This document shows, in pieces, positions 1-64,000 of a DNA stretch of 64,000 nucleotides. Origin of the DNA: Bacillota bacterium (GTDB lineage Bacteria > Bacillota > JADQBR01); the NCBI GenBank assembly GCA_016278515.1, contig JADQBR010000028.1, positions 1 to 64,000 of the forward strand, written 5' to 3'. Each line of letters starts with the position of its first letter. Within the stretch, counting starts at the first letter, position 1. The notes below the pieces were generated by a model that was not told the DNA's origin, ran no database searches, and saw only the letters and a program-made list of their open reading frames with translations. The translations under genes and the position numbers were made by a program.

Positions 1-57
1 TAACGGTAACTCGTTGCGGTTTACACCGCAATAGATGCGACTGCCCGTCGCACAATT

Positions 58-140
58 AAAGGGCTTGCGAAAATTCGCAAACCCTTTAGTCTTTATGGTC
101 GGAGCGACAAGATTTGAACTTGCGACCTCTACCACCCCAA
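58..140 (-). repeat. Left attachment-site repeat: displaced 3' half of tRNA-Pro plus its hairpin
   Basis: Positions 96-140 match 9359-9403, the 3' half of the intact tRNA-Pro, at 40 of 45 positions. Positions 58-87 match the hairpin at 9321-9350 at 29 of 30, and the 8-nt spacer has equal length in both. The copy ends abruptly inside the anticodon loop, where the sequence after CCAA becomes unrelated. This is the footprint of an element that integrated into the tRNA gene and displaced the original 3' end. The differences fall in the T stem and are compensatory, so both versions could still fold. Confidence 0.85.
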
Positions 141-324
141 TTCTACGGCTAGCATTTCTTGTACCAGCGATACGTTTCTAAGTCCTCCTATTATAAGGGG
201 TTATTGGCTTTGCGATTTAAACTAGCTCCTATGCTTTTCTTTGTTTTTCTGTGTTTTATTTTTCTAATGCATTACCGGATGCATTACCTAGTTTCTAGAC
301 ATAGTTCCATGTACTTTCTTGACA

Positions 325-354
325 TTGTTTATTGCTTAATTGGACAGGTATAAT
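325..354 (+). promoter_or_regulatory. Possible sigma-A-type promoter in non-coding DNA
   Basis: TTGTTT (325-330) and TATAAT (349-354) are separated by 18 bases. A perfect TTGACA at 319-324 is too far from that -10. No convincing gene follows within 141-480. A short hydrophobic reading frame at 159-353 has no ribosome-binding site and is not believed. Low confidence; otherwise I see nothing in 141-480. Confidence 0.25.
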
Positions 355-480
355 CACCCTCAGACAAAATTTAAGGGGCCTTAAAATCTATTACATGGCT
401 CCGTTTTCCCTTGGTATCACTGTATTTTTGAGGTTTTATTAATAATATTCAAATTTGCAAACGTTTGTCAATTTGGTCAA

Positions 481-506
481 AATAAAAACCCAGGTAATAC
501 CCGGGC
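481..506 (-). terminator. Rho-independent terminator after the subtilase fragment
   Basis: On the minus strand a CCCGGGT/ACCTGGG stem with a 3-nt loop and one G-U pair is followed by TTTTTATTTT, just after the small minus-strand gene that ends at 516. Confidence 0.7.
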
Positions 507-515
507 TAACTCATA

Positions 516-719
516 CTATATTGTTATTGGTTGATAATTACCTTCTCTGCTTATCTTAACACTGACAACGTTTGAGTGATTTTTAAGGGCCTTAATTTGG
601 CTCTTGGGTGCTTCAATACCAACTACATTAAGATATTTTGACTGATATACAATGTTTCCGAATTGAGAAAGTTCACTAATCCTTTCTTTATCCCTGACTT
701 CTACTATCCATTTCACCAA
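516..719 (-). CDS. Small I9-like (subtilase propeptide-like) protein
   Basis: This 67-residue protein has the look of an inhibitor I9/subtilase propeptide domain: an initial beta strand (WIVEVRD), a middle strand around KYLNVVGIEA, then a helix ending IKALKNHSNVVSV. I9 domains normally sit at the N-terminus of subtilisins as intramolecular chaperone and inhibitor. Here it is encoded separately, downstream of a subtilase remnant and overlapping its end by about 30 nt, with a GGAGGTGA ribosome-binding site inside the protease tail. That suggests translational coupling and a protease/inhibitor pair. The start is TTG at 719 or GTG at 716. The family call is by pattern only. Confidence 0.5.
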   Translation of the reverse strand: MVKWIVEVRDKERISELSQFGNIVYQSKYLNVVGIEAPKSQIKALKNHSNVVSVKISREGNYQPITI

Positions 720-1125
720 CGCCCATCACCTCCAAATATTTTTCTAAAGAGAATAATCCTAAACCCTGATGATTTTGTGGTTCTCCAAGATCAATGGTAG
801 ATTGGTATAAACATTTCCTTATGTTATCAGGTTCCTTCAATCTGTTAAAACTAGCCGCAACAATTCCTGAAATTATTGGTGTAGCAAATGAAGTTCCCCA
901 ACCGTAAGACCCATCAAAGTAAACTCCGCCTGTAGTTAATATATTAGGCTTATTAACTCCTATACGTCCTCTACTACTTTCTTCATGCACCTTATCATTA
1001 GAACTGTTTACTGATCCTACAGTGATAGCATTTTCTGCACATCCCGGGCAAAAAATAGTACCTTCATTAGGACCATAATTACCAGCAGCAACGATTACCA
1101 ATACTTCTTCTACTTCAACAGGTAA
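688..1125 (-). pseudogene. Subtilisin-like serine protease (S8), C-terminal half only
   Basis: The readable part holds the oxyanion-hole Asn motif (VAAGNYG) and the catalytic Ser motif (GTSFATP), typical of the second half of a peptidase S8 domain. The Asp and His catalytic regions that should lie about 100-150 residues upstream are missing. In frame, the sequence runs into a stop at 1126-1128, and upstream DNA (1129-1260) shows no subtilase signature. This is therefore a 5'-truncated remnant that cannot be active. It is followed by the small I9-like gene. The apparent start codon (TTG at 1101) is only an internal Leu. Confidence 0.75.
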
Positions 1126-1269
1126 TTATTTGCTAACTTCGACATAAAATGGTAATTTCCTGCAAATGTCAAAGAAGTTTTCTAGAACTAGTGTAACCAA
1201 AATTATAGCAGAACAACCAAATGCTTGCAATATTTCTTCTAAAAGTATACAAAAAACGCTATATAAAAC

Positions 1270-1306
1270 AAAAAAGCCCCAACTCCGAAGAGCCAGTGCT
1301 TGGGGG
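1270..1306 (-). terminator. Rho-independent terminator after the protease pseudogene
   Basis: On the minus strand a CCCCCAAG/GTTGGGG stem is followed by a run of six T. It lies 20-55 nt downstream of the trypsin-like reading frame that ends at 1325. Confidence 0.7.
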
Positions 1307-1324
1307 ATAGCTATATAATAGTAT

Positions 1325-2412
1325 TTAGTTTGTCTGGTAGCTTGCCGGCGTCAATTCCTTAATAAACACATGCAAAGTCTCAGCACTAACAGCAAAGTTC
1401 AAACCTTCAACCGCAACACCTATATATTTCTGAACGTTAACACCAACTAACTGCCCTTTGAGGTTCACCAGTGCACCACCGCTATTCCCGGGGTTAATCT
1501 CAGCTTCAGTCCGCAATAGTGTTCATTCTTTTTCCTTGCGTTCAGTCGAAACTACACCTTCAGCAACGGACCCTATAAGACCCAACGTTGATCCAACCAC
1601 CAGTACCTTTTCTGCCCGCCCGGGATTAACCTTCACAATCTCCATAGCTGGATACTTATAATCGCTTTCCGGAAGCTGCGGCTTCACTATCGCCAAGTCT
1701 TTATGCTCATAGTAGTATAGAACTGGTCCCATGGCATAGTTGGTACCATCAAATACGTTCCATTCGCTACGCATCCTACCATGTACGGAAACTCCAACTC
1801 CAGCTCTTTTTCTTCGGCTTCGCCTGCTGCCAATCGGCGTAATTATCTGCAACCGCGTGGCAGTTAATGATGATGTAGCCGTCCGGATGAATTAGCACTT
1901 CAGATCCAAGGCCGTGGCCGTCGTTTTCAATCTGCAGCACCTTAGGCAATATGGTGTCAATGCTCTCTACGAAGCCCTCATTAGTCATAACGAACATTCT
2001 ATTTAGTGCAGCTGCCAACTCTTCCCCAAGTAACCGGTTGATTGGGCTTGAATGTTCCGCTCGGGTATCCTGTTTTAATTTTCAGCGCGGCCATGGCCAT
2101 TATATCCCGGTAACTCCATCTTTTCTTATCTACGTCACTAGACATATCGTCATCCTCTCCCCTTTTAAATTCCCGGGCGTAAAAGTCGCATGCTCCACGG
2201 GCTATTGTTTCTGATAGTTTATGCTGGTTTTCTGTGTGCTGTAACCACTGTTCTTGCTTAGGATTGGTAATAAACCCAAGCTCACAAAGCACAGCAGGCA
2301 TATCAGTGTTGCGTACCATGTGAAAGTTGCCGGTCCTGACGCCACCATTATCCCGGCCAGTCATCTCCAACAGATGTTGTTGCACAAAAATAGCCAGGGT
2401 TACTGCGAGGCC
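1325..2412 (-). pseudogene. Amidase_3 / SLH / S1C (HtrA-like) protease fusion, frameshifted and 5'-truncated
   Basis: Reading the frames together gives one protein in this order. First comes the C-terminal part of an N-acetylmuramoyl-L-alanine amidase (motifs NGGVRTGNF, MPAVLCELGFITN), then one S-layer-homology-like repeat (GYPSGTFKPNQPVT), then a trypsin-like serine protease with all three catalytic regions: His in NCHAVADN, Asp in KDLAIV and Ser in GNSGGAL. The frame is broken at about 2024 (extra A in a purine run), about 1800-1835 and about 1520. The amidase N-terminus is replaced at about 2411 by transposase-derived sequence. The intact ancestor was probably a surface or lysis enzyme combining peptidoglycan hydrolysis with proteolysis. 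It is non-functional here. Confidence 0.7.
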
Positions 2413-2699
2413 ACTGAAAAAGTCAAAAGGAAGGTTGCTACAAGGAAGGGGCAAAGTCAAAAACATACTCTGTATCAATAAAATCAGATATTCATAAGGA
2501 ACAACAATCTTTTCAGGAAAGTGAACACTTCAGAGAAAGGGCCAGAGAGCGATACGAAATTGAAGCCAAAAACAGCGGGATAAAACACAGTCACAGATAC
2601 GATGTTGCTACATCTTCGGGTCTACTTGGTATGGAAATGCAAGTTGCGTTAACAATATTTACTGCAAACATAAAGATAATCTTGAAACTCATAGAATAA
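2412..2699 (+). pseudogene. C-terminal remnant of an IS1182-type transposase
   Basis: The plus-strand frame ending at the TAA at 2697-2699 encodes a tail typical of IS1182-family DDE transposases: a segment like FRERARERYEIEAKNSGIKH, then RYDVATSSGLLGMEMQ, and a hydrophobic end (ALTIFTANIKIILKL). Only about 90 residues remain; the DDE catalytic core is absent. The upstream boundary at about 2411 coincides with the point where the amidase reading frame loses homology. The downstream side lies near the break in the terminase gene, so the insertion (perhaps with an adjacent deletion) disrupted both neighbours. Recognised from the conserved tail only. Confidence 0.65.
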
Positions 2700-2725
2700 A
2701 AACGGGCAGATATTCGTCAAAAGTG

Positions 2726-2777
2726 AAAAGGACCACGAAGTATTCCCAAAATCAAGAGAATACTTCGTGGTCCTTTT
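2726..2777. repeat. Perfect 20-bp inverted repeat after the transposase remnant
   Basis: Arms 2726-2745 and 2758-2777 are exact reverse complements around a 12-nt loop and end in T-rich sequence, as expected for a bidirectional rho-independent terminator. It starts 27 nt after the transposase stop. It is probably the native terminator or end structure of the insertion element. Confidence 0.75.
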
Positions 2778-2868
2778 TAATATTTAGCATTAATTCTAAT
2801 CTACCACTGAAATGGTGCAGCTTTTTCAGTGGCCTCTGGTTCTTGTGGGGTTTCCGCACATCAAGAGT

Positions 2869-3393
2869 TTATTTTCTAATCCTGAAAGTACCCAAGATAG
2901 TTTCCTTTATTGGATCAGCCACACCGGATGCCTCATCCACTATAAAGAGTATATAATCCTCATGAAAACTGGCCAGGTTCTCTGGCTTGGTTGCGGTCTT
3001 AGCGACTGCAAACCAGCGCTCTTCATGCCCAATCATGTATACTCGGGTCTTAGTACATTGCAGGATAAGTCCCAGTAGTTCTGATTGATTCGTCCACTTT
3101 GCTATCTCAGCCCAGAGAACATCATTCAACTGCTGCCTAGTGGGAGCCGTAGCAATTACTTTAGGGTAAGGCCGACAACTCAAAGACCAAAGAGCTGCAA
3201 CTGACTCAAGAACGGTCTTCCCAACACCTTGATCGGAACGGACCGTCACCCAGTTACTGGTAGCCAGGTCAATTAGTACTTTCTCCTGCCATTCATCCGG
3301 ATAAAAATCCAGCACATCAACAGCGAAGCCTCCCGGATCATCCCAGTAGGTATCCATCAGCCATGCAAAGAGTTCAGCAACTTCATTACTCAT
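2869..3393 (-). pseudogene. Phage terminase large subunit, N-terminal ATPase part only
   Basis: The 174 residues resemble the packaging ATPase of tailed-phage large terminases. There is a Walker-A-like loop (SDQGVGKT, about residue 55), the following TAPTRQQL segment and a Walker B (ILFIVDEASG, about residue 150). Large terminases are usually 420-560 residues with a C-terminal nuclease domain. Here the frame stops shortly after Walker B (ETILGT and then unrelated residues), just where sequence linked to the insertion element begins. The DNA-packaging motor would be inactive. It is the best single indication that the island was a prophage. Confidence 0.7.
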
Positions 3394-3420
3394 TGCCTAT
3401 CCTCTCCTCCCGGCGTTTCT

Positions 3421-3639
3421 TTATTTTTTCAACTGCCGACTTAACCTGGTCGGGAATACTGACTGAGCATTCATGAAGGTTGCATGACGATCCCAAGCAA
3501 ATTGAAATTCCCATTCCTCTTCGCGAAAGGTTTCTTTCGCTTTAAGACTTTCGGGTTTTTCTTTGTCCCCGAATACCTCTTTCTGGCTCTTCCGCTTTCT
3601 AAGCTCTTTAATCATCTCATCCTTCGCTTCGACCCACAT
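3421..3639 (-). CDS. Small charged hypothetical protein upstream of terminase
   Basis: The protein has 72 residues, with a Lys/Glu-rich N-terminal half (KDEMIKELRKRKSQKE) and an aromatic patch (EEEWEFQFAWDR). It lies 27 nt upstream of the terminase fragment, the usual place of a small terminase subunit or of another packaging gene, but I recognise no domain. No good ribosome-binding site precedes the ATG, so it may be a fragment of a longer degraded gene. Confidence 0.3.
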   Translation of the reverse strand: MWVEAKDEMIKELRKRKSQKEVFGDKEKPESLKAKETFREEEWEFQFAWDRHATFMNAQSVFPTRLSRQLKK

Positions 3640-3715
3640 GATTTTCTGTTATAACTACTATTATTTACCAGTTAATTTTGTAGCCCTATTCATATATACT
3701 AATATCAAGCCCAAT

Positions 3716-3796
3716 ATGGAGGGAGGGCTGCCAGTGGACAAATTTATAGAAATAATTATTTTACTTATCATGTTTGCCCTGGTTATAAAAAGTTAA
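3716..3796 (+). CDS. Tiny hydrophobic membrane peptide (possible type I toxin)
   Basis: A GGAGGGAGG Shine-Dalgarno precedes a GTG at 3734 that would give 20 residues: a charged start (DKFIE), a run of hydrophobic residues (IIILLIMFALVI) and a Lys-Ser end. An ATG at 3716 in the same frame would give 26 residues but overlaps the ribosome-binding site. Single-pass peptides with a charged tail are the form of type I toxins and small holin-like peptides. A long-stem hairpin (ATCCTTGGT/ACCAAGGAT, 3800-3840) and a plus-strand terminator (3877-3899) follow, so it looks like its own transcription unit. Function is inferred only from shape. Confidence 0.4.
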   Translation: MEGGLPVDKFIEIIILLIMFALVIKS

Positions 3797-3876
3797 TAAC
3801 ATCCTTGGTGCCGTATAGCGAGAGTTATTGGACCAAGGATTTAATAAAAGCAAAATATAATAATAAACCATCATAA

Positions 3877-3899
3877 GATTGCAGAGGCAGTCTTTTTTT
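3877..3899 (+). terminator. Plus-strand terminator after the tiny peptide
   Basis: GATTGC and GGCAGTC form a short stem (one G-U pair), followed directly by seven T on the plus strand. Confidence 0.55.
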
Positions 3900-3907
3900 A
3901 ATGCAAG

Positions 3908-3928
3908 AAAAAAGAGCCCGGTGGCTCC
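3908..3928 (-). terminator. Minus-strand terminator
   Basis: On the minus strand GAGCC/GGCTC with a short loop is followed by six T, 8 nt after the stop of the minus-strand gene ending at 3936. Confidence 0.65.
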
Positions 3929-3935
3929 TAATGAA

Positions 3936-4148
3936 TTAGCTTCTATTCCATAATAAACTTTTTGCTCGTGCAAGGTCGGTATGAAAGTCTTGCGCAAAAA
4001 CGTCTATTTTCTCCCCGGTTGTTTCGTTTAGAAGGGTTTCGCCACCAAGTGTTTCTAAGTCTCCGGAAATAATATCACCCAGCTCACGTAATTCATCTAA
4101 GACCTCTACAATAGTATGAGAGCCTTCCTTAGTCAGTACAGCCATCAT
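3936..4148 (-). CDS. Small acidic hypothetical protein
   Basis: The protein has 70 residues (or 69 from the second Met) and is largely helical, with an acidic middle (LDELRELGDIISGDLE). No family recognised. A clear terminator follows at 3908-3928, which supports it as an expressed unit. It could be a small structural or regulatory phage protein, but nothing in the sequence decides this. Confidence 0.4.
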   Translation of the reverse strand: MMAVLTKEGSHTIVEVLDELRELGDIISGDLETLGGETLLNETTGEKIDVFAQDFHTDLARAKSLLWNRS

Positions 4149-4241
4149 CCCAGTTTTACGGTTAACTATTTTGACAATGCCTTTTATGTTATGCTTTAAC
4201 TTCCTTTCCTCAAACCCTTACTTCAATATACTTGATTAATT

Positions 4242-4859
4242 TCATTCTCCAGTTAACTTTAGTTCCCCGTTTTCATAAGTAGCTACACTATAGTTTTGTT
4301 GGGTAATATAAATAGTATAATCATAAAATGTGTCGCCATCATAGAAATAATCTCTATATTGGCTCTCAACTTCAGCTAATAAAGCAAGAATTGCCGCCTT
4401 AAGTTCTCTATCAGATAGTTCGTACCGCCCTTCTCCTTCATAGTTCAGGCTAAATCGTGGTTGTGAGGTCATATCAATCGAAGCAATATCATTAGATAGG
4501 AATTGGGCTTTTTCAACAATAAGTTGATTCGTTACTACTCCTCCTGAAACATATTCATCAAAGCGTAATAAGTCCGATCGATGAAAATTATCATCAACAT
4601 CACTCTTAACTAAATTTAAAGTTTGTTCAAAATCATTTACTTTTTCAGTAGTAGAATTCAAATTTTGATTAACTGACTGCTCAAAAGATGTTATACGAGA
4701 ATACATAGCAGCTAAAAATGTAATATTGATTACTAGCATAATTCCTACAATTAACGTTAAAATAATATGAGACCTTGAAAACTTACTTTTAGATTCAACC
4801 TTTGGTAGCTGCTCCTCCTGTACCGAAGTGTCTTCCTGTAAATTAGTATTTGTCTCCAT
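4242..4859 (-). CDS. Single-pass membrane protein with coiled-coil ectodomain, unknown function
   Basis: The product is 205 residues: a charged cytoplasmic N-terminus of about 30 residues, one membrane segment (about 32-53, IILTLIVGIMLVINITFLA), then a helical, coiled-coil-like region (about 55-100, rich in N, E, K and V) and a C-terminal globular part. A good GGAGGT Shine-Dalgarno lies just upstream of the ATG. The frame is intact, unlike most of the island. The topology suggests the C-terminus faces outside. No family recognised; the gene may be cargo of the element. Confidence 0.55.
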   Translation of the reverse strand: METNTNLQEDTSVQEEQLPKVESKSKFSRSHIILTLIVGIMLVINITFLAAMYSRITSFEQSVNQNLNSTTEKVNDFEQTLNLVKSDVDDNFHRSDLLRFDEYVSGGVVTNQLIVEKAQFLSNDIASIDMTSQPRFSLNYEGEGRYELSDRELKAAILALLAEVESQYRDYFYDGDTFYDYTIYITQQNYSVATYENGELKLTGE

Positions 4860-5012
4860 AAGGACCTCCAGTTTTACATGTTTTTCTTTTAATGTGCTTT
4901 ATTCGTTGGTATTGACCGCAACCCTTTACAAAAATTACGACAGATTACGACATCTAGCATCATTACATATTCCCGAACCGAGACGCTAACAATATATTAA
5001 GAGGTGATTAAT

Positions 5013-5147
5013 ATGTCCGACAAAAGTAAAAAGAAAAATAAACTTAAGGAAACAAAAACTAATGCATTATCCGCCGAATTGCGTGACACGTCCTCCGGTG
5101 ATCTAAAAAGTACACCTTCTGAGGATTTGAGAAAGCCTTCTGAATGA
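5013..5147 (+). CDS. 44-residue Lys/Ser-rich peptide
   Basis: An AAGAGGTGAT ribosome-binding site sits 3-4 nt before an ATG that opens a 44-codon frame. The peptide is very hydrophilic: a poly-Lys N-terminus (KSKKKNKLKE) and then two similar acidic/Ser segments (LRDTSSGDLKST and PSEDLRKPSE). It stands alone on the plus strand between two minus-strand genes. Small basic peptides of this form occur in sporulation and phage contexts, but no family is recognised. Confidence 0.45.
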   Translation: MSDKSKKKNKLKETKTNALSAELRDTSSGDLKSTPSEDLRKPSE

Positions 5148-5214
5148 AATACCCCTTCATCATTAGTTGGCAAACGTACGACAAAATGTAGTATTAAAAA
5201 AGAGCTCCAAGCCT

Positions 5215-5716
5215 CTACTCCAATTCATTAACTTCCTGCTTAATCCTCTTTACCAAGGGATCCAATCTTTCCTGTATCCTCGTTAGCTCATTTCTGGTTA
5301 CCAAATCACTATTGTTGACCATATATGCATACCTATAAAACTCGTTAATCTGTTTTACTAACGAGTTATCAATCCAAAATCAATATGTAGCCTTTAAAAG
5401 GCTGCCACGCCCTGGTTTTAAACCGTAAATTATTTAATTCTCTTAAATCCACATAATCATTTTTAGGATTGGCTTTAAAATAATCGAAAAAGCTGGTAAG
5501 CTGCAATTGATTTGTCGCTAGCTCATCTTTTAACATAAGGAATAATCTTTTATATCTCAGCTTTTCTTCATTTTCCCTTACTTCATTTTCGTGCTTAAAC
5601 TTCTTATCTAAAGCCCTACTGGTAACACACCAGGATATCAAACCACCCAAAATCGCACCAATGATACTACTGGTAAAGGCAACTTCTATCTGCGACAATC
5701 CATTCACTCCTTTCAC
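5215..5716 (-). pseudogene. Membrane-anchored hypothetical protein with one frameshift
   Basis: The upstream frame (from 5716) gives an N-terminal membrane segment (about residues 12-32, TSSIIGAILGGLISWCV) followed by a charged helix (HENEVRENEEKLRYKR). It stops at 5369. The adjacent frame continues without a break for another 50 residues (DNSLVKQINEFYRYAY to KQEVNELE) to a stop at 5215, and the two join naturally if one extra T near 5367 is removed. The layout resembles small YtxH-like or phage-associated membrane proteins of unknown function. A sequencing error cannot be excluded. Confidence 0.55.
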
Positions 5717-5772
5717 CCACCTATTCGAGCAAAAGGAAGTTATCTCCTGCTAATACGAAAGAGCCCGAAGTC

Positions 5773-6487
5773 TCAATTGTTAGACTCATTTATCAATTTT
5801 GGGTCTCCTTGTCCCATTAGTATCACATCTGCATCCTCATAGTCTAATGGTTGTCCATATTCTTGAAATCTTTCTTGTAATACATTTAAAGATGTTGTTA
5901 AGTTTACTACAATTTCTGCTCTTTGTTCATATTCATTCCCAATTAGATCAGAGAATCCTATTATTACCTTCCCGTGTATTAAATCAAGTTCCTTTGCCTT
6001 TTCAAATTCTGCAACATCTATCCTTACTCTAAAGCTCTTGCTTTCCTGTAATTGCAATACGTGGAAGTCTAATCCTTCATTATCATAGCTACAATACTCA
6101 ATAAAATGTAAGCTTATAGCGGGCCCTAAACCTATGTTTTTCAAAATCAATCTAAACTCATAAATTAGGTTTTTGTTAAATTTTATATTGCTATAAGATG
6201 AGACCATCGTCTCATCTTCTTCAAAAAAAAAATACGAAAGCTTTATCTGGTTCCTCGACCTTAAGAATTAAATAAGGCAGTACGCTATTCGTCCTAACTC
6301 TATGTTGCTCTTTTCTGTTATAGTTAATACTAAGAATTACTGCTGCTAAAGTAGCTATTCCCCCAGCATAACTCCCTCAAAATAGTAGCCAAGTTTCAAA
6401 TGTTTCCTTTGTATAAAATATATAATTGATGAATAATGGTAAGGCTAGTGCAACAAAACCTAATAAAATAATAAAAAGTCTTTTCAT
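5773..6487 (-). pseudogene. Membrane protein gene with an in-frame TGA and a poly-T frameshift
   Basis: From the ATG at 6487 (GGGGTGAG upstream) the frame encodes two membrane segments (LFIILLGFVALALPLF and, after the stop, a stretch like GGIATLAAVILSI). The TGA at 6377-6379 lies where Trp is expected. A run of ten T at about 6222-6231 then shifts the frame; with nine T it continues directly into the 144-codon frame ending at 5773. The C-terminal part is a soluble beta-rich domain (LNIGLGPA-like and GKVIIGFSDLIGNEY segments), seen in small hypothetical proteins of mobile elements. Two lesions argue for a real pseudogene. Confidence 0.6.
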
Positions 6488-6643
6488 CAAGATGACTCAC
6501 CCCAACATTCAGCAAGAAGAGACAACTTCCTTCTCATTTCCTAACAATTCCCAACACTCGACAATGTTAGATAAAGGAACGCCTGATAATTGGTAGAAAT
6601 TTGTAAGTGCTTCACTTTTTACCAAGAAGGAGGTGAATGTCCA

Positions 6644-6943
6644 ATGAGCGATGCAGCACATAATCTTAAATCTGGAGTAGACGCTTTAAAAAAACAAGCA
6701 ACTGACAGATTAAAAAACAAAGGTGATGCAAGATCAGTTAATAGTTTAGTAGAAAGATATAACTTCTATCTAGGGAAGGCCAAAGAATTAAATGCCGATA
6801 ACCAATTTATCCAAAGCCTGTCCGAAATTTCAAAAGTTGATAGTAGCAATACTACGATAGGTGAGTATACTACCAAAATGGAGGAAGTTACCTATGCATT
6901 AGTAGAACTTGATAGCCAGTTAAGTTACCCCATGTATATTTAA
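6644..6943 (+). CDS. Small helical hypothetical protein
   Basis: A strong GGAGGTGAA site precedes the ATG at 6644, which is preferred over an in-frame codon at 6590. The product is 99 residues, mostly alpha-helical, starting MSDAAHNLKSGVDALKK, with an evenly charged surface and no membrane segment or Cys. Its 3' end overlaps the convergent sigma-like pseudogene by 24 nt. No family recognised. The intact frame and strong ribosome-binding site make it one of the more credible surviving genes of the island. Confidence 0.5.
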   Translation: MSDAAHNLKSGVDALKKQATDRLKNKGDARSVNSLVERYNFYLGKAKELNADNQFIQSLSEISKVDSSNTTIGEYTTKMEEVTYALVELDSQLSYPMYI

Positions 6944-7463
6944 CAACATAATTCTTTGAATCTGCCTTTCACCCTTAGTTGGCTTTCGTACGACAAAATG
7001 CAGTTTTTTCTCTGCACGATATATCATATTTTGAATTGTTCCTTTATTGACTCCCATAGAATAAGCAGCTTCAGTGAACGAATACCCATTGCCCCGGATC
7101 ATAATAAAAGCTTCCCGCTCCTTTTCGGTAAGTGTAGCAAGTAGATCCTTCAGCAACTCTCTTTGCTCATCCGTCAACTGGCTCTTAGTCTTCCGCTGCA
7201 ATGCCGCTTCCCTCAAAAAGAATGCGTCGTTGGGATCAAAGGGTATCTCCCTCTGCTCTTGACTCCATTTTGAGCGATAGATACCCCTCTTATCCTCCGG
7301 TGGGAAGCCCTGGTCTATATGTAGTTTAAGCTGACTAATATGTTACCTAGCAGTTCGTAATCTTCTTTACATTCCTTTTACTTTACTTTGCCTCTAATCT
7401 AGCAGCTTTAACCATCTTGAATGTTTCTCGGTACCCAGCCAGAAGCTCACGCACGGATGCCAC
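6920..7463 (-). pseudogene. Phage-type sigma-70-like HTH protein, frameshifted
   Basis: The intact C-terminal frame (6920-7216 and upstream codons) contains a sigma region-4-like helix-turn-helix: LLATLTEKEREAFIMIRGNGYSFTEAA and then VNKGTIQNMIYRAEKKL. Upstream, fragments in other frames give the usual N-terminus of these prophage sigma-like factors (VRELLAGYRETFKMVKAAR, then DYELLGNIL). They start at a GTG at 7463 behind GGGGAGGG. Breaks lie near 7385 and 7335. Such proteins often control late phage genes. A short second copy of the end-of-gene motif (HFVVR, PT, E) is visible at about 5160-5190. Confidence 0.6.
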
Positions 7464-7479
7464 CCCTCCCCTTTAAGAA

Positions 7480-7830
7480 GCAGACTCTAGCCTAACAAAT
7501 CCAGTCAAAATATCCTGTTTCATAAATGTCTCTTTATACTTGCCATGGTTGACGACAATAAACTTGTTACAATCATGTACCACTGTCCCTTTGATTTTCA
7601 CCTATTTGCTCCCACGTTTCCCGTCAATCTTACGCTGGTAAATGGTTACCCTCTCTCCCTTGCGAACCAGGTTGAGACTGCCAAGTTAACACACCGTAAT
7701 CAGTTATCTTTTCGTCGAATTCATGGCCTGACTCTACTCTTCCTATCGTTACAAAGAAGACAAAGTCGTCTCTGTCCTGAATTTTAACAATTCCTCTGAT
7801 CCCACACCTTTAATTCGACAAAACCCGACG
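7480..7830 (-). pseudogene. Unidentified degraded coding remnant
   Basis: Minus-strand translation yields coding-like pieces interrupted by stops: DFVFFVTIGRVESGHEFDEK followed by ITDYGVLTWQSQP, then KGTVVHDCNKFIVVNHGKYK and ETFMKQDILTGFVRLES. The first piece resembles a segment found in DUF3427/restriction-like proteins, but the match is too short to name. No intact reading frame remains. Otherwise I see nothing else between the sigma-like gene and the lipoprotein. Confidence 0.3.
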
Positions 7831-7912
7831 CATATCCCAAAGGTTTAACTATACTTCCGTCGAATATTCTAATAATTGTTATTAACTAGAAACCCATAAA
7901 AGGAGTGAGGAT

Positions 7913-8926
7913 ATGAGCTCAATTAAGAAGTATTTTGCAGCATTACTCTTGATCTCTATAGGACTTTTCGCCGGGTGCTCATCCGGCCCATCCCCAAAAC
8001 AAATTACCCAGCAGTTCTTGGCCGCCCTGCAAAACGTTGATTACGAAACAGCCCAAAGCCTTTCCAAATATAAAATTGATTATCAAAACACCGATGAAGA
8101 GGACAAAGAAATGGCCCAACAAATACTTTCAAAGGTTTCCTTTGAGCTGAGCGAAGCAGTTATTGACGAGGATAAAGCCACGGTCAAGGCTAACGTTACT
8201 TCCCTTGATCTTGTTACCATCGTTGGACAATCAATGTCGGAAATGATATCTATGGCTTTTGCAGCGGCCTTTTCCGATGATGGCTCCCAAAAAGATATGG
8301 ATAGCTTTTTCGAACAGTATTTAAATAATAAGATTAGTGATCCGAAAGCGCCGATGACAACCACAGAGGTAGATATTAAACTGGTACAAACAGAAAATGG
8401 ATGGAAAATAGCTGAGAACAATGAAGATTTGTTCAACGCTGTAACTGGTAATTTAGCTAAAGCGTTCTCTCAGCTCGAGAGCGGATTTGAAGACTCAGCA
8501 CAAACAGAAAAACCTGACCAGAAGATGGTCGAGGCGTCTATCGGGGATAAAATTGAGTTAGAGTCTCTAAGTTTGATAATTAACAGTGTCTCTGTTTCTG
8601 ATGGTACAAATGAATGGGACAGACCCAAGGATGGCCATCTTTATGTAATACCTGATATCACCATTGAAAACGTAAGTAACGAAACCATTAATATATCTTC
8701 CATGATGCAATTTACGTTAATGGATGGAGATGGCTATGAGCTGGATCAATCAATAATGTCTGATACCAAGGGTTCATTAGATGGACAAATTGCGCCAGGA
8801 CGAAAAATTCGCGGTGAGATTGCTTGGGAAGTACCTATTAATACTACCGGGTTGGAATTAATATTCATTGATGATGTTTTCAATGGCACCCAAGTAATAG
8901 TTAAACTTGGAGATTTGAAAAGATAA
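7913..8926 (+). CDS. Lipoprotein with DUF5105-like and DUF4352-like domains
   Basis: The product is 337 residues with a clear lipoprotein signal: basic start (SSIKK), hydrophobic core and a lipobox (LFAGC, Cys at about 22). Residues about 30-180 look like a DUF4878/DUF5105-type fold (FLAALQNVDYETAQSL, NGWKIAE), seen in secreted Firmicute lipoproteins. Residues about 210-337 look like an immunoglobulin-like DUF4352 domain (GDKIELESLSLIINSV, GHLYVIPDITIENVS). AAGGAGTGAGGAT precedes the ATG. The protein would be anchored on the outer face of the membrane; its function is unknown. It is the largest intact gene in the island and may be cargo. Confidence 0.7.
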   Translation: MSSIKKYFAALLLISIGLFAGCSSGPSPKQITQQFLAALQNVDYETAQSLSKYKIDYQNTDEEDKEMAQQILSKVSFELSEAVIDEDKATVKANVTSLDLVTIVGQSMSEMISMAFAAAFSDDGSQKDMDSFFEQYLNNKISDPKAPMTTTEVDIKLVQTENGWKIAENNEDLFNAVTGNLAKAFSQLESGFEDSAQTEKPDQKMVEASIGDKIELESLSLIINSVSVSDGTNEWDRPKDGHLYVIPDITIENVSNETINISSMMQFTLMDGDGYELDQSIMSDTKGSLDGQIAPGRKIRGEIAWEVPINTTGLELIFIDDVFNGTQVIVKLGDLKR

Positions 8927-9046
8927 AATTTTTTATTATAACTATCCCTGTTTCCTACCTAATATGTAGCAGCATACATTTTAAACCGGTGTGCCTGGCA
9001 AGGGCAATCGTTTATTGGAGTAGCATTAATTAAAGGGGAAGTTTTT

Positions 9047-9285
9047 TTGAGTTATGGTGATGCTAAACTAGTCGGTGAATGGACTTTAGAAAAGCTGGCT
9101 TTCCTAGAAACATATTTACCCAGTTACACAAATGCAACCAAAAAAGCTGGAAAAAATATTATATTGATGGTTTTGCTGGTTATGGTAAATGGATTACGAA
9201 AAACACAAATGAACAAATACGCGGTTCAGTCAAAATCGCTTTAGAGGTAGAACCAACATTTACAGGTTATTATTTCATTGAAATG
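9047..9285 (+). pseudogene. Three-Cys-motif partner (TcmP-like) protein, N-terminal remnant
   Basis: A TTG start at 9047 opens a frame reading WTLEKLAFLETYLPSYTNA. The neighbouring frame continues with KYYIDGFAGYGK and then IALEVEPTFTGYYFIE. Together they match the beginning of TcmP family proteins, which act with radical-SAM-like phage protein Gp37/Gp68 partners and have a methyltransferase-like fold. A frameshift near 9150-9165 and truncation at about 9285 leave about 80 of the usual 250-400 residues. The truncation lies beside the right end of the island. No partner gene is present. Confidence 0.55.
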
Positions 9286-9320
9286 CTAATGCATTACTAC
9301 TGCATTACTTTGGCAATATT

Positions 9321-9350
9321 AAAGGGTTTGCGAAAATTCGCAAACCCTTT
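9321..9350 (-). terminator. Hairpin downstream of tRNA-Pro
   Basis: AAAGGGTTTGCGAA and its exact complement form a 14-bp stem with a 2-nt centre. It lies 8 nt past the tRNA 3' end on the minus strand. It is the likely tRNA terminator and part of the duplicated attachment region (compare 58-87). Confidence 0.7.
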
Positions 9351-9358
9351 ATTATCAA

Positions 9359-9435
9359 TGGTCGGAGCGACCGGATTTGAACCGACGACCTCTACCACCC
9401 CAAGGTAGCGCTCTACCAAGCTGAGCCACGCCCCG
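9359..9435 (-). tRNA. tRNA-Pro (anticodon GGG)
   Basis: The minus-strand sequence folds as a complete cloverleaf. The acceptor stem is CGGGGCG/CGCTCCG with one G-U pair, the anticodon stem CTACC/GGTAG holds the 7-nt loop TTGGGGT (anticodon GGG), the T loop is TTCAAAT, and the CCA end is encoded. It reads CCN proline codons of the CCC/CCU type. Its 3' half was probably supplied by the integrated element, since the other copy at 96-140 is the displaced one. Confidence 0.95.
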
Positions 9436-9500
9436 ACAACCTTTGTTTTTAGTGACAAAGTATATTCTACCCTATTAAACAGCTATTTGTCAAGCGTGGA

Positions 9501-9590
9501 TTAGTTGGTAAGTTGGTCAGTTGGTCAGTTGGTTAGTTGGTTAAGGTCTTAAACCTTTCCAACTTTTCCAACCTTCCGCTTTCCAACTTT
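9501..9590. repeat. Octamer repeat island R1
   Basis: Five tandem 8-nt units of the AGTTGGTC/AGTTGGTT/AGTTGGTA type are followed by a centre GGTCTTAAACC and then inverted units (TTCCAACT, TTCCAACC, TTCCAACT). It lies between lysC and tRNA-Pro. Together the halves could form a long imperfect hairpin. Confidence 0.8.
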
Positions 9591-9592
9591 CT

Positions 9593-10828
9593 TTAGCAGG
9601 CTGCTGAAGCTTCTTCTGCCCCATCCAGGTCGAACTTGTTGTGGATAGAGGTGACGGCGTTATGGGCTTCATCCTGTTTAATAATACAGGATACTTTTAT
9701 TTCTGAAGTGCTTATCATTTGGATGTTAATTGCTGCGTCCGCTAATGCCTCAAACATGGCTGCCGCGACCCCCGGGTTACTGACCATACCTGCACCAACG
9801 ATAGATACCTTAGCCACGTTACTGTCATAAGTAAAGCCTTTTGCCCCTATCTCTTCCTTAATTTTTTCCATAGCCTGAAGTGCTTTCGCCAGATCGTCCT
9901 GGGCAATGGTGAAACTTATATCATTTACGTCTTTTCTATTAGCACTTTGAATAATCATGTCTACGTTAACATTCTGAGCTGCTAGGGTGCAAAATAATTT
10001 CTGTGCGATACCCGGTTGGTCCGGTACATCAAATAAAGCCATCTTTACTACATTTAAATCGTGGGCAACTCCGCTTACCAACATTTCTTTCTCCATCGAG
10101 CCAACCTCCTGTACAATAGTTCCCGGATTTTTATTGAAACTTGAGCGAACATGCAGTTTTACCTGATGCTGCTTTGCAAATTCTACCGCTCTGGGCTGCA
10201 ATACAACTGCACCTAAACTTGCCAGCTCCAACATTTCGTCATAGGAGATACTATTTAATTTTTGCGCCCGGGGCACTAGCCTGGGATCACAAGTGTAAAC
10301 TCCTTCTACGTCCGTAAATATTTCACAGACATCAGCATTAACCGCAGCAGCTAATGCCACCGCCGTAGTATCCGAACCACCCCGTCCGAGAGTGGCAATA
10401 TCTCCTTTGGGGTTGCGTCCTTGGAAACCGGCTACCACTAGAATTTTATCCTGGCTTAATTCCCGCTCCAACCTTTCCGTATCCACTCCCATAATTTTTG
10501 CTTTTGAGTAAACTTCATTGGTTGATATGCCTGCTTGGGGTCCGGTTAAGGAAACTACTTTTTCCCCCATACTATCGATCGCCATAGCGAGCAAGGCTAC
10601 GGATACTTGTTCTCCAGTTGAAAGCAGCATATCCATTTCCCGATCAGAGGGGTTGACATTTAATTGATTTGCCATGGCTATGAGATCGTCAGTGGTATCC
10701 CCCATGGCAGAAACTACTACAATGACGTTATCTCCTGCGCGTTTAGCCTCGACTACCCGTTTGGCAACTCTAATAATTCTTTCCGGATTTGCCACAGAAC
10801 TTCCGCCAAATTTTTGTACTACCAGCAT
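9593..10828 (-). CDS. lysC: Aspartate kinase
   Basis: Phosphorylates aspartate to aspartyl-phosphate, the first step to threonine, methionine, lysine and diaminopimelate, in the cytosol. The 411-residue protein has the amino-acid-kinase domain (KFGGSS near residue 5, GRGGSDTTA at about 150) and two C-terminal ACT domains (about 265-410, FDVPDQPGIA and VSIVGAGM). This is the layout of feedback-regulated monofunctional kinases. I start at the ATG at 10828, 8 nt after GGGGGAG; the GTG at 10837 lies too close to that site. Its start overlaps the end of thrB by 10 nt, making it the last gene of the hom-thrC-thrB-lysC run. Which end product inhibits it cannot be read from sequence. Confidence 0.95.
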   Translation of the reverse strand: MLVVQKFGGSSVANPERIIRVAKRVVEAKRAGDNVIVVVSAMGDTTDDLIAMANQLNVNPSDREMDMLLSTGEQVSVALLAMAIDSMGEKVVSLTGPQAGISTNEVYSKAKIMGVDTERLERELSQDKILVVAGFQGRNPKGDIATLGRGGSDTTAVALAAAVNADVCEIFTDVEGVYTCDPRLVPRAQKLNSISYDEMLELASLGAVVLQPRAVEFAKQHQVKLHVRSSFNKNPGTIVQEVGSMEKEMLVSGVAHDLNVVKMALFDVPDQPGIAQKLFCTLAAQNVNVDMIIQSANRKDVNDISFTIAQDDLAKALQAMEKIKEEIGAKGFTYDSNVAKVSIVGAGMVSNPGVAAAMFEALADAAINIQMISTSEIKVSCIIKQDEAHNAVTSIHNKFDLDGAEEASAAC

Positions 10829-11745
10829 GATGTCCACTCCCCCTTATGTTGAATCTCTACCCCTTTTGGACAAGCAGTTAAGTATTTTATATTACAAACC
10901 ACTCCCGCTTGGGAGAATGCTTGTTTCATACTATCTCCTATACCCTTTATCTTGTTCTTGTTATTTACAAAAGCAATTACCGTGGGCCCAGCACCGCTCA
11001 AGGCCACAGCCAATGCTCCCTGTTCTTTAGCAGCGGCAAACACATCATGCATTCCCGGCACTAAATCTAAGCGATATGGTTGATGCAGCTTATCATCCAT
11101 CATCTGCCCCAGCAAGTCGTAGTCCTTTTCAACTAGGGCCCATACCAGCAAGCTAGCCCTGCTGACATTAAATACTGCATCGTTAATGGGAACCTGTTTA
11201 GGTAAAATATTCCGAGCAACCTTGGTAGAAAGGCTGAACTGCGGTATCGCCAATACTATATCCATATCCTCGAGCGGATCAATTCGCCTATAGATCTGCT
11301 GATCATCTAATTTGGCTGATACCACGATACCACCTAGCATTGCAGGGGCAACGTTGTCGGGATGCCCTTCGAAATTCGCCGCCATTTGCAGTAATTCATC
11401 TCTAGATAATTTATTTCCAACCAACTGGTTTGCAGCGACCAAACCGCCAACGATGGCCGAAGCGCTGCTTCCCATTCCCCGGGAGGTAGGAATATTAATG
11501 GTTTGATGGATTGATAGTCCTTTTGGAAAATAATTCACTAACTTAAAAACCTGCCGCGCTGCCTGGTAGACGACATTTCGCTGGTCTAAAGGGATGTCTG
11601 CGCCATCTTGTCCTAGCACCTCAATTTTCAGGCCATGCCGACTTTCCTTCATTTCCATATAATTATACAGTCTTAATGCCATTCCAATAGTGTCAAATCC
11701 TGGTCCCATATTCGCTGTAGTTGCCGGCACCCTAACTTTTACCAT
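10819..11745 (-). CDS. thrB: Homoserine kinase
   Basis: Converts homoserine and ATP to O-phosphohomoserine, the substrate of threonine synthase. It is a GHMP-family kinase: VPATTANMGPGFD at the start, the glycine/serine-rich ATP loop PTSRGMGSSASAIVGG at about residue 95, and ALSGAGPTVIAF near the end. The ATG at 11745, preceded by AGGTGA, is chosen because an upstream in-frame extension to 11859 reads through pyrimidine-rich spacer and lacks homology. That gives 308 residues, normal for the family. The gap of about 80 nt to thrC (11746-11824) contains only this low-complexity spacer. Confidence 0.93.
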   Translation of the reverse strand: MVKVRVPATTANMGPGFDTIGMALRLYNYMEMKESRHGLKIEVLGQDGADIPLDQRNVVYQAARQVFKLVNYFPKGLSIHQTINIPTSRGMGSSASAIVGGLVAANQLVGNKLSRDELLQMAANFEGHPDNVAPAMLGGIVVSAKLDDQQIYRRIDPLEDMDIVLAIPQFSLSTKVARNILPKQVPINDAVFNVSRASLLVWALVEKDYDLLGQMMDDKLHQPYRLDLVPGMHDVFAAAKEQGALAVALSGAGPTVIAFVNNKNKIKGIGDSMKQAFSQAGVVCNIKYLTACPKGVEIQHKGEWTSCW

Positions 11746-11824
11746 ACCCGTCACCTGTCTTCTTTCATCGTCTCCTGCTCTTAATCTTTTGCCCTTGACC
11801 TTCTCCTGCTTCTTGCTTCCTGAA

Positions 11825-12874
11825 TCAGCTATTAACAATCTCCAGCACCGCTGCTTCATCGGCAGGAACGGAATATGGCTTAGATACCTGCTTAATGGCC
11901 GTATCAGGATCCTTTAAGCCGTTTCCAGTCAACACACAGACTATCGTATCTTCCTTATTGAATAAACCTTGTTTGGCCTCTTTAATGACACCGGCAACAG
12001 ATGCTGCTGAAGCAGGTTCTGCAAAGACGCCTTCTTTTTGCGCTAACAATCGCTGGGCTGCCAGTATCTCTTCATCAGTAACCATCTTGATAAAGCCGCG
12101 GGAGTCTTTGGCTGCTTCAACAGCGCTCTTCCAACTGGCGGGATTACCTATTCGAATAGCAGTAGCTACTGTCTCAGGGTGCTCCACCACTCTGTCATGA
12201 ACGATCGGTGCAGCGCCTGCTGCTTGGAAACCAATCATTTTAGGCAGGTTCTTTGAACGACCTGCTTCTTGATAACGACGGAAACCCCGCCAATAGGCAG
12301 TAATATTACCGGCATTACCTACGGGAATAGCCAAGTACTGAGGTGCATCACCTAAAACATCACAAACTTCGTAAGCGCCAGTGGTCTGGCCCTCAATGCG
12401 ATAAGGATTAAGGGAATTTACCAAGGTTATGGCATTCTTTTCAGTAATGCTGCGGACAATGTTTAACGCATCATCAAAGTTTCCTTGAATGGCAATCACT
12501 TTGGCACCATAGATTAAGGCTTGGGCCAGCTTACCTAAAGCAATATTTCCTTCAGGTATTACGACGCTGCAGGTTAAGCCGCAGCGTGCGGCATAAGCGG
12601 CAGCAGCAGCAGAGGTATTTCCGGTAGAGGCGCACATAATAGATGTGGACCCCTCTTCCACTGCCTTAGCAACTGCCATAACCATTCCCCGATCCTTAAA
12701 AGAACCGGTAGGGTTCAACCCCTCATATTTGACGTAAATATTGACGCCTAATTCTTCAGACAAGTTATTTGCCCTGATTAAGGGGGTATTTCCTTCTTTT
12801 AAAGAAATCATCGGTGTCTTTTCTGAGACCGGCAGATATTCTTTATAAGTTTCTAATAGTCCAGCCCAAGCCAT
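11825..12874 (-). CDS. thrC: Threonine synthase
   Basis: PLP enzyme turning O-phosphohomoserine into threonine. It has 349 residues, the short class typical of Firmicutes. The PLP lysine is in [10 protein letters not shown] (about residue 60), the phosphate loop is [12 protein letters not shown] (about 185), and [12 protein letters not shown] lies near the end. The ATG at 12874 shares its first base with the last base of the hom stop (TAATG), a sign of translational coupling. Confidence 0.95.
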
Positions 12875-14169
12875 TATTCATCCTCTCCTTCAACCCTTAT
12901 TACGTTTGCTATGTCCTTGGTTATTGACATACCCTTAATGATGGACAAAGCATCCTGTAAATTTTGTTCCTTTACTTTATGAGTAATCAAAACCACCTCT
13001 GCCAAGGCCTCAACATTCCTCTTTTGAATTACCGTTGCAATACTGACCTTTTGGTTACCAAGGACGCTTGCAATACTAGCTAAAACGCCCGGCTCATCTT
13101 TTACTATTAAGCGCAGGTAATACTTAGAGGTAATGTCGCCGATGGGCTTAATCTCTTTCTCTTCATAACAAGTACAGCCTATACGGCCGGTGACGTTACT
13201 TTGAATATTTCTTGCCACTTCAATGACATCGGCCACCACTGCACTGGCAGTTGGTAGTTCCCCGGCACCGGGACCGTAAAACATGGTTTCACCTACGGCG
13301 TCGCCGGTAACAAAAATAGCATTAAATGCATCATTAACCGCTGCCAGAGGATGGGCATTAGGTATAAATACGGGATGTACCCTCACTTCTACCTGACCTT
13401 CCTGGTCTTTGGCAATACCCAGCAGTTTGACTGTATAACCCAACTCATTGGCGTATTTAATATCCATAGCACCAACTTTGGTAATTCCCTCTACATAAAC
13501 GTCCTGATAGGTTACCCTTGTATTAAAAGCCACTGAAGCTAAAATCGCTGTTTTTCTCGCAGCATCCAATCCTTCAATGTCTGAAGTAGGATCTGCTTCT
13601 GCATACCCTAACTGTTGCGCTTCGGAAAGCACATCATTAAAATCTCGACCTTCCTTGGTCATTTTGGTAAGAATAAAGTTGGTAGTACCGTTTATAATAC
13701 CCATGACACCGCTGACCTTGTTTGCAGCCAAACACTGCTTTAAGGGACGGATAATGGGAATCCCTCCCGCCACGCTGGCTTCAAAGAACAAGTCAGTATG
13801 GTGTTCTTTTTCAGCATCAAATAATTCTTTTCCATGCTCCGCAATTAAGTCTTTATTAGCGGTCACTACATGTTTTCCTCCACGCAGCGCCTTTAAAATA
13901 TAGGTCTGGGCCGGTTCAATTCCACCCATTACCTCTACCACAATATCAATGTCCGGGTTATCCAATACTTCCTCTACTTTATTGGTCATCACTCCCGGCG
14001 CTATTTTAATATTTCGCTCTTTATTTATGTTATTAACAACAATTTTCTCAACACTTATAGACGCACCTACTCGGGAAGTAATGGAATCCGCATTTTGAGT
14101 TAATACCTTATAAACGCCGGTTCCAACTGTTCCGAGACCCAACATTCCAACTCGTATGGTTTTCCCCAT
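12874..14169 (-). CDS. hom: Homoserine dehydrogenase
   Basis: Reduces aspartate semialdehyde to homoserine with NAD(P)H. The 431-residue protein has an N-terminal Rossmann fold ([10 protein letters not shown]), the catalytic domain with NGTTNFIL and [11 protein letters not shown] at about residues 165-205, and a C-terminal ACT domain (about 350-425, [16 protein letters not shown]) for feedback control. It follows the ACT-domain gene and precedes thrC, overlapping it by one base. The length and domains are standard. Confidence 0.95.
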
Positions 14170-14212
14170 CTTTTACAGCACCTCTCTTATTCTAAATTTC
14201 AGTTACCAGTCA

Positions 14213-14659
14213 TTATGTCTGACCGACCAGATCAACTTTTTTAACCCCGGTAATTTCTGCCACTGTCTCAATCATTTCATCAATATGCATATGCATTTCG
14301 CCAATGTCAATAGAAATGGATACGTTGGCTACTCCTTGCAAGGGAATATTTTGGTTAATTGTCAGCACATTGCCCTGAGCATTGGCGATGGTATTTAAGA
14401 GTTTAGACAACACCCCAGCTTTATGTTCCAACAGCATACTAATAGTTATAATCTGTTCTTTACTGGCATTGTGAAAAGAAAAAATACCTTCTCTATATTT
14501 GTAGAAAGCACTGCGGCTTAAGCTGACTTTGCTTACCGCCTCGTAAATAGTATTGGCTTCACCCCTGGCCAGAAGTTCCTTGGCCTGGGCCGTTTTGACA
14601 ATAGCTTCAGGTAAAATTGCAGCATCTACAATATAAAGCTTTTTACCGTACGGACACAT
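14213..14659 (-). CDS. ACT domain protein, PheB/UPF0735 type
   Basis: The product is 148 residues. The first half is helical (EAIVKTAQAKELLARGEANTIYEAVSKV followed by SRSAFYKYREGIF), and the C-terminal ACT domain begins ITISMLLEHKAGVLSKLLNTIA. These small ACT proteins sit next to hom in many Firmicutes and are thought to bind amino acids as regulators; the B. subtilis relative was named pheB. It is the first gene of the threonine run and lies behind an extended -10 promoter. No enzymatic residues are visible; a regulatory role is inference. Confidence 0.85.
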   Translation of the reverse strand: MCPYGKKLYIVDAAILPEAIVKTAQAKELLARGEANTIYEAVSKVSLSRSAFYKYREGIFSFHNASKEQIITISMLLEHKAGVLSKLLNTIANAQGNVLTINQNIPLQGVANVSISIDIGEMHMHIDEMIETVAEITGVKKVDLVGQT

Positions 14660-14716
14660 TATAACCCACCTGCCTTTTGTCCTTCTACAAAATACATCAA
14701 TCCGTGTACGATAGAC

Positions 14717-14740
14717 ATTATAGCATAAGAAGTGCCGTCA
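14717..14740 (-). promoter_or_regulatory. Extended -10 promoter for the ACT-hom-thrC-thrB-lysC run
   Basis: On the minus strand TGC-TATAAT (14725-14717) is an extended -10. A weak -35 candidate (TTTCCT) lies 17 bases upstream. It is about 58 nt before the ACT gene start. I saw no lysine riboswitch or T-box in this leader. Confidence 0.45.
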
Positions 14741-14788
14741 GGAAAGATGTTATTTTAAATTTTGCATTTAACTGCTTTAATATATAAT

Positions 14789-14827
14789 AACGGAGGTTGA
14801 AGAAAACTAATCCTTCGAACCTCCGTT
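14789..14827 (-). terminator. Terminator hairpin after metY
   Basis: AACGGAGGTT and its complement flank a 19-nt interior that adds a GAAG/CTTC pair. On the minus strand the stem is followed by a T/A-rich tract, and it begins 5 nt after the metY stop. Confidence 0.65.
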
Positions 14828-14831
14828 ACCG

Positions 14832-16118
<1,287 letters not shown>

Positions 16119-16182
16119 CTATTAATAGTCTGTTTTTAAGTAAGATAGAGCTTCGGCTTACGGCTTATCAAAAATTATTATT

Positions 16183-16330
16183 AAAAAACCTCTTCTGGGT
16201 AAGAAGAGGCTATTTCCATATACCTCCTTATCTTACAGGTTAATCCTGCAGGAATTAGCACCTTTCCCGTTTTCCGAGAAGGTTGCTGAGCTTCATAGGG
16301 CCAGTCCCTCCACCACTCTTGATAAGATTT
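16183..16330 (-). promoter_or_regulatory. SAM-I (S-box) riboswitch controlling metY
   Basis: On the minus strand a P1 stem CTTATC/GATAAG (16326-16321 with 16232-16227) encloses the S-box signatures AGAGTGGTGGAGGGACTGG, CTATGAAGCTCAGCAACC and AGGTGCTAATTCC. It is followed by a terminator stem CCTCTTCT/AGAAGAGG (16189-16209) and TTTTTT. SAM binding should stabilise P1 and permit the terminator, shutting off metY. Confidence 0.95.
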
Positions 16331-16358
16331 AAAACACTTTATAATTTGTGTTATTACT

Positions 16359-16387
16359 AATATACATGTCTTATTATTAAAAGTCAA
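16359..16387 (-). promoter_or_regulatory. Sigma-A promoter of the SAM riboswitch-metY unit
   Basis: On the minus strand TTGACT (16387-16382) and TATATT (16364-16359) are 17 bases apart, placing the start of transcription about 25 nt before the aptamer. Confidence 0.75.
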
Positions 16388-16439
16388 TATAAAATATCGG
16401 AATACAAGGAATTAAATCCGCCAGCCTTACACTTAATGC

Positions 16440-16907
16440 TTACTCGTTAGAGATACCAGGCAATAGATTACTCATCTCAAGCGCAGTTACTCCAGCATCC
16501 CAGCCCTTATTGCCAGCTTTAGTGCCGGCCCGTTCAATAGCCTGCTCAATAGTATCAGAAGTTATAACGCCGAATATTACCGGTTTATTGGTGTCCAAGC
16601 CGACTTTGGCAATTCCTTTAGACACTTCACTGGCAACAAAATCAAAGTGGGGCGTAGCTCCCCGAATTACTGTTCCGAGGCAAATAACTGCATCATAATT
16701 CTTCGCTGCCATCGCTTTGGCAACAAGCGGAATTTCAAAAGCACCTGGAACCCAAGCTACTTCAACATCGTCTTCTTCAACGCCATGGCGCTTTAATGCA
16801 TCTAATGCTCCGTCTAGCAGCTTACCAGTAATAAATTCGTTAAACCTGCCAACTACAATTCCAAACCTTTTCCCTTTACCTAACAGTTTACCTTCAAAGA
16901 CCTTCAT
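16440..16907 (-). CDS. ribH: 6,7-dimethyl-8-ribityllumazine synthase
   Basis: Condenses 5-amino-6-ribitylaminouracil with 3,4-dihydroxy-2-butanone 4-phosphate, the penultimate riboflavin step; usually a 60-mer capsid. It has 155 residues: [28 protein letters not shown], and the [15 protein letters not shown] segment with the catalytic His. It is the last gene of the ribD-ribE-ribBA-ribH cluster and sits 17 nt after ribBA. Confidence 0.96.
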
Positions 16908-16924
16908 TTGTTATTTTCCCCCTC

Positions 16925-18121
16925 TTAACTGCTTAATAAATGCCCCAGCTTTGTTTTTTTAGTACTTAAATAAAATTTATTAGTGTCCACCGGACATATT
17001 TCAATGGGCACCCGTTCAACCACTTCTAAACCGTAACCTTCTAACCCTTTGATTTTTCTCGGATTGTTTGTCATTAATTTAATTTTCCTCAGTCCGATGT
17101 CTGCCAGTATCTGGGCCCCAATTCCATAATCCCGCAAGTCTGCGTCAAACCCAAGGGCTTCGTTGGCTTCTACAGTATCTTTGCCTTCATCCTGCAATTT
17201 ATAAGCCCTTATTTTATTAACCAAACCAATACCTCGGCCCTCCTGACGCATGTAAAGCAGCACTCCGCGCCCTTCTTCTTCGATTTTACGCATAGCGGTG
17301 GCCAACTGGTCGCCGCAATCACATCGTTTGGAACCAAAAACATCTCCAGTCAGACATTCGGAATGGACCCTGACCAGCACCGGTTCATCACCAGTCACAT
17401 CACCCTTTACCAATGCAAGATGCGCCTCCCTATCCAGCATACTTTCGTAGGCAGCTACCAAAAAATCGCCATAAGCAGTGGGAAGTTTAATAGTTTCTAC
17501 TTTTTTGACCAGTTTTTCTTTATGGCGCCGGTATTCTATTAAATCGGCTATGGTAATGATTTTCAAGTCGTGCTCTTGCACAAAGTCCATTAACTGAGGC
17601 ACCCTGGCCATGGTGCCGTCTTCATTCATGATCTCACAGATCACTCCAGCAGGATATAATTGAGCCAACTTTGCAAGATCTACAGCGGCTTCGGTATGTC
17701 CGGCTCGGCGCAACACTCCGCCTTTTTTGGCTCGCAGCGGGAAAATATGCCCCGGTCTGCGCAAATCTGCAGGCATTGTTTTCTTATCCAAAATTGCAGC
17801 CACAGTTTGAGCTCGTTCGTGAGCGGAAATACCGGTGGTGGTGTCAATATGATCTACGGATACGGTAAAGGCCGTTCCTTGATTGTCTGTATTCCGTTGA
17901 ACCATCGGTTCCATTTCAAGTTCATCAATCCTGCTGCCGGTTAACGGGACGCATACCAACCCTCGACCGTATTTGGCCATAAAGTTAATTGCTGCAGCGT
18001 CAGCTTTTTCAGCCGCAATTATTAAGTCTCCCTCATTTTCCCGATCTTCGTCATCAACAACTACTATCATTTTACCGGACCGGATATCTTCAATAGCTTC
18101 TTCTATAGTATTAAATTTCAT
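16925..18121 (-). CDS. ribBA: 3,4-dihydroxy-2-butanone 4-phosphate synthase / GTP cyclohydrolase II
   Basis: Bifunctional enzyme feeding both branches of riboflavin synthesis. The N-terminal domain (about 1-200) has the acidic metal site [12 protein letters not shown], the RPGHIFPL and HTEAAVDL segments of RibB. The C-terminal domain (about 205-398) is GTP cyclohydrolase II with the Zn-binding [24 protein letters not shown] and [11 protein letters not shown]. The length of 398 is standard. A 220-nt gap containing repeat island R2 separates it from ribE. Confidence 0.96.
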
Positions 18122-18137
18122 CGTAAACCCTCCTCGT

Positions 18138-18282
18138 ATTAGTTGGACAGTTCCTTATTAGTTGGAAAGTTCCTTATTAGTTGGAAAGTTGGTCAGTTGG
18201 TCAGTTGGACAGGTTAAGAACCAGACCGAATAACTGAATAATTAAGTGATTAGTTGGTTAGTTGGATAGGTTAAGATCCTAA
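18138..18282. repeat. Octamer repeat island R2
   Basis: About ten units of AGTTGGAC, AGTTGGAA, AGTTGGTC or AGTTGGTT lie between ribE and ribBA. Three early units are spaced by TTCCTTATT insertions. Unlike the other islands it has only the forward-oriented half, ending twice in AGGTTAAGA. Confidence 0.75.
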
Positions 18283-18284
18283 CA

Positions 18285-18304
18285 TCGGGGACATTCCTGT
18301 CCCC
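18285..18304. repeat. Short GGGGACA/TGTCCCC palindrome
   Basis: GGGGACA and TGTCCCC are separated by TTCC, and a further GTGTCCCC follows at about 18332. It lies between repeat island R2 and the end of ribE and may serve as a terminator or be a remnant of a dispersed repeat. Confidence 0.45.
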
Positions 18305-18344
18305 AAAGGATGACTGTAAGCTTCAGCAGGTGTGTCCCCTTTCC

Positions 18345-18995
18345 TTAAACAAAGCCATTTTCAGCGAGAAACGCCTCTGTAATACTTTGCTCCTTTTTGT
18401 TGGTTTCATTCCAACTCAATAACCTGGCAACATATTTTGCGAGCATATCGGTTTCGATATTAACATTATCACCGACGCCTTTTATTCCTAAAGTAGTTTC
18501 CTTGGCGGTATGGGGAATTAAAGATACGCTAAAGCTGTTAGCTTCGACTTCAACCACTGTCAAGCTGATACCGTCGATAGCTACGGAGCCTTTAGGAATG
18601 AGAAACCGTAATGTATCAGAAGATGTCTCTATCCAGGTAACTTGCGCTATATCCACCTGCTCCTGTTTTATGATAGTTCCCACCTGATCAACGTGACCGC
18701 TGACCAAGTGCCCGCCCAAGCGGCCCCCCATGCGCATGGCCCGTTCCAAGTTAACCGCATCCTTTGCTTTTAACCACTTAAGATTAGTGCGATTGACAGT
18801 CTCGGCCATAACATCGGCTGTAAAAAAGGCACTGTCAGAGGCGGTAACAGTCAGACAAACCCCATTGACTGCAATACTATCGCCAACTTGTACATCTTTT
18901 AGTACTTCTTTTGCCTGAATATCCAGTTTAGCCGATTTAGGACCGTGCCTGATTCCTCTGACAGCTCCTAATTCTTCAATGAGACCGGTAAACAT
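18345..18995 (-). CDS. ribE: Riboflavin synthase alpha chain
   Basis: Dismutates two lumazines to riboflavin. Two homologous lumazine-binding halves are visible: one beginning MFTGLIEELG with VGDSIAVNGVCLTV, the second with GGHLVSGHVDQVG and GSVAIDGISLTVV. The protein is 216 residues from the ATG at 18995, which gives the family-typical MFTGLIEE start. Another ATG two codons upstream is only 4 nt from the GGAGG site. It follows ribD by 22 nt. Confidence 0.95.
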   Translation of the reverse strand: MFTGLIEELGAVRGIRHGPKSAKLDIQAKEVLKDVQVGDSIAVNGVCLTVTASDSAFFTADVMAETVNRTNLKWLKAKDAVNLERAMRMGGRLGGHLVSGHVDQVGTIIKQEQVDIAQVTWIETSSDTLRFLIPKGSVAIDGISLTVVEVEANSFSVSLIPHTAKETTLGIKGVGDNVNIETDMLAKYVARLLSWNETNKKEQSITEAFLAENGFV

Positions 18996-19017
18996 AAGCA
19001 TTTCTCCTCCTTCCTCA

Positions 19018-20118
19018 TTAGCACCTTACATAAGTAATGCCCAAATCCTCATCATGCTGTTCCGTCTTAACCATTCTATACTTTCTCGCCTGATCCACTT
19101 TATTTACCCCAAGGCCGCCTACCGGACCGGGGGCTTCACTACCGCCGATGATTTTGGGAGCCAAGTATAGGTGAATAATATCCACCATGTCTTGCTCAAA
19201 GAAGCTTCCATGCACCTGACCGCCTCCTTCGACCAAAATAGCGGTGACTTCAAGCTTACCCAAACTTTTTAATAACCAGGGCAAATCGATCTTGCCGGAA
19301 CCGGGTTGAACCAAGAGCTTTACTCCTAATTGTTCCATTTCCTTCTTTTTTTTATCCGAGGATGCCTCAGTAGTTACAATTAGAGTCTCTGCCTCACCGA
19401 CTTTTAGTACTCTGCTGTCCAAGGGTATTCTCAAACTACCATCCAGCACAATCCTCAGCGGATTTTTGGTTTTTATTCCATCCAGCCTCACTGTTAACTG
19501 GGGGTTATCGGCTAATATGGTACCGCTGCCGACCAAAATTGCGTCATAAACATGGCGTAAATAGCGACCGGCCGAGCGAGCTTTTTCACCGGTAATCCAT
19601 TGAGAACTACCTGAACGAGTGGCGATTTTTCCGTCTATGCTAACAGCCATTTTAGCGGCCACCAGCGGTTGACCCGTTGTAATGTATTTGATAAATGGCC
19701 GGTTTAAGATCGCAGCTTCTTCTTCCAGCACTCCCACGTCCACTGCTATGCCGGCTTCCTGAAGCATGGTTGCTCCGCGGCCGGAAACCAACGGATTGGG
19801 GTCAGTCATAGCCATAACCACCCTGTTAACTCCCGCCTCTATCAACGCCTTGCTGCAGGGAGGAGTACGACCATAATGGGAGCACGGTTCCAAAGTAACA
19901 TAGGCAGTTGATTGATAGGCTTTTTCGCCCGCTGCCCTTAAGGCATGAATTTCGGCATGAGGAGTGCCAGCTGCCTGATGATATCCCTCGCCAACAACTT
20001 GACCATCCCGAACCAATACTGCGCCAACTAAAGGGTTAGGGCTGGTCCAACCTTCCGCCAGCCTTGCTAATTCCAGGGCCCGGCGCATATACTTCTTGTC
20101 TTGGTTATTTATTGTCAT
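19018..20118 (-). CDS. ribD: Bifunctional pyrimidine deaminase/reductase
   Basis: Deaminates and then reduces the product of GTP cyclohydrolase II. The N-terminal deaminase domain (about 1-145) has the Zn site HAEIHAL plus PCSHYGRTPPC. The C-terminal reductase domain (about 148-366) starts AKMAVSIDGKIAT and has LVEGGGQVHGSF. It is 366 residues, standard. It is the first gene of the riboflavin cluster, behind an FMN riboswitch. Confidence 0.96.
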   Translation of the reverse strand: MTINNQDKKYMRRALELARLAEGWTSPNPLVGAVLVRDGQVVGEGYHQAAGTPHAEIHALRAAGEKAYQSTAYVTLEPCSHYGRTPPCSKALIEAGVNRVVMAMTDPNPLVSGRGATMLQEAGIAVDVGVLEEEAAILNRPFIKYITTGQPLVAAKMAVSIDGKIATRSGSSQWITGEKARSAGRYLRHVYDAILVGSGTILADNPQLTVRLDGIKTKNPLRIVLDGSLRIPLDSRVLKVGEAETLIVTTEASSDKKKKEMEQLGVKLLVQPGSGKIDLPWLLKSLGKLEVTAILVEGGGQVHGSFFEQDMVDIIHLYLAPKIIGGSEAPGPVGGLGVNKVDQARKYRMVKTEQHDEDLGITYVRC

Positions 20119-20214
20119 AAGACAGTTCCTCCAATTAGAACAAAAGACTTCATGCCTTTCGGCTTTAAGGAAAATCGTTTAAACTCCCAATGTCAGGAAT
20201 TTATTTTTGACGTT

Positions 20215-20399
20215 AAAAAAGCCTCAAAGCGAGAAACTTCGAGGCAATTAGACATAGACACAGACATAGGCATAAGCCTAGCGTCTTTCTCCCTTCTCCC
20301 ATCCAGACTGTAACTGTCGGCCCCGGAATTTAACCAGGTCTGCCATAACGGCTCGCGGGCTGTACCGCCGGTAAGGAATTTCACCTTGCCCCGAAGGAA
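20215..20399 (-). promoter_or_regulatory. FMN riboswitch (RFN element) of the riboflavin operon
   Basis: The minus strand shows the RFN signatures in order: CTTCGGGGCAAGGTGAAATT, CCGGCGGTACAGCCCGCGAG, GACCTGGT, AAATTCCGGGGCCGACAGT and GTCTGGATGGGAGAAG. Near 20215-20245 a GCCTCGAAG/CTTTGAGGC stem is followed by six T, an intrinsic terminator. FMN binding should terminate transcription before ribD. Confidence 0.96.
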
Positions 20400-20420
20400 A
20401 ATATGTATTAAATTATCATT

Positions 20421-20449
20421 ATTATATCACCGCCGCCTAACTTCGTCAA
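20421..20449 (-). promoter_or_regulatory. Sigma-A promoter of the riboflavin operon
   Basis: On the minus strand TTGACG (20449-20444) and TATAAT (20426-20421) are exactly 17 bases apart, about 22 nt upstream of the RFN aptamer. Confidence 0.85.
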
Positions 20450-20460
20450 CTTAAAACGGG

Positions 20461-20537
20461 AACGGTTCTCGAGTTGAATTCATTCAACTCGAGAACCGTT
20501 AGCAAAACTCTTAGCAACTTGTTGCTTTAGAGTTTTG
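20461..20537. repeat. Two adjacent palindromes downstream of spoIVA
   Basis: A 19-bp inverted repeat (20461-20479 with 20482-20500) has only a 2-nt centre. A second imperfect one (CAAAACTCT with AGAGTTTTG, 20503-20537) follows. Both are downstream of spoIVA on the minus strand and upstream of the riboflavin promoter. They may insulate the two units; a cruciform is possible. Confidence 0.7.
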
Positions 20538-20571
20538 GATATGCCCCCTGCGGGTACCCCGAATTCAAGTT

Positions 20572-22050
20572 TTATATGATAATACATATTAAACCGCCGC
20601 TGCCGTCGTTGGCAATGCGGGATAATGTTTCCTGGAGCTTGTCGCGGGCATTTTCCGGCATACGATAAAGCTTGCCTTGGATACCTTCCCGTACCAAGTC
20701 ACTCAAGGATTTCCCAAATACTTCGGTGCCCCAAATCTTCTGTGGATCGTCTTCAAACTCTGACATAATATAGTTTACAAGTTCCTCGCATTGTTTTTCC
20801 GTTCCGATCAGCGGTGTAATACTGGTAGAAATGTCCGCTTTAATCATGTGGAAGGATGGGGCTCTAGCAGTCAACTTGACGCCAAAGTTTCCTCCCTTTT
20901 TGATTAGTTCGGGTTCTTCCAATATCATGTCGTCTAAGCCCGGACTAATAATCCCGTACCCGGTAGCTTGGGCCTCATTGTAACCCATGGCAACTCTGTC
21001 ATATTGTTTCTTGGCTGTAGATAATTCCTTAAATACCTTTAATAAGGTATGATCTCCATCAATGCTGTAACCGGTTTGTTCCTCCAGTACTTCGTAAAAT
21101 AGTCCTTCTCTGGTAGCCATATCTATGCTTGCAGTTCCACTGCCCATATTGATTTCCCTTAAAGAAACTGCCCCAACATAGTCATTTGCATCCAATTCCT
21201 CAAGTGAATTGTCAATATCTCTAATACGCTTTACCTTCTTAATCGACAGGGTAATGGCGTCTTCAAATGCATGTCGCAGCCAATGGTCTCCTGCTAATTC
21301 TTCAATCCACTGAGGCAGATTGATATCAATTTGATTGACGGGAAACTCATAGAGTGCCTCTTCCAACACCCCATAGACATCTTCACTGCTCATTTCTTGG
21401 CAATTTAGGGGAAGCACCGGGACCTGATACTTAGCTTCCAATTCATTAGCCAAAGCAGCCGTTGTTTGAGAATATGGCTGTTTAGAATTAAGTACTATCA
21501 CAAACGGTTTGCCCAATTGGTTCAATTCATCAATTACCCGGGTTTCCGCATCCAGATAACTGTCTCTATTAATATCTGTAATCGTACCGTCAGTTATTAC
21601 TACCAAGCCAATGGTGGAATGCTCTTCAATAACCTTACGTGTTCCTACTTCGGCTGCCTCTTGGAATGGAATTTCGTCCTCAAACCACGGGGTTTTTACC
21701 ATTCTCGGGCCTTCCTCTTCTTCATATCCCAAGGCTCCAGGAACGCTGTAGCCAACACAATCAACCATCCGAACGTTCATATCCAAGCCTTGCTTAATAT
21801 TAATATTCACGGCATCCGCGGGGATAAACTTGGGCTCTGTGGTCATAATTGTTCTACCTGCACCACTTTGAGGCAGTTCATCAGTAGCTCTTACGCGATC
21901 ATTGGCATCTTTGATATTTGGTAATACCAAAAGGTCCATAAACCGTTTGATGAAGGTAGATTTTCCCGTGCGTACCGGACCGACCACGCCTAAGTAAATA
22001 TCACCGCCAGTACGTTCAGCAATATCTTTAAATATATCGTTCCTTTCCAT
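20572..22050 (-). CDS. spoIVA: Stage IV sporulation protein A
   Basis: ATPase that polymerises on the forespore surface as the basement layer of the spore coat. It is 492 residues from the ATG at 22050, 6 nt after GGGAGGG; an upstream in-frame codon at 22101 has no homology. It shows the Walker A GPVRTGKSTF (about residue 25), the TEPKFIPADA and DCVGYSVPGA segments, and a C-terminus ending in short hydrophobic residues (GGLICIII) as usual. It lies downstream of der-plsY-gpsA, a conserved order in clostridia. It would be expected under mother-cell control (sigma E), but I did not identify that promoter. Confidence 0.97.
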   Translation of the reverse strand: MERNDIFKDIAERTGGDIYLGVVGPVRTGKSTFIKRFMDLLVLPNIKDANDRVRATDELPQSGAGRTIMTTEPKFIPADAVNINIKQGLDMNVRMVDCVGYSVPGALGYEEEEGPRMVKTPWFEDEIPFQEAAEVGTRKVIEEHSTIGLVVITDGTITDINRDSYLDAETRVIDELNQLGKPFVIVLNSKQPYSQTTAALANELEAKYQVPVLPLNCQEMSSEDVYGVLEEALYEFPVNQIDINLPQWIEELAGDHWLRHAFEDAITLSIKKVKRIRDIDNSLEELDANDYVGAVSLREINMGSGTASIDMATREGLFYEVLEEQTGYSIDGDHTLLKVFKELSTAKKQYDRVAMGYNEAQATGYGIISPGLDDMILEEPELIKKGGNFGVKLTARAPSFHMIKADISTSITPLIGTEKQCEELVNYIMSEFEDDPQKIWGTEVFGKSLSDLVREGIQGKLYRMPENARDKLQETLSRIANDGSGGLICIII

Positions 22051-22218
22051 CAATTTCCCTCCCTTATTTAATTCTGAATCTCTAAAACGTCTTTTCTGCA
22101 TCTTCCGCCCTAAGCCATCCCTCCTTCACCCAGTTTAATAATTATAATCTTAATAAATTATTTTCTGTGCGCAGTACACATTTCATTAAAATATATGAGC
22201 TTGTTTATTATTTATTAC

Positions 22219-22248
22219 AAAAAAAGTGCCCTGAAAGGGCACTTTTTT
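22219..22248. terminator. Terminator after gpsA
   Basis: AAAAAAAGTGCCCT/AGGGCACTTTTTT with a 3-nt loop is a bidirectional rho-independent terminator, 46 nt past the gpsA stop. The rest of 22051-22293 is AT-rich and presumably holds the spoIVA promoter. Confidence 0.9.
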
Positions 22249-22293
22249 CCATTAAGCAAGACATCTTATATGAAATTTTCCATAGTTTTTACT

Positions 22294-23301
22294 TTATTTC
22301 CACTCTTCTGTTTTATCCCTAAGCATTAGGTTGCTAACGCCTTCCCGTGCATCTTGACCTTCGTACAGTACCTTATAGGCCTCTTCTACTATGGGCATTT
22401 CTACGTTTTTCTTCTGGGCCAGCCCATAGGCAACTTCCGTAGTCTTAACACCTTCTACCACCATACCCATATCCTTTAATACCTGTTCCATGTTTTTCCC
22501 CTTGCCCAGTTCAATGCCTGCTCGACGGTTCCGAGAGTACATGCTGGTACAGGTCACTACCAAGTCACCCATGCCGGCCAATCCGGCAAAGGTCATTACT
22601 TCGGCCCCCATTGCAACACCTAAACGCGCTATTTCTGTCATTCCCCGAGTCATTAAGGCCGCTTTGGTATTATCGCCAAAACCTAAGCCATCGGAAATAC
22701 CGGTACAGAGGGCAATAACATTCTTTAACGCTCCGCCCAGCTCAACGCCGATGATGTCAGGATGAGTGTAAACGCGAAAAGACGGCGCCATAAACAAATC
22801 CTGTACTGCATAGGCCACCGCTTTTTCAACGCCTGTAGCAACCACGGCTGTGGGCAGCTGCCTGCTCACTTCTTCAGCATGACTTGGCCCGGATAAGACC
22901 GCAAGATTTCTTTTCAATCCCTGAGGCAGCTCTTCTGCCATTACCTGACTTAATCGCAATCCCGTTTCCTTTTCTATTCCTTTGGCAGTATTAATGACGA
23001 TAGGTTCCCTATTAAATAGTGGTGCCAATTCTTTCACCATACCCCTAACTGCCTGAGAAGGAACTGCTAAAACAACTGCATCTTTACCATAAACGGCCTG
23101 TTCCAAGTCTGTCGTTCCTGTTAGGATTTCAGGTATAACAACATCAGGAAGATAGTGTTTGTTTGTGCGCTGTTCATTAATTTCCGCAATACGTTGGGAG
23201 TTTCTAGCCCATAAGTGCACATCCGCACCCTTATTTGCCAACAAAATGGCCAAAGCAGTTCCCCAACTACCGCCGCCAATGACTGCAACGTTCTTTTTCA
23301 A
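22294..23301 (-). CDS. gpsA: NAD(P)-dependent glycerol-3-phosphate dehydrogenase
   Basis: Reduces dihydroxyacetone phosphate to sn-glycerol 3-phosphate for phospholipid synthesis. It shows VAVIGGGSWGTALA at the N-terminus, SGPSHAEEV at about 140, the catalytic Lys region in GVELGGALKNVIAL (about 190) and CTGISDGLGFGDNTKAAL. I take the TTG at 23301, 6 nt after AGGGGTG, giving 335 residues. A GTG at 23310 would overlap the ribosome-binding site. It follows plsY, whose acyltransferase uses its product. Confidence 0.94.
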   Translation of the reverse strand: MKKNVAVIGGGSWGTALAILLANKGADVHLWARNSQRIAEINEQRTNKHYLPDVVIPEILTGTTDLEQAVYGKDAVVLAVPSQAVRGMVKELAPLFNREPIVINTAKGIEKETGLRLSQVMAEELPQGLKRNLAVLSGPSHAEEVSRQLPTAVVATGVEKAVAYAVQDLFMAPSFRVYTHPDIIGVELGGALKNVIALCTGISDGLGFGDNTKAALMTRGMTEIARLGVAMGAEVMTFAGLAGMGDLVVTCTSMYSRNRRAGIELGKGKNMEQVLKDMGMVVEGVKTTEVAYGLAQKKNVEMPIVEEAYKVLYEGQDAREGVSNLMLRDKTEEWK

Positions 23302-23312
23302 GCAAAGCACCC

Positions 23313-23903
23313 CTAACGAAAACGCCCGTTGATTTTTGGTTCAACTCCATTTCTTAACCGTTCAATATTGGCACGGTGTTTATAAATAACGAATGCGGCC
23401 GCCAACAAGCCATAGATTACAAACTGCCAAGGCTGCCCGAAAGTAATCAATAATATTGGAAGCGAAGCTGCTCCCGCTATGGATCCTACAGATACGTACT
23501 TAGTAATAACAATCATTAATACAAAAATAATGGCAGACCAAAATATTACTTGGGGCGCAATAGCTACAAATGTCCCAGCTCCGGTGGCAACTCCCTTTCC
23601 ACCTTTAAAACCGAGAAAAATTGAAAATGTGTGCCCCAGTATGACAATAAGCCCGGCCAAAACTATTAGATATGAACCACCGGCTGTTCCGGCTAGCAAT
23701 ACGGCAATTACTCCTTTTAAAATATCCGCAATTAATACAACTGTTCCGATTTTTGGGCCCATAACTCGGAAAGCATTAGTCGCGCCCACGTTGCCGCTGC
23801 CATGTTTTCTAATATCAATTTTCAGCCAAATTTTCCCCATCACGAAAGCCATCGGAATCGAGCCAATGAAATAGCTGATGATTAAAATAATAACCGCAAC
23901 CAT
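23313..23903 (-). CDS. plsY: Glycerol-3-phosphate acyltransferase PlsY
   Basis: Integral membrane enzyme that transfers acyl groups from acyl phosphate to glycerol 3-phosphate. About 196 residues with five or more hydrophobic segments and the three conserved motifs: GSGNVGATNAFR, the GHTFSIFLGFKGGKGVATG glycine loop, and KHRANIERL near the end. The ATG at 23903 is 7 nt after GGGGAG. It is placed between der and gpsA. Confidence 0.95.
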   Translation of the reverse strand: MVAVIILIISYFIGSIPMAFVMGKIWLKIDIRKHGSGNVGATNAFRVMGPKIGTVVLIADILKGVIAVLLAGTAGGSYLIVLAGLIVILGHTFSIFLGFKGGKGVATGAGTFVAIAPQVIFWSAIIFVLMIVITKYVSVGSIAGAASLPILLITFGQPWQFVIYGLLAAAFVIYKHRANIERLRNGVEPKINGRFR

Positions 23904-23918
23904 CACGCGTCTCCCCTT

Positions 23919-25229
23919 TTATTCTTCTCTTTTTCTGATCAGTAACCAGACCGGATTCCCCTCAAAACCAAAGGCCTGCCGCAGTTGATTTTCAAGGTAT
24001 CTTCTGTAAGAAAAGTGCAGTAGTTTGGCATCATTAACAAATAAAATAAATTTTGGCGGCTGCACCCCGGCTTGGGTTGCGTAAAAAACTTTAAACCGTC
24101 TCCCTTTATCAGTGGGCGGTGGAGTTAATCGAACAGCTTCGTGTATCACGTCGTTTAAAAGACTAGTAGCAATCCTCCGGGTTGCTTGTTCAATAACAAA
24201 ATCTATCAATTCGAACAATCTCTCTACCCGTTTTTTGGTTAATGCTGAAACAAAAGCAGTTGGCGCATAATGTAGAAATGGCAGTTCCTCTCTAATATCT
24301 TCCTCAAAATCATTAATAGTGTTGGAGTCCTTATCAATTAGATCCCATTTATTAACCACCAAAACCACTGCTTTACCCGCTTCATGGGCGTATCCGGCAA
24401 TGCGTTTGTCCTGCTCTGTCACCCCTTCAGCTGCGTCCAGTACCATTAACACAACATCCGAGCGGTCTACGGCTCGCAGTGACCGAATTACGCTGTAACG
24501 CTCCGTAGGTTGGTCAATTCTGGCCTTTCTGCGCAAACCGGCCGTATCAATAATGATATATTCAGTTTCATTGCGTTTCAGTACCGAATCTATTGCATCT
24601 CGTGTAGTTCCTGGAACATCACTGACAATAACTCTTTCCTGTCCCAAAAACACGTTGACTAAAGAGGATTTACCTACATTAGGACGCCCAACTATAGCTA
24701 CCTTAACGGCATCGGGTTCATAGCCGTCGTCAGGCAAAATCGGAAGCGCATCCACCAATTTGTCCAATAAGTCGCCGGTATTCATACCATGCATGGCAGA
24801 GACGGGTACGGGTTCTTCCAAACCCAACTGATAAAATTCCATGAACATGGGGTCATCAAACCGTTCAACCTTATTAACACCAAGAATAACCGGTTTTTTT
24901 GTCCGCCGCAGCAGCTTGGCAATCATATAATCATCGGGACTAACACCCGTTCGCCCATCTACCACAAAGAGGATTGCATCCGCTTCCTCCATGGCAATTT
25001 CTACCTGTTTTTTCACCAAGGAAGTAATGGTATCATCTCTTGTGAATTCCATACCGCCCGTATCTATTAACGTAAAGTCCTGCCCCCGCCAGCTGGCATC
25101 ACGGTATAATCGGTCTCTGGTCACTCCGGGCACGTCCTCTACGATGGCCGTTCTGCCCCCTACTATTCTATTAAACAAAGTGGACTTTCCCACATTTGGT
25201 CTTCCCACAATAGCTACAATCGGCTTCAT
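23919..25229 (-). CDS. der: Ribosome biogenesis GTPase Der (EngA)
   Basis: Double-domain GTPase essential for 50S subunit assembly. Two G domains are visible: GRPNVGKSTL at about residue 8 with DTGG and NKVE, and GRPNVGKSSL at about 180 with DTAGLR and NKWD. A C-terminal KH-like domain (about 350-436) follows, including TPPPTDKGRRFKVFYATQ. The length of 436 is standard. It begins the der-plsY-gpsA group. Confidence 0.97.
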   Translation of the reverse strand: MKPIVAIVGRPNVGKSTLFNRIVGGRTAIVEDVPGVTRDRLYRDASWRGQDFTLIDTGGMEFTRDDTITSLVKKQVEIAMEEADAILFVVDGRTGVSPDDYMIAKLLRRTKKPVILGVNKVERFDDPMFMEFYQLGLEEPVPVSAMHGMNTGDLLDKLVDALPILPDDGYEPDAVKVAIVGRPNVGKSSLVNVFLGQERVIVSDVPGTTRDAIDSVLKRNETEYIIIDTAGLRRKARIDQPTERYSVIRSLRAVDRSDVVLMVLDAAEGVTEQDKRIAGYAHEAGKAVVLVVNKWDLIDKDSNTINDFEEDIREELPFLHYAPTAFVSALTKKRVERLFELIDFVIEQATRRIATSLLNDVIHEAVRLTPPPTDKGRRFKVFYATQAGVQPPKFILFVNDAKLLHFSYRRYLENQLRQAFGFEGNPVWLLIRKREE

Positions 25230-25268
25230 TATTTTTTACCACCTTATTATCACTACAGTGTGAAATTA

Positions 25269-25320
25269 TTGGTTAGTTGGTTAGGATTCCTTTTCCAACT
25301 TTCCAACTTTCCAACTTTCG
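25269..25320. repeat. Octamer repeat island R3 (short)
   Basis: Two forward units (GGTTAGTTGGTTAGGA) are followed by three inverted units of TTCCAACT. It lies between the DUF512 gene and der. It has the same arrangement as the larger islands but is the smallest of the set. Confidence 0.7.
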
Positions 25321-25403
25321 CCTTTTGCTGCGCACGAACCGTCCACATTAACGCTTATTCATAAATCACGCTGTAGTGTTATACGTGTTGAAAAGTCCAG
25401 TAT

Positions 25404-26732
25404 TTAATGTCCAGATTGAAATCCCAACGCCTTTAACAATGCATGGGGATCAGTTTCCACTAATTTAACTTCCATTTCCAGCTGTTCAGAAACTTCGGCA
25501 ACAGTTAAACCGTCCAAAAAAATATTATCATCCTCTTTTAACATTATGGAAGGTAATAACAGGGTCCCTTCCTGTCTCTCATTCGGTGTCAGCTTTTGGG
25601 TCATATTCTTGATAACGTCTTGACCCGTAATTAATCCTGTTACCGTAACGCTTCTGCCAAAGAAATGATTATCCAAAGTTACCACCTTAAGATGGGCCTC
25701 AGGGAACTTTTTCACTATGTCGACCAGCATAAACCGCATTACCGGTGCCATGGAGTAACCGGTGCCGACATAAAAAGGCTTATCATCCACCATCGACAAT
25801 TCCTGGTTAATAGCTTCTTTCCAACTATCCAGAAACAAACGAGTCAACCCCACGCCATTTTCAGTTTGAGGAAAACTTTCGTATGATTCTCTAGTTGGAA
25901 TCTTCCGCCGGGCCTTTAAATAGAATTCATCAGATGAAAATACAAACCGACTGCCGTACTTCTTTAAATAGTAATGCTGTTTATCTTCAATAATATCAAT
26001 TACTGCCCGGGCTTTTTCAGAAGTAACCTCCATAATAGCCGGTAAGTCTTGTCTATGTTGAGTAAGGCCTACGGGCACTACTGCAAGCGACTTGACGTGA
26101 GGCCATAACCTAGCAAGATCTTCAATAGTTCTTATTAATTCAGTGTCATCATTAACTCCTGGACAAAGAACAACTTGGGTATGCATGGATATTTTATGAT
26201 CTGCCAAGTATTGCAGCTGTTTCATAATTTCTCCTGCTGTTTTAGAACAAAGCATTTGTTCTCTAAGTGCAGGGTTTGTAGTATGTACGGATATGTACAA
26301 AGGGCTAAGACGGAACTTAGCGATACGTTCCAGTTGGAACCTGCTAACGTTTGTCAACGTGATAAAGTTCCCATACAAAAAGGAATGACGATAGTCATCA
26401 TCCTTTACGTAAAGACTGTCTCGCATGTCGCCGGGCATCTGGTCAACGAAACAAAAAAGACACTTATTAGCACACTGTCTGATTTTCCCGAAACCTTCCA
26501 GCTCTATCCCTAAATCGTATCCGGCTTCTTTTTCAATATCCACTAACCATTGTTCCCCATCACGTTTTCCAATGAGGATTTCTAGTTTGGCATCCGTTAC
26601 TAAATAACGATAGTCCAAAATATCATTGACGTTTTCGCCGTTAATCGCAATTACCCTATCACCGGTTTCAATTCCCACATCTTCCGCTATGGTTCCCTCG
26701 TGCACCACTTGTATTTCTACACCTCTTGCCAT
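25404..26732 (-). CDS. DUF512 / PDZ-containing Fe-S (radical SAM-like) protein
   Basis: The 442 residues begin with a PDZ-like domain (about 1-60, VHEGTIAEDVGIETGDRVIAIN). A Cys motif CANKCLFCF (about residue 87) resembles a radical-SAM 4Fe-4S site. A TIM-barrel-like centre follows, then a C-terminal DUF512 part (VGTGYSMAPVM, LDNHFFGRSVTVTGLITG). The family is widespread in Firmicutes and cyanobacteria, often next to der; its reaction is unknown. The frame is intact. Confidence 0.88.
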   Translation of the reverse strand: MARGVEIQVVHEGTIAEDVGIETGDRVIAINGENVNDILDYRYLVTDAKLEILIGKRDGEQWLVDIEKEAGYDLGIELEGFGKIRQCANKCLFCFVDQMPGDMRDSLYVKDDDYRHSFLYGNFITLTNVSRFQLERIAKFRLSPLYISVHTTNPALREQMLCSKTAGEIMKQLQYLADHKISMHTQVVLCPGVNDDTELIRTIEDLARLWPHVKSLAVVPVGLTQHRQDLPAIMEVTSEKARAVIDIIEDKQHYYLKKYGSRFVFSSDEFYLKARRKIPTRESYESFPQTENGVGLTRLFLDSWKEAINQELSMVDDKPFYVGTGYSMAPVMRFMLVDIVKKFPEAHLKVVTLDNHFFGRSVTVTGLITGQDVIKNMTQKLTPNERQEGTLLLPSIMLKEDDNIFLDGLTVAEVSEQLEMEVKLVETDPHALLKALGFQSGH

Positions 26733-26791
26733 ATTTAGCCACCTTACTAATATTCTTCCCTATTATCCTCTATAATAAAACAGTAGTCAAG

Positions 26792-27256
26792 TTAATTCAA
26801 GTATCCAAGCTCTACCTTCAGCCTTTCAACCTGCTGCACATAGTTTGGGTAAGCCTTTCTTATAGCTGCCATAATAAGAGGCATCCCGAGAAATTTCATA
26901 TTAAGTTCCAAGGATAAGTACCCTCCCCATTTGAGCTGAGCTGTAGTGTATTTCAATGCATCTACTAAATAAAGCTCTTCCTGGGAAGATTGAAACAACT
27001 GCAAAAAGTGCCTAATTGATTTTGGGGCAAGAAATCTCTCATTTCCAACCGCCAGGGTATAAACCTGGTTGCCCTTTTCATCTTCACCAATAAAAAAGGG
27101 CGTTCCCGCGGGCCAGCCCTGCCTATCATCAAAATAGGGTAATTCCAAGATTATACGTTCGCTTATTTTATTGTTTTGAGGGAGCAGCCCCAGGTGTATC
27201 CCTGCAGTAATAACACTTGCATGTACCCCGCTATGACAGTAATAGAAAACCTTCAC
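26792..27256 (-). CDS. DUF3189 family protein (copy B)
   Basis: The product is 154 residues beginning KVFYYCHSGVHASVITAGIHLG, with a C-terminal segment FLGMPLIMAAIRKAYPNY. The Cys-His/Ser-rich start (YCHSGVH) could bind a ligand or metal. It is a paralogue of the next gene upstream and shares its first base with that gene's stop (TAGTG), so the two are coupled. DUF3189 proteins are found in spore-forming clostridia; the function is unknown. Confidence 0.85.
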   Translation of the reverse strand: MKVFYYCHSGVHASVITAGIHLGLLPQNNKISERIILELPYFDDRQGWPAGTPFFIGEDEKGNQVYTLAVGNERFLAPKSIRHFLQLFQSSQEELYLVDALKYTTAQLKWGGYLSLELNMKFLGMPLIMAAIRKAYPNYVQQVERLKVELGYLN

Positions 27257-27732
27257 TAATGCTTCCCCTTTTCCGGCAGTAGTACTGTAGTCTTTATTCT
27301 ATTTATCAATTTGACAAAATTACCATGGGCCTGCTGGGTGCCATAAATAACAATAGGTCTTCCCAAGCTGACAATACCCAATTTCCTTGACAAAATTCCA
27401 CCCACTACCATGATCCAATTGACACAGGGCATTGTATTTATCACTAGGTAATCGTCTGAGGGAATTTTAAAGATTTTTGCTATCCCATGCAACATGGGCT
27501 CAAACATTGGCCCCAAGTTTCTTCTGCCGATAATGTATATTTGATTCCCCAGGTTATCGTCGCCCATATATTTAAATTCACCATGATCTTCAGCCAATTG
27601 AGTATCAAAATAGGATACTTGTTTCAGTTGCTCAGCAGTAGGAATACGACTTTCCGAGATTAGTCCCAAGTGCATGGCTGCGGCAGTGACGGAAGAGTGA
27701 GAACCACCAAAACAATTGTAAATAATTTTCAA
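27256..27732 (-). CDS. DUF3189 family protein (copy A)
   Basis: The product is 158 residues beginning KIIYNCFGGSHSSVTAAAMHLG, clearly homologous to the following gene (N-C/H-x-G-x-H core, then a YFD segment, then a C-terminal LGRPIVIYGTQQAHGNF). It lies 12 nt after the YIEGIA small partner gene. The co-linear arrangement with sporulation-linked genes suggests a spore-related role, by inference. Confidence 0.85.
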   Translation of the reverse strand: MKIIYNCFGGSHSSVTAAAMHLGLISESRIPTAEQLKQVSYFDTQLAEDHGEFKYMGDDNLGNQIYIIGRRNLGPMFEPMLHGIAKIFKIPSDDYLVINTMPCVNWIMVVGGILSRKLGIVSLGRPIVIYGTQQAHGNFVKLINRIKTTVLLPEKGKH

Positions 27733-27744
27733 AAGCCCACCCCC

Positions 27745-27936
27745 CTAGTGTTTTACCAAGATATAAACACCGTTTTCCAAATCGTGTACCATCGCTTTTA
27801 TAATTCGACTGACCAGTAATGCAACTCTCTCTTGTTCTTTTTTAGTTGTTACATAAAAAGCAGGTGCTTTTCCTGATGATACATTATCGCGCACTTCTTC
27901 CAGTACAACTAAAGCTAAGATACTTTCGTCATTCAT
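27745..27936 (-). CDS. Small partner (capping complex subunit) of YIEGIA
   Basis: The protein has 63 residues: ILALVVLEEVRDNVSSGKAPAF and then KEQERVALLVSRIIKAMVHDL. The family name used in databases is capping complex subunit for YIEGIA, because it always occurs beside YIEGIA genes. Here it is 13 nt downstream of one. No enzymatic residues are visible. It is presumably a cytosolic binding partner. Confidence 0.8.
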   Translation of the reverse strand: MNDESILALVVLEEVRDNVSSGKAPAFYVTTKKEQERVALLVSRIIKAMVHDLENGVYILVKH

Positions 27937-27949
27937 TATTTAACACCGC

Positions 27950-28840
27950 CTAATCTGCTGCTTGACGACCGGGAGCAGACTTCAGCGGAAGAACCTTGCT
28001 GCTCTCCAACACCGGCGTCATTTTTACGGCTTTTATTAATGGTAAAATATCCGGTTCTATCGGCATAATATATAATGCTATCTTACCCGTATCAATATCC
28101 TTTCGCGCTATAGGAGTCCAGTCTGGTTCTCCTACTTCCATCTTGCTTCCTAACAAAGTAGCTGCAATCTGCAAAATCGCCTGCCGCTGTCCTACACTAT
28201 TTAAAATAGCTCTGGCATTATCGTCCTTTGGCTTAATTAGCACTCCTAATGCCTCTTTAATAATTTTATCCCGGGATTCTTGCAAACCAACGTTCATAAT
28301 CGCTATATTATCTACTAGCAGAAGCGAACCTTTAAAATATGGTTTTGACGGTACCACTTCGGCAATATCTCCAATGTTTTGACCTTTCATCAAATATGAA
28401 CTAATAGCAATACCACTGATACCGGCCAAAACTCCGTAGGGCCAACTAGTAGCAAATGTTAACCCGCTGCTTATTAATGCAGTGCCCATAACGAGATAAT
28501 TGCGAGATTCAAAAACTCTCGCAATTCCTTCTATATAATCTTTCCCCCGGGGCACCAATGCCAATTCATCCAATTCTGCCAACGACTGTCGTTCCATATT
28601 ACGGATATCGCGAAACTGTTGGGCTGCCAGGGCCAAGAAAGTCACCGCCGTATATTCTTTTTCAATTAGGGCAGGGATTGCTACAGCCCCTAAGGCTGCA
28701 GCAATTAGGCCCAGTCCTAAGTGGGTTACGTGACCATGGGGGTAACCGGGAAACTGCCGATAATCCGATCTCAGCATAAATATACGAGCTATAACACCTA
28801 ATATTATTCCGGATAGTATGGTGGCATTATATCCTTCCAT
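27950..28840 (-). CDS. YIEGIA family membrane protein
   Basis: The 296-residue protein is named for the motif KDYIEGIARVFESRNYL, which appears at about residue 98. Hydrophobic segments at about 5-20, 45-70 and 120-150 indicate a polytopic membrane protein, with a soluble C-terminal half. The family is restricted to spore formers (B. subtilis YphB is a relative) and lies in sporulation neighbourhoods. Here spoIIP is upstream and the small partner downstream. Molecular role unknown. Confidence 0.85.
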   Translation of the reverse strand: MEGYNATILSGIILGVIARIFMLRSDYRQFPGYPHGHVTHLGLGLIAAALGAVAIPALIEKEYTAVTFLALAAQQFRDIRNMERQSLAELDELALVPRGKDYIEGIARVFESRNYLVMGTALISSGLTFATSWPYGVLAGISGIAISSYLMKGQNIGDIAEVVPSKPYFKGSLLLVDNIAIMNVGLQESRDKIIKEALGVLIKPKDDNARAILNSVGQRQAILQIAATLLGSKMEVGEPDWTPIARKDIDTGKIALYIMPIEPDILPLIKAVKMTPVLESSKVLPLKSAPGRQAAD

Positions 28841-28860
28841 CTCCCAATCCCCCTAGAGCC

Positions 28861-30165
28861 TTAATCCTTTTGATACTCTGCTCTTTCATCATTGGTATCG
28901 ACTAATTTTTCTTCCACTTCTTCAATCTTGAAGTCCTTCTCATTTATCTGGGATTCCAACATATTTCCTTTCTTATGGCGCTGACGGGTCCTTACTGCTT
29001 TACCGAAAAAGTTAGCCCATTCTTGACCTGCACCGGCCTTTTTAACAGAATCCCACGATTTTTGCCAGCTGCCAGTGCTGATTAAAAGAAAGATTCCACC
29101 GCCAACTATTAATGCACCTAATACCCAGAGAATACTGGTCCAGTCGCCCGGGTTGGTGGCACCGCCACCCTCAACACCGCTGGGGCCGGGACCGCCTTTA
29201 CTAGGCGCCGTATTAATACCCAAAACTGCCGGCAGCGCATCTGCAAACAACTGTACGCCATTTATGGCCCGCTCTTTATCGTTAGTATGGGTTCCTGCTT
29301 CAATTAGCACCGATCTTGGAGAGAGATCCTGATTATAGTTACCCTTGGCCATAAATATTTCCCGAATCAAACCTGGGTATTTTTTGTTAACATTAGCCTT
29401 AATTCTTTTGGCAAAGTCCAAGTTCGCCTGCATATTTTGGTTCTGACGGCCCACAACCAGTCTTAGTTTTGCCACCTTCTGACCACCTACAGAGGCTCGA
29501 TAATAGTCTGGGTCAGGAATTCCATCCCGGTGAACATCAACTAGCGCTGTCGGCCTCTGCTTTAATAATTGAAAGGCCGTTCTTCTCGAACGCTTATAGG
29601 CGTTTTGATCGTGAGGCAGGTGCCCATTATCACTCCAGACCGTATTTACTCCCTGGGTCTTAAGTTGTTTTGATAAAGCCTGGCCCACATCTACGATGCC
29701 CCCTGCTCCTTGAATACTTTCTTCCCCATCGGTTGGAACATATGACTCGTCATTATGTGTTTGATATATTCCGATTAAGTCTTTTGCATTCTTTTGAACT
29801 GGAACGGCGTCGCTGTTAACGGGCAATGTAGTATTTTCACTCACCATCGGCATTTCTACATCTTTGATGTATTTGGCATAAGCAGTATCTTCAGATACCC
29901 GCTCCACCCGATACAGCTTGTCATCTTCTGATATTATTTCATCCTCCGGGTAGACGAAACGGCTGGTTTTAGAAACAACGTTACCTTTTTCGTCAACTAT
30001 AGTATAATAGCCGCCGTCATTACGCTCACGTTCAAATAACCCTACTATGGGTAAATCAACTTTTGCTTCCAGTGCAGAATTGGCCATATATTGAGCACTG
30101 ACAATGGTAGTTACTCCAATTACTACTGCAATTAGGCCCAATACTAGGCGCGTCCTTTTATTCAT
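28861..30165 (-). CDS. spoIIP: Stage II sporulation protein P
   Basis: Cell-wall amidase/endopeptidase of the engulfment machinery, working with SpoIID and SpoIIM. It shows an N-terminal membrane anchor (about 6-28), a linker, and the SpoIIP domain (about 125-320). Likely metal-binding positions are in YQTHNDES, VDVHRDGIPD and VLIEAGTHTN. A second membrane segment (about 355-375, ILWVLGALIVGGGIFLL) and a charged tail follow. I choose the ATG at 30165, six bases after AAAGGGGTG; the GTG at 30174 overlaps that site. It overlaps the DUF1614 gene by 8 nt. Confidence 0.92.
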   Translation of the reverse strand: MNKRTRLVLGLIAVVIGVTTIVSAQYMANSALEAKVDLPIVGLFERERNDGGYYTIVDEKGNVVSKTSRFVYPEDEIISEDDKLYRVERVSEDTAYAKYIKDVEMPMVSENTTLPVNSDAVPVQKNAKDLIGIYQTHNDESYVPTDGEESIQGAGGIVDVGQALSKQLKTQGVNTVWSDNGHLPHDQNAYKRSRRTAFQLLKQRPTALVDVHRDGIPDPDYYRASVGGQKVAKLRLVVGRQNQNMQANLDFAKRIKANVNKKYPGLIREIFMAKGNYNQDLSPRSVLIEAGTHTNDKERAINGVQLFADALPAVLGINTAPSKGGPGPSGVEGGGATNPGDWTSILWVLGALIVGGGIFLLISTGSWQKSWDSVKKAGAGQEWANFFGKAVRTRQRHKKGNMLESQINEKDFKIEEVEEKLVDTNDERAEYQKD

Positions 30166-30934
30166 TCTTATCACCCCTTTCGTTATGCTCGCGACTTACC
30201 GAAGCAGAGTCAGTTTCCGTGTCCGGGGTTAATTTATCCCCTGCTTCAGCATCTAATTGAGGCTTTTTTAGCCCTTGCAACAATTCTTTTGGGCGCCCTT
30301 CGGAGACCGGACCGCCCTGAAGTCTTTCCCTGCCTTCACCAACAATTTCTGCAAGCAAAACAGCTATAAATCCGGCTAATACTATGGCATCAAAGGCCCC
30401 GGCGCCGCCTATGGCCACCGTGCCTCCCAGCCCCCGGCTGGCTAGATAGAAATAGTTTATAAAATCCAAGCTTAATACTCCCAGGGTTGCCGCAACAAAT
30501 GCCGCTCTTCTGGATCTGCCCAAGAGATAAGCAATAGATCCACCTACTATAGGATACATGTAAATGGGATCAATAATATCAAACCTGCCTCCTGGATCAC
30601 CTGTCATAAGGCGGCTGCCAATGAACCAAATAGCTGCTGCTGTGGCACCAGTGGCTATTAGCGCACGAATCCATTCCTTAGGGGTTCCGGCCCGGAACAA
30701 GATATAAAACGACAATAGGATCGGGATAACTCCTCCTCCTAAGTTAATAGTTGTATCTACCCTGCCTGTTGTGATGGGAATGTCAATAAAACTGCCAATA
30801 ATTATGGCCGCAATTATTGCCAATGCAGCCTTATCCGTAAGCCTTAACCTATCCAGAATGCGATGTGCTAAACCAAAGTAAATTAGTACAGAAACTACTA
30901 ACAGCGCTATCATGCCTATCGGGAATCCTGCCAT
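30158..30934 (-). CDS. DUF1614 membrane protein
   Basis: The 258-residue protein has about seven hydrophobic segments between residues 5 and 200 (for example MIALLVVSVLIYFGL, AALAIIAAIIIGSFIDIPI, LLSFYILF) and a charged cytosolic tail of about 55 residues. It matches the DUF1614 family of clostridial membrane proteins. It is the first gene of the group leading to spoIIP, YIEGIA and the DUF3189 pair, and overlaps spoIIP. Function unknown. Confidence 0.8.
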   Translation of the reverse strand: MAGFPIGMIALLVVSVLIYFGLAHRILDRLRLTDKAALAIIAAIIIGSFIDIPITTGRVDTTINLGGGVIPILLSFYILFRAGTPKEWIRALIATGATAAAIWFIGSRLMTGDPGGRFDIIDPIYMYPIVGGSIAYLLGRSRRAAFVAATLGVLSLDFINYFYLASRGLGGTVAIGGAGAFDAIVLAGFIAVLLAEIVGEGRERLQGGPVSEGRPKELLQGLKKPQLDAEAGDKLTPDTETDSASVSREHNERGDKNE

Positions 30935-31085
30935 GGTTTATTCTCCTTTCATTGTCTAAGTCTTCGGTGATTATTTTCCCCTGGCTATAAAAAACTATTC
31001 CGAAAGGTGAAAAATCGCCTAGAGATAGAACCTCCTATGTTAGTTTTTCATGCAGTTGTATTATTTTCCCGAAACATGCAGGAAA

Positions 31086-31122
31086 TTGAAAGAATTAATA
31101 GAATAAATTTACATTATTGTAA
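31086..31122 (+). promoter_or_regulatory. Probable promoter and palindrome before the secreted protein gene
   Basis: TTGAAA (31086-31091) and TACATT (31110-31115) are 18 bases apart. The -10 region lies inside the palindrome TTACATTATTGTAA (31109-31122), which could be an operator. The secreted protein gene starts 22 nt further on. Confidence 0.4.
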
Positions 31123-31143
31123 TAATCAGTCGGAGGTGTTTTT

Positions 31144-31977
31144 TTGAAAAAAATTAAATCTTTAGTTACTGTTCTTCCATTTTTTATAATACTCTTTCTT
31201 TTTTCCGGCATAGCAGCAGCATCAGGAATAGTTGTCGAGGGATTGCAAAACAACGTAGGTGTAGATGTGCCAATACAATTTTCTGCATCTGTAAATTATT
31301 CTGATCCTGGCGGCAGCGAGATCGGAATAGCTTATTATGCCATTGACCTGAAAAAAGATGGTACAGCAGCAAATATTACAGATCCCAGCCCCCAAGCCAT
31401 AGTTGAATATTGGGATGATTTCAACGGCCAATGGGTTCGGTTAAGCGACAATAATGTAGGCAGCGTCTTTAATGCAGCCGAAACATTAACTGACACTCTG
31501 CTCTTTCGCTTCACGGCAAAAGAAGCAGGTGAATTTACTTTTACTGTCAATCTATTAGGTGATTTTAGTGCTACAATAACAGCATCAGATATTGCAAATA
31601 TTACTGCATCAGATGGACAGAATTCCGCCAACTTACTTTTTGGAGTTAGCTCCAGCAATCTTCCCGGTTCACCTGCCCCTGTGGTCAGCATCCAAATACC
31701 GGAAAGTCTTGATTTTGGAATCGTTACACAAGGGCAAAGCTCATCCCAAACAATTAGTATTACTAACATTGGAAATGTCGCCGCTACCATCACTGCTTCG
31801 GTTACTGCTCCAAGTGATGGTAATTTAGATGGGAGTGGATTAATAAGTATTGACCAGGCTGTCTTTTCCGTTACCGCCAGAAACGCAAGCACTCGTACTT
31901 TGACAGTGACCATTCCCGAAAGTCAGACTCCGGGTAACTATGGTGCCATTTTTGCTGTTACCGCCACTCCGGAATAA
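31144..31977 (+). CDS. Secreted beta-rich protein with signal peptide
   Basis: A GGAGGTG site precedes a TTG start at 31144. The 277-residue product begins with a signal peptide (KKIKS, then VLPFFIILFLFSGIAA, cleavage expected near AAASG). Two beta-rich regions follow. The second (about 180-277) contains SLDFGIVTQGQSSSQ and ISITNIGNVAATIT, the pattern of an Ig-like ASPM/WxL-type repeat domain. It overlaps no gene but is followed 16 nt later by an SLH protein on the same strand. The pair looks like a surface-protein unit. No enzymatic residues seen. Confidence 0.7.
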   Translation: MKKIKSLVTVLPFFIILFLFSGIAAASGIVVEGLQNNVGVDVPIQFSASVNYSDPGGSEIGIAYYAIDLKKDGTAANITDPSPQAIVEYWDDFNGQWVRLSDNNVGSVFNAAETLTDTLLFRFTAKEAGEFTFTVNLLGDFSATITASDIANITASDGQNSANLLFGVSSSNLPGSPAPVVSIQIPESLDFGIVTQGQSSSQTISITNIGNVAATITASVTAPSDGNLDGSGLISIDQAVFSVTARNASTRTLTVTIPESQTPGNYGAIFAVTATPE

Positions 31978-31993
31978 ATTGCGAAGTTCTGTC

Positions 31994-33169
31994 ATGCTAA
32001 AAAAATTCTTGTTGCCAATTATCCTAACTGTAGCCGGTCTGCTATTTTTTACTGTCAATGCCTATGCTGCTATCTCTTTAACCCCAGCCTATGTTAGCGG
32101 TGTCGGCAGCCCCGGTAATGCAGGGTTTCTACCTGAATACTTAATAGTGAATAGTAGTGACAGCACGTTCAACATCAGCATCTTTTTGGAGAGTGAAAAA
32201 AATGGCAAAATACCTGCTGGCTACTACTACGCTCAACCTGCGGTCTTTGCCCTTAAGCCTCATTCTCAGCAAACAGTAACTATCAAACTAACTATTCCAG
32301 GTAATTTTAAGCTCGGGGATTACAACTGGTTCGTAACGGCCATGGCGCAGCCCGTAAAATCAAACCCCTTTCAGTTTAATTTGATACTGCGCGGCAGGGT
32401 TAACCTATCGCTAAAGAATAGGCCGATTTTAACGCCGCAGCATCAGCTGGTTAACTTTCTAGCTGCCGGTGAAGATAATAAGTCACAATCATTTTCAAAA
32501 GATATGAAAGTAACCTTTTCGGTGAACGAAAGGGATGATGAACGTACTGGAGGGAACCGTAGCGAAGCCAATGAACTTACCGAAGAAGGGACGGATGCTG
32601 TAGGCAATTATGCGGATATAAAACATCATTGGGCCGAGTCAATTATTCAAAGTTTGATTGCTTCTAGGCCAAATGCCAGTCTTAACAGTACCAATTTTAA
32701 GCCTGATGCACCTATGTCTAGGGCAGAAGTGGCAGAACTGCTTACAAGGGTATTAAATTTAGATATCTCGGCAGGCAGTAGTAGTTTTGCCGATGTCCCA
32801 ATCGGCGAAATATATAACCCGGCGGTTTCAATGCTGGCAAGACTTAAGATAATACGGGGCGACGAAAATAACTTATTTATACCTGATAAAATGGCTTCTC
32901 GACAAGAAGCCGTGGTTATTATTAAACGATTGATTAACTATTATAAGCCGGAGCTAAACAATGCACCACCGTCGATGTTATCATCCTACCAAGATGCCGC
33001 CATTATCGCTCCCTGGGCCCAGGAAAGTTTTGCTTTTGCAGTTGCAAACGGCATTATCAATGGCCGCAGCAACACTGAATTAGCTCCTTTAGAACCGACA
33101 ACACGCGCAGAACTAGCTGTTATGCTGTTTCGAACTTTGAGACTACTCGAACAAATAGAAAATGCTTAA
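31994..33169 (+). CDS. S-layer-homology domain surface protein
   Basis: The product is 391 residues from the ATG at 31994, where a signal peptide begins (LKKFLLPIILTVAGLLFF, then VNAYA). Residues about 30-150 form a beta domain (SLTPAYVSGVGSPG, PHSQQTVTIKLTIPG) like a DUF916-type ectodomain. Three SLH repeats fill the C-terminus (NYADIKHHWAESIIQSL, SSFADVPIGEIYNPAV, SYQDAAIIAPWAQESFAFAVANGII). The protein would bind secondary cell-wall polymer. An in-frame extension upstream to 31940 overlaps the previous gene and is not believed. The ribosome-binding site is weak, consistent with coupling. Confidence 0.82.
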   Translation: MLKKFLLPIILTVAGLLFFTVNAYAAISLTPAYVSGVGSPGNAGFLPEYLIVNSSDSTFNISIFLESEKNGKIPAGYYYAQPAVFALKPHSQQTVTIKLTIPGNFKLGDYNWFVTAMAQPVKSNPFQFNLILRGRVNLSLKNRPILTPQHQLVNFLAAGEDNKSQSFSKDMKVTFSVNERDDERTGGNRSEANELTEEGTDAVGNYADIKHHWAESIIQSLIASRPNASLNSTNFKPDAPMSRAEVAELLTRVLNLDISAGSSSFADVPIGEIYNPAVSMLARLKIIRGDENNLFIPDKMASRQEAVVIIKRLINYYKPELNNAPPSMLSSYQDAAIIAPWAQESFAFAVANGIINGRSNTELAPLEPTTRAELAVMLFRTLRLLEQIENA

Positions 33170-33194
33170 CTGTTTTAGCAGTTAAGCATTTTCT
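33157..33194. terminator. Bidirectional terminator between SLH gene and phosphoesterase
   Basis: A 16-bp perfect stem (33157-33172 with 33179-33194, loop TTTTAG) covers the stop codons of both convergent genes. T-rich sequence follows on both strands. Confidence 0.9.
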
Positions 33195-33916
33195 GTTTGT
33201 ATTTCCTTAGGAGCAAATCTCAGGTAATCGGCACTCACCAACTGAAACTGAATACCCCATTTTTCTTCCGGCAAGCGCATATTATGAGCCGGTCCGTGCA
33301 AATGTCCGTAGACACATGTGTCTACGGAGTACTGCTGCATCAGCTCAATAAATTCATTCTTTTCGTACTTATCATTGGTTGGCATATAATGCATCATTGA
33401 AATGAGCGTCTTTTTTCGATCTTTGATACTGCTTAAAGACATCTCCAGTCGTAATATTTCCCGGGTATATATTTTTTTATCATGACTGGTAAACTGACGG
33501 TCATTCGGGCAGAGCCATCCACGGGTGCCAGCCAGCGTCACCTGACCGACATTAAGGCTGTCATTTTGTATGGCAGAACAGTCTTTAGGTAACTTTTCCC
33601 GCACCCTTGTGACACTCTGCCACCAATAATCATGATTTCCCTGGACAAAAACCTTATTACCCGACAGCATGGAAATAAAATCTAAATCACAACGGGTGTC
33701 ATCCAACTTCATTGCCCATGATATATCACCGGGCACCAAGACCAGATCATCCTCAGCCACTAGCCGCTGCCAATTAGCATATATTTTTTTATAGTGTTTC
33801 TCCCATCCGTTACCAAAACAACCCATGGGTTTGTGTTCGTTAACCGCATCCCACTGATTCGGGTTTACCATTTCAGTAAAAGAGAGGTGAAGATCTCCTA
33901 TTGCAAACACCCGCAT
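33182..33916 (-). CDS. Metallophosphoesterase
   Basis: A calcineurin-like phosphoesterase of 244 residues starting MRVFAIGDLHLS. The metal-binding motifs are in order: GDLH, LVPGDISWA, VQGNHDYWW, HYMPTN and YGHLHGP. It is cytosolic and of the YmdB/yfcE-like general group; the substrate is unknown. The ATG at 33916 is preferred (8 nt after AAGGTGG) over a GTG at 33928. It is the last gene of the minus-strand group that starts at the HutP-like gene. Confidence 0.88.
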   Translation of the reverse strand: MRVFAIGDLHLSFTEMVNPNQWDAVNEHKPMGCFGNGWEKHYKKIYANWQRLVAEDDLVLVPGDISWAMKLDDTRCDLDFISMLSGNKVFVQGNHDYWWQSVTRVREKLPKDCSAIQNDSLNVGQVTLAGTRGWLCPNDRQFTSHDKKIYTREILRLEMSLSSIKDRKKTLISMMHYMPTNDKYEKNEFIELMQQYSVDTCVYGHLHGPAHNMRLPEEKWGIQFQLVSADYLRFAPKEIQTENA

Positions 33917-33931
33917 GTTTAATTCCACCTT

Positions 33932-34741
33932 TCAACCACCTGCAGACAAGTCATCCAAATTTAAAATCATGCCATCATATGCGGCAATAATTTTTCGGTT
34001 TAATCTTCTGGACATGTCACGTGCCAGGAGGGTGGGGTTTTTCTCTAAAATTCTTGCCCCAAAATGAGTCAGCACTGTTAGCTGCGGATTAATTTCTTCG
34101 ATAAGCGGCCCTATCTCATCAATGGACAAGTGAAATGCTTTGCTGCTATGAAACGTGTGTAGAAACGTAACATTTAGTATTAACAAATCCGCACCCTTAT
34201 AAGCCTCCCCTAATTGTGGAAAATACCGAGTATCCGTAATTACTGCAATGTTTACTCTCCGTCCGGAAAATAAAAAACCATAAGTCTCCACTGGGTGATA
34301 GTGCCTGACAGGAGTGGAGACCTTAACCTGCCCTACCTGAAAGCTGGTCCCCTCTTCTAATACATAAATGTGATCCACCACTGGCCGAAGGTAATGAAAG
34401 AATATCGGTTCCGGACTATTCAAAGCATCTGAGGGAGCCGCCGCTATGCCATGGGGCTTAAAACCGCCTTCCACCATTGCCTCAACCATTACATTAAAAT
34501 CGTTTGAATGATCTAAATGTCTGTGAGACAATATCACTCCATCCAACAGTCCCGGATTTAGAGGTTTGTCTCCGGCCCAACAATGAACTAAGGTGCCTGG
34601 GCCCGGATCAAACAGCAAATTAGTATCATCCAAACGTAACCAAGCACCACCGGACGCTCGCAATTGTTTGCATTGAGCCACTCTTGCACCGGCGGTTCCA
34701 AAAATTTTTATAAAGTTAGCTGGAAATTGGTTTTGGCTCAT
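33932..34741 (-). CDS. MBL-fold metallo-hydrolase
   Basis: The product is 269 residues with the metallo-beta-lactamase signature LSHRHLDHSND (about residue 70), a further Asp in VITDTRYF and a His in VLTHFG. The start LFDPGPGTLVH is typical of RNase Z-like or phosphodiesterase-type MBL proteins. AGGAGAT lies six bases before the ATG. The substrate cannot be told from sequence. Confidence 0.82.
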   Translation of the reverse strand: MSQNQFPANFIKIFGTAGARVAQCKQLRASGGAWLRLDDTNLLFDPGPGTLVHCWAGDKPLNPGLLDGVILSHRHLDHSNDFNVMVEAMVEGGFKPHGIAAAPSDALNSPEPIFFHYLRPVVDHIYVLEEGTSFQVGQVKVSTPVRHYHPVETYGFLFSGRRVNIAVITDTRYFPQLGEAYKGADLLILNVTFLHTFHSSKAFHLSIDEIGPLIEEINPQLTVLTHFGARILEKNPTLLARDMSRRLNRKIIAAYDGMILNLDDLSAGG

Positions 34742-34808
34742 TACAGTATCTCCTATGTTAGGTTTTCATCTTTTGCCCTTGGCCTTCCCTTCTCTTGGTT
34801 ACATCTCT

Positions 34809-35507
34809 TCATTCTGTCTCCTGCTCTGCTCCCCCCAGATGCTCCCCCATCTCAAAAGCCTGCTGCGCGTAAACCTTGTTTCGGTCCAGCATTTTATCCA
34901 CCAATTGCTTTTTATCCGGCACCTTAAGCTTAGCGGCCAACTCAGCTAGTTGATCCTCAGCCATGGCCAACTGTCCTTTGGCACTAAGGCCGATGGCCCG
35001 CATTTCCAGAAAAAGCCCGCCATTGCTTTCAGGAGTGAATACCCGTTTCATAAAGCCTATTACTTGGTCACACGATGACTCCCTGGGCGCGCCTGCTACG
35101 GCAATTAGTCCGATATTTCGCTTCTTCTTGTCTAACCTACTGTAAGTGGTTAATTTGCCGGGAACACTGTTATCGATTTTATGCATTACCCCGACTAGTC
35201 GGTCAAATAAAACTTTAAAATGTCCAGGTAAATGATTGCCATAAACGGGGGAGGCAGAAATGATAACGTCTGACCAATTAATTCTCTCAAGCAACTGGCT
35301 TAAGTCATCTTCTTGGTCGCATTTGCCTGTCTGTCGGCATTCCATACAGCCGGTGCAGGGAAGAATGTTTAAATTACTAATAAATATTTTTTCCAATTCA
35401 TTGTCTTCATTGATTTCATTATTAACACTACCTTTAATTACCTCATCCACCAGCAGTTCCGTATTGCCGCCCTCTCTCGGACTGCCGACTAATACTAATA
35501 TTTTCAC
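34809..35507 (-). CDS. Iron-sulfur flavoprotein / flavodoxin-fold oxidoreductase
   Basis: The 232-residue protein begins with the FMN-binding loop VLVGSPREGGNTELL. A Cys motif CTGCMECRQTGKC (about residue 48) follows, as in archaeal-type iron-sulfur flavoproteins, and then the flavin segment SPVYGNHLPGHFKVL. It probably transfers electrons. The GTG at 35507 follows GAGGTGG; a GTG at 35525 is in the ribosome-binding region. It lies directly after fni. Confidence 0.85.
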   Translation of the reverse strand: MKILVLVGSPREGGNTELLVDEVIKGSVNNEINEDNELEKIFISNLNILPCTGCMECRQTGKCDQEDDLSQLLERINWSDVIISASPVYGNHLPGHFKVLFDRLVGVMHKIDNSVPGKLTTYSRLDKKKRNIGLIAVAGAPRESSCDQVIGFMKRVFTPESNGGLFLEMRAIGLSAKGQLAMAEDQLAELAAKLKVPDKKQLVDKMLDRNKVYAQQAFEMGEHLGGAEQETE

Positions 35508-35543
35508 TTTAAAACCACCTCGCACAAATGCTGATTACATACA

Positions 35544-36605
35544 TTAGACTTTCTGGGACCTGAGACAGCTAAGCTCTACGCCTCGACCCCGGCACCATTC
35601 CCGACTGTTACCGGAAATCACCCATGGTTTCTCCGCTAGTTGTTCTAAGCTGGCGGACCCTGTTAGAAGCATTGCCGTCTTAAGCTCATTCTCATATTTC
35701 ATAATCTGCTCAATGACAGTTTGATACGTCCCGTTAAGCAGTGCTTTTAGAAAAGGACCTGCAACTCCAACAGCATCGGCACCCAACACTAGGGCCTTGG
35801 CTATATCCAATCCACTGCGGATTCCTCCGCTGGCAAAAATCTTATAAGGAATATTAGTGCTTTTTACTTCCAATAGGCTGCAGACTGTAGTAATACCCCA
35901 ATCTACAAAAACATTGCCCATACCCTGGGCAAATCGCTTTGCCTCAATTGCAGCAAAGTTAGTACCCCCTTTTCCCCCTAAGTCCAGCCAATAGACACCA
36001 GTTTGTGCCAGCTTCATAGCAGTTTCCTTTGAAATGCCAAAGCCAACTTCTTTGACAATGACAGGTACGCCAATAGTATTCACTGTTTCAGTAACACGCC
36101 GACAGAGATTGGAGAAATTGCGATCACCTTCCTCCATAGATAATTCTTGAGGAAGATTTAAATGCAGCTGCACCGCATCAGCGTTAATCATATCCACAGC
36201 TCTAACAACATCTTCTACAGGTGAAATCGCACTAACATTGGCAATAATAACACCGTCCGGATTTTCTTCTCTGGTAACCATAAAGCTCTTTTGGCTAGCC
36301 TGTTCTTTTAACCCCAAGCTTTGGGAGCCTACGGCCATAGCCACACCTGCAGCTTTGGCAGCTTTAGCCAAACCCCGGTTTATTGCCGTTAATTGATCGC
36401 TGCCGCCAGTCATGGCATTGATTACCAGCGGCATGCTGATATTTTTACCGAACATGTTATAAGAAGTGTCAATGTCATCCCAGTCTAAGCACGAAAAGGC
36501 CTGGTGTACCAGGCAGATATCATCCATGCCGTTGGTTCCAGGCCCGTCATTAAGATCTAAGAAATATTTTATATGGTCCAGTTTTCTTTCCTGTTGAGAC
36601 TTTAT
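35544..36605 (-). CDS. fni: Isopentenyl-diphosphate delta-isomerase, type II (apparent ATA start)
   Basis: FMN/NADPH-dependent enzyme interconverting IPP and DMAPP. NAMTGGSD, ANVSAISP, QLHLNLPQE, the PVIVKEVGFGIS stretch and DLGGKGGTNFAAIE are all present. The first in-frame ATG (36527) would begin inside the protein, after the conserved N-terminal ERKLDHIKYF segment whose Arg/Lys bind the substrate phosphate. The frame does extend through that segment, but the only initiation-like codon at the expected position is ATA at 36603-36605. That codon is 9 nt after AAAGGA and 3 nt after the ispH-rpsA stop. I infer an ATA start or a mutated one. Confidence 0.88.
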   Translation of the reverse strand: MKSQQERKLDHIKYFLDLNDGPGTNGMDDICLVHQAFSCLDWDDIDTSYNMFGKNISMPLVINAMTGGSDQLTAINRGLAKAAKAAGVAMAVGSQSLGLKEQASQKSFMVTREENPDGVIIANVSAISPVEDVVRAVDMINADAVQLHLNLPQELSMEEGDRNFSNLCRRVTETVNTIGVPVIVKEVGFGISKETAMKLAQTGVYWLDLGGKGGTNFAAIEAKRFAQGMGNVFVDWGITTVCSLLEVKSTNIPYKIFASGGIRSGLDIAKALVLGADAVGVAGPFLKALLNGTYQTVIEQIMKYENELKTAMLLTGSASLEQLAEKPWVISGNSREWCRGRGVELSCLRSQKV

Positions 36606-36607
36606 TT

Positions 36608-38707
36608 TTATTCGTCCTTTCCTTGCAGCTTTCTTCTCATTTCTTCACCTAACATGTCGCCTAGCGTAATGCCGGTTTCCTCGGTTTGTACCTGCTGGTT
36701 TCGGCTAGCTTTATGCTGTTGTTTAGGCTGTTGAGGTGCTTGCTGCTTAGGACGTGGTTGGGTTTCCTTCACGCTTAAGCTCATTCTCTGGGCCTCTTCG
36801 TCCACTCCAAGTACTTTAACCTCTACTTTATCTCCTGGGCTAACCGCATCTTCCGTCTTTTCAACATGCTCATGGCTTAATTGTGAGATATGCACCAAAC
36901 CTTCTATGCCCGGTTCAACCTCAACAAAAGCACCAAATGGAGCGGCTCTCAGTACTGTTCCCTCTACAACTGTGCCTTCAGGATATTTTTCTGCAGCAGT
37001 ATCCCAAGGGTTTGCTTTTAGCTGCTTTAATCCTAATGATACACGTTCGTCTTCACGGTCAACGCCTAACACCTTAACTTCAATCTCTTGACCTTCTTCA
37101 AGAATATCCCTTGGATGGTCTACGCGCCCCCAAGATAATTCAGAAACATGCAGCAAACCGTCCACGCCGCCTAAGTCAACGAACGCACCGAAATCAGTTA
37201 GACGTCGAACAATACCTTTATGAACCTGTCCTTCTTCTAAGTCTTCCCAAGTTTCCAGCCTCTTTTGTTCGTATTCTTTATCTAAAATCGCCTTTTTGGA
37301 CAGCACTACTTTATTTTTTCCCCTGTCTAATTCAATTACCTGTAAACGCAATTTAGTTCCCACATAACTATTCAGGTCTTCCACATATCCTCTGTCCACT
37401 AAGCTGGCTGGAACAAAACCCTTAATTCCTACATCAACCAAAAGGCCACCTTTTACCACTTCCAGTACTTCTGCTTCTAACTCTGCTTCTTCTTTAAATG
37501 TCTTCTCTAATTTTTCCCATGCCTTATCCCTTTCAGCACGTTTCAAGGATAAAATGGGATGTCCTTCGTCATTTTCAGGCTTAATTACTACAACGGAAAC
37601 TTCGTCGCCGATACTAATTACATCCTCTGGATTGTCTATATGGCGCATGGATACTTCATTAATTGGAATAATACCTTCGGATTTTCCACCTACGCTTACC
37701 ATCACTTCATTATCATTTATCTGAACAATCCTCCCGGTGATGACAGAACCCCGGCGAAGTTCAGGCATATTTTCGTTTAACTGCGCTTCAACTGCCTCCT
37801 GATCGGTCTCTACTTCACCCACTTCTGCTTTTTCCTCCTCTACGGCAGCCTCGGTTTGTTCAATTTCCTGTTCTTTTTTAATGTCTTCCATTTTCAACAC
37901 AACCTCCTCAATAATCCACTCTGGTGTTGAAGCACCTGCAGTAACTCCAACCTTTACTATATTATTAAACCATGGTTCACATAACTCGGCGACGTTTTCA
38001 ATATGATGTGTCGTCGCACCGGCCTCCTGACAAATCTTAGCCAGTTTCTTAGTATTAGCACTGTTCTTTCCACCTACTACAATCATTAAATCAACAGCTT
38101 TTGCCAATAGTTTAGCCGCCTCTTGACGCTCACGAGTCGCACTGCAAATCGTGTTATGTATAACCAGATTATTTGTCTTATCTTTTAAAACATTGACCAC
38201 TGTTTGGAAATTATCTTCCGGTTGAGTAGTCTGAGCTATCACCGCAATTTTTTCGTATACAGCCAAGGCTGCAGCTTCCAAGGGGCTTTCTACGATTTTA
38301 GCTTTCCCTTGGGCCCACCCTAAAATACCAATTACTTCTGGGTGATTTCTGTCTCCCACTATTACCACTTGGTACCCTTGCTTAGACAAATGGCTAGCTC
38401 TTCTTTGGGCGCGACTGACAAACGGGCAGGTAGCATTAATTATTGTTACCCCTTGAGCCTTTAACTTATCCAGCACTTCCGGAGACACCCCATGGGAACG
38501 AATGATGATGGAACCTTCTTTAACATCTTCCGGTTCAGCGGCAATAGAAATTCCTTGTTCTTCAAGACGTTGAACCACCTGAGGATTATGTATCAAAGGG
38601 CCTAATGTTTTTAATGACTGCTTACTATGTTGAGCTTCTTCAGTCATTTTCATCGCTCGCTGTACTCCAAAACAAAAGCCAGCGTGGTTTGAAACTATAA
38701 TCTTCAA
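36608..38707 (-). CDS. ispH: IspH (HMBPP reductase) fused to ribosomal protein S1
   Basis: The 699-residue fusion has two parts. Residues 1-275 are the 4Fe-4S enzyme 4-hydroxy-3-methylbut-2-enyl diphosphate reductase, with its three Cys in GFCFGV, NATCPFV and NTICSAT, and the IIRSHG motif. After an acidic linker (about 285-320) come four S1 RNA-binding domains (from GSVITGRIVQINDNE, VVKGGLLVDVGIKGF, VHKGIVRRLTDFGAFVDLGG and GTVLRAAPFGAFVE). This fusion is known from clostridia. It couples terminal isoprenoid synthesis to an S1-like translation or RNA protein. It is followed by fni, which isomerises its product. Confidence 0.95.
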   Translation of the reverse strand: MKIIVSNHAGFCFGVQRAMKMTEEAQHSKQSLKTLGPLIHNPQVVQRLEEQGISIAAEPEDVKEGSIIIRSHGVSPEVLDKLKAQGVTIINATCPFVSRAQRRASHLSKQGYQVVIVGDRNHPEVIGILGWAQGKAKIVESPLEAAALAVYEKIAVIAQTTQPEDNFQTVVNVLKDKTNNLVIHNTICSATRERQEAAKLLAKAVDLMIVVGGKNSANTKKLAKICQEAGATTHHIENVAELCEPWFNNIVKVGVTAGASTPEWIIEEVVLKMEDIKKEQEIEQTEAAVEEEKAEVGEVETDQEAVEAQLNENMPELRRGSVITGRIVQINDNEVMVSVGGKSEGIIPINEVSMRHIDNPEDVISIGDEVSVVVIKPENDEGHPILSLKRAERDKAWEKLEKTFKEEAELEAEVLEVVKGGLLVDVGIKGFVPASLVDRGYVEDLNSYVGTKLRLQVIELDRGKNKVVLSKKAILDKEYEQKRLETWEDLEEGQVHKGIVRRLTDFGAFVDLGGVDGLLHVSELSWGRVDHPRDILEEGQEIEVKVLGVDREDERVSLGLKQLKANPWDTAAEKYPEGTVVEGTVLRAAPFGAFVEVEPGIEGLVHISQLSHEHVEKTEDAVSPGDKVEVKVLGVDEEAQRMSLSVKETQPRPKQQAPQQPKQQHKASRNQQVQTEETGITLGDMLGEEMRRKLQGKDE

Positions 38708-38728
38708 TCTATCACACCTTTAGATGTA

Positions 38729-38770
38729 GTTCGAAAAGTCCCTCACAGGTGAGCGGCGAACTTTTCGAAC
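38729..38770. repeat. Palindromic element P1, core GCTCACCTG
   Basis: GTTCGAAAAGT (38729-38739) pairs with ACTTTTCGAAC (38760-38770). Inside, a small CTCAC/GTGAG hairpin carries, on the minus strand, the word GCTCACCTG. The element at 53731-53780 has the same plan. It lies between plsC and ispH-rpsA. Confidence 0.75.
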
Positions 38771-38906
38771 AAGCACTTTAACCAAGCATAAACTTAAAAA
38801 ACATCTTAGCCTTAGTTTGCTATTTTTTGTCAAGCATTATTATTGGTTCGTTAAAAAAATTTCAATTCCTGCACATGCAAGGAAAATTGTCTAGTTTAAT
38901 CACAAT

Positions 38907-39509
38907 CTACGTTCTCTCATTCATCATTTTATGGATATTATTGCGCACTACACCCATAGCCCGGGCAAGCTCTTTAGAATTAATTCGTGCTGACTCTTTG
39001 AAATCGTCTAAATAGATCGGGTCACCAATAACTACGAAAACCTTTCTTTTAAATCGTAACCCCATTTTAAATGTCCCTTTAATAGCAATCGGGACTAGAG
39101 GAGCGTTCCCTTTGAGAGCCAATAATCCGGCACCCGGTTGAAACTCCATTAAAGCGCCGTCTTTAGTCCGAGAGCCCTCTGGAAAAAGGCCTAGCACCTT
39201 TCCTTCTTTTAAGACCTCTATCGCCGCTTTAAGTGCGGCTCTGTCCGATTTACCGCGTTTAACCGGAAAAGCGCCCAGGGGATGAAGCACTTGTCCAAAT
39301 AATGGTATGCGAAACAGTTCTTTTTTTGCCATGTAATGTACTTTTCTAGGAAGAGCAATACCTACCATAACCGGATCCCACATACTTGCGTGATTGGCTG
39401 CCACGACAACAGGCCCCTGGTTAGGAAGATTTTCCCCACCTACTACTTCCCATTTAAACCAAAGAGATACGAACACCTTCAACAAGCCTTTAACAAACTC
39501 GTATAGCAT
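38907..39509 (-). CDS. plsC: 1-acyl-sn-glycerol-3-phosphate acyltransferase
   Basis: Second acylation of phosphatidic acid synthesis. The 200 residues contain the acyltransferase blocks NHASMWD (His/Asp catalytic dyad, about residue 38), GAFPVKRGKSD, LFPEGSRTKDG and NAPLVPIAIKG. A hydrophobic N-terminus probably holds it on the membrane. It is placed between cmk and ispH-rpsA, 3 nt downstream of cmk, as in many Firmicutes. Confidence 0.93.
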   Translation of the reverse strand: MLYEFVKGLLKVFVSLWFKWEVVGGENLPNQGPVVVAANHASMWDPVMVGIALPRKVHYMAKKELFRIPLFGQVLHPLGAFPVKRGKSDRAALKAAIEVLKEGKVLGLFPEGSRTKDGALMEFQPGAGLLALKGNAPLVPIAIKGTFKMGLRFKRKVFVVIGDPIYLDDFKESARINSKELARAMGVVRNNIHKMMNERT

Positions 39510-39512
39510 AAG

Positions 39513-40178
39513 TTACTCTCCTCTGATAACTTTCAAAACTTCATCTACTACTTCTTCCACTGTTTGACAGCTTGTGTCCAACAATATGGCATCAGGAGCC
39601 TTAATTAAGGGGGCAATTTCCCTGCTGCGATCCATTTCATCCCTAACTTCTATTTCTTTTTTCACTTCTTCCCCTATGAAAGGTATGTTTTGCTCATCCA
39701 ACTGCTGACACCGCCTTCTTGCCCTTTCTTCTATAGAGGCAGTTAAAAAAAACTTGTGTTGGGCATGGGGAATTACATAACTACCAATATCTCTACCGTC
39801 CATCACAACCGGTTGTTTGTCTGCCATTCGACGCTGAAGGCGCACCATATGGTGCCTCACTGCGGCAATACGCGCCACTTTAGAAACGTTTTTGGAAACC
39901 ACCTGCTGTCTGATTTCACTAGTAACTTCTTGACCATCGCAAAAAACTCGCAGAACCCGCTGGGCATCATATTTAAGCTCAATATCGGTAAATTCAGCCG
40001 CCCTTGCAATTTCTACCTCATCATCCATAGCAATGTTCTGGTTCATTACTTTCCATGTCAGTGCCCTATACATGGCTCCGGTATCAACATAGAGATAACC
40101 TAACTCGTCTGCCAGCAGCTTAGACACAGTACTCTTTCCTGCACCTGCAGGACCGTCAATTGCAACGTTTCCTACCAT
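39513..40178 (-). CDS. cmk: (d)CMP kinase
   Basis: Phosphorylates CMP and dCMP. The 221 residues start VGNVAIDGPAGAGKST (P-loop), with YVDTGAMYRALT and DGRDIGSYVIPHA. The ATG at 40178, five bases after AAGGAGGTG, is used; a longer frame from 40199 lies before that site. Conserved neighbourhood aroA-cmk-plsC-ispH. Confidence 0.95.
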   Translation of the reverse strand: MVGNVAIDGPAGAGKSTVSKLLADELGYLYVDTGAMYRALTWKVMNQNIAMDDEVEIARAAEFTDIELKYDAQRVLRVFCDGQEVTSEIRQQVVSKNVSKVARIAAVRHHMVRLQRRMADKQPVVMDGRDIGSYVIPHAQHKFFLTASIEERARRRCQQLDEQNIPFIGEEVKKEIEVRDEMDRSREIAPLIKAPDAILLDTSCQTVEEVVDEVLKVIRGE

Positions 40179-40223
40179 AAGCGCACCTCCTTGCCCCATT
40201 TTACCATAAGTGACAATAGTTAA

Positions 40224-41522
40224 CTAGATTAACTTACCTCTTGATATGGATTTTAATACTTCAGTAAAATCCGGGAAAGATACGGTTACTGATTCGGCAC
40301 CCTCTACAATGGTGGTGCCTTGAGCAATTAAGCCGGCCATAGCCAAAGCCATGGCTAAACGGTGGTCTTGATGACTAGATACTAAAGTTCCTTGAAGCAA
40401 CCTGCCGCCGAGTATCTCAATCCCATCAGGCCTTTCGGTGATAGCTGCCCCAAGCTTTTTTAATTCCAAAGCCAAGGCTGAGATGCGATCACTTTCCTTA
40501 ACACGGAGTTCCTGGGCATCTTTAATGATAGTTTTTCCCTCTGCCGTTAACGCAGCCACAGCTAAGGCAGGTATTTCATCAATCATTCTAGGGATAAGAC
40601 TGCCGCCAAATTGGGCTGCTCGTAGAGAACTGCTCTTCACCTCTAAGTCAGCAACTTCTTCGCGGCCAAAGAAACGCCGGTTAAGTATTTGAATGTCCGC
40701 ACCCATTTCCTGCAGCGCTTCGATAATGCCGTTACGGGTAACATTAATACCGACATTCTTTACAATCAAGTGCCCTTGAGGAACAATCAGCGCGGCAACA
40801 ATTAAAAAGGCAGCTGAGGATATGTCTCCAGGAACTTGTACCCTCTGTCCCGTCAAGACCTGTCCGCCTTCCAGCTCAACAGTGTTGCCGGACCGACTTA
40901 AATCTGCGCCAAAAGCCTTCAGCATGTTCTCGGTATGGTCTCTGGAAGGACTGGGTTCAGTATAGCGACTCTTCCCTTGAGCCCTTAATCCAGCCAACAG
41001 TACTGCAGATTTAACTTGAGCACTTGCAACGGGGCTCTGATAATCAATAGCTCTCAGGTGATGTCCTCTAATAGTAACCGGCATCATAGTATCATCCGCG
41101 CGACCATAGATTTGCGCACCCATTTGCATTAAAGGTTTCGTAACCCTTCCCATTGGCCGTCCATTTAATGAACTGTCTCCATTCAAAACCGCATAAAGAC
41201 CTGGTTCTGAGGCTAAAATCCCCATAATGAGGCGTGTTGTGGTGCCTGAGTTACCTGTATCCAGCACCGTATCCGGCGTGCAAAAACCTTTTTCTCCACC
41301 ACCAACAACCGCTACTTTACGTCCATCCACATTAATGGGAATACCTAAAGCTCGAAAGCAATTAATTGTGCTGAGACAGTCAGCGCCCATCAGAAATCCT
41401 TCAATGGTAGTAGTTCCTTCTGCCAATGCCCCTAACATCACCGCCCGGTGAGAGATGGATTTATCTCCCGGTACAGTAACTTCGCCTGTTATTCTTTTTG
41501 TTTGTTTCACTGTTAAATTCAT
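40224..41522 (-). CDS. aroA: 3-phosphoshikimate 1-carboxyvinyltransferase (EPSP synthase)
   Basis: Transfers enolpyruvate from PEP to shikimate 3-phosphate. The 432 residues contain PGDKSISHRAVMLGA near the start, the LDTGNSGTTTRLIMG loop at about residue 85, SSAQVKSAVLLAGL-like (here ASAQVKSAV), and RVKESDRI near 340. It is a two-domain inside-out barrel of normal length. It follows tyrA by 19 nt. Confidence 0.96.
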   Translation of the reverse strand: MNLTVKQTKRITGEVTVPGDKSISHRAVMLGALAEGTTTIEGFLMGADCLSTINCFRALGIPINVDGRKVAVVGGGEKGFCTPDTVLDTGNSGTTTRLIMGILASEPGLYAVLNGDSSLNGRPMGRVTKPLMQMGAQIYGRADDTMMPVTIRGHHLRAIDYQSPVASAQVKSAVLLAGLRAQGKSRYTEPSPSRDHTENMLKAFGADLSRSGNTVELEGGQVLTGQRVQVPGDISSAAFLIVAALIVPQGHLIVKNVGINVTRNGIIEALQEMGADIQILNRRFFGREEVADLEVKSSSLRAAQFGGSLIPRMIDEIPALAVAALTAEGKTIIKDAQELRVKESDRISALALELKKLGAAITERPDGIEILGGRLLQGTLVSSHQDHRLAMALAMAGLIAQGTTIVEGAESVTVSFPDFTEVLKSISRGKLI

Positions 41523-41541
41523 GGGAAATGCTCCTTCTGCC

Positions 41542-42654
41542 TTATAACTTCCTCACCGAATATCCTGCTTTTTCCAATAATACCTTGGCTTTATCCATGG
41601 CCTCATCACTCTGTACTCCCAAACGAATGGTCCCGCCTTCGCCTTCTCTTACCCTGAGGATTTCAATGTCGGCGATATTTATATCTTGTTGGCCCAGCAG
41701 TTGGGCTAAGGAACCTATTACACCGGGCTCATCGGGAACTATTACCACCAAATCAAATACCTGAGGCAAAAATCCTCTTCTTTTAGCCGGGATATTTTCC
41801 CGCGTATCTCTCGCTCTGACAAAAAAATCTTCGATTTTATCGTGTCCATCATTAAGCAGCGAGTTTTTAAATAAAGCCAGGTTGTTTTGAAGCAAATCAA
41901 TAACCGAGATAAGATGTTCTTTATTTGTGATGCAGATACCCTGCCACAAATCCGGACTGCCCGAGGCAATGCGCGTTGTGTCCCGAAAGCCGCCTGCTGC
42001 CAGCATGAGCGTTCTAGCCCACTCTTTCTCTACTTCACCGACAGTGTTCACCAATGCAGCAGCAACCACATGGGGTAAGTGACTGACTGCCGCTACGATT
42101 TTGTCGTGTTCCAGAGGAGACATCACCATTTTCTTTGCCCCGAGATTTCCAACTAAATAGTTAATAGTTTTGAAAGCCAATGTTTCTTCTTGATCAGGCG
42201 TCAAAATGTAGGCAGCATTTTCGAATAGATAGGGATCAGCGCCTTCGATCCCCGCTACCTCTGAGCCGGCCATGGGATGCCCGCCAATATATACGCCTTT
42301 TCTCGCAAAGATTTGGTTAAGGCTTTTTACCAGACCGCTTTTCGTACTGCCGACATCACTGACAATACAGTTTTCCGGCATATGCCTTACTATCAATTTA
42401 GCCAACCCGATCATTTTTTCAACCGGTACCGCTAATATTATCACTTGTGCATCTTTAACAGCCTTACTTATCTCAGTAGTTGCGAAGTGGACAGCACCAA
42501 GCTGTTCAGCACGCCGGCAGACTTTAACATTATTATCCACACCCACTATCTCTTCAACTGCACCGACCCTTTTCCAAGCTAAACCTAAAGAACCACCAAT
42601 CAGCCCCAAACCAATTATTACGACTTTACGTACTGGCTGCATCTTGACTACCAT
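41542..42654 (-). CDS. tyrA: Prephenate dehydrogenase with ACT domain
   Basis: Oxidises prephenate to 4-hydroxyphenylpyruvate for tyrosine. The N-terminal NAD-binding segment is VVIIGLGLIGGSLG. SDVGSTKSGLV, GGHPMAGSEVAG and AAVSHLPHVVAAAL mark the active site, and a C-terminal ACT domain (about 300-365, DEPGVIGSLAQLLG) suggests tyrosine feedback. The start is uncertain: ATG at 42654 is used, TTG at 42663 and ATG at 42642 are alternatives. Its 5' end overlaps pheA by about 29 nt. Confidence 0.94.
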   Translation of the reverse strand: MVVKMQPVRKVVIIGLGLIGGSLGLAWKRVGAVEEIVGVDNNVKVCRRAEQLGAVHFATTEISKAVKDAQVIILAVPVEKMIGLAKLIVRHMPENCIVSDVGSTKSGLVKSLNQIFARKGVYIGGHPMAGSEVAGIEGADPYLFENAAYILTPDQEETLAFKTINYLVGNLGAKKMVMSPLEHDKIVAAVSHLPHVVAAALVNTVGEVEKEWARTLMLAAGGFRDTTRIASGSPDLWQGICITNKEHLISVIDLLQNNLALFKNSLLNDGHDKIEDFFVRARDTRENIPAKRRGFLPQVFDLVVIVPDEPGVIGSLAQLLGQQDINIADIEILRVREGEGGTIRLGVQSDEAMDKAKVLLEKAGYSVRKL

Positions 42655-43495
42655 TTCTACCAACAGGATACGACCCTAGTATCTGCAAGAAGGATGCTTT
42701 AGATTTAAGAGAACTGATTGCCGCCGCAAGTTGCGTTTCTAATTGGTGCCCTTGACAATCTATATAAAACAGGTAGTGCCCCAAGTCCTTTTTATTAGGA
42801 CGAGATTCTATGCGGGAGAGGTTAATGTTTAGTTGGGCAAATTCCGACAAGATTTCGTATAACCCACCTGGCTTGTCATGAGGCAGCCCTACAATCAGAG
42901 AAGTTTTATCATGGCCGGTCGCCTTCTTGCCGATTGCAGCCTTTCTGTGCCCTACCAAAAGAAAACGGGTCTGATTATTGATGGAATCAGCCAAGTTTTC
43001 GTTAATTATCTCCAATCTGTTTAAATTCGCAGCATATTTGGAGCAGATTGCCCCTAAACATGGGGAATTATTCGCAGCCATTTGAGCAGCCCTGCCGGTG
43101 CTGTCCGCTTGCTGGATTTTGATATTAGGGTAGTGCTTTTGTAAATAACCCCGGCATTGTGCCAGGGCTTGAGGGTGTGAAACAATTATTTCTAGCGTTC
43201 TATCCTTGTTTTTTGCAGCTAAGCAGTGATTTATATCTAGAATTGTCTCCCCTAATATATGCAAGGGTTCCTGCAACAACAAATCCATAGTCACCGCCAC
43301 ACTGCCTTCTATAGAATTTTCTACAGGTACAACAGCTGCATCCGCCTTGTTATTTACAACCGCCATAATGGTTTCCATCACGCTAGGGTAGTCCTGGGCG
43401 GCAGAAAAATCCCTTTGCAGCCACTGTTGAGCAGCCTGGTGTGAAAAGGTTCCCGCCGGTCCCAAATAGGCTAACGTTCCACTGATCTGTCTCAT
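42626..43495 (-). CDS. pheA: Prephenate dehydratase
   Basis: Converts prephenate to phenylpyruvate. The 289 residues have the PDT domain ([37 protein letters not shown], the catalytic Thr in NQTRFLLVG) and a C-terminal ACT domain (about 195-270, [14 protein letters not shown] and [17 protein letters not shown]), the usual phenylalanine sensor. The ATG overlaps the aroF stop in an ATGA junction of 4 nt. Confidence 0.96.
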
Positions 43496-44508
43496 AACTC
43501 TCTTCCCATTACACTAGCCAGGTCTTGCATCTGTTTCATGGTCTCACTAAAGTTCTCAGGCGTCAAAGACTGTTGGCCATCGGATAGCGCTTCTTCCGGC
43601 CGGCAATGTGTTTCTATCATCAATCCATCAGCCCCTGCTGCTATAGCAGCTCTTGCCATAGGGGCAACCAAACTCCACTTCCCGGTTCCATGGCTGGGAT
43701 CCACAACAACTGGTAAATGACTTAAATTTTTCGCTGCAGGGACCGCGCTTAGATCTAAGGTGTTTCGGGTATAAGTTTCAAATGTTCTAATGCCTCTTTC
43801 ACACAAGATAACATTATGGTTACCTTCAGACATGATATATTCGGCAGCTAGGATCCACTCCTCAATTGTGGCCGAAGCACCACGTTTTAACAGGATAGGT
43901 TTCTGAATACGACCCAACTCCTTCAACAAAAAGAAGTTTTGCATATTCCTTGCCCCAACTTGCAGCAAATCTGCATATCTAGCTACCAAAGGAATATTCC
44001 GAACGTCCATCACTTCGGTAACTATTGGCAACCCTGTCTCTTGACGGGCAGCGGCTAAAATCTTTAGCCCTTCCTCCTCCATGCCTTGGAACGAATAAGG
44101 AGATGTTCTGGGTTTAAAAGCACCACCTCTAAGGAGGGTTGCTCCACTAGCCTTAACTTCTTTCGCTATTTCCATCAGCTGGTTTTCCCCTTCTACTGCG
44201 CAAGGACCGGCTATCACATGAATTTTTTTACCACCGAATTTAACATCCGGCGTTACCTCTACCGTTGAATCCTCAGGCTTAAAATCTCTCCCCGCAAGTT
44301 TGAACGGCCTTAGAATTGGTACCACCTTTTCTACGCTGGACATAGCCTCCAAGGCCAACCCTGTCAGCCTGGTTTTATCACCAATTATTCCAATAATAGT
44401 CCGCGAAACTCCTTGGGACAGATGCACCTCAAAACCCTCTTTTTTTAACCTATTTATAACTGAATCCGTATGCTCCGACTTTGCATTAGGTGCCATTACT
44501 ACTATCAT
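43492..44508 (-). CDS. aroF: 3-deoxy-7-phosphoheptulonate synthase (DAHP synthase)
   Basis: First enzyme of the shikimate pathway, joining PEP and erythrose 4-phosphate. The 338 residues have an N-terminal ferredoxin-like regulatory domain (about 1-70) followed by the KDO8P/DAHP synthase barrel: [45 protein letters not shown] and VDPSHGTG. This is the type I-beta class with a fused N-terminal domain. It leads a tight aroF-pheA-tyrA-aroA run. Confidence 0.95.
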
Positions 44509-44783
44509 ACATTAATCCCTCCAAACAATTATAGTAACATTATACCACCAAATCCCAAATTTAAAGATTTTTCTACAAAAAACCCCTCCCCCAAGCGGAC
44601 CATCTAAGGAAAAAGTAAATTCAAAAAAGATATTTACTCAAAAAAGCAAAAAAACCCCTTAAAGGAGTAATTATACTTTCTCCTACCATCCTACCGTCCT
44701 GCTTTTTTTGAACTTGTCCAAAAGAGCAAGCATGCTCTAGAACTGTTTAGATAAATCTGCTACCATTCTACAATACTACAATT

Positions 44784-45287
44784 TCATAGCAAACTTATAA
44801 GTTTGCTAAAATCATTAGCACGAGTTAGACGAATCTCAATACCATAGGGCTTTAAATTCAGAGCATGTCGAAATTGCTCAGGGTCCGGATTGCAACGCAA
44901 AATCACCTGCTCCAGATTAGCTTTTGGGTCATTACTAGCTATATCCAAAACAATATAGCCCCGCCTGTTTCCTTCTAATGAAGTTTGATATGTTAAGATA
45001 TGTTCGCTGAAATTATTAGTATACTCCTTATCCTCTGAACCTTCGAAAGCCAGCACTTCCAACTTACAGAGACTAGCTATTTCCGAAACGCTGTACCAAG
45101 GTTCGTCTTTAAAAAAACCAATCTTGGAAACTAAAGGCGGTATCTCCAGCGCAATTTCTCTTGCCTGCTCCGGATGAACAGCATTCTCACCGTGAAAAAT
45201 TAGTCCAATGCCTGTTACACCCCAGGTTGCCAGCTGTCTGGCCTGGTGAGTATTGTTAATTCCCGATACAATTAAAAATGGCTTCAA
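44784..45287 (-). CDS. TrpF-like (phosphoribosylanthranilate isomerase-like) protein, catalytic Cys missing
   Basis: The 167 residues match the TrpF barrel: LIVSGINNTHQARQLATWG, HPEQAREIALEIPPLVSKIGFF and GYIVLDIAS. The catalytic Cys of the KICGIT motif is replaced by Ser (VSGIN) and the GGSG phosphate-binding loop near the C-terminus is not visible. Isomerase activity is therefore doubtful. It is encoded with a TTGA overlap after aroH and 275 nt before aroF, not with trp genes. It could be a regulatory or repurposed barrel, or a decaying gene with an intact frame. Confidence 0.65.
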   Translation of the reverse strand: MKPFLIVSGINNTHQARQLATWGVTGIGLIFHGENAVHPEQAREIALEIPPLVSKIGFFKDEPWYSVSEIASLCKLEVLAFEGSEDKEYTNNFSEHILTYQTSLEGNRRGYIVLDIASNDPKANLEQVILRCNPDPEQFRHALNLKPYGIEIRLTRANDFSKLISLL

Positions 45288-45643
45288 CGCAAGTCCTCCC
45301 GCAGCTTCATAGCATGCTTCAGGTAAATATGGCTTATTTCATGCTGTTTTTTGTCCGTATTTACATGTATTAATATGCGAATAATTCCTTTCTCACTTCC
45401 CGGCACATCTATTTCCGTAGCACAAAGTAATGGTACCGTAGTCCAACCAATTTCCCGTGCTGCTGATGCGGGAAACGCCGCATCTAAATCCTTAGTTACC
45501 GTAAATAAGACACTGGCTGCATCAGTTAAATCCAAACTGTTCTCCTCTACCATCCTACCCAAAAGCTCCCGTGTCGCCTCTCTTATCTTATCTGCATTAT
45601 TTTCTTCCACGGAGGTAGCGCCGCGAATACCTCTAACTGCCAT
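45284..45643 (-). CDS. aroH: Chorismate mutase, AroH type
   Basis: Monofunctional trimeric chorismate mutase making prephenate. It is 119 residues from the ATG at 45643 (8 nt after GGAGG). Landmarks are VRGIRGATSVEENN, LFTVTKDLDAAFPASAARE, VPLLCATEIDVPGS and RILIHVNTDK, with active-site Arg and Cys positions in the usual places. It supplies pheA and tyrA downstream. Confidence 0.94.
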   Translation of the reverse strand: MAVRGIRGATSVEENNADKIREATRELLGRMVEENSLDLTDAASVLFTVTKDLDAAFPASAAREIGWTTVPLLCATEIDVPGSEKGIIRILIHVNTDKKQHEISHIYLKHAMKLREDLR

Positions 45644-45668
45644 ACTACATTCCTCCATTTAATGTATT

Positions 45669-46088
45669 TTATGGAACCGCCCTATGGCCCAACCCAATGG
45701 CAACCTCGTCCAAATGCAACAAACCAATCCCAAAATAGACTGCTACACTGATGTGATCATGATAGCGCGCCACCCCAATCTTTCCGCCAACATTTAAACC
45801 GATTGCCTTTGGCATTATCTGGGATAATGCTTCTCTTGCTGCGCCGGCAACTGCCCCTTCTTCTACATGAATGTCTTTAATAACGTTTTCTCTTTTGGCT
45901 GCAACTACTGAGCGCTCCACAATTTTTTTTAGCGCATTGATGAATTCCCCGCCGTAATCCACTGCTGCAGTTTTAACGCCTAATTCCAGATACTGACCTT
46001 TGAGAATATTTTCTTCTTCTCTTGATTCGGTCAGAGCCATTTTTATTGCAATGGCTGCTATTTTCTTACTGCCGTATTTCTCATGCAT
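45669..46088 (-). CDS. HutP family RNA-binding regulator
   Basis: The 139-residue protein matches the HutP fold: IAAIAIKMALTESREEE at the start and, at the end, VGGKIGVARYHDHISVAVYFGIGLLHLDEVAIGLGHR. The His cluster corresponds to the Mg and histidine-binding residues of B. subtilis HutP, an L-histidine-responsive antiterminator. Here it lies just upstream of aroH and the aromatic amino acid run, not beside hut genes. It may regulate these genes or another target; that is inference. The start MHEKYG has no strong ribosome-binding site. Confidence 0.8.
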   Translation of the reverse strand: MHEKYGSKKIAAIAIKMALTESREEENILKGQYLELGVKTAAVDYGGEFINALKKIVERSVVAAKRENVIKDIHVEEGAVAGAAREALSQIMPKAIGLNVGGKIGVARYHDHISVAVYFGIGLLHLDEVAIGLGHRAVP

Positions 46089-46195
46089 TTTCTTTCCTTC
46101 TTTCTACGATTAGACTGTAGCTTTTTAAGCATTATATCTCAATGAAAGATGGTTTGACAAGGAAAAGGTTTCTATCTTTATGATAATTTCTCTCG

Positions 46196-46714
46196 TTAAT
46201 GCGACTCAGAAACGTCTACAGGGTCAAGTGATACTTGGTTTTTATATACTTCCACCATTCTTCCTGTTTTGGGCTGGGCTACGTTCTTTGAAGCGGAAAC
46301 TATCTTGAATACCAATCTGTGAGTATAATAGCTGCCGTCGATACTTAACACATCATGAGGATTGACCCTGACAGTAACTTGTTTATCTCTAAAATCAGCG
46401 ACAACACTATCATTAATAAGAAGTTTCGCCTTCTGTAGGCTCGAAAAGTTTTCCAGTCGTATTGTCACTGTGGAAAACGCCGCTACCTGTCCGCTAGTCG
46501 CTCTTGCCTCAGGGTATTGTCTATCAAAGTCAGTTACTTCCTGATTCAGTTTTTCTGAAAAACTCATATAGAGTTGCATTGGATCCTGCAAAAAGAAGGT
46601 TTGAACTAATACGATTAAAATTACCCCCACAACGATGGCCCTTATTAAATATTTCTCCACTTCTTCTATAAAGATAGTCTTCAATAGAGTTTTCTTTCTT
46701 ATATTATATTTCAC
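46196..46714 (-). CDS. Membrane-anchored hypothetical protein
   Basis: The 172-residue protein has a basic N-terminus, one membrane segment (about 24-44, LIRAIVVGVILIVLVQTFFL), and a beta-rich external domain (FSTVTIRLENFSS, VTVRVNPHDVLSIDGSYY). A GTG start follows GGGGGGAT. No family is recognised by name. It is typical of Firmicute proteins that follow a promoter near HutP. The nearest upstream DNA is repeat island R4. Confidence 0.55.
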   Translation of the reverse strand: MKYNIRKKTLLKTIFIEEVEKYLIRAIVVGVILIVLVQTFFLQDPMQLYMSFSEKLNQEVTDFDRQYPEARATSGQVAAFSTVTIRLENFSSLQKAKLLINDSVVADFRDKQVTVRVNPHDVLSIDGSYYTHRLVFKIVSASKNVAQPKTGRMVEVYKNQVSLDPVDVSESH

Positions 46715-46739
46715 GAAAATCCCCCCACATACCCTTTAG

Positions 46740-46985
46740 TAAGTTGGACAGTTGGTCAGTTGGACAGTTGGTCAGGTTTTAAACCCTTCCAGCCTTCCAA
46801 CCTTCCAACTCTTCCAGCTTTGAACCTTTCCACCTCTTCCAACCTTCCAACTCTTCTAACTTTGCAACTATCTACTCTACTCTTATGTTACGTAGGGGGA
46901 GGCTAGTCTATTACCAGATTCAGTTGGAAAGTTGGTTGGTTGGTATTTTCCTGTCCAACTTTCCAACAGTCCAACTTTCCAACTA
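46740..46985. repeat. Octamer repeat island R4 (largest)
   Basis: Four forward units (AGTTGGAC, AGTTGGTC, repeated) and AGGTTTTAAACCC are followed by a long run of inverted units (TTCCAACC, TTCCAACT, TTCCAGCT). A second small set sits near 46921-46983 (AGTTGGAAAGTTGGTT, centre GGTATTTTCC, then TCCAACTTTCCAACAGTCC). It lies between two divergent genes. It overlaps no coding sequence. Confidence 0.85.
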
Positions 46986-47074
46986 AAATAAAGTAGTACC
47001 GCTTTAGGCTCAGTTACGTATTATGTATTGAGGCGGTATTAACACGCACTTAACGCTGTCAGGAGGAATGGAAC

Positions 47075-47263
47075 ATGTTGACGTTACGGACCATGCTGTC
47101 AAGATTGCTCACTTATGAGGCTTCTCTAGTTCGCAATTATGAAACTTACAGCATGTCTACACCTAACGAGGAAGTCAAAAAGGCCTTATTAGAACTGGCG
47201 GAAGAACACAAGCAAAACCACAAACGATTAAAGACGCTGTTTAAGACGTACTGCAAAGGTTGA
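47075..47263 (+). CDS. Small two-helix protein
   Basis: The protein has 62 residues preceded by AGGAGGAATGGAAC. Two amphipathic helices (LRTMLSRLLTYEASLVRNYETY and EEVKKALLELAEEHKQNHKRLKTLF) give a ferritin-like half-bundle, as in small spore- or stress-associated proteins of Clostridia. The gene stands alone on the plus strand with a strong terminator. No family name can be assigned. Confidence 0.6.
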   Translation: MLTLRTMLSRLLTYEASLVRNYETYSMSTPNEEVKKALLELAEEHKQNHKRLKTLFKTYCKG

Positions 47264-47270
47264 GGCGGGT

Positions 47271-47297
47271 AAAAACAGTCCCGGCGGGACTGTTTTT
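47271..47297 (+). terminator. Terminator after the small two-helix gene
   Basis: CAGTCCC/GGGACTG stem with loop GGC, preceded by AAAAA and followed by TTTTT, 7 nt after the stop codon. It also serves the convergent minus-strand flavoprotein gene. Confidence 0.92.
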
Positions 47298-47318
47298 CTG
47301 CTGCAAATCATTTCGTCT

Positions 47319-48545
47319 CTAAACGCTAATTCCTGCTAAATAGCCGGTTGACCAAGCTGCCTGCAAATTGTAACCGCCGGTATTTCCATCCACATCGATT
47401 ACTTCACCGGCAAAGAAGAGCCCCGTTACTAATTTCGACCCCATGGTAGATGGGTCAACCTCTTTTACCGAAACACCGCCGCTGGTAACAATAGCTTCTT
47501 TTAGCGGCCTGGTGCTTTCCACAGTCATTGATAGGTTCTGCATTAGTTCAACTAACCGCTGCCGCTCTGCCTGTGTTACTTGGTGAATAAATTTATCGGG
47601 ATTTATTTGCGAGAGCTCAACCACCACCGGAATTAGTAATTTAGGAAGTAATTCATCTAATGCATTTTTAAACTGTTTTCTGGAATAATCTTCAAAATCT
47701 CTCACTATCCGTTTATCCAGTTGTTCCGAGGTTAATGCCGGCTTAAGATTTAGCCGAAGTATTACTTTATCTTTTTTAGTACCTAAGGCTTCATTAATAT
47801 CTCTACTAAGTGTTAGTACGATAGGACCTGATACGCCATAGTGAGTAAAGAGCATCTCGCCAAATTCCTCACCTAATTTTCGTCTCCCACACCCAGCACT
47901 CAAACGTACATTCCTCAAAGACAATCCCTGCAGCTCCCGTACCCATGGTTCTTTAGTTACTAATGGCACTAAGGCCGGTTTAGGAGGTACAATAGTATGA
48001 CCCAACTGCCGTGCCCATCGGTACCCGTCTCCGGAGGAACCGGTAAGGGGATATGAAGCACCGCCTGTGGCTATCACCACTTTTGTAGTTTGGAAGTCAT
48101 CCTGTTCGGTACTTACTGTGAAAATTTCATTCTGGCGGGTAATTGCCGTAACTTCTCTATTAAGCAGTACATTCACGCCGGCCTCAGCCAGCCCTCTGAT
48201 AAAAGCTTCTATGACATCTTGAGAACGATCATTTTTTGGAAAAACTCTGCCGCCCCGTTCTACTTTTGTTTCTAAACCGTAGCTTGCAAGGAAATCCAGT
48301 ACGGCTTGGTTGTCAAAACTATAAAAAGCACTGTATAAGAAACGACCATTGCCGGGAATCTGCTCAATAAACTCATCTATTGGGGCACTATTGGTTATAT
48401 TACAGCGACCTTTGCCGGTAATCAAGATTTTTTTGCCTAAGCGAGTATTCTTATCAATCAGTGCTACCTTCTTTTGTCTGAAACCTGCTTGCACAGCAGC
48501 CATCATACCTGCTGCACCGCCTCCAATAATTACTACGTCGTACAA
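47319..48545 (-). CDS. BaiN/RdsA-type FAD-dependent oxidoreductase
   Basis: The 408 residues match the HI0933/YtfP family. They include DVVIIGGGAAGMMAAVQAG for FAD, KILITGKGRCNITNSA, GGASYPLTGSSGDGYRWA, MLFTHYGVSGPIVLTLSR and the C-terminal GLFFAGEVIDVDGNTGGYNLQAAW. The family is poorly characterised; some members reduce bile-acid or other enoate substrates. Ferric siderophore and other roles have been suggested, but none is evident here. Confidence 0.9.
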   Translation of the reverse strand: MYDVVIIGGGAAGMMAAVQAGFRQKKVALIDKNTRLGKKILITGKGRCNITNSAPIDEFIEQIPGNGRFLYSAFYSFDNQAVLDFLASYGLETKVERGGRVFPKNDRSQDVIEAFIRGLAEAGVNVLLNREVTAITRQNEIFTVSTEQDDFQTTKVVIATGGASYPLTGSSGDGYRWARQLGHTIVPPKPALVPLVTKEPWVRELQGLSLRNVRLSAGCGRRKLGEEFGEMLFTHYGVSGPIVLTLSRDINEALGTKKDKVILRLNLKPALTSEQLDKRIVRDFEDYSRKQFKNALDELLPKLLIPVVVELSQINPDKFIHQVTQAERQRLVELMQNLSMTVESTRPLKEAIVTSGGVSVKEVDPSTMGSKLVTGLFFAGEVIDVDGNTGGYNLQAAWSTGYLAGISV

Positions 48546-48575
48546 AGAACCACCTTCTCAATAAATATTAATAAA

Positions 48576-48655
48576 ACTTGGCTTACGCCAAGTCTTTAGA
48601 CGCCGGCGAAAGCCTTAGTTGCACTTATGCTAATCAGAAAGTTATACTTTCTGAT
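48576..48655. repeat. Two short hairpins between ilvC and the flavoprotein gene
   Basis: ACTTGGC/GCCAAGT (48576-48593, loop TTAC) and ATCAGAAAGT/ACTTTCTGAT (48633-48655, loop TAT) are perfect inverted repeats. They lie in the 155-bp gap that also holds the ilvC terminator. Their role is unknown. Confidence 0.6.
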
Positions 48656-48660
48656 AGTAC

Positions 48661-48691
48661 AAAAAAGGTGAAAGGTTATGCACCTTCCACC
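48661..48691 (-). terminator. Terminator after ilvC
   Basis: On the minus strand GGTGGAAGGT/ACCTTTCACC with a 5-nt loop and one G-U pair is followed by six T, 10 nt past the ilvC stop. Confidence 0.85.
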
Positions 48692-48700
48692 CAAAGTCTC

Positions 48701-49699
48701 TTATTCCTTCTTTTCTAACCAAGGCATCATACTTCTTAAGTTTTCGCCTACTGTTTCAATTAAATGTTTTTCATCTTTTTCAGTCAACGCATTAAAGGTA
48801 GGCCGATTGGCCTCATTTTCCAAAATCCATTCTTTTGCAAACTGTCCCGTCTGAATTTCCTTAAGAATCTGCTCCATCTCACTTCTTACTGCGTCATTAA
48901 CTACCCTTGGGCCACGAGTTAAGTCACCATACTTAGCAGTATCACTAACTGAATAGCGCATCCAACTTAAGCCGCCCTCATAAATCATATCAATAATAAG
49001 TTTAATTTCATGCAAACACTCAAAATATGCAATTTCCGGCTGATAGCCCGCTTCTACTAGTGTTTCAAAGCCATTCTTAATAAGGCTTGTTAAACCGCCG
49101 CAAAGTACTGCCTGTTCACCGAACAAATCAGTCTCTGTTTCTTCTTCAAAGGTAGTATCGATTACACCGGCGCGGGCACAACCAATACCCTTAGCGTAGG
49201 CTAATGCCATGTCATGGGCCTTGCCGGTTGCATCTTGATACACCGCTGCCAGTGCAGGTACCCCTGCACCGTCTTGGTAGGTTCTACGCACCAAATGTCC
49301 GGGGCTTTTAGGAGCAACCATAAAAACATCTACATCCTTAGGTGGTACTATTTGACTGAAATGAATGTTAAACCCGTGGGAAAATACCAAAGCTTCCCCG
49401 GCATTCATATTAGGTGCAATTGCTTCCTTATAAACTCTAGCCTGCACTTCATCAGGCAGTAGAACCTGTACTATTTGAGCGGCCTTAACGGCTTCCGCTA
49501 CAGGAAGAACTTTTAATCCGTCCGCCTCTGCTTGGGCTTTCCTTCTACTGTCTTCTCTCAAACCAACCACTACATCCAAACCACTATCTTTCAGGTTCTG
49601 CGCCTGTGCATGTCCCTGGCTACCGTAACCCAGTACTGCGATAGTTTTACCTTTTAAAAGGTTAAGATCTGCATCTTGATCATAATACATTTTCGCCAT
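48701..49699 (-). CDS. ilvC: Ketol-acid reductoisomerase
   Basis: NADPH-dependent enzyme of valine, leucine and isoleucine synthesis. The 332 residues from the ATG at 49699 (after AAGGGGG) begin [36 protein letters not shown] is the cofactor loop, and [12 protein letters not shown] and [14 protein letters not shown] hold the metal-binding acidic residues. An upstream in-frame start at 49732 lies before the ribosome-binding site and is rejected. It is not with other ilv or leu genes in this window. Confidence 0.96.
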
Positions 49700-49821
49700 A
49701 ATTTTTCCCCCTTGGTCTAAGTAAATTGGCATATTCTAGTTAATATTCTAAATTAGCAACAAAAATCCTGCTAACTAATGGAATTATTTTTAGTCAAATT
49801 AATAATTATTCACTTATTAGA

Positions 49822-50358
49822 TCAATATTCTATCCCTTTACGGCTTCCGATATTTAGCTGGTAGGGATGCTTTAATTCCAGCATTTTCGTCACCAAATGC
49901 GCCTGTTCAATTAGTTCCTCAGGCGCATTGCGACCTGTCAGTACTACCTCAACATTGTCAGGCTTTACAGCCAATAAATCCTGAACTTCTTTTACAGTCA
50001 GTAGTTCAAACCAAATTGCATTATTAATTTCGTCTAATATGAGGATATCAGTCTCCAGGTCCATCAGCCACTTTTTAGCCTGACCCAACGCTGCCTGGGC
50101 CAACTGTTTATCCTCATCGCTGCCCTCGCCTTTTTTGATAAAGCCCTTACGCCCAAATGACTTGCAATCCAAGTATGGTTCTAACATCTTAAAAGCATTA
50201 TTTTCGCCATACTCCCCTGTCTTCATAAACTGAACAATACGCACATTGAAACCATGGCCAACAGCCCTTAAAGCCAATCCGAAAGCTGCCGTGCTCTTGC
50301 CTTTGGCATTACCAGTGTAAATTTGGATCAAACCCTGCTCCAGTTTCTCCCTATTCAT
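49822..50358 (-). CDS. cobO: Cob(I)yrinic acid a,c-diamide adenosyltransferase
   Basis: CobA/CobO/BtuR-type adenosyltransferase that attaches the 5'-deoxyadenosyl group to cobalamin precursors. The 178 residues have the P-loop YTGNAKGKSTAAFGLALRA near the start and ILDEINNAI at about 105, plus LTGRNAPEELIEQAHLVTKM. Length and motifs are standard. It is isolated from other cobalamin genes here. Confidence 0.93.
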   Translation of the reverse strand: MNREKLEQGLIQIYTGNAKGKSTAAFGLALRAVGHGFNVRIVQFMKTGEYGENNAFKMLEPYLDCKSFGRKGFIKKGEGSDEDKQLAQAALGQAKKWLMDLETDILILDEINNAIWFELLTVKEVQDLLAVKPDNVEVVLTGRNAPEELIEQAHLVTKMLELKHPYQLNIGSRKGIEY

Positions 50359-50374
50359 GACGGCCTCCTTTTTA

Positions 50375-50565
50375 GTTGGTCAGTTGGAAGAGTTGGTCAG
50401 TCGACAGTTGGACAGTTGGTCAGGATTTAAAACCTTTCCAACTGACCAACTGACCAACCGACCAACTTTTATCTTTTATCTTTTTGCTTTCCAACTTACC
50501 AACTTTTATCTTTTATCTTTTTCCTGACCAACTGACCAACTTTCCAACTGTCCAACTTATCTACT
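50375..50565. repeat. Octamer repeat island R5
   Basis: Forward units (AGTTGGTC, AGTTGGAA, AGTTGGAC; about five) end in AGGATTTAAAACC, followed by about ten inverted units (TTCCAACT, GACCAACT, GTCCAACT) interspersed with the twice-repeated word TTTTATCTTTTATC. It fills most of the 289 bp between cobO and the zinc-ribbon gene. Confidence 0.85.
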
Positions 50566-50647
50566 AAAGAGTTCCTTTTAATGGCTGAGATTTCCTGCTC
50601 TTAAAGAAAAATCAGTTTGATTAAATAAAGTCTGAGATGTACTTTAG

Positions 50648-50887
50648 TTAAGGCCATTGCAAGTTTGTTGACCCACACTGGTGGCAGGTATCAAAATAGC
50701 TTTCAGGCCGCTGAAATGCTTCATTGGTAATATCATGAGGAGCTCCGTGATTTTCGACGTGTCTAACCTGCCCATCGGCAAAATGTGCCGCCACGGACGA
50801 ATCCTTTGAGCTCATCCACGGAGTTCCCGATTGAATGCTGCTGGAGACAAAGCTGGTTTCATTACCACAGTTTAAACATCTTGGCAC
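50648..50887 (-). CDS. Zinc-ribbon protein
   Basis: The 79-residue protein starts at GTG (50887, 8 nt after GAGGGG). It has two Cys pairs, CLNCGN near the N-terminus and CHQCGS near the C-terminus, consistent with one zinc-binding ribbon built from both ends. The centre (SVAAHFADGQVRHVENHG) has two further His. No named family recognised. It directly follows the stress-type protein gene, 4 nt away. Confidence 0.6.
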   Translation of the reverse strand: MPRCLNCGNETSFVSSSIQSGTPWMSSKDSSVAAHFADGQVRHVENHGAPHDITNEAFQRPESYFDTCHQCGSTNLQWP

Positions 50888-50891
50888 AACA

Positions 50892-51380
50892 TCATCCCCT
50901 CTTTCCTGGTTTATCTTTATTTTTACTCCATTTGTCCGTTTTAGCACCAAGGGACTCGAGTAGATTAGCCACTTCATTAACCTTATCATTATTTGTCTCG
51001 ATGACAGCTAATATCTTGCCCCGCTTTACATCATTCTGATATTTCCCTGCGGCAGAATCAGATACCCCGTAAAAGGTTAAAGAGTCACTAATATTCTTGT
51101 CTTCTTGGGAAACCGCACCTGCCAACGGTCCGCCTGCAGTGACTTTTCCAACACCAGGGAGATCGATCTCGTCCACCTGAACCAACCATCCTTCCAGCGC
51201 ATCAACCCCCGGAATAGATACCTCATCGGCAGCTTCCATTTTAGCTAGTCTCTTTAGAGGTGTAACCAGCGATATCTGATTTTTGGCCAGCTCTCTTTCA
51301 TTAATCTTTTTAACAGCATCAACTGCCTGCTGCATGCCATTAAATACCCCAACTACAGTTTGTCTTATGCTCAATGACAT
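50892..51380 (-). CDS. YflT-like general stress protein
   Basis: From the ATG at 51380 this is a 162-residue protein: TVVGVFNGMQQAVDAVKKI with KNQISLVTP, then a glycine-rich middle (LPGVGKVTAGGPLAGAV) and a C-terminal domain (GKILAVIETNNDKVNEVANLLESLGA). The organisation matches Firmicute YflT/heat-induced stress proteins that repeat this alpha-beta domain. GGAGG lies only two or three bases before that ATG, so the TTG at 51374 or the ATG at 51398 is also possible. Function unknown. Confidence 0.65.
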   Translation of the reverse strand: MSLSIRQTVVGVFNGMQQAVDAVKKINERELAKNQISLVTPLKRLAKMEAADEVSIPGVDALEGWLVQVDEIDLPGVGKVTAGGPLAGAVSQEDKNISDSLTFYGVSDSAAGKYQNDVKRGKILAVIETNNDKVNEVANLLESLGAKTDKWSKNKDKPGKRG

Positions 51381-51466
51381 TTCCTCCTTAGTCGGCATGT
51401 GATGATTCCAAATGTTTACTTTGAGACATCTATTAGCTTAAACTATTTATGTCCATTTATACATTA

Positions 51467-51595
51467 AGTTGGACAGTGGGAAAGTTGGTCAGTTGGTCAG
51501 TTGGTCAGTTGGTCAGGTTAAAGGTATAAAGTTGGTTGGTTGGAAAGGTTTTAAAACCTGTCCAACTGTCGACTGACCAACTGTCCAACTATATT
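51467..51595. repeat. Octamer repeat island R6
   Basis: About six forward units (AGTTGGAC, AGTTGGTC, AGTTGGTT) reach GGTTTTAAAACC, a perfect palindrome. Inverted units follow (GTCCAACT, GTCGACTG, ACCAACTGTCCAACT). It lies between two divergent genes. Confidence 0.85.
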
Positions 51596-51691
51596 ATAGG
51601 CTAGCTTTCAGACAAATTGGTTACTTAGATTTTATATGATATTATAATTATGAATATGACTATCGTTTAACCTTTACAGGAGGAATTGGCT

Positions 51692-52396
51692 ATGGACAGG
51701 TTACAAAAGGTGATTGCTCGCGCAGGCATTGCATCACGAAGAAAAGCTGAAGAAATGATCAGTGCCGGGGAGGTCAAGGTGAATGGGAAAGTAATAACGG
51801 AAATGGGCCTAAAGGTGGATCCGAAGCAAGATTTTATTGAGGTAGATAATCAACCCTTAAGAAACAGTGAAGAAGAAAAAGTCTACATACTGCTGCATAA
51901 ACCTAAGGGTTATGTTACCACTGTCAAGGACCCCCAGGGAAGGTCAACCGTATTGGATCTAGTTAAGGTGCCCCAACGCATTTATCCCGTAGGTAGATTG
52001 GATTATGATACTTCCGGACTGCTTATTTTAACCAATGATGGGGATTTAACGTATGCACTAACCCATCCTAAACATGAAGTAGATAAAGTTTATCAGGCCC
52101 GGGTTAAGGGGCATCCTACCACGAATGCCCTGGATAGATTGCGCCAAGGAATCCTGTTAGAAGACGGACCTACAGCACCGGCAAAAGTTAAGCAGCTGAA
52201 AGCCTTTCGTGAAACAACTATACTGGAAATTACCATCCATGAGGGGAGAAATAGACAGGTCCGCCGAATGTGTGGTGCAATCGGGCACGAAGTAGCTGAC
52301 TTGAAAAGAATTGCCATTGGCAGCCTGCATTTAGGCAGTTTAAAACCGGGCGAATATGTGCAGACCAGTTTGAAAACAATAGAGAAAAACACTTAG
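51692..52396 (+). CDS. rluB: 23S rRNA pseudouridine synthase, RluB/RsuA type
   Basis: The 234-residue protein has an N-terminal S4 RNA-binding domain (RLQKVIARAGIASRRKAEEMI) and the pseudouridine synthase core with PVGRLDYDTSGLLILTNDGDL (catalytic Asp in GRLDYDT) and EGRNRQVRRMCGAIGH. It modifies a uridine in the 23S rRNA helix 90 region in characterised relatives. GGAGG sits 8 nt before the ATG; an in-frame TTG at 51686 is nearer to it but less good. Convergent with spmB, sharing a 4-nt overlap. Confidence 0.92.
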   Translation: MDRLQKVIARAGIASRRKAEEMISAGEVKVNGKVITEMGLKVDPKQDFIEVDNQPLRNSEEEKVYILLHKPKGYVTTVKDPQGRSTVLDLVKVPQRIYPVGRLDYDTSGLLILTNDGDLTYALTHPKHEVDKVYQARVKGHPTTNALDRLRQGILLEDGPTAPAKVKQLKAFRETTILEITIHEGRNRQVRRMCGAIGHEVADLKRIAIGSLHLGSLKPGEYVQTSLKTIEKNT

Positions 52397-52935
52397 CCCC
52401 CGCCAAATAGCAGGTTGATAATGAATATTGAAGCCAACAAACCGCTGGCATCTGCTATTAAACCAAGGGTAACAGCATATCTGTACTTTCTAATACCTAC
52501 AGAGCCGAAGTAGACAGTAAGTACATAAAAGGTAGTATCAGTGCTACCTTGCATTGTTGAAGCCAATTTACCGATGAAGGAATCAGGTCCATGGGCCCCG
52601 ATTAATTCGGTCGCTATCCCTAGGGCGCCTCCCCCAGATAACGGTCGCATTACGGCAAGAGGCAATACCTCTCCTGGCGCACCAATTAGACTCATTATTG
52701 GATCAATAACACGGACAAAGATGTTCATGGCTCCGGAAGCCCGAAATACGCCTATAGCAACCAGCATTCCAACCAGAAAGGGAATTATTCTGATAGCAGT
52801 TTCGAAGCCTTCTTCCGCTCCTTCCACGAAGGTTTCATATACTTTGACGCCTCGGAAGAAACCAATTAAAGGAATAGTTAAAAGCAAAAATGGTATAGCC
52901 CATCTTGATATTTGAGAAACAATGTTTAAAAACAT
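52393..52935 (-). CDS. spmB: Spore maturation protein SpmB
   Basis: Polytopic membrane protein needed with SpmA for proper spore core dehydration. The 180 residues contain about five hydrophobic segments and the conserved PFLLLTIPLIGFFRGVKVYE, PLAVMRPLSGGGALG, and STMQGSTDTTFYVL. It follows spmA by 4 nt, the usual order. It overlaps the rluB stop on the opposite strand. Confidence 0.94.
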   Translation of the reverse strand: MFLNIVSQISRWAIPFLLLTIPLIGFFRGVKVYETFVEGAEEGFETAIRIIPFLVGMLVAIGVFRASGAMNIFVRVIDPIMSLIGAPGEVLPLAVMRPLSGGGALGIATELIGAHGPDSFIGKLASTMQGSTDTTFYVLTVYFGSVGIRKYRYAVTLGLIADASGLLASIFIINLLFGGG

Positions 52936-52939
52936 AGCG

Positions 52940-53533
52940 TCACCTCCGGTGGCGTGCTCTATAACGCGCCCTTAGTATCTTATCTGCTGAAACAGCCACC
53001 ACTGTCCCCACCGCCGTGGCGAAGATAGTTGGCCCCACAATCTCCGTAGGGTCTGCAGACCCCGCCGCCACGCGTATTCCTATGATAGTGGCCGGTATTA
53101 AGGTAATGCAGGAGGTATTTATGGCTAAAAACGTGCACATTGCTTCACTGGCTTCCTCTGGGTCATTATTAAGCTTCTGCAGTTCCTGCATAGCCTTTAG
53201 ACCGAAAGGCGTGGCAGCATTTCCCAATCCTAAAATATTTGCACTAATATTCATAATGATGGCGCCCATGGCAGGATGTTCCGAGGGTACTGACGGGAAC
53301 AAAAACCGCATAACTGGTCTGACAACCCTGGATAGAAAATTAACCATTCCCGCTTTCTGCGCAATTCTCATCAGGCCCAGCCACAACGCCATCAGGCCGA
53401 TAATCTCAATAGCAATATTGACTCCTGACTGGGCCGAATCCATTGCTGCTTTAGTCACCACTTCAATTTGACCGTTTATTCCTGCCACTATAATTCCTGA
53501 TATTAAGAGAGCCAACCAGATAATATTAACCAT
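52940..53533 (-). CDS. spmA: Spore maturation protein SpmA
   Basis: Membrane partner of SpmB. The 197 residues have about five hydrophobic segments and the family motifs IEIIGLMALWLGLMRIAQKAGM, NILGLGNAATPFGLKAM and FLAINTSCITLIPATIIGIR. The operon dacF-spmA-spmB is conserved in spore formers. Confidence 0.94.
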   Translation of the reverse strand: MVNIIWLALLISGIIVAGINGQIEVVTKAAMDSAQSGVNIAIEIIGLMALWLGLMRIAQKAGMVNFLSRVVRPVMRFLFPSVPSEHPAMGAIIMNISANILGLGNAATPFGLKAMQELQKLNNDPEEASEAMCTFLAINTSCITLIPATIIGIRVAAGSADPTEIVGPTIFATAVGTVVAVSADKILRARYRARHRR

Positions 53534-53730
53534 GTTTTCCTCCTTGAGCTTTGCTTACACAGACTTTATAAACGAGCATCCCAGCACGTCCTATAAATAA
53601 AACTATGAGAAAAGACAAGTATTTAGAACTTTAAACAATGGGGAATGATTTTCAAACAGGAAATTTATAAATTAATAAATCCCCTGCTTAATATAAGCAA
53701 GAGATTAAAAAGAGGGGATTCTAAAAATAC

Positions 53731-53780
53731 ATGTTCAAAAAAGTCCATAGTAGCTCACCTGCGGTGGACTTTTTGAACAT
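53731..53780. repeat. Palindromic element P2, core GCTCACCTG
   Basis: ATGTTCAAAAAAGTCCA (53731-53747) pairs with TGGACTTTTTGAACAT (53765-53780), one base bulged. The loop contains GCTCACCTGC. It lies downstream of dacF and probably ends that transcript, but the loop core is shared with the element at 38729-38770. Confidence 0.75.
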
Positions 53781-53783
53781 ACT

Positions 53784-54923
53784 CTATAAGCTTAGGATTG
53801 ATACCAGCGCCTGCCAGAAAGATACCAGGTAGGACTCTTTTTCTACAGTTTCTGCTGCAATCAAATCCACTGCAATTAGTTGTTTATCTTCCAGAAAAAA
53901 TTTAACCTGTCCCAGCCATTGACCTTGGTGCACCGGAGCATTGATTTCATTTGGCAGGACAATCTGTTTCTTGATTTTTGTTTTTTCCAAAGTTAAAACG
54001 GGTAAGGATAGGTCTGCCTTAGACACAACTGGCACCGTTTCCTTAACCCCATTTTTTACTATCAAATACCCCGCTAATTCTCCCTTTTTTAAGACACTGG
54101 TCTGCCGGAAAGAGCCAAACCCCCATTCTAATAAATTCTTACTCTCTCCATAAACGTCTCGTGCATTAAGCACTACCGCAAGTAATGATTGACCGCCCTT
54201 AGTTGCAGAGCTGACCAAGCAGTTTCCTGACTGACTTGTATAACCCGGCTTTACCCCATTTGCATAGGCATAATATTCATCCTCACCGGTAAGAAGACGG
54301 TTCTTATTCTTTATCAACTGTGGTTTTGACAAACCCTGCCTATCTACCGGCTGCATCGTTGTACTAGCCATGGTACGGAATACAGGGTGTTTTAACGCAT
54401 ATCTTGTAATTAAGGCCAAGTCATAAGCGGTAGAATAGTGATTATCAGCGTCCAAGCCGTGGGGATTTGCATAGCTGGTGTTTTTAGCCCCTATTTTCGT
54501 AACAAATTGATTCATCTCCCGGATAAATTTCTTTTCACTGCCGGAGACGGCTTCTGCCAGAGCCACAGCAGCGTCATTCCCGGACTGAAGGAGCAGTCCA
54601 TACAGCAAGTCTTTTACTGATAAAATCTCGCCCTCATGCAGCCCCATGGAGGCCTCGCCGATAGCGGCTGCGTGCTGGCTGATACGAACTTGTTTATTTA
54701 AGTCCAGTTTTTCTAAGGCCAGAACAGCCGTGGTGATCTTAGTCGTGCTAGCCTGGGACAAACGCTGATGCATGTTTTTGGCATATAGTATTCGCCCCGA
54801 CTCTAAATCCATTAATAGCGCTGAGTGAGCATTAACGTTTGGTTGGGCATATGCAGTAGGCCCTATCAGAAAAATTATTACTATCAACAGTGCAGATACT
54901 TTTAAGCAATGCCTAAGCTGCAA
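53784..54923 (-). CDS. dacF: D-alanyl-D-alanine carboxypeptidase, DacF-like
   Basis: Serine S11 penicillin-binding protein that trims the stem peptide of peptidoglycan, acting in spore cortex assembly. The 379 residues have a signal peptide (about 1-25), the SxxK catalytic Ser/Lys in ASTTKITTAVLAL, the SGN motif in LLQSGNDAA, and NGVKPGYTSQSG where KTG is usual (here KPG). A C-terminal beta domain follows, with a hydrophobic end that may anchor it. Position before spmA and spmB supports dacF, though dacB-type cannot be excluded. Confidence 0.88.
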   Translation of the reverse strand: MQLRHCLKVSALLIVIIFLIGPTAYAQPNVNAHSALLMDLESGRILYAKNMHQRLSQASTTKITTAVLALEKLDLNKQVRISQHAAAIGEASMGLHEGEILSVKDLLYGLLLQSGNDAAVALAEAVSGSEKKFIREMNQFVTKIGAKNTSYANPHGLDADNHYSTAYDLALITRYALKHPVFRTMASTTMQPVDRQGLSKPQLIKNKNRLLTGEDEYYAYANGVKPGYTSQSGNCLVSSATKGGQSLLAVVLNARDVYGESKNLLEWGFGSFRQTSVLKKGELAGYLIVKNGVKETVPVVSKADLSLPVLTLEKTKIKKQIVLPNEINAPVHQGQWLGQVKFFLEDKQLIAVDLIAAETVEKESYLVSFWQALVSILSL

Positions 54924-55099
54924 GAAGCAACATCCTCTCTCCGATATAAGTGCGTGTTCCGAACAATAACTATTTCTGCAACTATAATATTTATTAAAGG
55001 AGAGAGAGGATTATCCTTCTATTTTTTTCCAGCAGCATACGCCAAAAAACGCATGCACTAATTTTGCACGCGTTCGATGAGTAAACCTATTTTATAAAA

Positions 55100-55546
55100 C
55101 TATACCCCGCCTTGTAAATTGGAAGACTGTTTAGTCTCCTGCTTCTTTCCGCCGTTTCTTTGGGTGCTGTTCATCATAGATTTAATTTGATCAATTACTT
55201 GAGGGGCTAAATCAATAAGTCTGTCATAAATAGCATTATTATCCACAGGCAGTAATCTTACTTTATCTTCCTTGACCACCAAAAATCCCATTGGTTGAAC
55301 GGAGATACCTCCTCCACTGCCTCCACCGAAGGGAAAACCTTGCTTTTCACCACCTCCACCGCCTTTCTCCCCTTGAAATTCGCTGCCGCCTGCGGCAAAA
55401 CCGCAGGAAACTCTAGAAACAGGAATAATAACGGTCCCATCAGGGGTTTCTACCGGGTCACCGACTACAGTATTAACATCCACCATCGATTTTAGGCTTT
55501 CCATAGCTGTCTGCATTAATGATTCAATTGGGTGATTCTCTGCCAT
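55100..55546 (-). CDS. ytfJ: Sporulation protein YtfJ/GerW
   Basis: The 148 residues start at ATG 55546, after AAGGGAGTGA; a longer frame from 55651 overlaps the DUF2953 gene and is not used. The family landmarks are ENHPIESLMQTAMESLKSM, VVGDPVETPDGTVIIPVSRV, the Gly-rich loop and GGISVQPMGFLVV. A polar tail follows. It is a forespore protein required for germination in B. subtilis. Confidence 0.92.
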   Translation of the reverse strand: MAENHPIESLMQTAMESLKSMVDVNTVVGDPVETPDGTVIIPVSRVSCGFAAGGSEFQGEKGGGGGEKQGFPFGGGSGGGISVQPMGFLVVKEDKVRLLPVDNNAIYDRLIDLAPQVIDQIKSMMNSTQRNGGKKQETKQSSNLQGGV

Positions 55547-56220
55547 ACGCTCACTCCCTTTGTTTGCGAAGTTATAATTAGAGATACAATTAGTTTTAAT
55601 ACCCGAACTCCTGCAATAATAATATAGCCTAATCGCACCCTTAATATGCAATCAAATTCAATCCTTAAACCCGGTTTATCATAATTAGGAGTCACATTGA
55701 GCTTAATTACTTGATGTCCCATCTTTATGCTGCGCGATATTTGTTGAACCAAGAGACTCTTGCCTGCCCAAAGAGTACCTGCGGTAATTCCAGTAATTGA
55801 AGCGTCCTTAAAACCAAATTCCGTATCCCATTGCAGCTTCAAACAACCCACACGACTCAACAAATTTCTATTGATAGTTACCAACTTAGCACCAGCAACT
55901 AAATATTCGGGCGTTAAATTTAAAATCTTCGGCAACTTATACCATGGAGGTTTTGTCACTTTGACTTCTGATTTAACAACAGGCTTTTGATTGATACCCT
56001 CCAATTCCCCAAATATTTTTAAATATGGCTCCAGCCCTTGGAATCTTAACTGGATGATAGGAAGCTCCAATTTAAACATAGGTATGTAATGAAAAGGGCG
56101 ATAATATACCATGAAATGGTCGTTACTAGCGTGCCTGCTATATCTCAGTCTAACGCTGATGGGCATAATAATAGCAATTAAAGTAATAACCGGGATTATG
56201 AGAAAGTAATATTCAAACAT
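55516..56220 (-). CDS. DUF2953 family protein
   Basis: The 234 residues from the ATG at 56220 begin with an N-terminal membrane segment (about 4-26, FLIIPVITLIAIIMPISVRL). Strands and a C-terminal hydrophobic patch follow (LGYIIIAGVRVLKLIVSLII). DUF2953 genes are frequently next to ytfJ, as here (overlapping its start by 31 nt), and appear only in spore formers. Molecular function unknown. Confidence 0.82.
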   Translation of the reverse strand: MFEYYFLIIPVITLIAIIMPISVRLRYSRHASNDHFMVYYRPFHYIPMFKLELPIIQLRFQGLEPYLKIFGELEGINQKPVVKSEVKVTKPPWYKLPKILNLTPEYLVAGAKLVTINRNLLSRVGCLKLQWDTEFGFKDASITGITAGTLWAGKSLLVQQISRSIKMGHQVIKLNVTPNYDKPGLRIEFDCILRVRLGYIIIAGVRVLKLIVSLIITSQTKGVSVWQRITQLNH

Positions 56221-56405
56221 TATAAGACACCGCATTTTTAAAGAAATATTTAATCTATCCTTATTCTTCCACTTTTCCATCCAAATTTATACTATAAAGC
56301 GAAACTTGCATCAGGCGGGGTTTTATACCCCATCTGATGTTTAGTTAAGCATATCCAGGAGCTTAACACAGCTCATCTCCTTTCCCTAACTGAAGCGGGG
56401 GTATT

Positions 56406-56444
56406 AAAAAAAGGCCAGGCACATTTCATGGGCCTGACCTTTTT
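56406..56444. terminator. Bidirectional terminator after metS/metP
   Basis: AAAAAGG, CAGGC and CAT pair with ATG, GCCTG and CCTTTTT around a TTC loop, with T runs on both sides, just past the MetS-like gene. Confidence 0.85.
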
Positions 56445-56453
56445 GATTAAGAT

Positions 56454-56555
56454 TTAATCCACTTGCTTTTTCATTGCTACGCTAATACAGTAGGCAGCGC
56501 CGCCCCAGAGTACCACCATAGCAAAAATCATCATTACAATTGCACTACCACTCAT
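56454..56555 (-). CDS. metS: MetS-like small subunit of NSS transporter
   Basis: A 33-residue single-pass membrane peptide (SAIVMMIFAMVVLWGGAAYCISVAMKK). It begins at an ATG 5 nt after GGGGGCT and lies 3 nt downstream of the Na+ symporter gene. This matches the MetS family, the small partner of MetP in Corynebacterium. The peptide is below most gene-calling cut-offs. The pairing with its transporter is the main evidence. Confidence 0.75.
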   Translation of the reverse strand: MSGSAIVMMIFAMVVLWGGAAYCISVAMKKQVD

Positions 56556-56558
56556 AGT

Positions 56559-58082
56559 TTAGCCCCCTATCTCACTTTGCTTTTCAAAGCTTTCTACGTT
56601 AAGACGCTCTTCATTGGTCCATTTCATGGACTGCATGATAAACCCGCCAACGATTGTAGCGATAAATGCTAACCAACCAAATACAAATAATGCGCTACTA
56701 GTGTAATCTCCATAATTTGTAGTTAAATCACCATAAAGATTAGCAATAGCCATGTAACCCAGAACTACAGGGGTTACAATTTTTAACATAAAGCTCCACC
56801 AAGCCCCTACTGCGAAATCGGACATGGGGTTAATGTACTTCTTAATACTATCCAGGTTAAAGAACCATGCAAGAAGAATAATCTCGACCAAACCACCGAA
56901 TACAATACCAAAGCTGTTCATCCAGTGATCAAGAACGTCAAGAATTAACAGTCCGGCTCCGGTAACAAACAGCATACTTACAATAAATGCAACAGCAGAA
57001 TAGAAGTTAACTACCTTTTTACGCGATAGGTCAAACTTATCCATTAAACCGGAAATAACTGCTTCATTAATGGAAATTGCTGATGATAGTCCTGCAAATA
57101 CCAGCGACAAGAAGAAGATTGCTCCAAATAGTTCCGGCATAGGCAGGTTGTTAATAGCAATTGGGAAAACAACAAATGCCAAACCAATACCACCAGCAGC
57201 GACGTCTGTAACAGCAACGCCCTCAACATGTGCCATGTGTCCAAGTACACCAAAAACAGCTAAACCAGCGAGCAAACTAAAGCCACAGTTTAATAATGAT
57301 ATCATAAATCCATTGTTGACAATGTCAGTTTTCTTTGGCAGGTAACTGGAGTAAGCAATCATGATGGCAAAACAAATACTCAAACTAAAGAAAATTTGTC
57401 CGTAGGCTGCCACCCATACTTTATAATCAAAAATTCTGCTGAAATCAGGCTCGAATAAATAGTTAAGTCCAGTCGAAGCACCTTCCAAAGTCACCCCGCG
57501 GATTGCCATAATGACAACTAGAATGAAAAGCACGGGCATGAAAATCTTGTTCGCCTTTTCAATACCTTTCTTTACACCACCGGCCAAAGCGGCATAAATA
57601 ATGATCCAAGCAAGCACAACGGGAATTAATACTCCCATTTGAATACCGCCCAATTGGAATTGCCCACCTGTAATACCTAGATAGCCATAAAAGAAACTCT
57701 CTGATGATCCTAAATCTGCACCCCAAGCTTGGGAGAGTCCAAAGTAGGCATAGGCTAAAGAATAACCAATAATAGCTACATAATAAACTGCAATAAAGAA
57801 ACTTACAAATGTCTGCATCCAGCCTACCCATTCCCATTTGCGGTTAATCTTTGCAAAGGTTAGCGGTGCTGAACCCCTGTTCTTTTGGCCAATTGCCAAT
57901 TCAAGAATAATAATAGGGATACCGGCTGTTAAGAGCGCAAATAAATAAGGAATAAAAAATGCACCCCCGCCGTTATCAAACGCTGTGTAGGGAAATCGCC
58001 AGATGTTGCCTAGACCGATAGCCGAGCCAACAGCTGCCAGAATAAACCCAGTCCTGGTCCCCCACTGTTCTCTACTTTCCAT
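56559..58082 (-). CDS. Sodium-dependent transporter, NSS family (MetP-like)
   Basis: The 507-residue symporter has 11-12 membrane segments. The N-terminus SREQWGTRTGFILAAVGSAIGLGNIWRFPY contains the conserved Na+-binding segment of SNF/NSS proteins; GGGAFFIPYLFALL follows. The ATG at 58082 is 5-6 nt after the AAAGGAGTTGAGG site. With the MetS-like peptide behind it, methionine and alanine uptake is the best guess; substrate is not decided by sequence. Confidence 0.9.
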   Translation of the reverse strand: MESREQWGTRTGFILAAVGSAIGLGNIWRFPYTAFDNGGGAFFIPYLFALLTAGIPIIILELAIGQKNRGSAPLTFAKINRKWEWVGWMQTFVSFFIAVYYVAIIGYSLAYAYFGLSQAWGADLGSSESFFYGYLGITGGQFQLGGIQMGVLIPVVLAWIIIYAALAGGVKKGIEKANKIFMPVLFILVVIMAIRGVTLEGASTGLNYLFEPDFSRIFDYKVWVAAYGQIFFSLSICFAIMIAYSSYLPKKTDIVNNGFMISLLNCGFSLLAGLAVFGVLGHMAHVEGVAVTDVAAGGIGLAFVVFPIAINNLPMPELFGAIFFLSLVFAGLSSAISINEAVISGLMDKFDLSRKKVVNFYSAVAFIVSMLFVTGAGLLILDVLDHWMNSFGIVFGGLVEIILLAWFFNLDSIKKYINPMSDFAVGAWWSFMLKIVTPVVLGYMAIANLYGDLTTNYGDYTSSALFVFGWLAFIATIVGGFIMQSMKWTNEERLNVESFEKQSEIGG

Positions 58083-58280
58083 GACCTCAACTCCTTTGTT
58101 TAATAATTTGTAAAAAAGATAAAATATCACCTACAATTTAACATTTATTCTATAATGACTTCCATAATCCTCCCTTGGACGATACATTTTTATGCCAAAT
58201 TGTTTTTTTCTCTTTTTTCTCACAATTTTTACAATATTCTGCGTAACAAAAAACAGGTCCCGAAGAACATGCCTAATAAG

Positions 58281-58448
58281 AGTTGGTCGGTTGGTCGGTT
58301 GGTCGGTTGGTCGGTTGGTCGGTCGGTCGGTTGGTTGGTTGGTTGGTTGGTTGGTTGGTCGGTTGGAATCTTAAACCTGTCCAACTTTCCAACTGTCCAA
58401 CTGTCCAACTTTATACCTTAACTTACCAACTGTCCAACTGTCCAACTT
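58281..58448. repeat. Octamer repeat island R7 with tetranucleotide expansion
   Basis: Starts with about five GGTTGGTC octamers, then collapses to a GGTC/GGTT tetranucleotide tract of at least eight copies (58319-58360). A centre TCTTAAACCTG follows, then inverted units GTCCAACT and TTCCAACT. It lies between the transporter gene and scpB. Confidence 0.85.
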
Positions 58449-58461
58449 TATACTTTATACT

Positions 58462-59025
58462 TTATTCAGCGCCCTCTTTAGTTGCGGCTGCATCTTCCGC
58501 ACTGTTATCAGTAATAAATTGTTTCGGGTCAGGTAGTTCTTCCAACTCTTTTAGTCCAAAATACTGCAGAAATTTGTCAGAAGTACCATACAATATTGGT
58601 CTCCCCGGGCCTTCTTTCCTACCCACTTCCTGCAATAGTCTTTTCTCCATTAGGGTATTTACCACACTATCCACTTTTACTCCCCGGATTTGTTCTACTT
58701 CGGCCCTGGTTATGGGTTGTTTGTAAGCTATTATAGCCAGCGTTTCCAAAGCTGCCCTAGACAATGATTGTGTCTGGGGTTTATACAGCCTCTCTACGTA
58801 TGAGAAATATTCAGGCCTGGTTGAAAACTGGTAGCCCCCTCCAACCCCCAACACTTGAATACCCTTACTTTTCCCTTCATATTCCTGTATTAATACCTCT
58901 AGTAGTTCTTTTACTTCCGATTCTTTTAGTTCCATAAGTTGGGCCAGCTCTTTTTCAGATAATGGCTCATGCGCAACAAATAGTAAACACTCCAGAGCTC
59001 CTAGTAACTGCTCGGAAAATAGCAT
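58462..59025 (-). CDS. scpB: Segregation and condensation protein B
   Basis: Winged-helix partner of ScpA and SMC in the condensin complex. The 187 residues contain LGALECLLFVAHEPLSEKELAQLM at the start, FSTRPEYFSYVERL, RAALETLAIIAYKQPITRAEVEQIRGV and KRLLQEVGRKEGPGRP. Encoded directly after scpA (adjacent bases). Repeat island R7 follows its stop. Confidence 0.95.
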   Translation of the reverse strand: MLFSEQLLGALECLLFVAHEPLSEKELAQLMELKESEVKELLEVLIQEYEGKSKGIQVLGVGGGYQFSTRPEYFSYVERLYKPQTQSLSRAALETLAIIAYKQPITRAEVEQIRGVKVDSVVNTLMEKRLLQEVGRKEGPGRPILYGTSDKFLQYFGLKELEELPDPKQFITDNSAEDAAATKEGAE

Positions 59026-59766
59026 TTAGTCTTCTCCCCCATCTTCCAGAGAATATAATGATATGTCGGCGAAGTTTCTCCGCTGCCTAACGGTTACCTG
59101 TCCGAGACGGATTAGCTCCAACAATGCCAAAAAGGTTACTACGATCTCAATGCGGTGGGTTTGAGAAGAAAATAACTCTCCAAAAAGAAGGGCTTGGCCC
59201 TCTAATTTTAAGCGATTTTTGATTTCCCTCACCTTATCCCGAATAGTGATTTCTTCTCTTGGGACCCGTGACAATGGTTCCTTTTCTTTGGCTCGTGCCA
59301 CCACCTGGCCAAGGGCTTCCAATAAATCCGTCAGATCTAAGCCTTCCAAGGGATTATCGTCCATAAAAGCCGCCGCCATTTCCTCCACGTCAATAAGACG
59401 GGTGAAGTATTTACTGCTGGCTCTTTCCCTTTCTTCCAAGTAGCCTGCCACCTGTTTATATTTTTTATATTCCAAGAGCCGTTCAACCAGTTCGTCGCGA
59501 GGATCTTCCAGATCCTCTTCGCTGTCTTCCTCGGGCTGGTGAGGCAGCAGCATCCTTGCTTTGATTGATAATAAAGTTGCGGCCAGCACCAGAAACTCAC
59601 TTGTAATCTCCATATCTATCTGTTCCATAGAATGCAGGTAGTCCAAATACTGGGCAGTAATATCAGCAATCGGAATGTCGTAAATATCTATTTCGTTTTT
59701 TTCAATGAGGTGAAATAATAAATCGAAAGGTCCCTCAAACATTTCAAGCCTTATTTTATAGCCCAT
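59026..59766 (-). CDS. scpA: Segregation and condensation protein A
   Basis: Kleisin subunit of condensin. The 246 residues begin GYKIRLEMFEGPFDLLFHLIEKNEIDIYDIPI, with TSEFLVLAATLLSIKARMLLP, an acidic linker and a C-terminal winged helix ending LELIRLGQVTVRQ. It precedes scpB in a two-gene unit. Confidence 0.96.
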   Translation of the reverse strand: MGYKIRLEMFEGPFDLLFHLIEKNEIDIYDIPIADITAQYLDYLHSMEQIDMEITSEFLVLAATLLSIKARMLLPHQPEEDSEEDLEDPRDELVERLLEYKKYKQVAGYLEERERASSKYFTRLIDVEEMAAAFMDDNPLEGLDLTDLLEALGQVVARAKEKEPLSRVPREEITIRDKVREIKNRLKLEGQALLFGELFSSQTHRIEIVVTFLALLELIRLGQVTVRQRRNFADISLYSLEDGGED

Positions 59767-59777
59767 TTAGTTCCCGC

Positions 59778-60764
59778 CTACTTTAATTTCATTACCTCAC
59801 GTACTATGTCCAGTGTTTCGCCTGCCTCTTTCCTTGCCTTCTGAGCACCGGCAGCTATAACCTCATGCACATATCCGGGGTTTTGTTCCAACTGCGCTCT
59901 GCGTTCCCAAATTGGTTCTAAAACCTCGATCATTTTATCGGCCAATGCCCGTTTACATTGGAAACAGCCTATCCCTGCAGTTTTGCACTGTTCCACCCTT
60001 TCCGGCACTTCATCTATATTATAGATTTTATTATAGGTATGAACAACACAAACCTCCGGGTCACCGGGGTCAGTTTTTCTGATTCGTTGGGGGTCGGTAA
60101 CCATATTGCGCACCCGTTCCCAAAGATCTTCGGCAGTTAGTGTTATTGCAATATCGTTATTATAACTTTTGCTCATTTTTCTTTTATCGACGCCCGGGAG
60201 CATACTAATTTTAGCCAGTTTAGGCTGGGGCTCCGGGAAAACCTCCTGCTGATAAATGTAGTTAAATCGTCTAACTATTTCTCGAGACAGTTCCAGGTGC
60301 GGTAATTGATCTTCGCCCACAGGTACCGTATCGGCACGATAAACCAAAATGTCGGCAGCCATCAGTACGGGGTATCCCAAAAAGCCATAGGTGCGAATAT
60401 CCCTGCCTTCTCCTAGCTGCTGCAATTGTTCTTTATAGGTAGGACAGCGTTCCAACCAGGATAACGGTGTGGTCATAGATAATAATAGATTCAGCTCTGC
60501 GTGTTCCTTAACGTGGGATTGAATAAAAATAGTACTTTTTTCAGGGTCTAATCCCACTGCCAGCCAATCCATAAGCATGTCCATGGTATTTTCCTGCAGC
60601 ATAGACGTATCTTCATAACCGGTAGTAAGGGCATGCCAATCAACCGGCGCAAAAAAACATTGGTATTCTTCCTGCAAGCGCACCCAGTTTGTTATTACGC
60701 TCATGTGCCCAATGTGAAGTTTGCCGGTGGGCCGCATGCCACTAAAAATTCTTCCCTTTGCCAT
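59778..60764 (-). CDS. trpS: Tryptophanyl-tRNA synthetase
   Basis: Class I aminoacyl-tRNA synthetase charging tRNA-Trp. The 328 residues contain the HIGH-type motif TGKLHIGHMSV, KMSKSYNN (KMSKS) at about 195, and VPVGEDQLPHLELSREIVRRFN. The length is standard. No T-box leader could be seen upstream (only 26 nt to the M50 gene). Confidence 0.96.
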   Translation of the reverse strand: MAKGRIFSGMRPTGKLHIGHMSVITNWVRLQEEYQCFFAPVDWHALTTGYEDTSMLQENTMDMLMDWLAVGLDPEKSTIFIQSHVKEHAELNLLLSMTTPLSWLERCPTYKEQLQQLGEGRDIRTYGFLGYPVLMAADILVYRADTVPVGEDQLPHLELSREIVRRFNYIYQQEVFPEPQPKLAKISMLPGVDKRKMSKSYNNDIAITLTAEDLWERVRNMVTDPQRIRKTDPGDPEVCVVHTYNKIYNIDEVPERVEQCKTAGIGCFQCKRALADKMIEVLEPIWERRAQLEQNPGYVHEVIAAGAQKARKEAGETLDIVREVMKLK

Positions 60765-60790
60765 AACTTATCTCTCCTTCTGTATCTCCG

Positions 60791-61411
60791 CTAGAAGCCA
60801 AAAAGGCCGGCGAGAAACATTATATTTCCATAGACAAAATTAACTATTGGCCATAGTATCCGCCCAATTATACCTGTAAAGAGTAACAGCAGTAGTATAA
60901 TGGGCCCATACCTTTCTAGGTTATAGATAATGTGTGAATGGCGGGCCGGTAATAAACCAGCCAGAATTTTTGAGCCATCCAACGGCGGCACCGGAATGAG
61001 ATTAAAAACTGCCAGTACCACGTTATAAATCACTAAGGCGTTAAAAAAAGAATATAAATAATTATTGCTATTTCCAATTAATTGCCATGCTACTGCACCC
61101 AAATAGGCAATTACTAAATTCATACCAGGGCCTGCTATGCTAACCAGCATCATGCCTTTACGTCTGTCTCCCTGAAAATGAATGGGATTGACCTGAACCG
61201 GTTTAGCCCAGCCGAAGCCAACAACCAGAAACATTAAGGTACCCAAGGGATCTAAATGGTTTAACGGATTTAAGGTCAACCGTTTTTGGTATTTGGGCGT
61301 TGGATCGCCTAACATATAGGCGACCTTTCCATGGGCAAACTCATGAAAAATGATGGCTATTAGTATTGCGGGTACGGCAGCAATCAACCAATCAATACTC
61401 ATCCTATGCAT
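60791..61411 (-). CDS. Site-2-type (M50) membrane protease
   Basis: The 206 residues have about five or six membrane segments. The zinc-protease motif HEFAHG appears at about residue 22, and [11 protein letters not shown] at about 141 supplies the third metal-binding Asp. The start ATG 61411 lies 7 nt after GGAGTG; other Met codons at 61402 and 61429 were considered. The family includes regulators of intramembrane proteolysis and simple housekeeping proteases; the substrate is unknown. It begins just beyond the end of the CCA protein gene. Confidence 0.88.
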
Positions 61412-61412
61412 T

Positions 61413-64000
61413 TTATAACACTCCTTCACTTTTTAACCAGCCGGTAACGTAGTCCCTCTGTTCCTTTTCCTCGTCAATTTCCCCTGCCAGCACTGCTGTT
61501 TCAAGGGCGAATAAACTTTTAGCATAAATAGGGCCGGGCTTTATCCCCAAACTTCTTAAGAAATTACCATTGACAGCGATTTTATCCTTGATGACTGCTC
61601 GTCTGGCAACATAATCAAATATCTGCTCAACCAGCTGTCTCTCCTTAAGAGTACACAGTTCTACTGCCAGTTCTTCCTCAGAATAACTGTGTAATAATGT
61701 ATGAAGTTCTTTTAAAGAATGTTCCTTTAATTCCTTTAAAGCAACTTTATCTTGGTCTTCCAGGCATCCCTCGATGAACAAACGATGTTCCTTAGCTATA
61801 GATAATTCCTTCAACCATGCAACAGCCTTATCTCTTTCTATCTGTTTCAGGATAATGGTTATATAAATAAGCCAAATTTTTATTACTACACCCGCATTTT
61901 GTAACCTTGTAGTCACTTCTACTACTCCTTCTAGGTTTCCTTCCAACTCCCTATTCCATTCTAACCCAGGAACAATTTGACGCCAAATTTCAAGCTGTCC
62001 TAAACGCCGGAAAACCTTGACCGCCTTGTTTTCTTTGAAAATCAACTTCAATTCTGTCCATATTCGGTCGACACTAATATTTTTAAGACTTTCCTCTAAT
62101 ATTGCGTGACCCATGACATATAAAGTTTGAGACTCAATCTCAAAACCATAACGCTGTTCAAACCTAATTGCCCGCAATATTCTGGTGGGGTCTTCGATAA
62201 AACTTATATTATGTAATATGCGCAAGCGTCTTTCCTGCAAGTCGTCATAGCCGCAAAAGAAGTCCAGCAATTCACCGAAATGTTCAGGGTTCAATTGAGC
62301 AGCCATGGCATTAATTGTAAAGTCCCGCCGGTAAAAGTCTTCCTTAAGGCTGGTTTCCTCCACAACAGGCAGGGCTGCGGGATACTCATAAAACTCTTTT
62401 CTCGCAGTAGCAAAATCAACCTTCAACCCATCTTCAAGTGTTACGGTAGCAGTCTGGAATTTTTCATGCACTACCAAACGGCCTTGGTAGCTTTGGGCAA
62501 CTGCTGCAGCCAATTCCGGTGCATTACCTTCTACTACGACATCGAAATCCAAATTGGGCACCCCCAGCAGCACATCTCTCACTACGCCACCCACAAGATA
62601 AGCACCCCAGTTATTTTCGTCAGCCATTCGCCCAATTCCTTTAAGTAGTTCCAGGTATTCAGCTTTCAAATGCCTTGCTAATAGCTTTGGTAAATAAGGC
62701 TTATTGTCTATGGCGCACTGATTTAAATACAAAGTATTAAACGGGTGGGTATAATCGCCTCCGTGCAGTGTACGCAGCACATCACTGCGAGATACGATAC
62801 CGATAATTTTGTCTTCCCGTACTACAGGTAATCGCCCTATGTCATCATGCACCATCATCCGCTGTATTTCCGGCAGGGGGGTTTGAGGCGAAACAGTTAC
62901 TAATTCCCTGCTCATAAAACCCTTAACCGGGGCGTGACCCAACCCATGATGCAATGCCTTATCTACATCCCGCCGAGAGACCATCCCCACTAACTTATCC
63001 TCATCTCTAACAGGCATTCCGGTATGTCCGTAGCGCAGCATCGATTTGCCGGCTTCGCTAATGGTGGTTCTAGGCGACAGCACCTTGACTGGATGAGACA
63101 TAATTTTTTCCGCAGTTAATGTCGGTTGAATAATCTCATTTAAGTATGTTACTAACTTATCATAGGTACGATCCAACCCCATATCTTTTACAGTGGCTGC
63201 CGCCGCCTTAAAGTGACCGCCACCGTCGAATTTAGCCATTATCCGATTCATGGGAACACAGTCAACTCTTGTTCTTCCCACCAGATGAACCTTTTTCTCC
63301 ATAGCTGCCACGCTGATAACAGAATCAGCGCCGGTAATTTCTAACAACTTGCTGGTAAGAAACGCCAGACCACCTATGTACTTTTCCACTGTCACAGTAC
63401 TAATTAAAACTAGAATTCCGTTAACCCAGTGTTCTTCTGCCTTGTTAATCAAACTGTTGAACAAGTCCTGCTGCTCCTCACTCAACCTACGCTCCATGAA
63501 ATCGCCCACAAGTTGGAGGTTTGCACCTTTTTCCAAAAGAAAAGCTACCATACGAACATCCCGAGGGGTGGTGCTTTGAAAGGTTAAACTTCCGGTATCT
63601 TGATAAATGCCCAGCGCAAAAATTGTCGCTTCATAAGGGGAAATAGCCAAATTATCCTTGACTAACTTTTCCACCAAAAGAGTGGTTGCTGCACCAACAT
63701 TTTCAATTTGTTTCATAGTACAATCTATAGAATTGCTATCCGGATGGTGATCATAAATAAAGATTTCCTTGGCACTGTCCATAATCCAACTTAAATCCCC
63801 CAACTGCTTTGAGTAATTGGTATCGACAATAATTACTCTGGTTAATTCCTGACGGGGCAGTTGGTTGGAGTATAAAAAAGGAATCGTGTCTTTATAGAGA
63901 GCTAGAAACTCCTGCACAGACGGATCAGGTTTCCCGGAAATAACCAGCTTTGCCCTAGGATACAATTTTTTCGCAGCCACCATGGCGGCCAGTGCATCAA
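61413..64000 (-). CDS. CCA tRNA nucleotidyltransferase with DHH and CBS domains (5' end outside window)
   Basis: The 862 or more visible residues have these domains in order: a DHH/DHHA1 phosphoesterase-like domain (about 1-300, with IFIYDHHPDSNS and FDGGGHFKAAAA), two CBS repeats (about 310-430, DEDKLVGMVSRRDVDKA and DIGRLPVVREDKIIGIVSR), then a poly(A)/CCA polymerase domain (YLVGGVVRDVLLG, the DFDVVVEG metal site and REFYEYPAAL). The fused DHH-CBS-CCA layout is known from Firmicutes and Deinococcus-like groups, where the polymerase adds A or CCA to tRNA. The frame remains open to the right edge (DALAAMVAA), so the start codon lies beyond the window. Confidence 0.9.
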   Translation of the reverse strand, partial: DALAAMVAAKKLYPRAKLVISGKPDPSVQEFLALYKDTIPFLYSNQLPRQELTRVIIVDTNYSKQLGDLSWIMDSAKEIFIYDHHPDSNSIDCTMKQIENVGAATTLLVEKLVKDNLAISPYEATIFALGIYQDTGSLTFQSTTPRDVRMVAFLLEKGANLQLVGDFMERRLSEEQQDLFNSLINKAEEHWVNGILVLISTVTVEKYIGGLAFLTSKLLEITGADSVISVAAMEKKVHLVGRTRVDCVPMNRIMAKFDGGGHFKAAAATVKDMGLDRTYDKLVTYLNEIIQPTLTAEKIMSHPVKVLSPRTTISEAGKSMLRYGHTGMPVRDEDKLVGMVSRRDVDKALHHGLGHAPVKGFMSRELVTVSPQTPLPEIQRMMVHDDIGRLPVVREDKIIGIVSRSDVLRTLHGGDYTHPFNTLYLNQCAIDNKPYLPKLLARHLKAEYLELLKGIGRMADENNWGAYLVGGVVRDVLLGVPNLDFDVVVEGNAPELAAAVAQSYQGRLVVHEKFQTATVTLEDGLKVDFATARKEFYEYPAALPVVEETSLKEDFYRRDFTINAMAAQLNPEHFGELLDFFCGYDDLQERRLRILHNISFIEDPTRILRAIRFEQRYGFEIESQTLYVMGHAILEESLKNISVDRIWTELKLIFKENKAVKVFRRLGQLEIWRQIVPGLEWNRELEGNLEGVVEVTTRLQNAGVVIKIWLIYITIILKQIERDKAVAWLKELSIAKEHRLFIEGCLEDQDKVALKELKEHSLKELHTLLHSYSEEELAVELCTLKERQLVEQIFDYVARRAVIKDKIAVNGNFLRSLGIKPGPIYAKSLFALETAVLAGEIDEEKEQRDYVTGWLKSEGVL

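Follow-up and report, generated by a model that had tools for sequence, protein, structure and literature searches.

The closest described systems are inserts in rRNA genes and two kinds of dispersed repeat. The intervening sequences (IVSs) of 23S rRNA are selfish elements that have complementary ends, occur with or without an S23 ORF and are sporadically distributed; they are removed by RNase III without ligation (PMC4990558). The cyanobacterial STRRs consist of 7-bp tandem units, are intergenic and form hairpins, and their function is not known (PMC2670836); a paper cited in PMC2858038 reports in its title an STRR within rnpB of heterocystous cyanobacteria. REP sequences carry a GTAG/CGTC tag (PMC3733652).

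Here we describe islands of an 8-nt unit, AGTTGGNN, in a 64,000-nt stretch (the window) of contig C36 from a draft Bacillota genome (G000). These AGTTGG islands resemble the IVSs in their selfish-element form, complementary ends, optional S23 ORF and sporadic distribution. They differ in lying in the spacers of protein genes, in about 50 copies, gene-less and with arms that are visibly 8-nt tandem units, and because of this location we do not file them as classical rRNA IVSs; the wider S23 class also reaches beyond rRNA, into rnpB and spacers. As in the STRRs, the units are short, tandem and intergenic, present in many copies and hairpin-forming, and the S23 genes of cyanobacterial plasmids carry heptamer arms. 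The descriptions of the STRRs nevertheless set the islands apart, since their unit has 8 bp rather than 7 (that of STRR2 is TTGGTCA) and their host is of Bacillota type. The logic of the REPIN/RAYT systems is analogous, with gene-less palindromes beside a minority of gene-bearing copies, but S23 is not a HUH nuclease, the arms are tandem arrays and the GTAG/CGTC tag is lacking. Finally, the accessory protein Avd of diversity-generating retroelements (DGRs) is a four-helix bundle homologous to S23 (the G000 S23 protein gives a weak bAvd match, and there are tblastn hits), but Avd genes adjoin a reverse transcriptase and no short-unit arms were found at them.

A dispersed family of octamer islands

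A reading of the window made from its sequence alone had proposed a dispersed, mostly palindromic and intergenic family with an 8-base unit and variable copy number, in seven islands. All seven were recovered (Table 1), and the family is far from a chance occurrence: AGTTGGNNAGTTGG (two tandem units) matched 31 times in the window, against a mean of 0.01 and a maximum of 1 in 100 dinucleotide shuffles, and genome-wide three consecutive exact units were found 39 times and GTTGGNNAGTTGGNNA (two units) 120 times, with 0 matches for the backwards control patterns. From stretches of the 4.27-Mb genome we parsed 51 islands, one of them beyond the window at contig position ~70,570, and the family comprises some 50 islands genome-wide, dense on the window contig and at C40:63-72.6 kb. 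The islands lie between long ORFs, as had been claimed, with overlaps at ORF ends only. The claim that the integrated element at 96-9403 is free of them also holds, as no array was found in 1-9403. Among the islands with a defined gene strand, 25/43 have both arms and 18/43 a single one.

Two of the proposed islands had to be redrawn. That at 46740-46985 is correctly located but consists of two palindromes (46742-46866 and 46922-46984), and that at 18138-18282 is mainly one-directional, with a 19-bp sub-repeat. The proposed hairpins were supported for six palindromes, those at 9501, 46740, 46915, 50370, 51460 and 58305, whose predicted RNA folds are better than those of shuffles (z -3.1 to -11.2); they were not for the island at 18138, and the fold at 25269 is weak. 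Island 2 is abutted, at 18283-18348, by a second dispersed palindrome (GGGGACATTCCTGTCCCC, ~65 bp, ~20 genome copies), which is REP-like yet not paired up beside Y1 transposases.

Table 1. Octamer islands of the window, with their neighbours and the z-score of the predicted RNA fold against shuffles
Island	Position	Organisation	Setting	Fold z
1	9501..9590	Palindromic; five AGTTGGNN units (9503-9542), centre AAGGTCTTAAACCTTT, three reverse units to 9588	lysC ORF end 4 bp away	-5.96
2	18138..18282	Mostly one-directional; three copies of the 19-bp sub-repeat, then AGTTGGNN units to AGGTTAAGAACC; a second short array ends in AGGTTAAGATCC	Occupies the ribBA-ribE gap; ribBA 19 bp away	-1.34 (not significant)
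3	25269..25320	One forward unit, centre AGGATTCC, three reverse units	der on one side, DUF512 radical-SAM gene on the other	-1.8
4a	46740..46866	Forward AC, TC, AC, TC (16-mer doubled), centre AGGTTTTAAACCC, long degenerate reverse arm		-3.1 to -3.5
4b	46915..46987	Separate palindrome; forward arm with GTTGGTTGGTTGG, centre ATTTTCCTG		-5.9
5	50370..50560	Long palindrome; centre AGGATTTAAAACCT; right arm plus 2.5 copies of a 37-bp tandem	Ends just ahead of the cobO Shine-Dalgarno, 15 bp upstream of the gene	-11.2
6	51460..51595	Palindrome; two forward arrays, centre AGGTTTTAAAACCT	Divergent genes either side	-6.9
7	58278..58450	Forward arm drifts to GGTTGGTC + (GGTT)n, centre AATCTTAAACCT; reverse arm contains a 37-bp tandem	scpB 14 bp away	-5.4

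The common form of the element is (AGTTGGNN)n-AGG-[TTTTAAAA or AAAAGCTTTTGAACTT]-CCT-(NNCCAACT)m, with an AT-rich centre, and one arm may be absent. The inner boundary is nearly constant, with AGG closing the forward array and CCT opening the reverse one. Half-islands usually retain the AGG, and other Clostridia carry arrays that end in AGGAAAAG; the boundary therefore belongs to the element itself. Arm length changes by the gain of units, as shown by higher-order tandem duplications of 16, 19 and 37 bp inside the islands and by a 227-bp tandem duplicate on C40 in which the second copy carries additional units. Longer repeats that contain such arrays were seen elsewhere: in Gudongella and Soehngenia (L086, L104, L109) an AGTTGG...AGGAAAAG array sits mid-way in a palindromic repeat, GTCATTCTGAG...GGGATGACAG, and in genome G044 (L192-L211) a longer dispersed element encloses the AGTTGG arrays, and its flanks are conserved over at least 60 bp on each side.

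The variable pair of the unit is 72% purine on the gene strand, compared with 50% under random flips of the islands (reached in 0/20,000) and a spacer background of 54%; the arms therefore mismatch at those positions, and in-register arm pairs have equal variable bases in 1/37 cases where 4.7 are expected (p ~0.03). An avoidance of perfect palindromes, considered because of an initial count of 1/44 against 9, was discarded, most of it being explained by the strand bias (p ~0.03).

Stems of this kind in operon spacers could be functional RNA regulators that set the stability, termination or translation of the mRNA of the next gene. Many islands do fold far better than shuffles, they occupy spacers between genes of one orientation, and a strand bias is seen in their variable bases, although the purine bias may merely reflect strand composition. 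We think regulation very unlikely, however: the same-family genomes G001 and G002 have no AGTTGG-type arrays, the corresponding ribBA spacer of G001 included; the stems lack a downstream T-run in the sequences read; the neighbours have no gene function in common; and unit number is erratic. Intergenic homology to G001 and G002 that would allow an empty-site comparison is lacking, and target duplication at the AGTTGG islands is not significant (6/51 against 3.4 expected).

As extragenic palindromes, in a genome with six Y1_Tnp matches, the islands might instead be REP/REPIN-like and owe their movement to a tyrosine transposase of the REP-associated type (RAYT, Y1_Tnp). This is hardly credible, because none of the Y1 genes has an octamer array beside it in the stretches read (on C156, the closest array is ~4 kb from a Y1 fragment) and tandem octamer arms are unlike a REP of 20-40 bp with its GTAG/CGTC tag.

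The Rfam search of the window returned riboswitches and a tRNA only, and no exact array ending in AGG was found in viral contigs. A strict palindrome search of 399 genomes of the phylum gave convincing results only in the islands' own genome (10 sites) and in G234 (2), the rest being chance-like. The 8-nt unit itself extends beyond the genome and was also found in other Clostridia, in Bacteroidales and in Pirellulaceae.

S23 genes and the arrays at their borders

A family search for S23 (PF05635, the 23S rRNA intervening-sequence protein) identified only three genes in G000, none of them in the window. Two (70,659 and 72,526) belong to the island cluster on C40; the third, on C26, is intact and bracketed by GTTGGAAAGTTGAAAGG...CCACTTTCCACTTTCCAACT. 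The G000 S23 protein matches PDB 2gsc (E 1e-20). All three genes are bordered by GTTGG-type units, in or beside arrays, and islands outnumber S23 genes by about 15 to 1 in this genome. Neither the window nor the stand-alone islands contain an S23 sequence or relic. One island on C26 has an array of an 11-mer as one arm and a CCAACT array as the other, and such mixed arms, 11-mer on one side and 8-mer on the other, indicate that full complementarity is not required.

The organisation of these loci recurs in other genomes. In a set of 65 S23 loci from Bacillota, Bacteroidota and a planctomycete, analysed with 250-bp flanks, the two flanks have a median of 10 inverted 8-mers in common, and at least three in 51/65 loci (78%), compared with 21/93 for other ORFs within these loci and with 18% when flanks of different loci are paired (Fisher p 2e-12); about a fifth of the S23 loci have no inverted arms. 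Inverted matches outnumber direct ones, and the nearest inverted word lies at a median of 38 nt before the S23 start and 13 nt after the stop. In predicted folds the flanks pair mutually over a median of 22 bases, against 7 with foreign flanks. The complementary ends of the S23/IVS class are present in the islands as inverted arrays. Periodicity was detected in 36/65 S23 flanks and in 3/195 control windows, with periods of 7 nt (19 loci), 8 nt (7), 14 nt (5) and 11 nt (3), and the arm units differ between genomes. The 8-nt period, which the sequence-only reading had found close to neither a codon multiple nor a helical turn, is one of several lineage-specific periods (7, 8, 11) at S23 genes across phyla. 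Five loci of the set (L250, L296, L303, L307, L313) are 23S IVSs with short-unit arms.

Where arrays stand alone, their unit is the one found at the S23 genes of their genome. The 11-mer AACNATNGTTA flanks S23 in G044, G017 and G095, where it occurs 21, 28 and 33 times, respectively. It is absent from six genomes in which other units flank S23 (G057, G234, G049, G001, G177 and G100); in G000 it is found in four places, all on the S23 contigs C26 and C40. The 7-mer AGGAGNN flanks S23 in G097 and G013; its counts in these two genomes are 154 and 15, compared with 0-9 outside the genus, and a congener, G131, has 18 AGGAGNN places and no S23 match. The stand-alone arrays that were read contain no S23.

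Across 61 relatives, S23 was found in 3/3 array-bearing genomes and in 11/58 others (p 0.01). No match was obtained in STCSWMC_22 (G399), the most array-rich genome found, or in five more of the 14 genomes with arrays that were searched; S23 is therefore not needed to keep the arrays, which persist or grow without it. STCSWMC_22 (L051-L152) is crowded with composite 8-mer and 11-mer arrays, with 163 places of the 11-mer pair.

Some features of the S23 neighbourhoods were also noted. At L314 (positions 1-1900, on C26 of G000) and L164 (12.5-20 kb), genes for a PIN-domain toxin, KilA-N, RhuM and S23 lie between islands near polysaccharide genes, as if the islands delimited cassettes of small accessory genes, and a gene that reads like RhuM also lies immediately upstream of an 11-mer-bracketed S23 in G044 (L256). 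Several S23 genes lie beside polysaccharide genes (Polysacc_synt_2 or sugar-transferase-like) in unrelated genomes (L246, L247, L081, L164, L249); the profile check of these neighbours covers that on C40.

Filled and empty sites

S23 genes on plasmids were found mostly in filamentous cyanobacteria, and one position there, site A, lies between two hypothetical genes on closely related plasmids. It is empty in the plasmids of Nostoc linckia, Tolypothrix and Aulosira (L350-L352), which read GTAATTAACAAATA. In those of Trichormus and Scytonema (L332/L333) it is filled by an S23 gene enclosed by inverted CAGGAGT/CAGAATT heptamers; GTAAT is present on either side of the insert, and the flanks are 97-98% identical. 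Nostoc C052 (L349) retains the left arm and the first 40 S23 codons (tblastn 2e-16), and Brasilonema (L353) carries an S23-less palindrome of the heptamers found in L332/L333. The gene-less form (L353) can therefore be compared at one site with L332/L333, L349 and L350-L352, in cyanobacteria and with a 7-mer, that is, in a different phylum and with a different unit from those of the AGTTGG islands. The S23-less palindrome at this site indicates that the element also exists as a pair of arms without the gene.

Other sites behave likewise. Of two neighbouring sites on a pair of Nostoc plasmids (L339/L342), each is filled in one plasmid and empty in the other, and each insert includes both arms; the nrdB-nrdA and cas6-cas4 junctions also occur both filled and empty. 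Target duplications differ from one S23 site to another. In G049 (L302, 1229-2003), an S23 gene with GAAGTTGG-type arms forms an insert of more than 400 nt in the RNase P RNA gene, and the Rfam alignment places both arms within the insert. Since the arms are absent from empty targets and inside the inserts at filled ones, we conclude that they travel with the S23 gene. Judged by its sequence, L304 looks like the RNase P RNA S23 insert of G049. In the cas6-cas4 spacer of Dolichospermum (L355, 1916-2162) there is a different palindrome, GTAGGTTGGGTTGACG...AACCCAACCTAC, where Anabaena sp. 90 holds S23.

These sites bear on the simplest alternative, namely that the arrays are ordinary short tandem repeats produced by replication slippage in unconstrained spacers, where S23 settles because they are a safe target. 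Unit number does change by tandem duplication (the 16-, 19- and 37-bp repeats and the C40 duplicate), arrays are present in genomes without S23, and similar arrays occur in many phyla. Nevertheless, the targets at site A, nrdB-nrdA, cas6-cas4, L339/L342 and rnpB are array-free, and it is with the gene that the arms arrive; inversion of the arms about the S23 ORF is far more frequent than in controls; and slippage leaves unexplained some 50 dispersed palindromes with one common unit and an AGG...CCT inner boundary. We therefore regard slippage as the origin of the arrays as improbable.

The islands as probable gene-less S23 elements

Membership of the AGTTGG islands in the S23/IVS class is well supported. 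Taken as a whole, the best explanation is that they are probably gene-less (non-autonomous) members of this class of selfish elements, as suggested by their Brasilonema-like organisation, the unit they have in common with the S23 genes of G000, and their excess of about 15 to 1 over these genes. The earlier statement that the islands match no known element is accurate for their sequence, which is not that of REP, BOX, ERIC or CRISPR, but not for their class, as they correspond to the arms of S23 elements.

The full element consists of a short tandem-unit array, a small ORF for the S23 four-helix-bundle protein, and an inverted array. In G000 the AGTTGG islands may have spread as S23-less copies, aided by the resident S23 protein, for which we know of no catalytic domain, and by host enzymes. 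In RNA the arms would pair into a long imperfect stem, presumably harmless in spacers and, by analogy with the IVSs in 23S rRNA, one that RNase III could cut out of the transcript outside rRNA as well. Arm length would vary in both directions through slippage or recombination among the units, and the unit would drift lineage by lineage.

More broadly, we lean, with some reserve, towards the view that S23 and its lineage-specific short-tandem-repeat arms form a large mobile class that has gone unrecognised, present in at least Bacillota, Bacteroidota and Cyanobacteriota and inserted in spacers, 23S rRNA and RNase P RNA, and that many mystery intergenic repeats, the STRRs included, may be its gene-less offspring. 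In the open-access literature we found nothing that contains these repeat strings or that links S23 to dispersed short tandem repeats. Short tandem repeats of bacterial spacers have been described for decades, to our knowledge with no origin or function given, and S23 proteins are common, again with no function that we know of. The link between them merges two puzzles into one testable problem, in which an element has arms and may or may not carry a gene, and near-identical plasmids offer both filled and empty sites; it also hints at the purpose of the S23 protein and at why the inserts of rRNA and RNase P RNA look alike.

Follow-up and report, generated by a model that had tools for sequence, protein, structure and literature searches.

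Between a chorismate mutase gene and a DAHP synthase gene, a Bacillota bacterium encodes a small protein that resembles TrpF and lacks its catalytic residues. We asked where such a protein could have come from, whether it is kept or decaying, and what it might do at this position. The analysis started from a window of 64,000 nt, the whole stretch of DNA under study (GCA_016278515.1, contig JADQBR010000028.1, forward strand positions 1 to 64,000), whose genome is referred to as G000. The protein is called TrpFx, a name coined here. On the minus strand, the genes follow in the order hutP, aroH, TrpFx, a 275-nt leader, aroF, pheA, tyrA, aroA, and cmk (Table 1). Of these, hutP, aroH, and aroF were named by profile matches, and pheA, tyrA, aroA, and cmk by reading the open reading frames.

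The aroH stop and the TrpFx start overlap by 4 nt (TTGA, 45284-45287), in agreement with an earlier note on this DNA that had described the two genes as translationally coupled; the same overlap is present in the orthologues of G001 and G002. The note had also placed TrpFx before aroF and away from trp genes. Indeed, no trp gene adjoins TrpFx in the window, and a complete trpEGDCFBA lies elsewhere in the same genome, on contig 33, where TrpF scored 148 bits in a PRAI search of the genome and the other trp genes were named by reading. A third PRAI match in the window (36141-36308) was weak at 15.2 bits and was put down, by reading, to chance similarity between barrels; the open reading frame that holds it presumably encodes a different barrel enzyme, type 2 isopentenyl-diphosphate isomerase. 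A promoter-like sequence precedes hutP in G001, G002, and G106 too, as seen by eye. Also 5′ of hutP in several genomes is a conserved small protein, encoded in the window at 46196-46714, with a weak DUF5359 match (20.1 bits versus 25).

Table 1. Features of the TrpFx locus, in window positions.
Feature	Position	Strand	Details
Promoter-like TTGTCA-18-TATAAT 5′ of hutP	46131..46160	(-)	motif scan
hutP-like gene	45669..46088	(-)	PF09021 9e-49, 165.4 bits vs cut-off 25
aroH, monofunctional chorismate mutase	45284..45658	(-)	PF07736 8.8e-47; TIGR01796 over cut-off
TrpFx, putative TrpF-derived non-catalytic barrel protein	44784..45287	(-)	167 aa, TTG start
Leader NAG cluster 1, three NAG at period 8	44760..44778	(-)	motif count
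Leader NAG cluster 2, three NAG at period 8	44683..44701	(-)	motif count; overlaps the sole exact GGTAGGAYGGTAGG of the genome (44682-44695)
Terminator-like hairpin and T run between NAG clusters and aroF	44654..44668	(-)	scan
aroF, DAHP synthase, 3′ of leader	43492..44508	(-)	profile matches

TrpFx matched the Pfam PRAI family (PF00697) in its first half only, at 23.0 bits against a cut-off of 22.7, and fell below that cut-off in the six-frame PRAI search of the genome (21.6 bits). NCBIfam TrpF models gave E-values down to 4.9e-14, with a best score of 52.5 bits that did not reach the equivalog cut-off of 215, and a sequence search of the PDB found the Thermotoga maritima TrpF 1lbm at E 1.9e-9 over residues 7-105. 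Judged by these matches, the kinship between TrpFx and TrpF is beyond chance. Identity is 44% to the TrpF of G089 (over 91 residues) and 28% to the TrpF of its own genome. Among the orthologues described below, some score under the Pfam cut-off and that of G402 has no Pfam match at all.

Structure prediction points the same way and bears out the TrpF-like barrel that the earlier note had proposed. AlphaFold2 gave a pLDDT of 92.9 and a pTM of 0.88 with TrpF rows in the alignment, and 89.5 and 0.84 with TrpFx rows only; both models have the same elements, an eight-stranded barrel in which helices 5 and 6 are missing. The best solved match of the model was again 1lbm (Z 21.2, rmsd 2.1 Å over 166 residues). 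Its top structural matches, with Z from 21.2 to 16.7, were all TrpF structures or TrpF domains, and other barrels reached at most 14.6. TrpFx thus resembles TrpF (PF00697; T. maritima 1lbm/1nsj) in its predicted barrel and its alignable first 100 residues, whereas it is about 40 residues shorter, is modelled without helices 5 and 6, and has lost the catalytic Lys and Cys and the loop motifs.

The losses at the active site are consistent across the family. Where TrpF has KICGI, TrpFx has VSGI, with Ser at the position of the catalytic Cys and Ile at that of the Lys two residues earlier. Both residues of the K-x-C-G motif are kept in all 40 aligned TrpF. In contrast, none of the 14 TrpFx readable at this position has the Cys (Ser in seven, Thr in five, Tyr in one, Asn in one), and only that of G112 has the Lys. 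The earlier note would have been refuted by relatives with all catalytic residues at this locus, and these counts do not bear that out; relatives whose cluster retains the whole trp block do have an ordinary TrpF in it. The phosphate-loop motifs GG[TASM]G, [AG]GGL, and D[VI][AS]SG[VI]E, present in 39, 33, and 33 of the 40 TrpF, were found in none of 15 TrpFx (GGTG, AGGL, and DVSSGVE being absent from the window protein). The QLHG motif is absent as well, and the strand-4 His position varies widely (E, I, L, K, A, M, T). The loss of the catalytic Cys and of the phosphate loop, both read earlier from the window alone, therefore holds for the family. The possible catalytic Asp fared less well: an Asp does stand at the end of strand 6 in the window (D115) and in G002, but G001 has Gly there, and the strand-6 Asp motif, found in 37/40 TrpF, occurred in 2/15 TrpFx (G112 and G117, not the window protein), in a region that aligns poorly. 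By its sequence, this Asp does not seem to be conserved in TrpFx. The reading as a genuine second TrpF was rejected on the missing residues: those that define the enzyme were looked for and were absent, and TrpFx is for this reason not classed as a TrpF enzyme. As far as sequence can tell, it is a non-catalytic variant within the TrpF family.

Orthologues were sought in 101 relatives, 398 genomes of the phylum, and 43 genomes of the class of G106, sets that overlap in part. TrpFx, picked by score, a short open frame, and hutP adjacency, was found in at least 15 genomes (G000, G001, G002, G043, G076, G083, G106, G112, G117, G398, G399, G400, G401, G402, and G422). The phylum search matched 195 of 398 genomes. 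To judge by score and length of the frame, most of the remaining matches appear to be ordinary TrpF; they were not inspected one by one, which makes 15 a lower bound. A contig scan for orthologues returned only G002, whose locus lies on the MAG contig JACDOG010000003.1, plus one Lentisphaerae locus at 29% identity. Genes in the relatives' loci were named by BLAST to the proteins of the window and contig 33, and some aroH and cmk were missed by the ORF caller. In 11 of these 15 genomes, the search also turned up a complete TrpF. None was found in G398, G401, or G402, and G422 yielded only a 25-position fragment; these four assemblies are 81-96% complete.

We then asked if TrpFx is maintained. 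Nine pairs, drawn from three lineages, were compared: over codons 1-100, pN/pS was 0.17-0.33 in every pair, whereas after codon 100 it was 0.50-0.75. The N-terminal halves in these pairs are 60-78% identical and synonymous sites are saturated or nearly so, such that only the contrast between the two halves was trusted. P50, G57, F59, E69, C74, and L76 are invariant in 15/15, and the 15 frames used have no internal stop (G401 being cut by the contig end). Together, the pN/pS values, the invariant residues, and the confidently predicted fold point to a role rather than decay for the first half, and we regard it as well supported, on sequence and model grounds, that this half is kept for a role. 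The earlier note had preferred a new role to decay. This still fits better, given orthologues with the same losses and neighbours, a separate complete trpF, and selection on the frame.

Gene order across relatives suggests an origin. In all 14 readable loci, hutP lies 5′ of TrpFx, either directly or with aroH, and in G076 also a trpG-like gene, in between; G401 was left out of this count since its contig starts in TrpFx, and G083 was counted on the end of hutP that is visible in the DNA opening its contig. Nine loci have TrpFx immediately after aroH (G000, G001, G002, G083, G112, G117, and G398-G400), and three have it directly beside hutP (G106, G402, and G422). In G043, AroH and TrpFx form one 287-aa protein with CM_1 and PRAI domains, and in G076 the trpG-like gene sits beside TrpFx, between it and aroH. 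At least five other loci (G098, G047, G051, G059, and G230) have hutP-aroH-trpEGDCFBA followed by aroF, with two AroF-like genes after the trp block in G059 and G230. TrpFx thus sits where other loci hold trpEGDCFBA and seems to be what remains of a trp block that was lost. From this position and its similarity, we infer that TrpFx descends from the TrpF of a hutP-aroH-trpEGDCFBA-aroF cluster. The phenylalanine/tyrosine setting named earlier stands as an aromatic cluster and is not specific to these two amino acids: TrpFx occupies the slot of the trp block and stays by hutP where aroH is gone.

Trees based on about 100 columns were less decisive. With nine TrpFx, eight were set apart from TrpF (96.8 aLRT, 94 UFBoot) and that of G112 fell among TrpF on a long branch; with 15 TrpFx and 12 chosen TrpF, all 15 were apart, with a weak split (86.6 aLRT, 36 UFBoot). 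One origin of TrpFx is likely, although not proven. The α3 motif PRYSVxEIASFCRL was considered as a mark of hutP linkage and rejected: it is missing from the hutP-linked TrpF of G033, G047, and G059 and so looks like a sign of ancestry, not of linkage.

Other contents of this gene neighbourhood were noted in passing. In the f21 genomes G065 and G103 (L191, L192), phosphoglycerate-mutase-like and aminotransferase-like genes, identified by reading, occupy the place between aroH and aroF that holds trp genes or TrpFx in others. Directly after TrpFx in G422 (L182:8660-9835) is a strongly diverged AroA (EPSP synthase, 52 bits), possibly a fading aromatic enzyme. In the f22 genomes G066, G167, and G242 (L195, L196, L197), hutP by reading precedes the mraZ cell-wall/division cluster and not aromatic genes.

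The steadiest neighbour, hutP, encodes a member of PF09021, the family of B. subtilis HutP (1vea/1wmq). In the B. subtilis protein, His73 and His77 coordinate Mg with L-histidine, and its RNA site has a 4-nt spacer, giving a period of 7. In contrast, Gly occupies both His positions in the window HutP and in all 15 aligned members, which are strongly conserved with a mean column identity of 79%, and the associated genes are aromatic, not hut. Searches of the PDB with the window HutP, by single sequence and by profile, returned no HutP match. HutP was found in 196 of the 299 genomes searched, far more than have TrpFx.

The aroF leader offers a candidate RNA target. B. subtilis HutP with coordinated L-histidine and Mg binds two three-NAG clusters 20 nt apart (PMC7430163). 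The window leader likewise has two three-NAG clusters, to which the window HutP may bind; unlike that site, the period here is 8, with none at 7, and the gap between clusters is 58 nt in the window and 10 nt in G002. In 12 hand-chosen leaders, among them that of G036 without any NAG triple, period-8 triples numbered 15 versus 1.0 in shuffles, compared with 0 versus 1.1 at period 7 and 4 versus 1.1 at period 11. The motif GGYAGN3GGYAG had 60 matches in the scanned loci (1.58 million positions on both strands; one match is doubled because the G004 region lies in two overlapping loci), and 31 of the 60 were at most 400 nt 5′ of aroF. This placement was seen in 21 of 32 aroF loci, with the match merely 28-30 nt before aroF in G022, G103, and G166. 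Across nine genomes, all six occurrences of exact GGTAGGAYGGTAGG lay in aroF leaders (G000, G001, G002, and G076), whereas one-mismatch matches genome-wide were at about control level, so that only exact ones are informative. GGYAGN3GGYAG also lies just 5′ of hutP in G065, G103, G166, G005, and G230 (L191, L192, L193, L203, L124), a possible sign of autoregulation.

Terminator-like sites were not significant alone (two in the scanned region versus 2.7 expected in shuffles), and a similar hairpin and T run was seen by eye in other aroF leaders. Rfam, run on 34000-52000, gave no family at gathering score. A natural reading is that the period-8 NAG clusters and hairpin 5′ of aroF form a candidate HutP-type attenuator with a changed signal. 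In G000, G001, and G002, a TATAAT-like element was noticed by eye between the terminator and aroF; it may be a promoter of aroF's own, which would bypass attenuation. The leader motif is present in six of the 15 TrpFx loci (G000, G001, G002, G043, G076, and G112); six have aroF without it (G083, G117, and G398-G401) and three have no aroF (G106, G402, and G422). With the motif in just 6/15 loci, TrpFx is not tied to the leader.

The two best candidates for a partner of TrpFx are its neighbours, HutP and AroH. AroH was found genome-wide in 11 of the 15 TrpFx genomes. It was not found in G106, G402, or G422, each of which has an unbroken hutP-TrpFx junction; its absence from G401 stays doubtful, as the contig begins inside TrpFx. 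We compared the mean distance to the window's family of G106, G402, and G422 with that of the AroH-bearing sisters G398-G400. The ratio (three genomes per side) was 1.45 for the first half of TrpFx, 1.48 for HutP, 1.33 for PlsC, 1.21 for Cmk, and 1.12 for IspH-S1. After the loss of AroH, TrpFx is thus not more relaxed than HutP, and the idea of an extra relaxation upon AroH loss was dropped, although TrpFx did diverge faster than Cmk and IspH-S1. Because TrpFx persists without AroH and diverges no faster than HutP, HutP is the steadiest neighbour and AroH the main rival, and we would rank HutP first and AroH second as partner.

Our preferred reading, held tentatively and short of calling it probable, is that TrpFx is a pseudoenzyme kept for a non-enzymatic job, as a partner or modulator of HutP in an attenuation-controlled aromatic locus. 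The TrpF of a hutP-aroH-trpEGDCFBA-aroF cluster would have given rise to TrpFx with loss of catalysis, the loss and the constraint being read from sequence and the descent from position and similarity. TrpFx would retain the N-terminal half of the barrel, with β3-α3-β4 foremost, and is predicted to have dropped helices 5 and 6. It may then act on the HutP-like RNA-binding protein encoded just upstream, which probably governs aromatic genes by attenuating their transcription at leaders with NAG clusters, 44683-44778 being one example. Since HutP has Gly at both His-Mg signal positions, another signal could plausibly reach it through a partner. Against such a partnership, TrpFx loci often lack the leader motif and the G043 fusion points to AroH. 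Moreover, hutP-cmk occurs without TrpFx in G025, G292, G268, and G169 and HutP is widespread, so HutP does not need TrpFx, and the hutP-TrpFx adjacency may be inherited gene order only.

That TrpFx is instead a subunit of the AroH chorismate mutase, which it would bind, modulate, or scaffold at the chorismate branch point, strikes us as rather unlikely, in spite of the nine loci with aroH directly before TrpFx, the 4-nt overlaps in three of these, the single AroH-TrpFx protein of G043, and the shared presence in most TrpFx genomes. TrpFx is kept in the three genomes in which AroH was not found, without acceleration above that of HutP; hutP-adjoining AroH occurs without TrpFx in G036, G048, and G005; the G043 fusion could be mere stop-codon loss; and in G076 the trpG-like gene separates the two. 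By eye, no C-terminal feature separated the AroH of 11 genomes with TrpFx from that of 12 without. A free-standing small-molecule sensor or binding protein, with its pocket at the barrel top, would suit the confidently predicted barrel and the aromatic gene context; the earlier note had suggested a sensor of an aromatic intermediate. The phosphate-loop motifs are gone, however, the replacements of the strand-4 His differ widely, and the C-terminal half is less constrained, whereas a shared ligand should conserve a pocket; we consider a sensor distinctly unlikely.

TrpFx could also have stayed an enzyme, with weak TrpF activity or acting on a new substrate. It is the only TrpF-like protein found in G398, G401, G402, and, apart from the 25-position TrpF fragment, G422, but these may be tryptophan auxotrophs or incomplete assemblies, and as it lacks the QLHG motif and those of the phosphate loops along with the catalytic Cys, we consider activity very unlikely. 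That TrpFx is a slowly decaying relic which no longer does anything seems the most improbable of all. The C-half pN/pS would allow it, and the loci could be lined up as stages of erosion, from the trp block to TrpFx after aroH, TrpFx after hutP, and finally hutP-cmk alone. Yet the frames are free of internal stops, the N-terminal half stays similar despite (near-)saturated synonymous sites, and the fold is predicted with confidence even without TrpF rows.

Known systems offer partial parallels to a HutP partner derived from TrpF. In B. subtilis, TRAP and anti-TRAP are an RNA-binding attenuator and a small protein that share the control of aromatic genes. The proposed pair would have the same make-up, although the proteins are unrelated and the RNA repeats have other spacing. 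HisZ is a non-catalytic histidyl-tRNA synthetase paralogue that regulates HisG. Like TrpFx, it is a dead relative of an enzyme kept, in our proposal, as a partner in amino acid biosynthesis; unlike TrpFx, it has another fold and pathway, and its partner is proven where that of TrpFx is inferred. HisZ is named as a regulatory protein in the abstract of PMC10998830. Among the papers listed by searches of one open-licence library, no title or abstract opening described a TrpF pseudoenzyme or a HutP-type aromatic attenuator, which is weak evidence that neither is in print.

As a conserved pseudoenzyme, TrpFx would show cleanly, in nature, how an enzyme can lose catalysis and keep a job; the ancestral order with trpF inside the cluster, possible intermediates (the trpG-like gene of G076 and the fusion of G043), and the end states can all be read. 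The locus also points to aromatic genes under a HutP-type attenuator whose signal has changed. A broader reading, which we consider unlikely as a whole, would join the two: HutP without its histidine-Mg residues would run aromatic attenuation via period-8 NAG leaders in many relatives. In certain lineages, the departure of the trp genes would have stranded a dead TrpF barrel, which would have become the pathway-reporting partner of HutP. If true, an RNA-based switch would have gained a former enzyme as a subunit.
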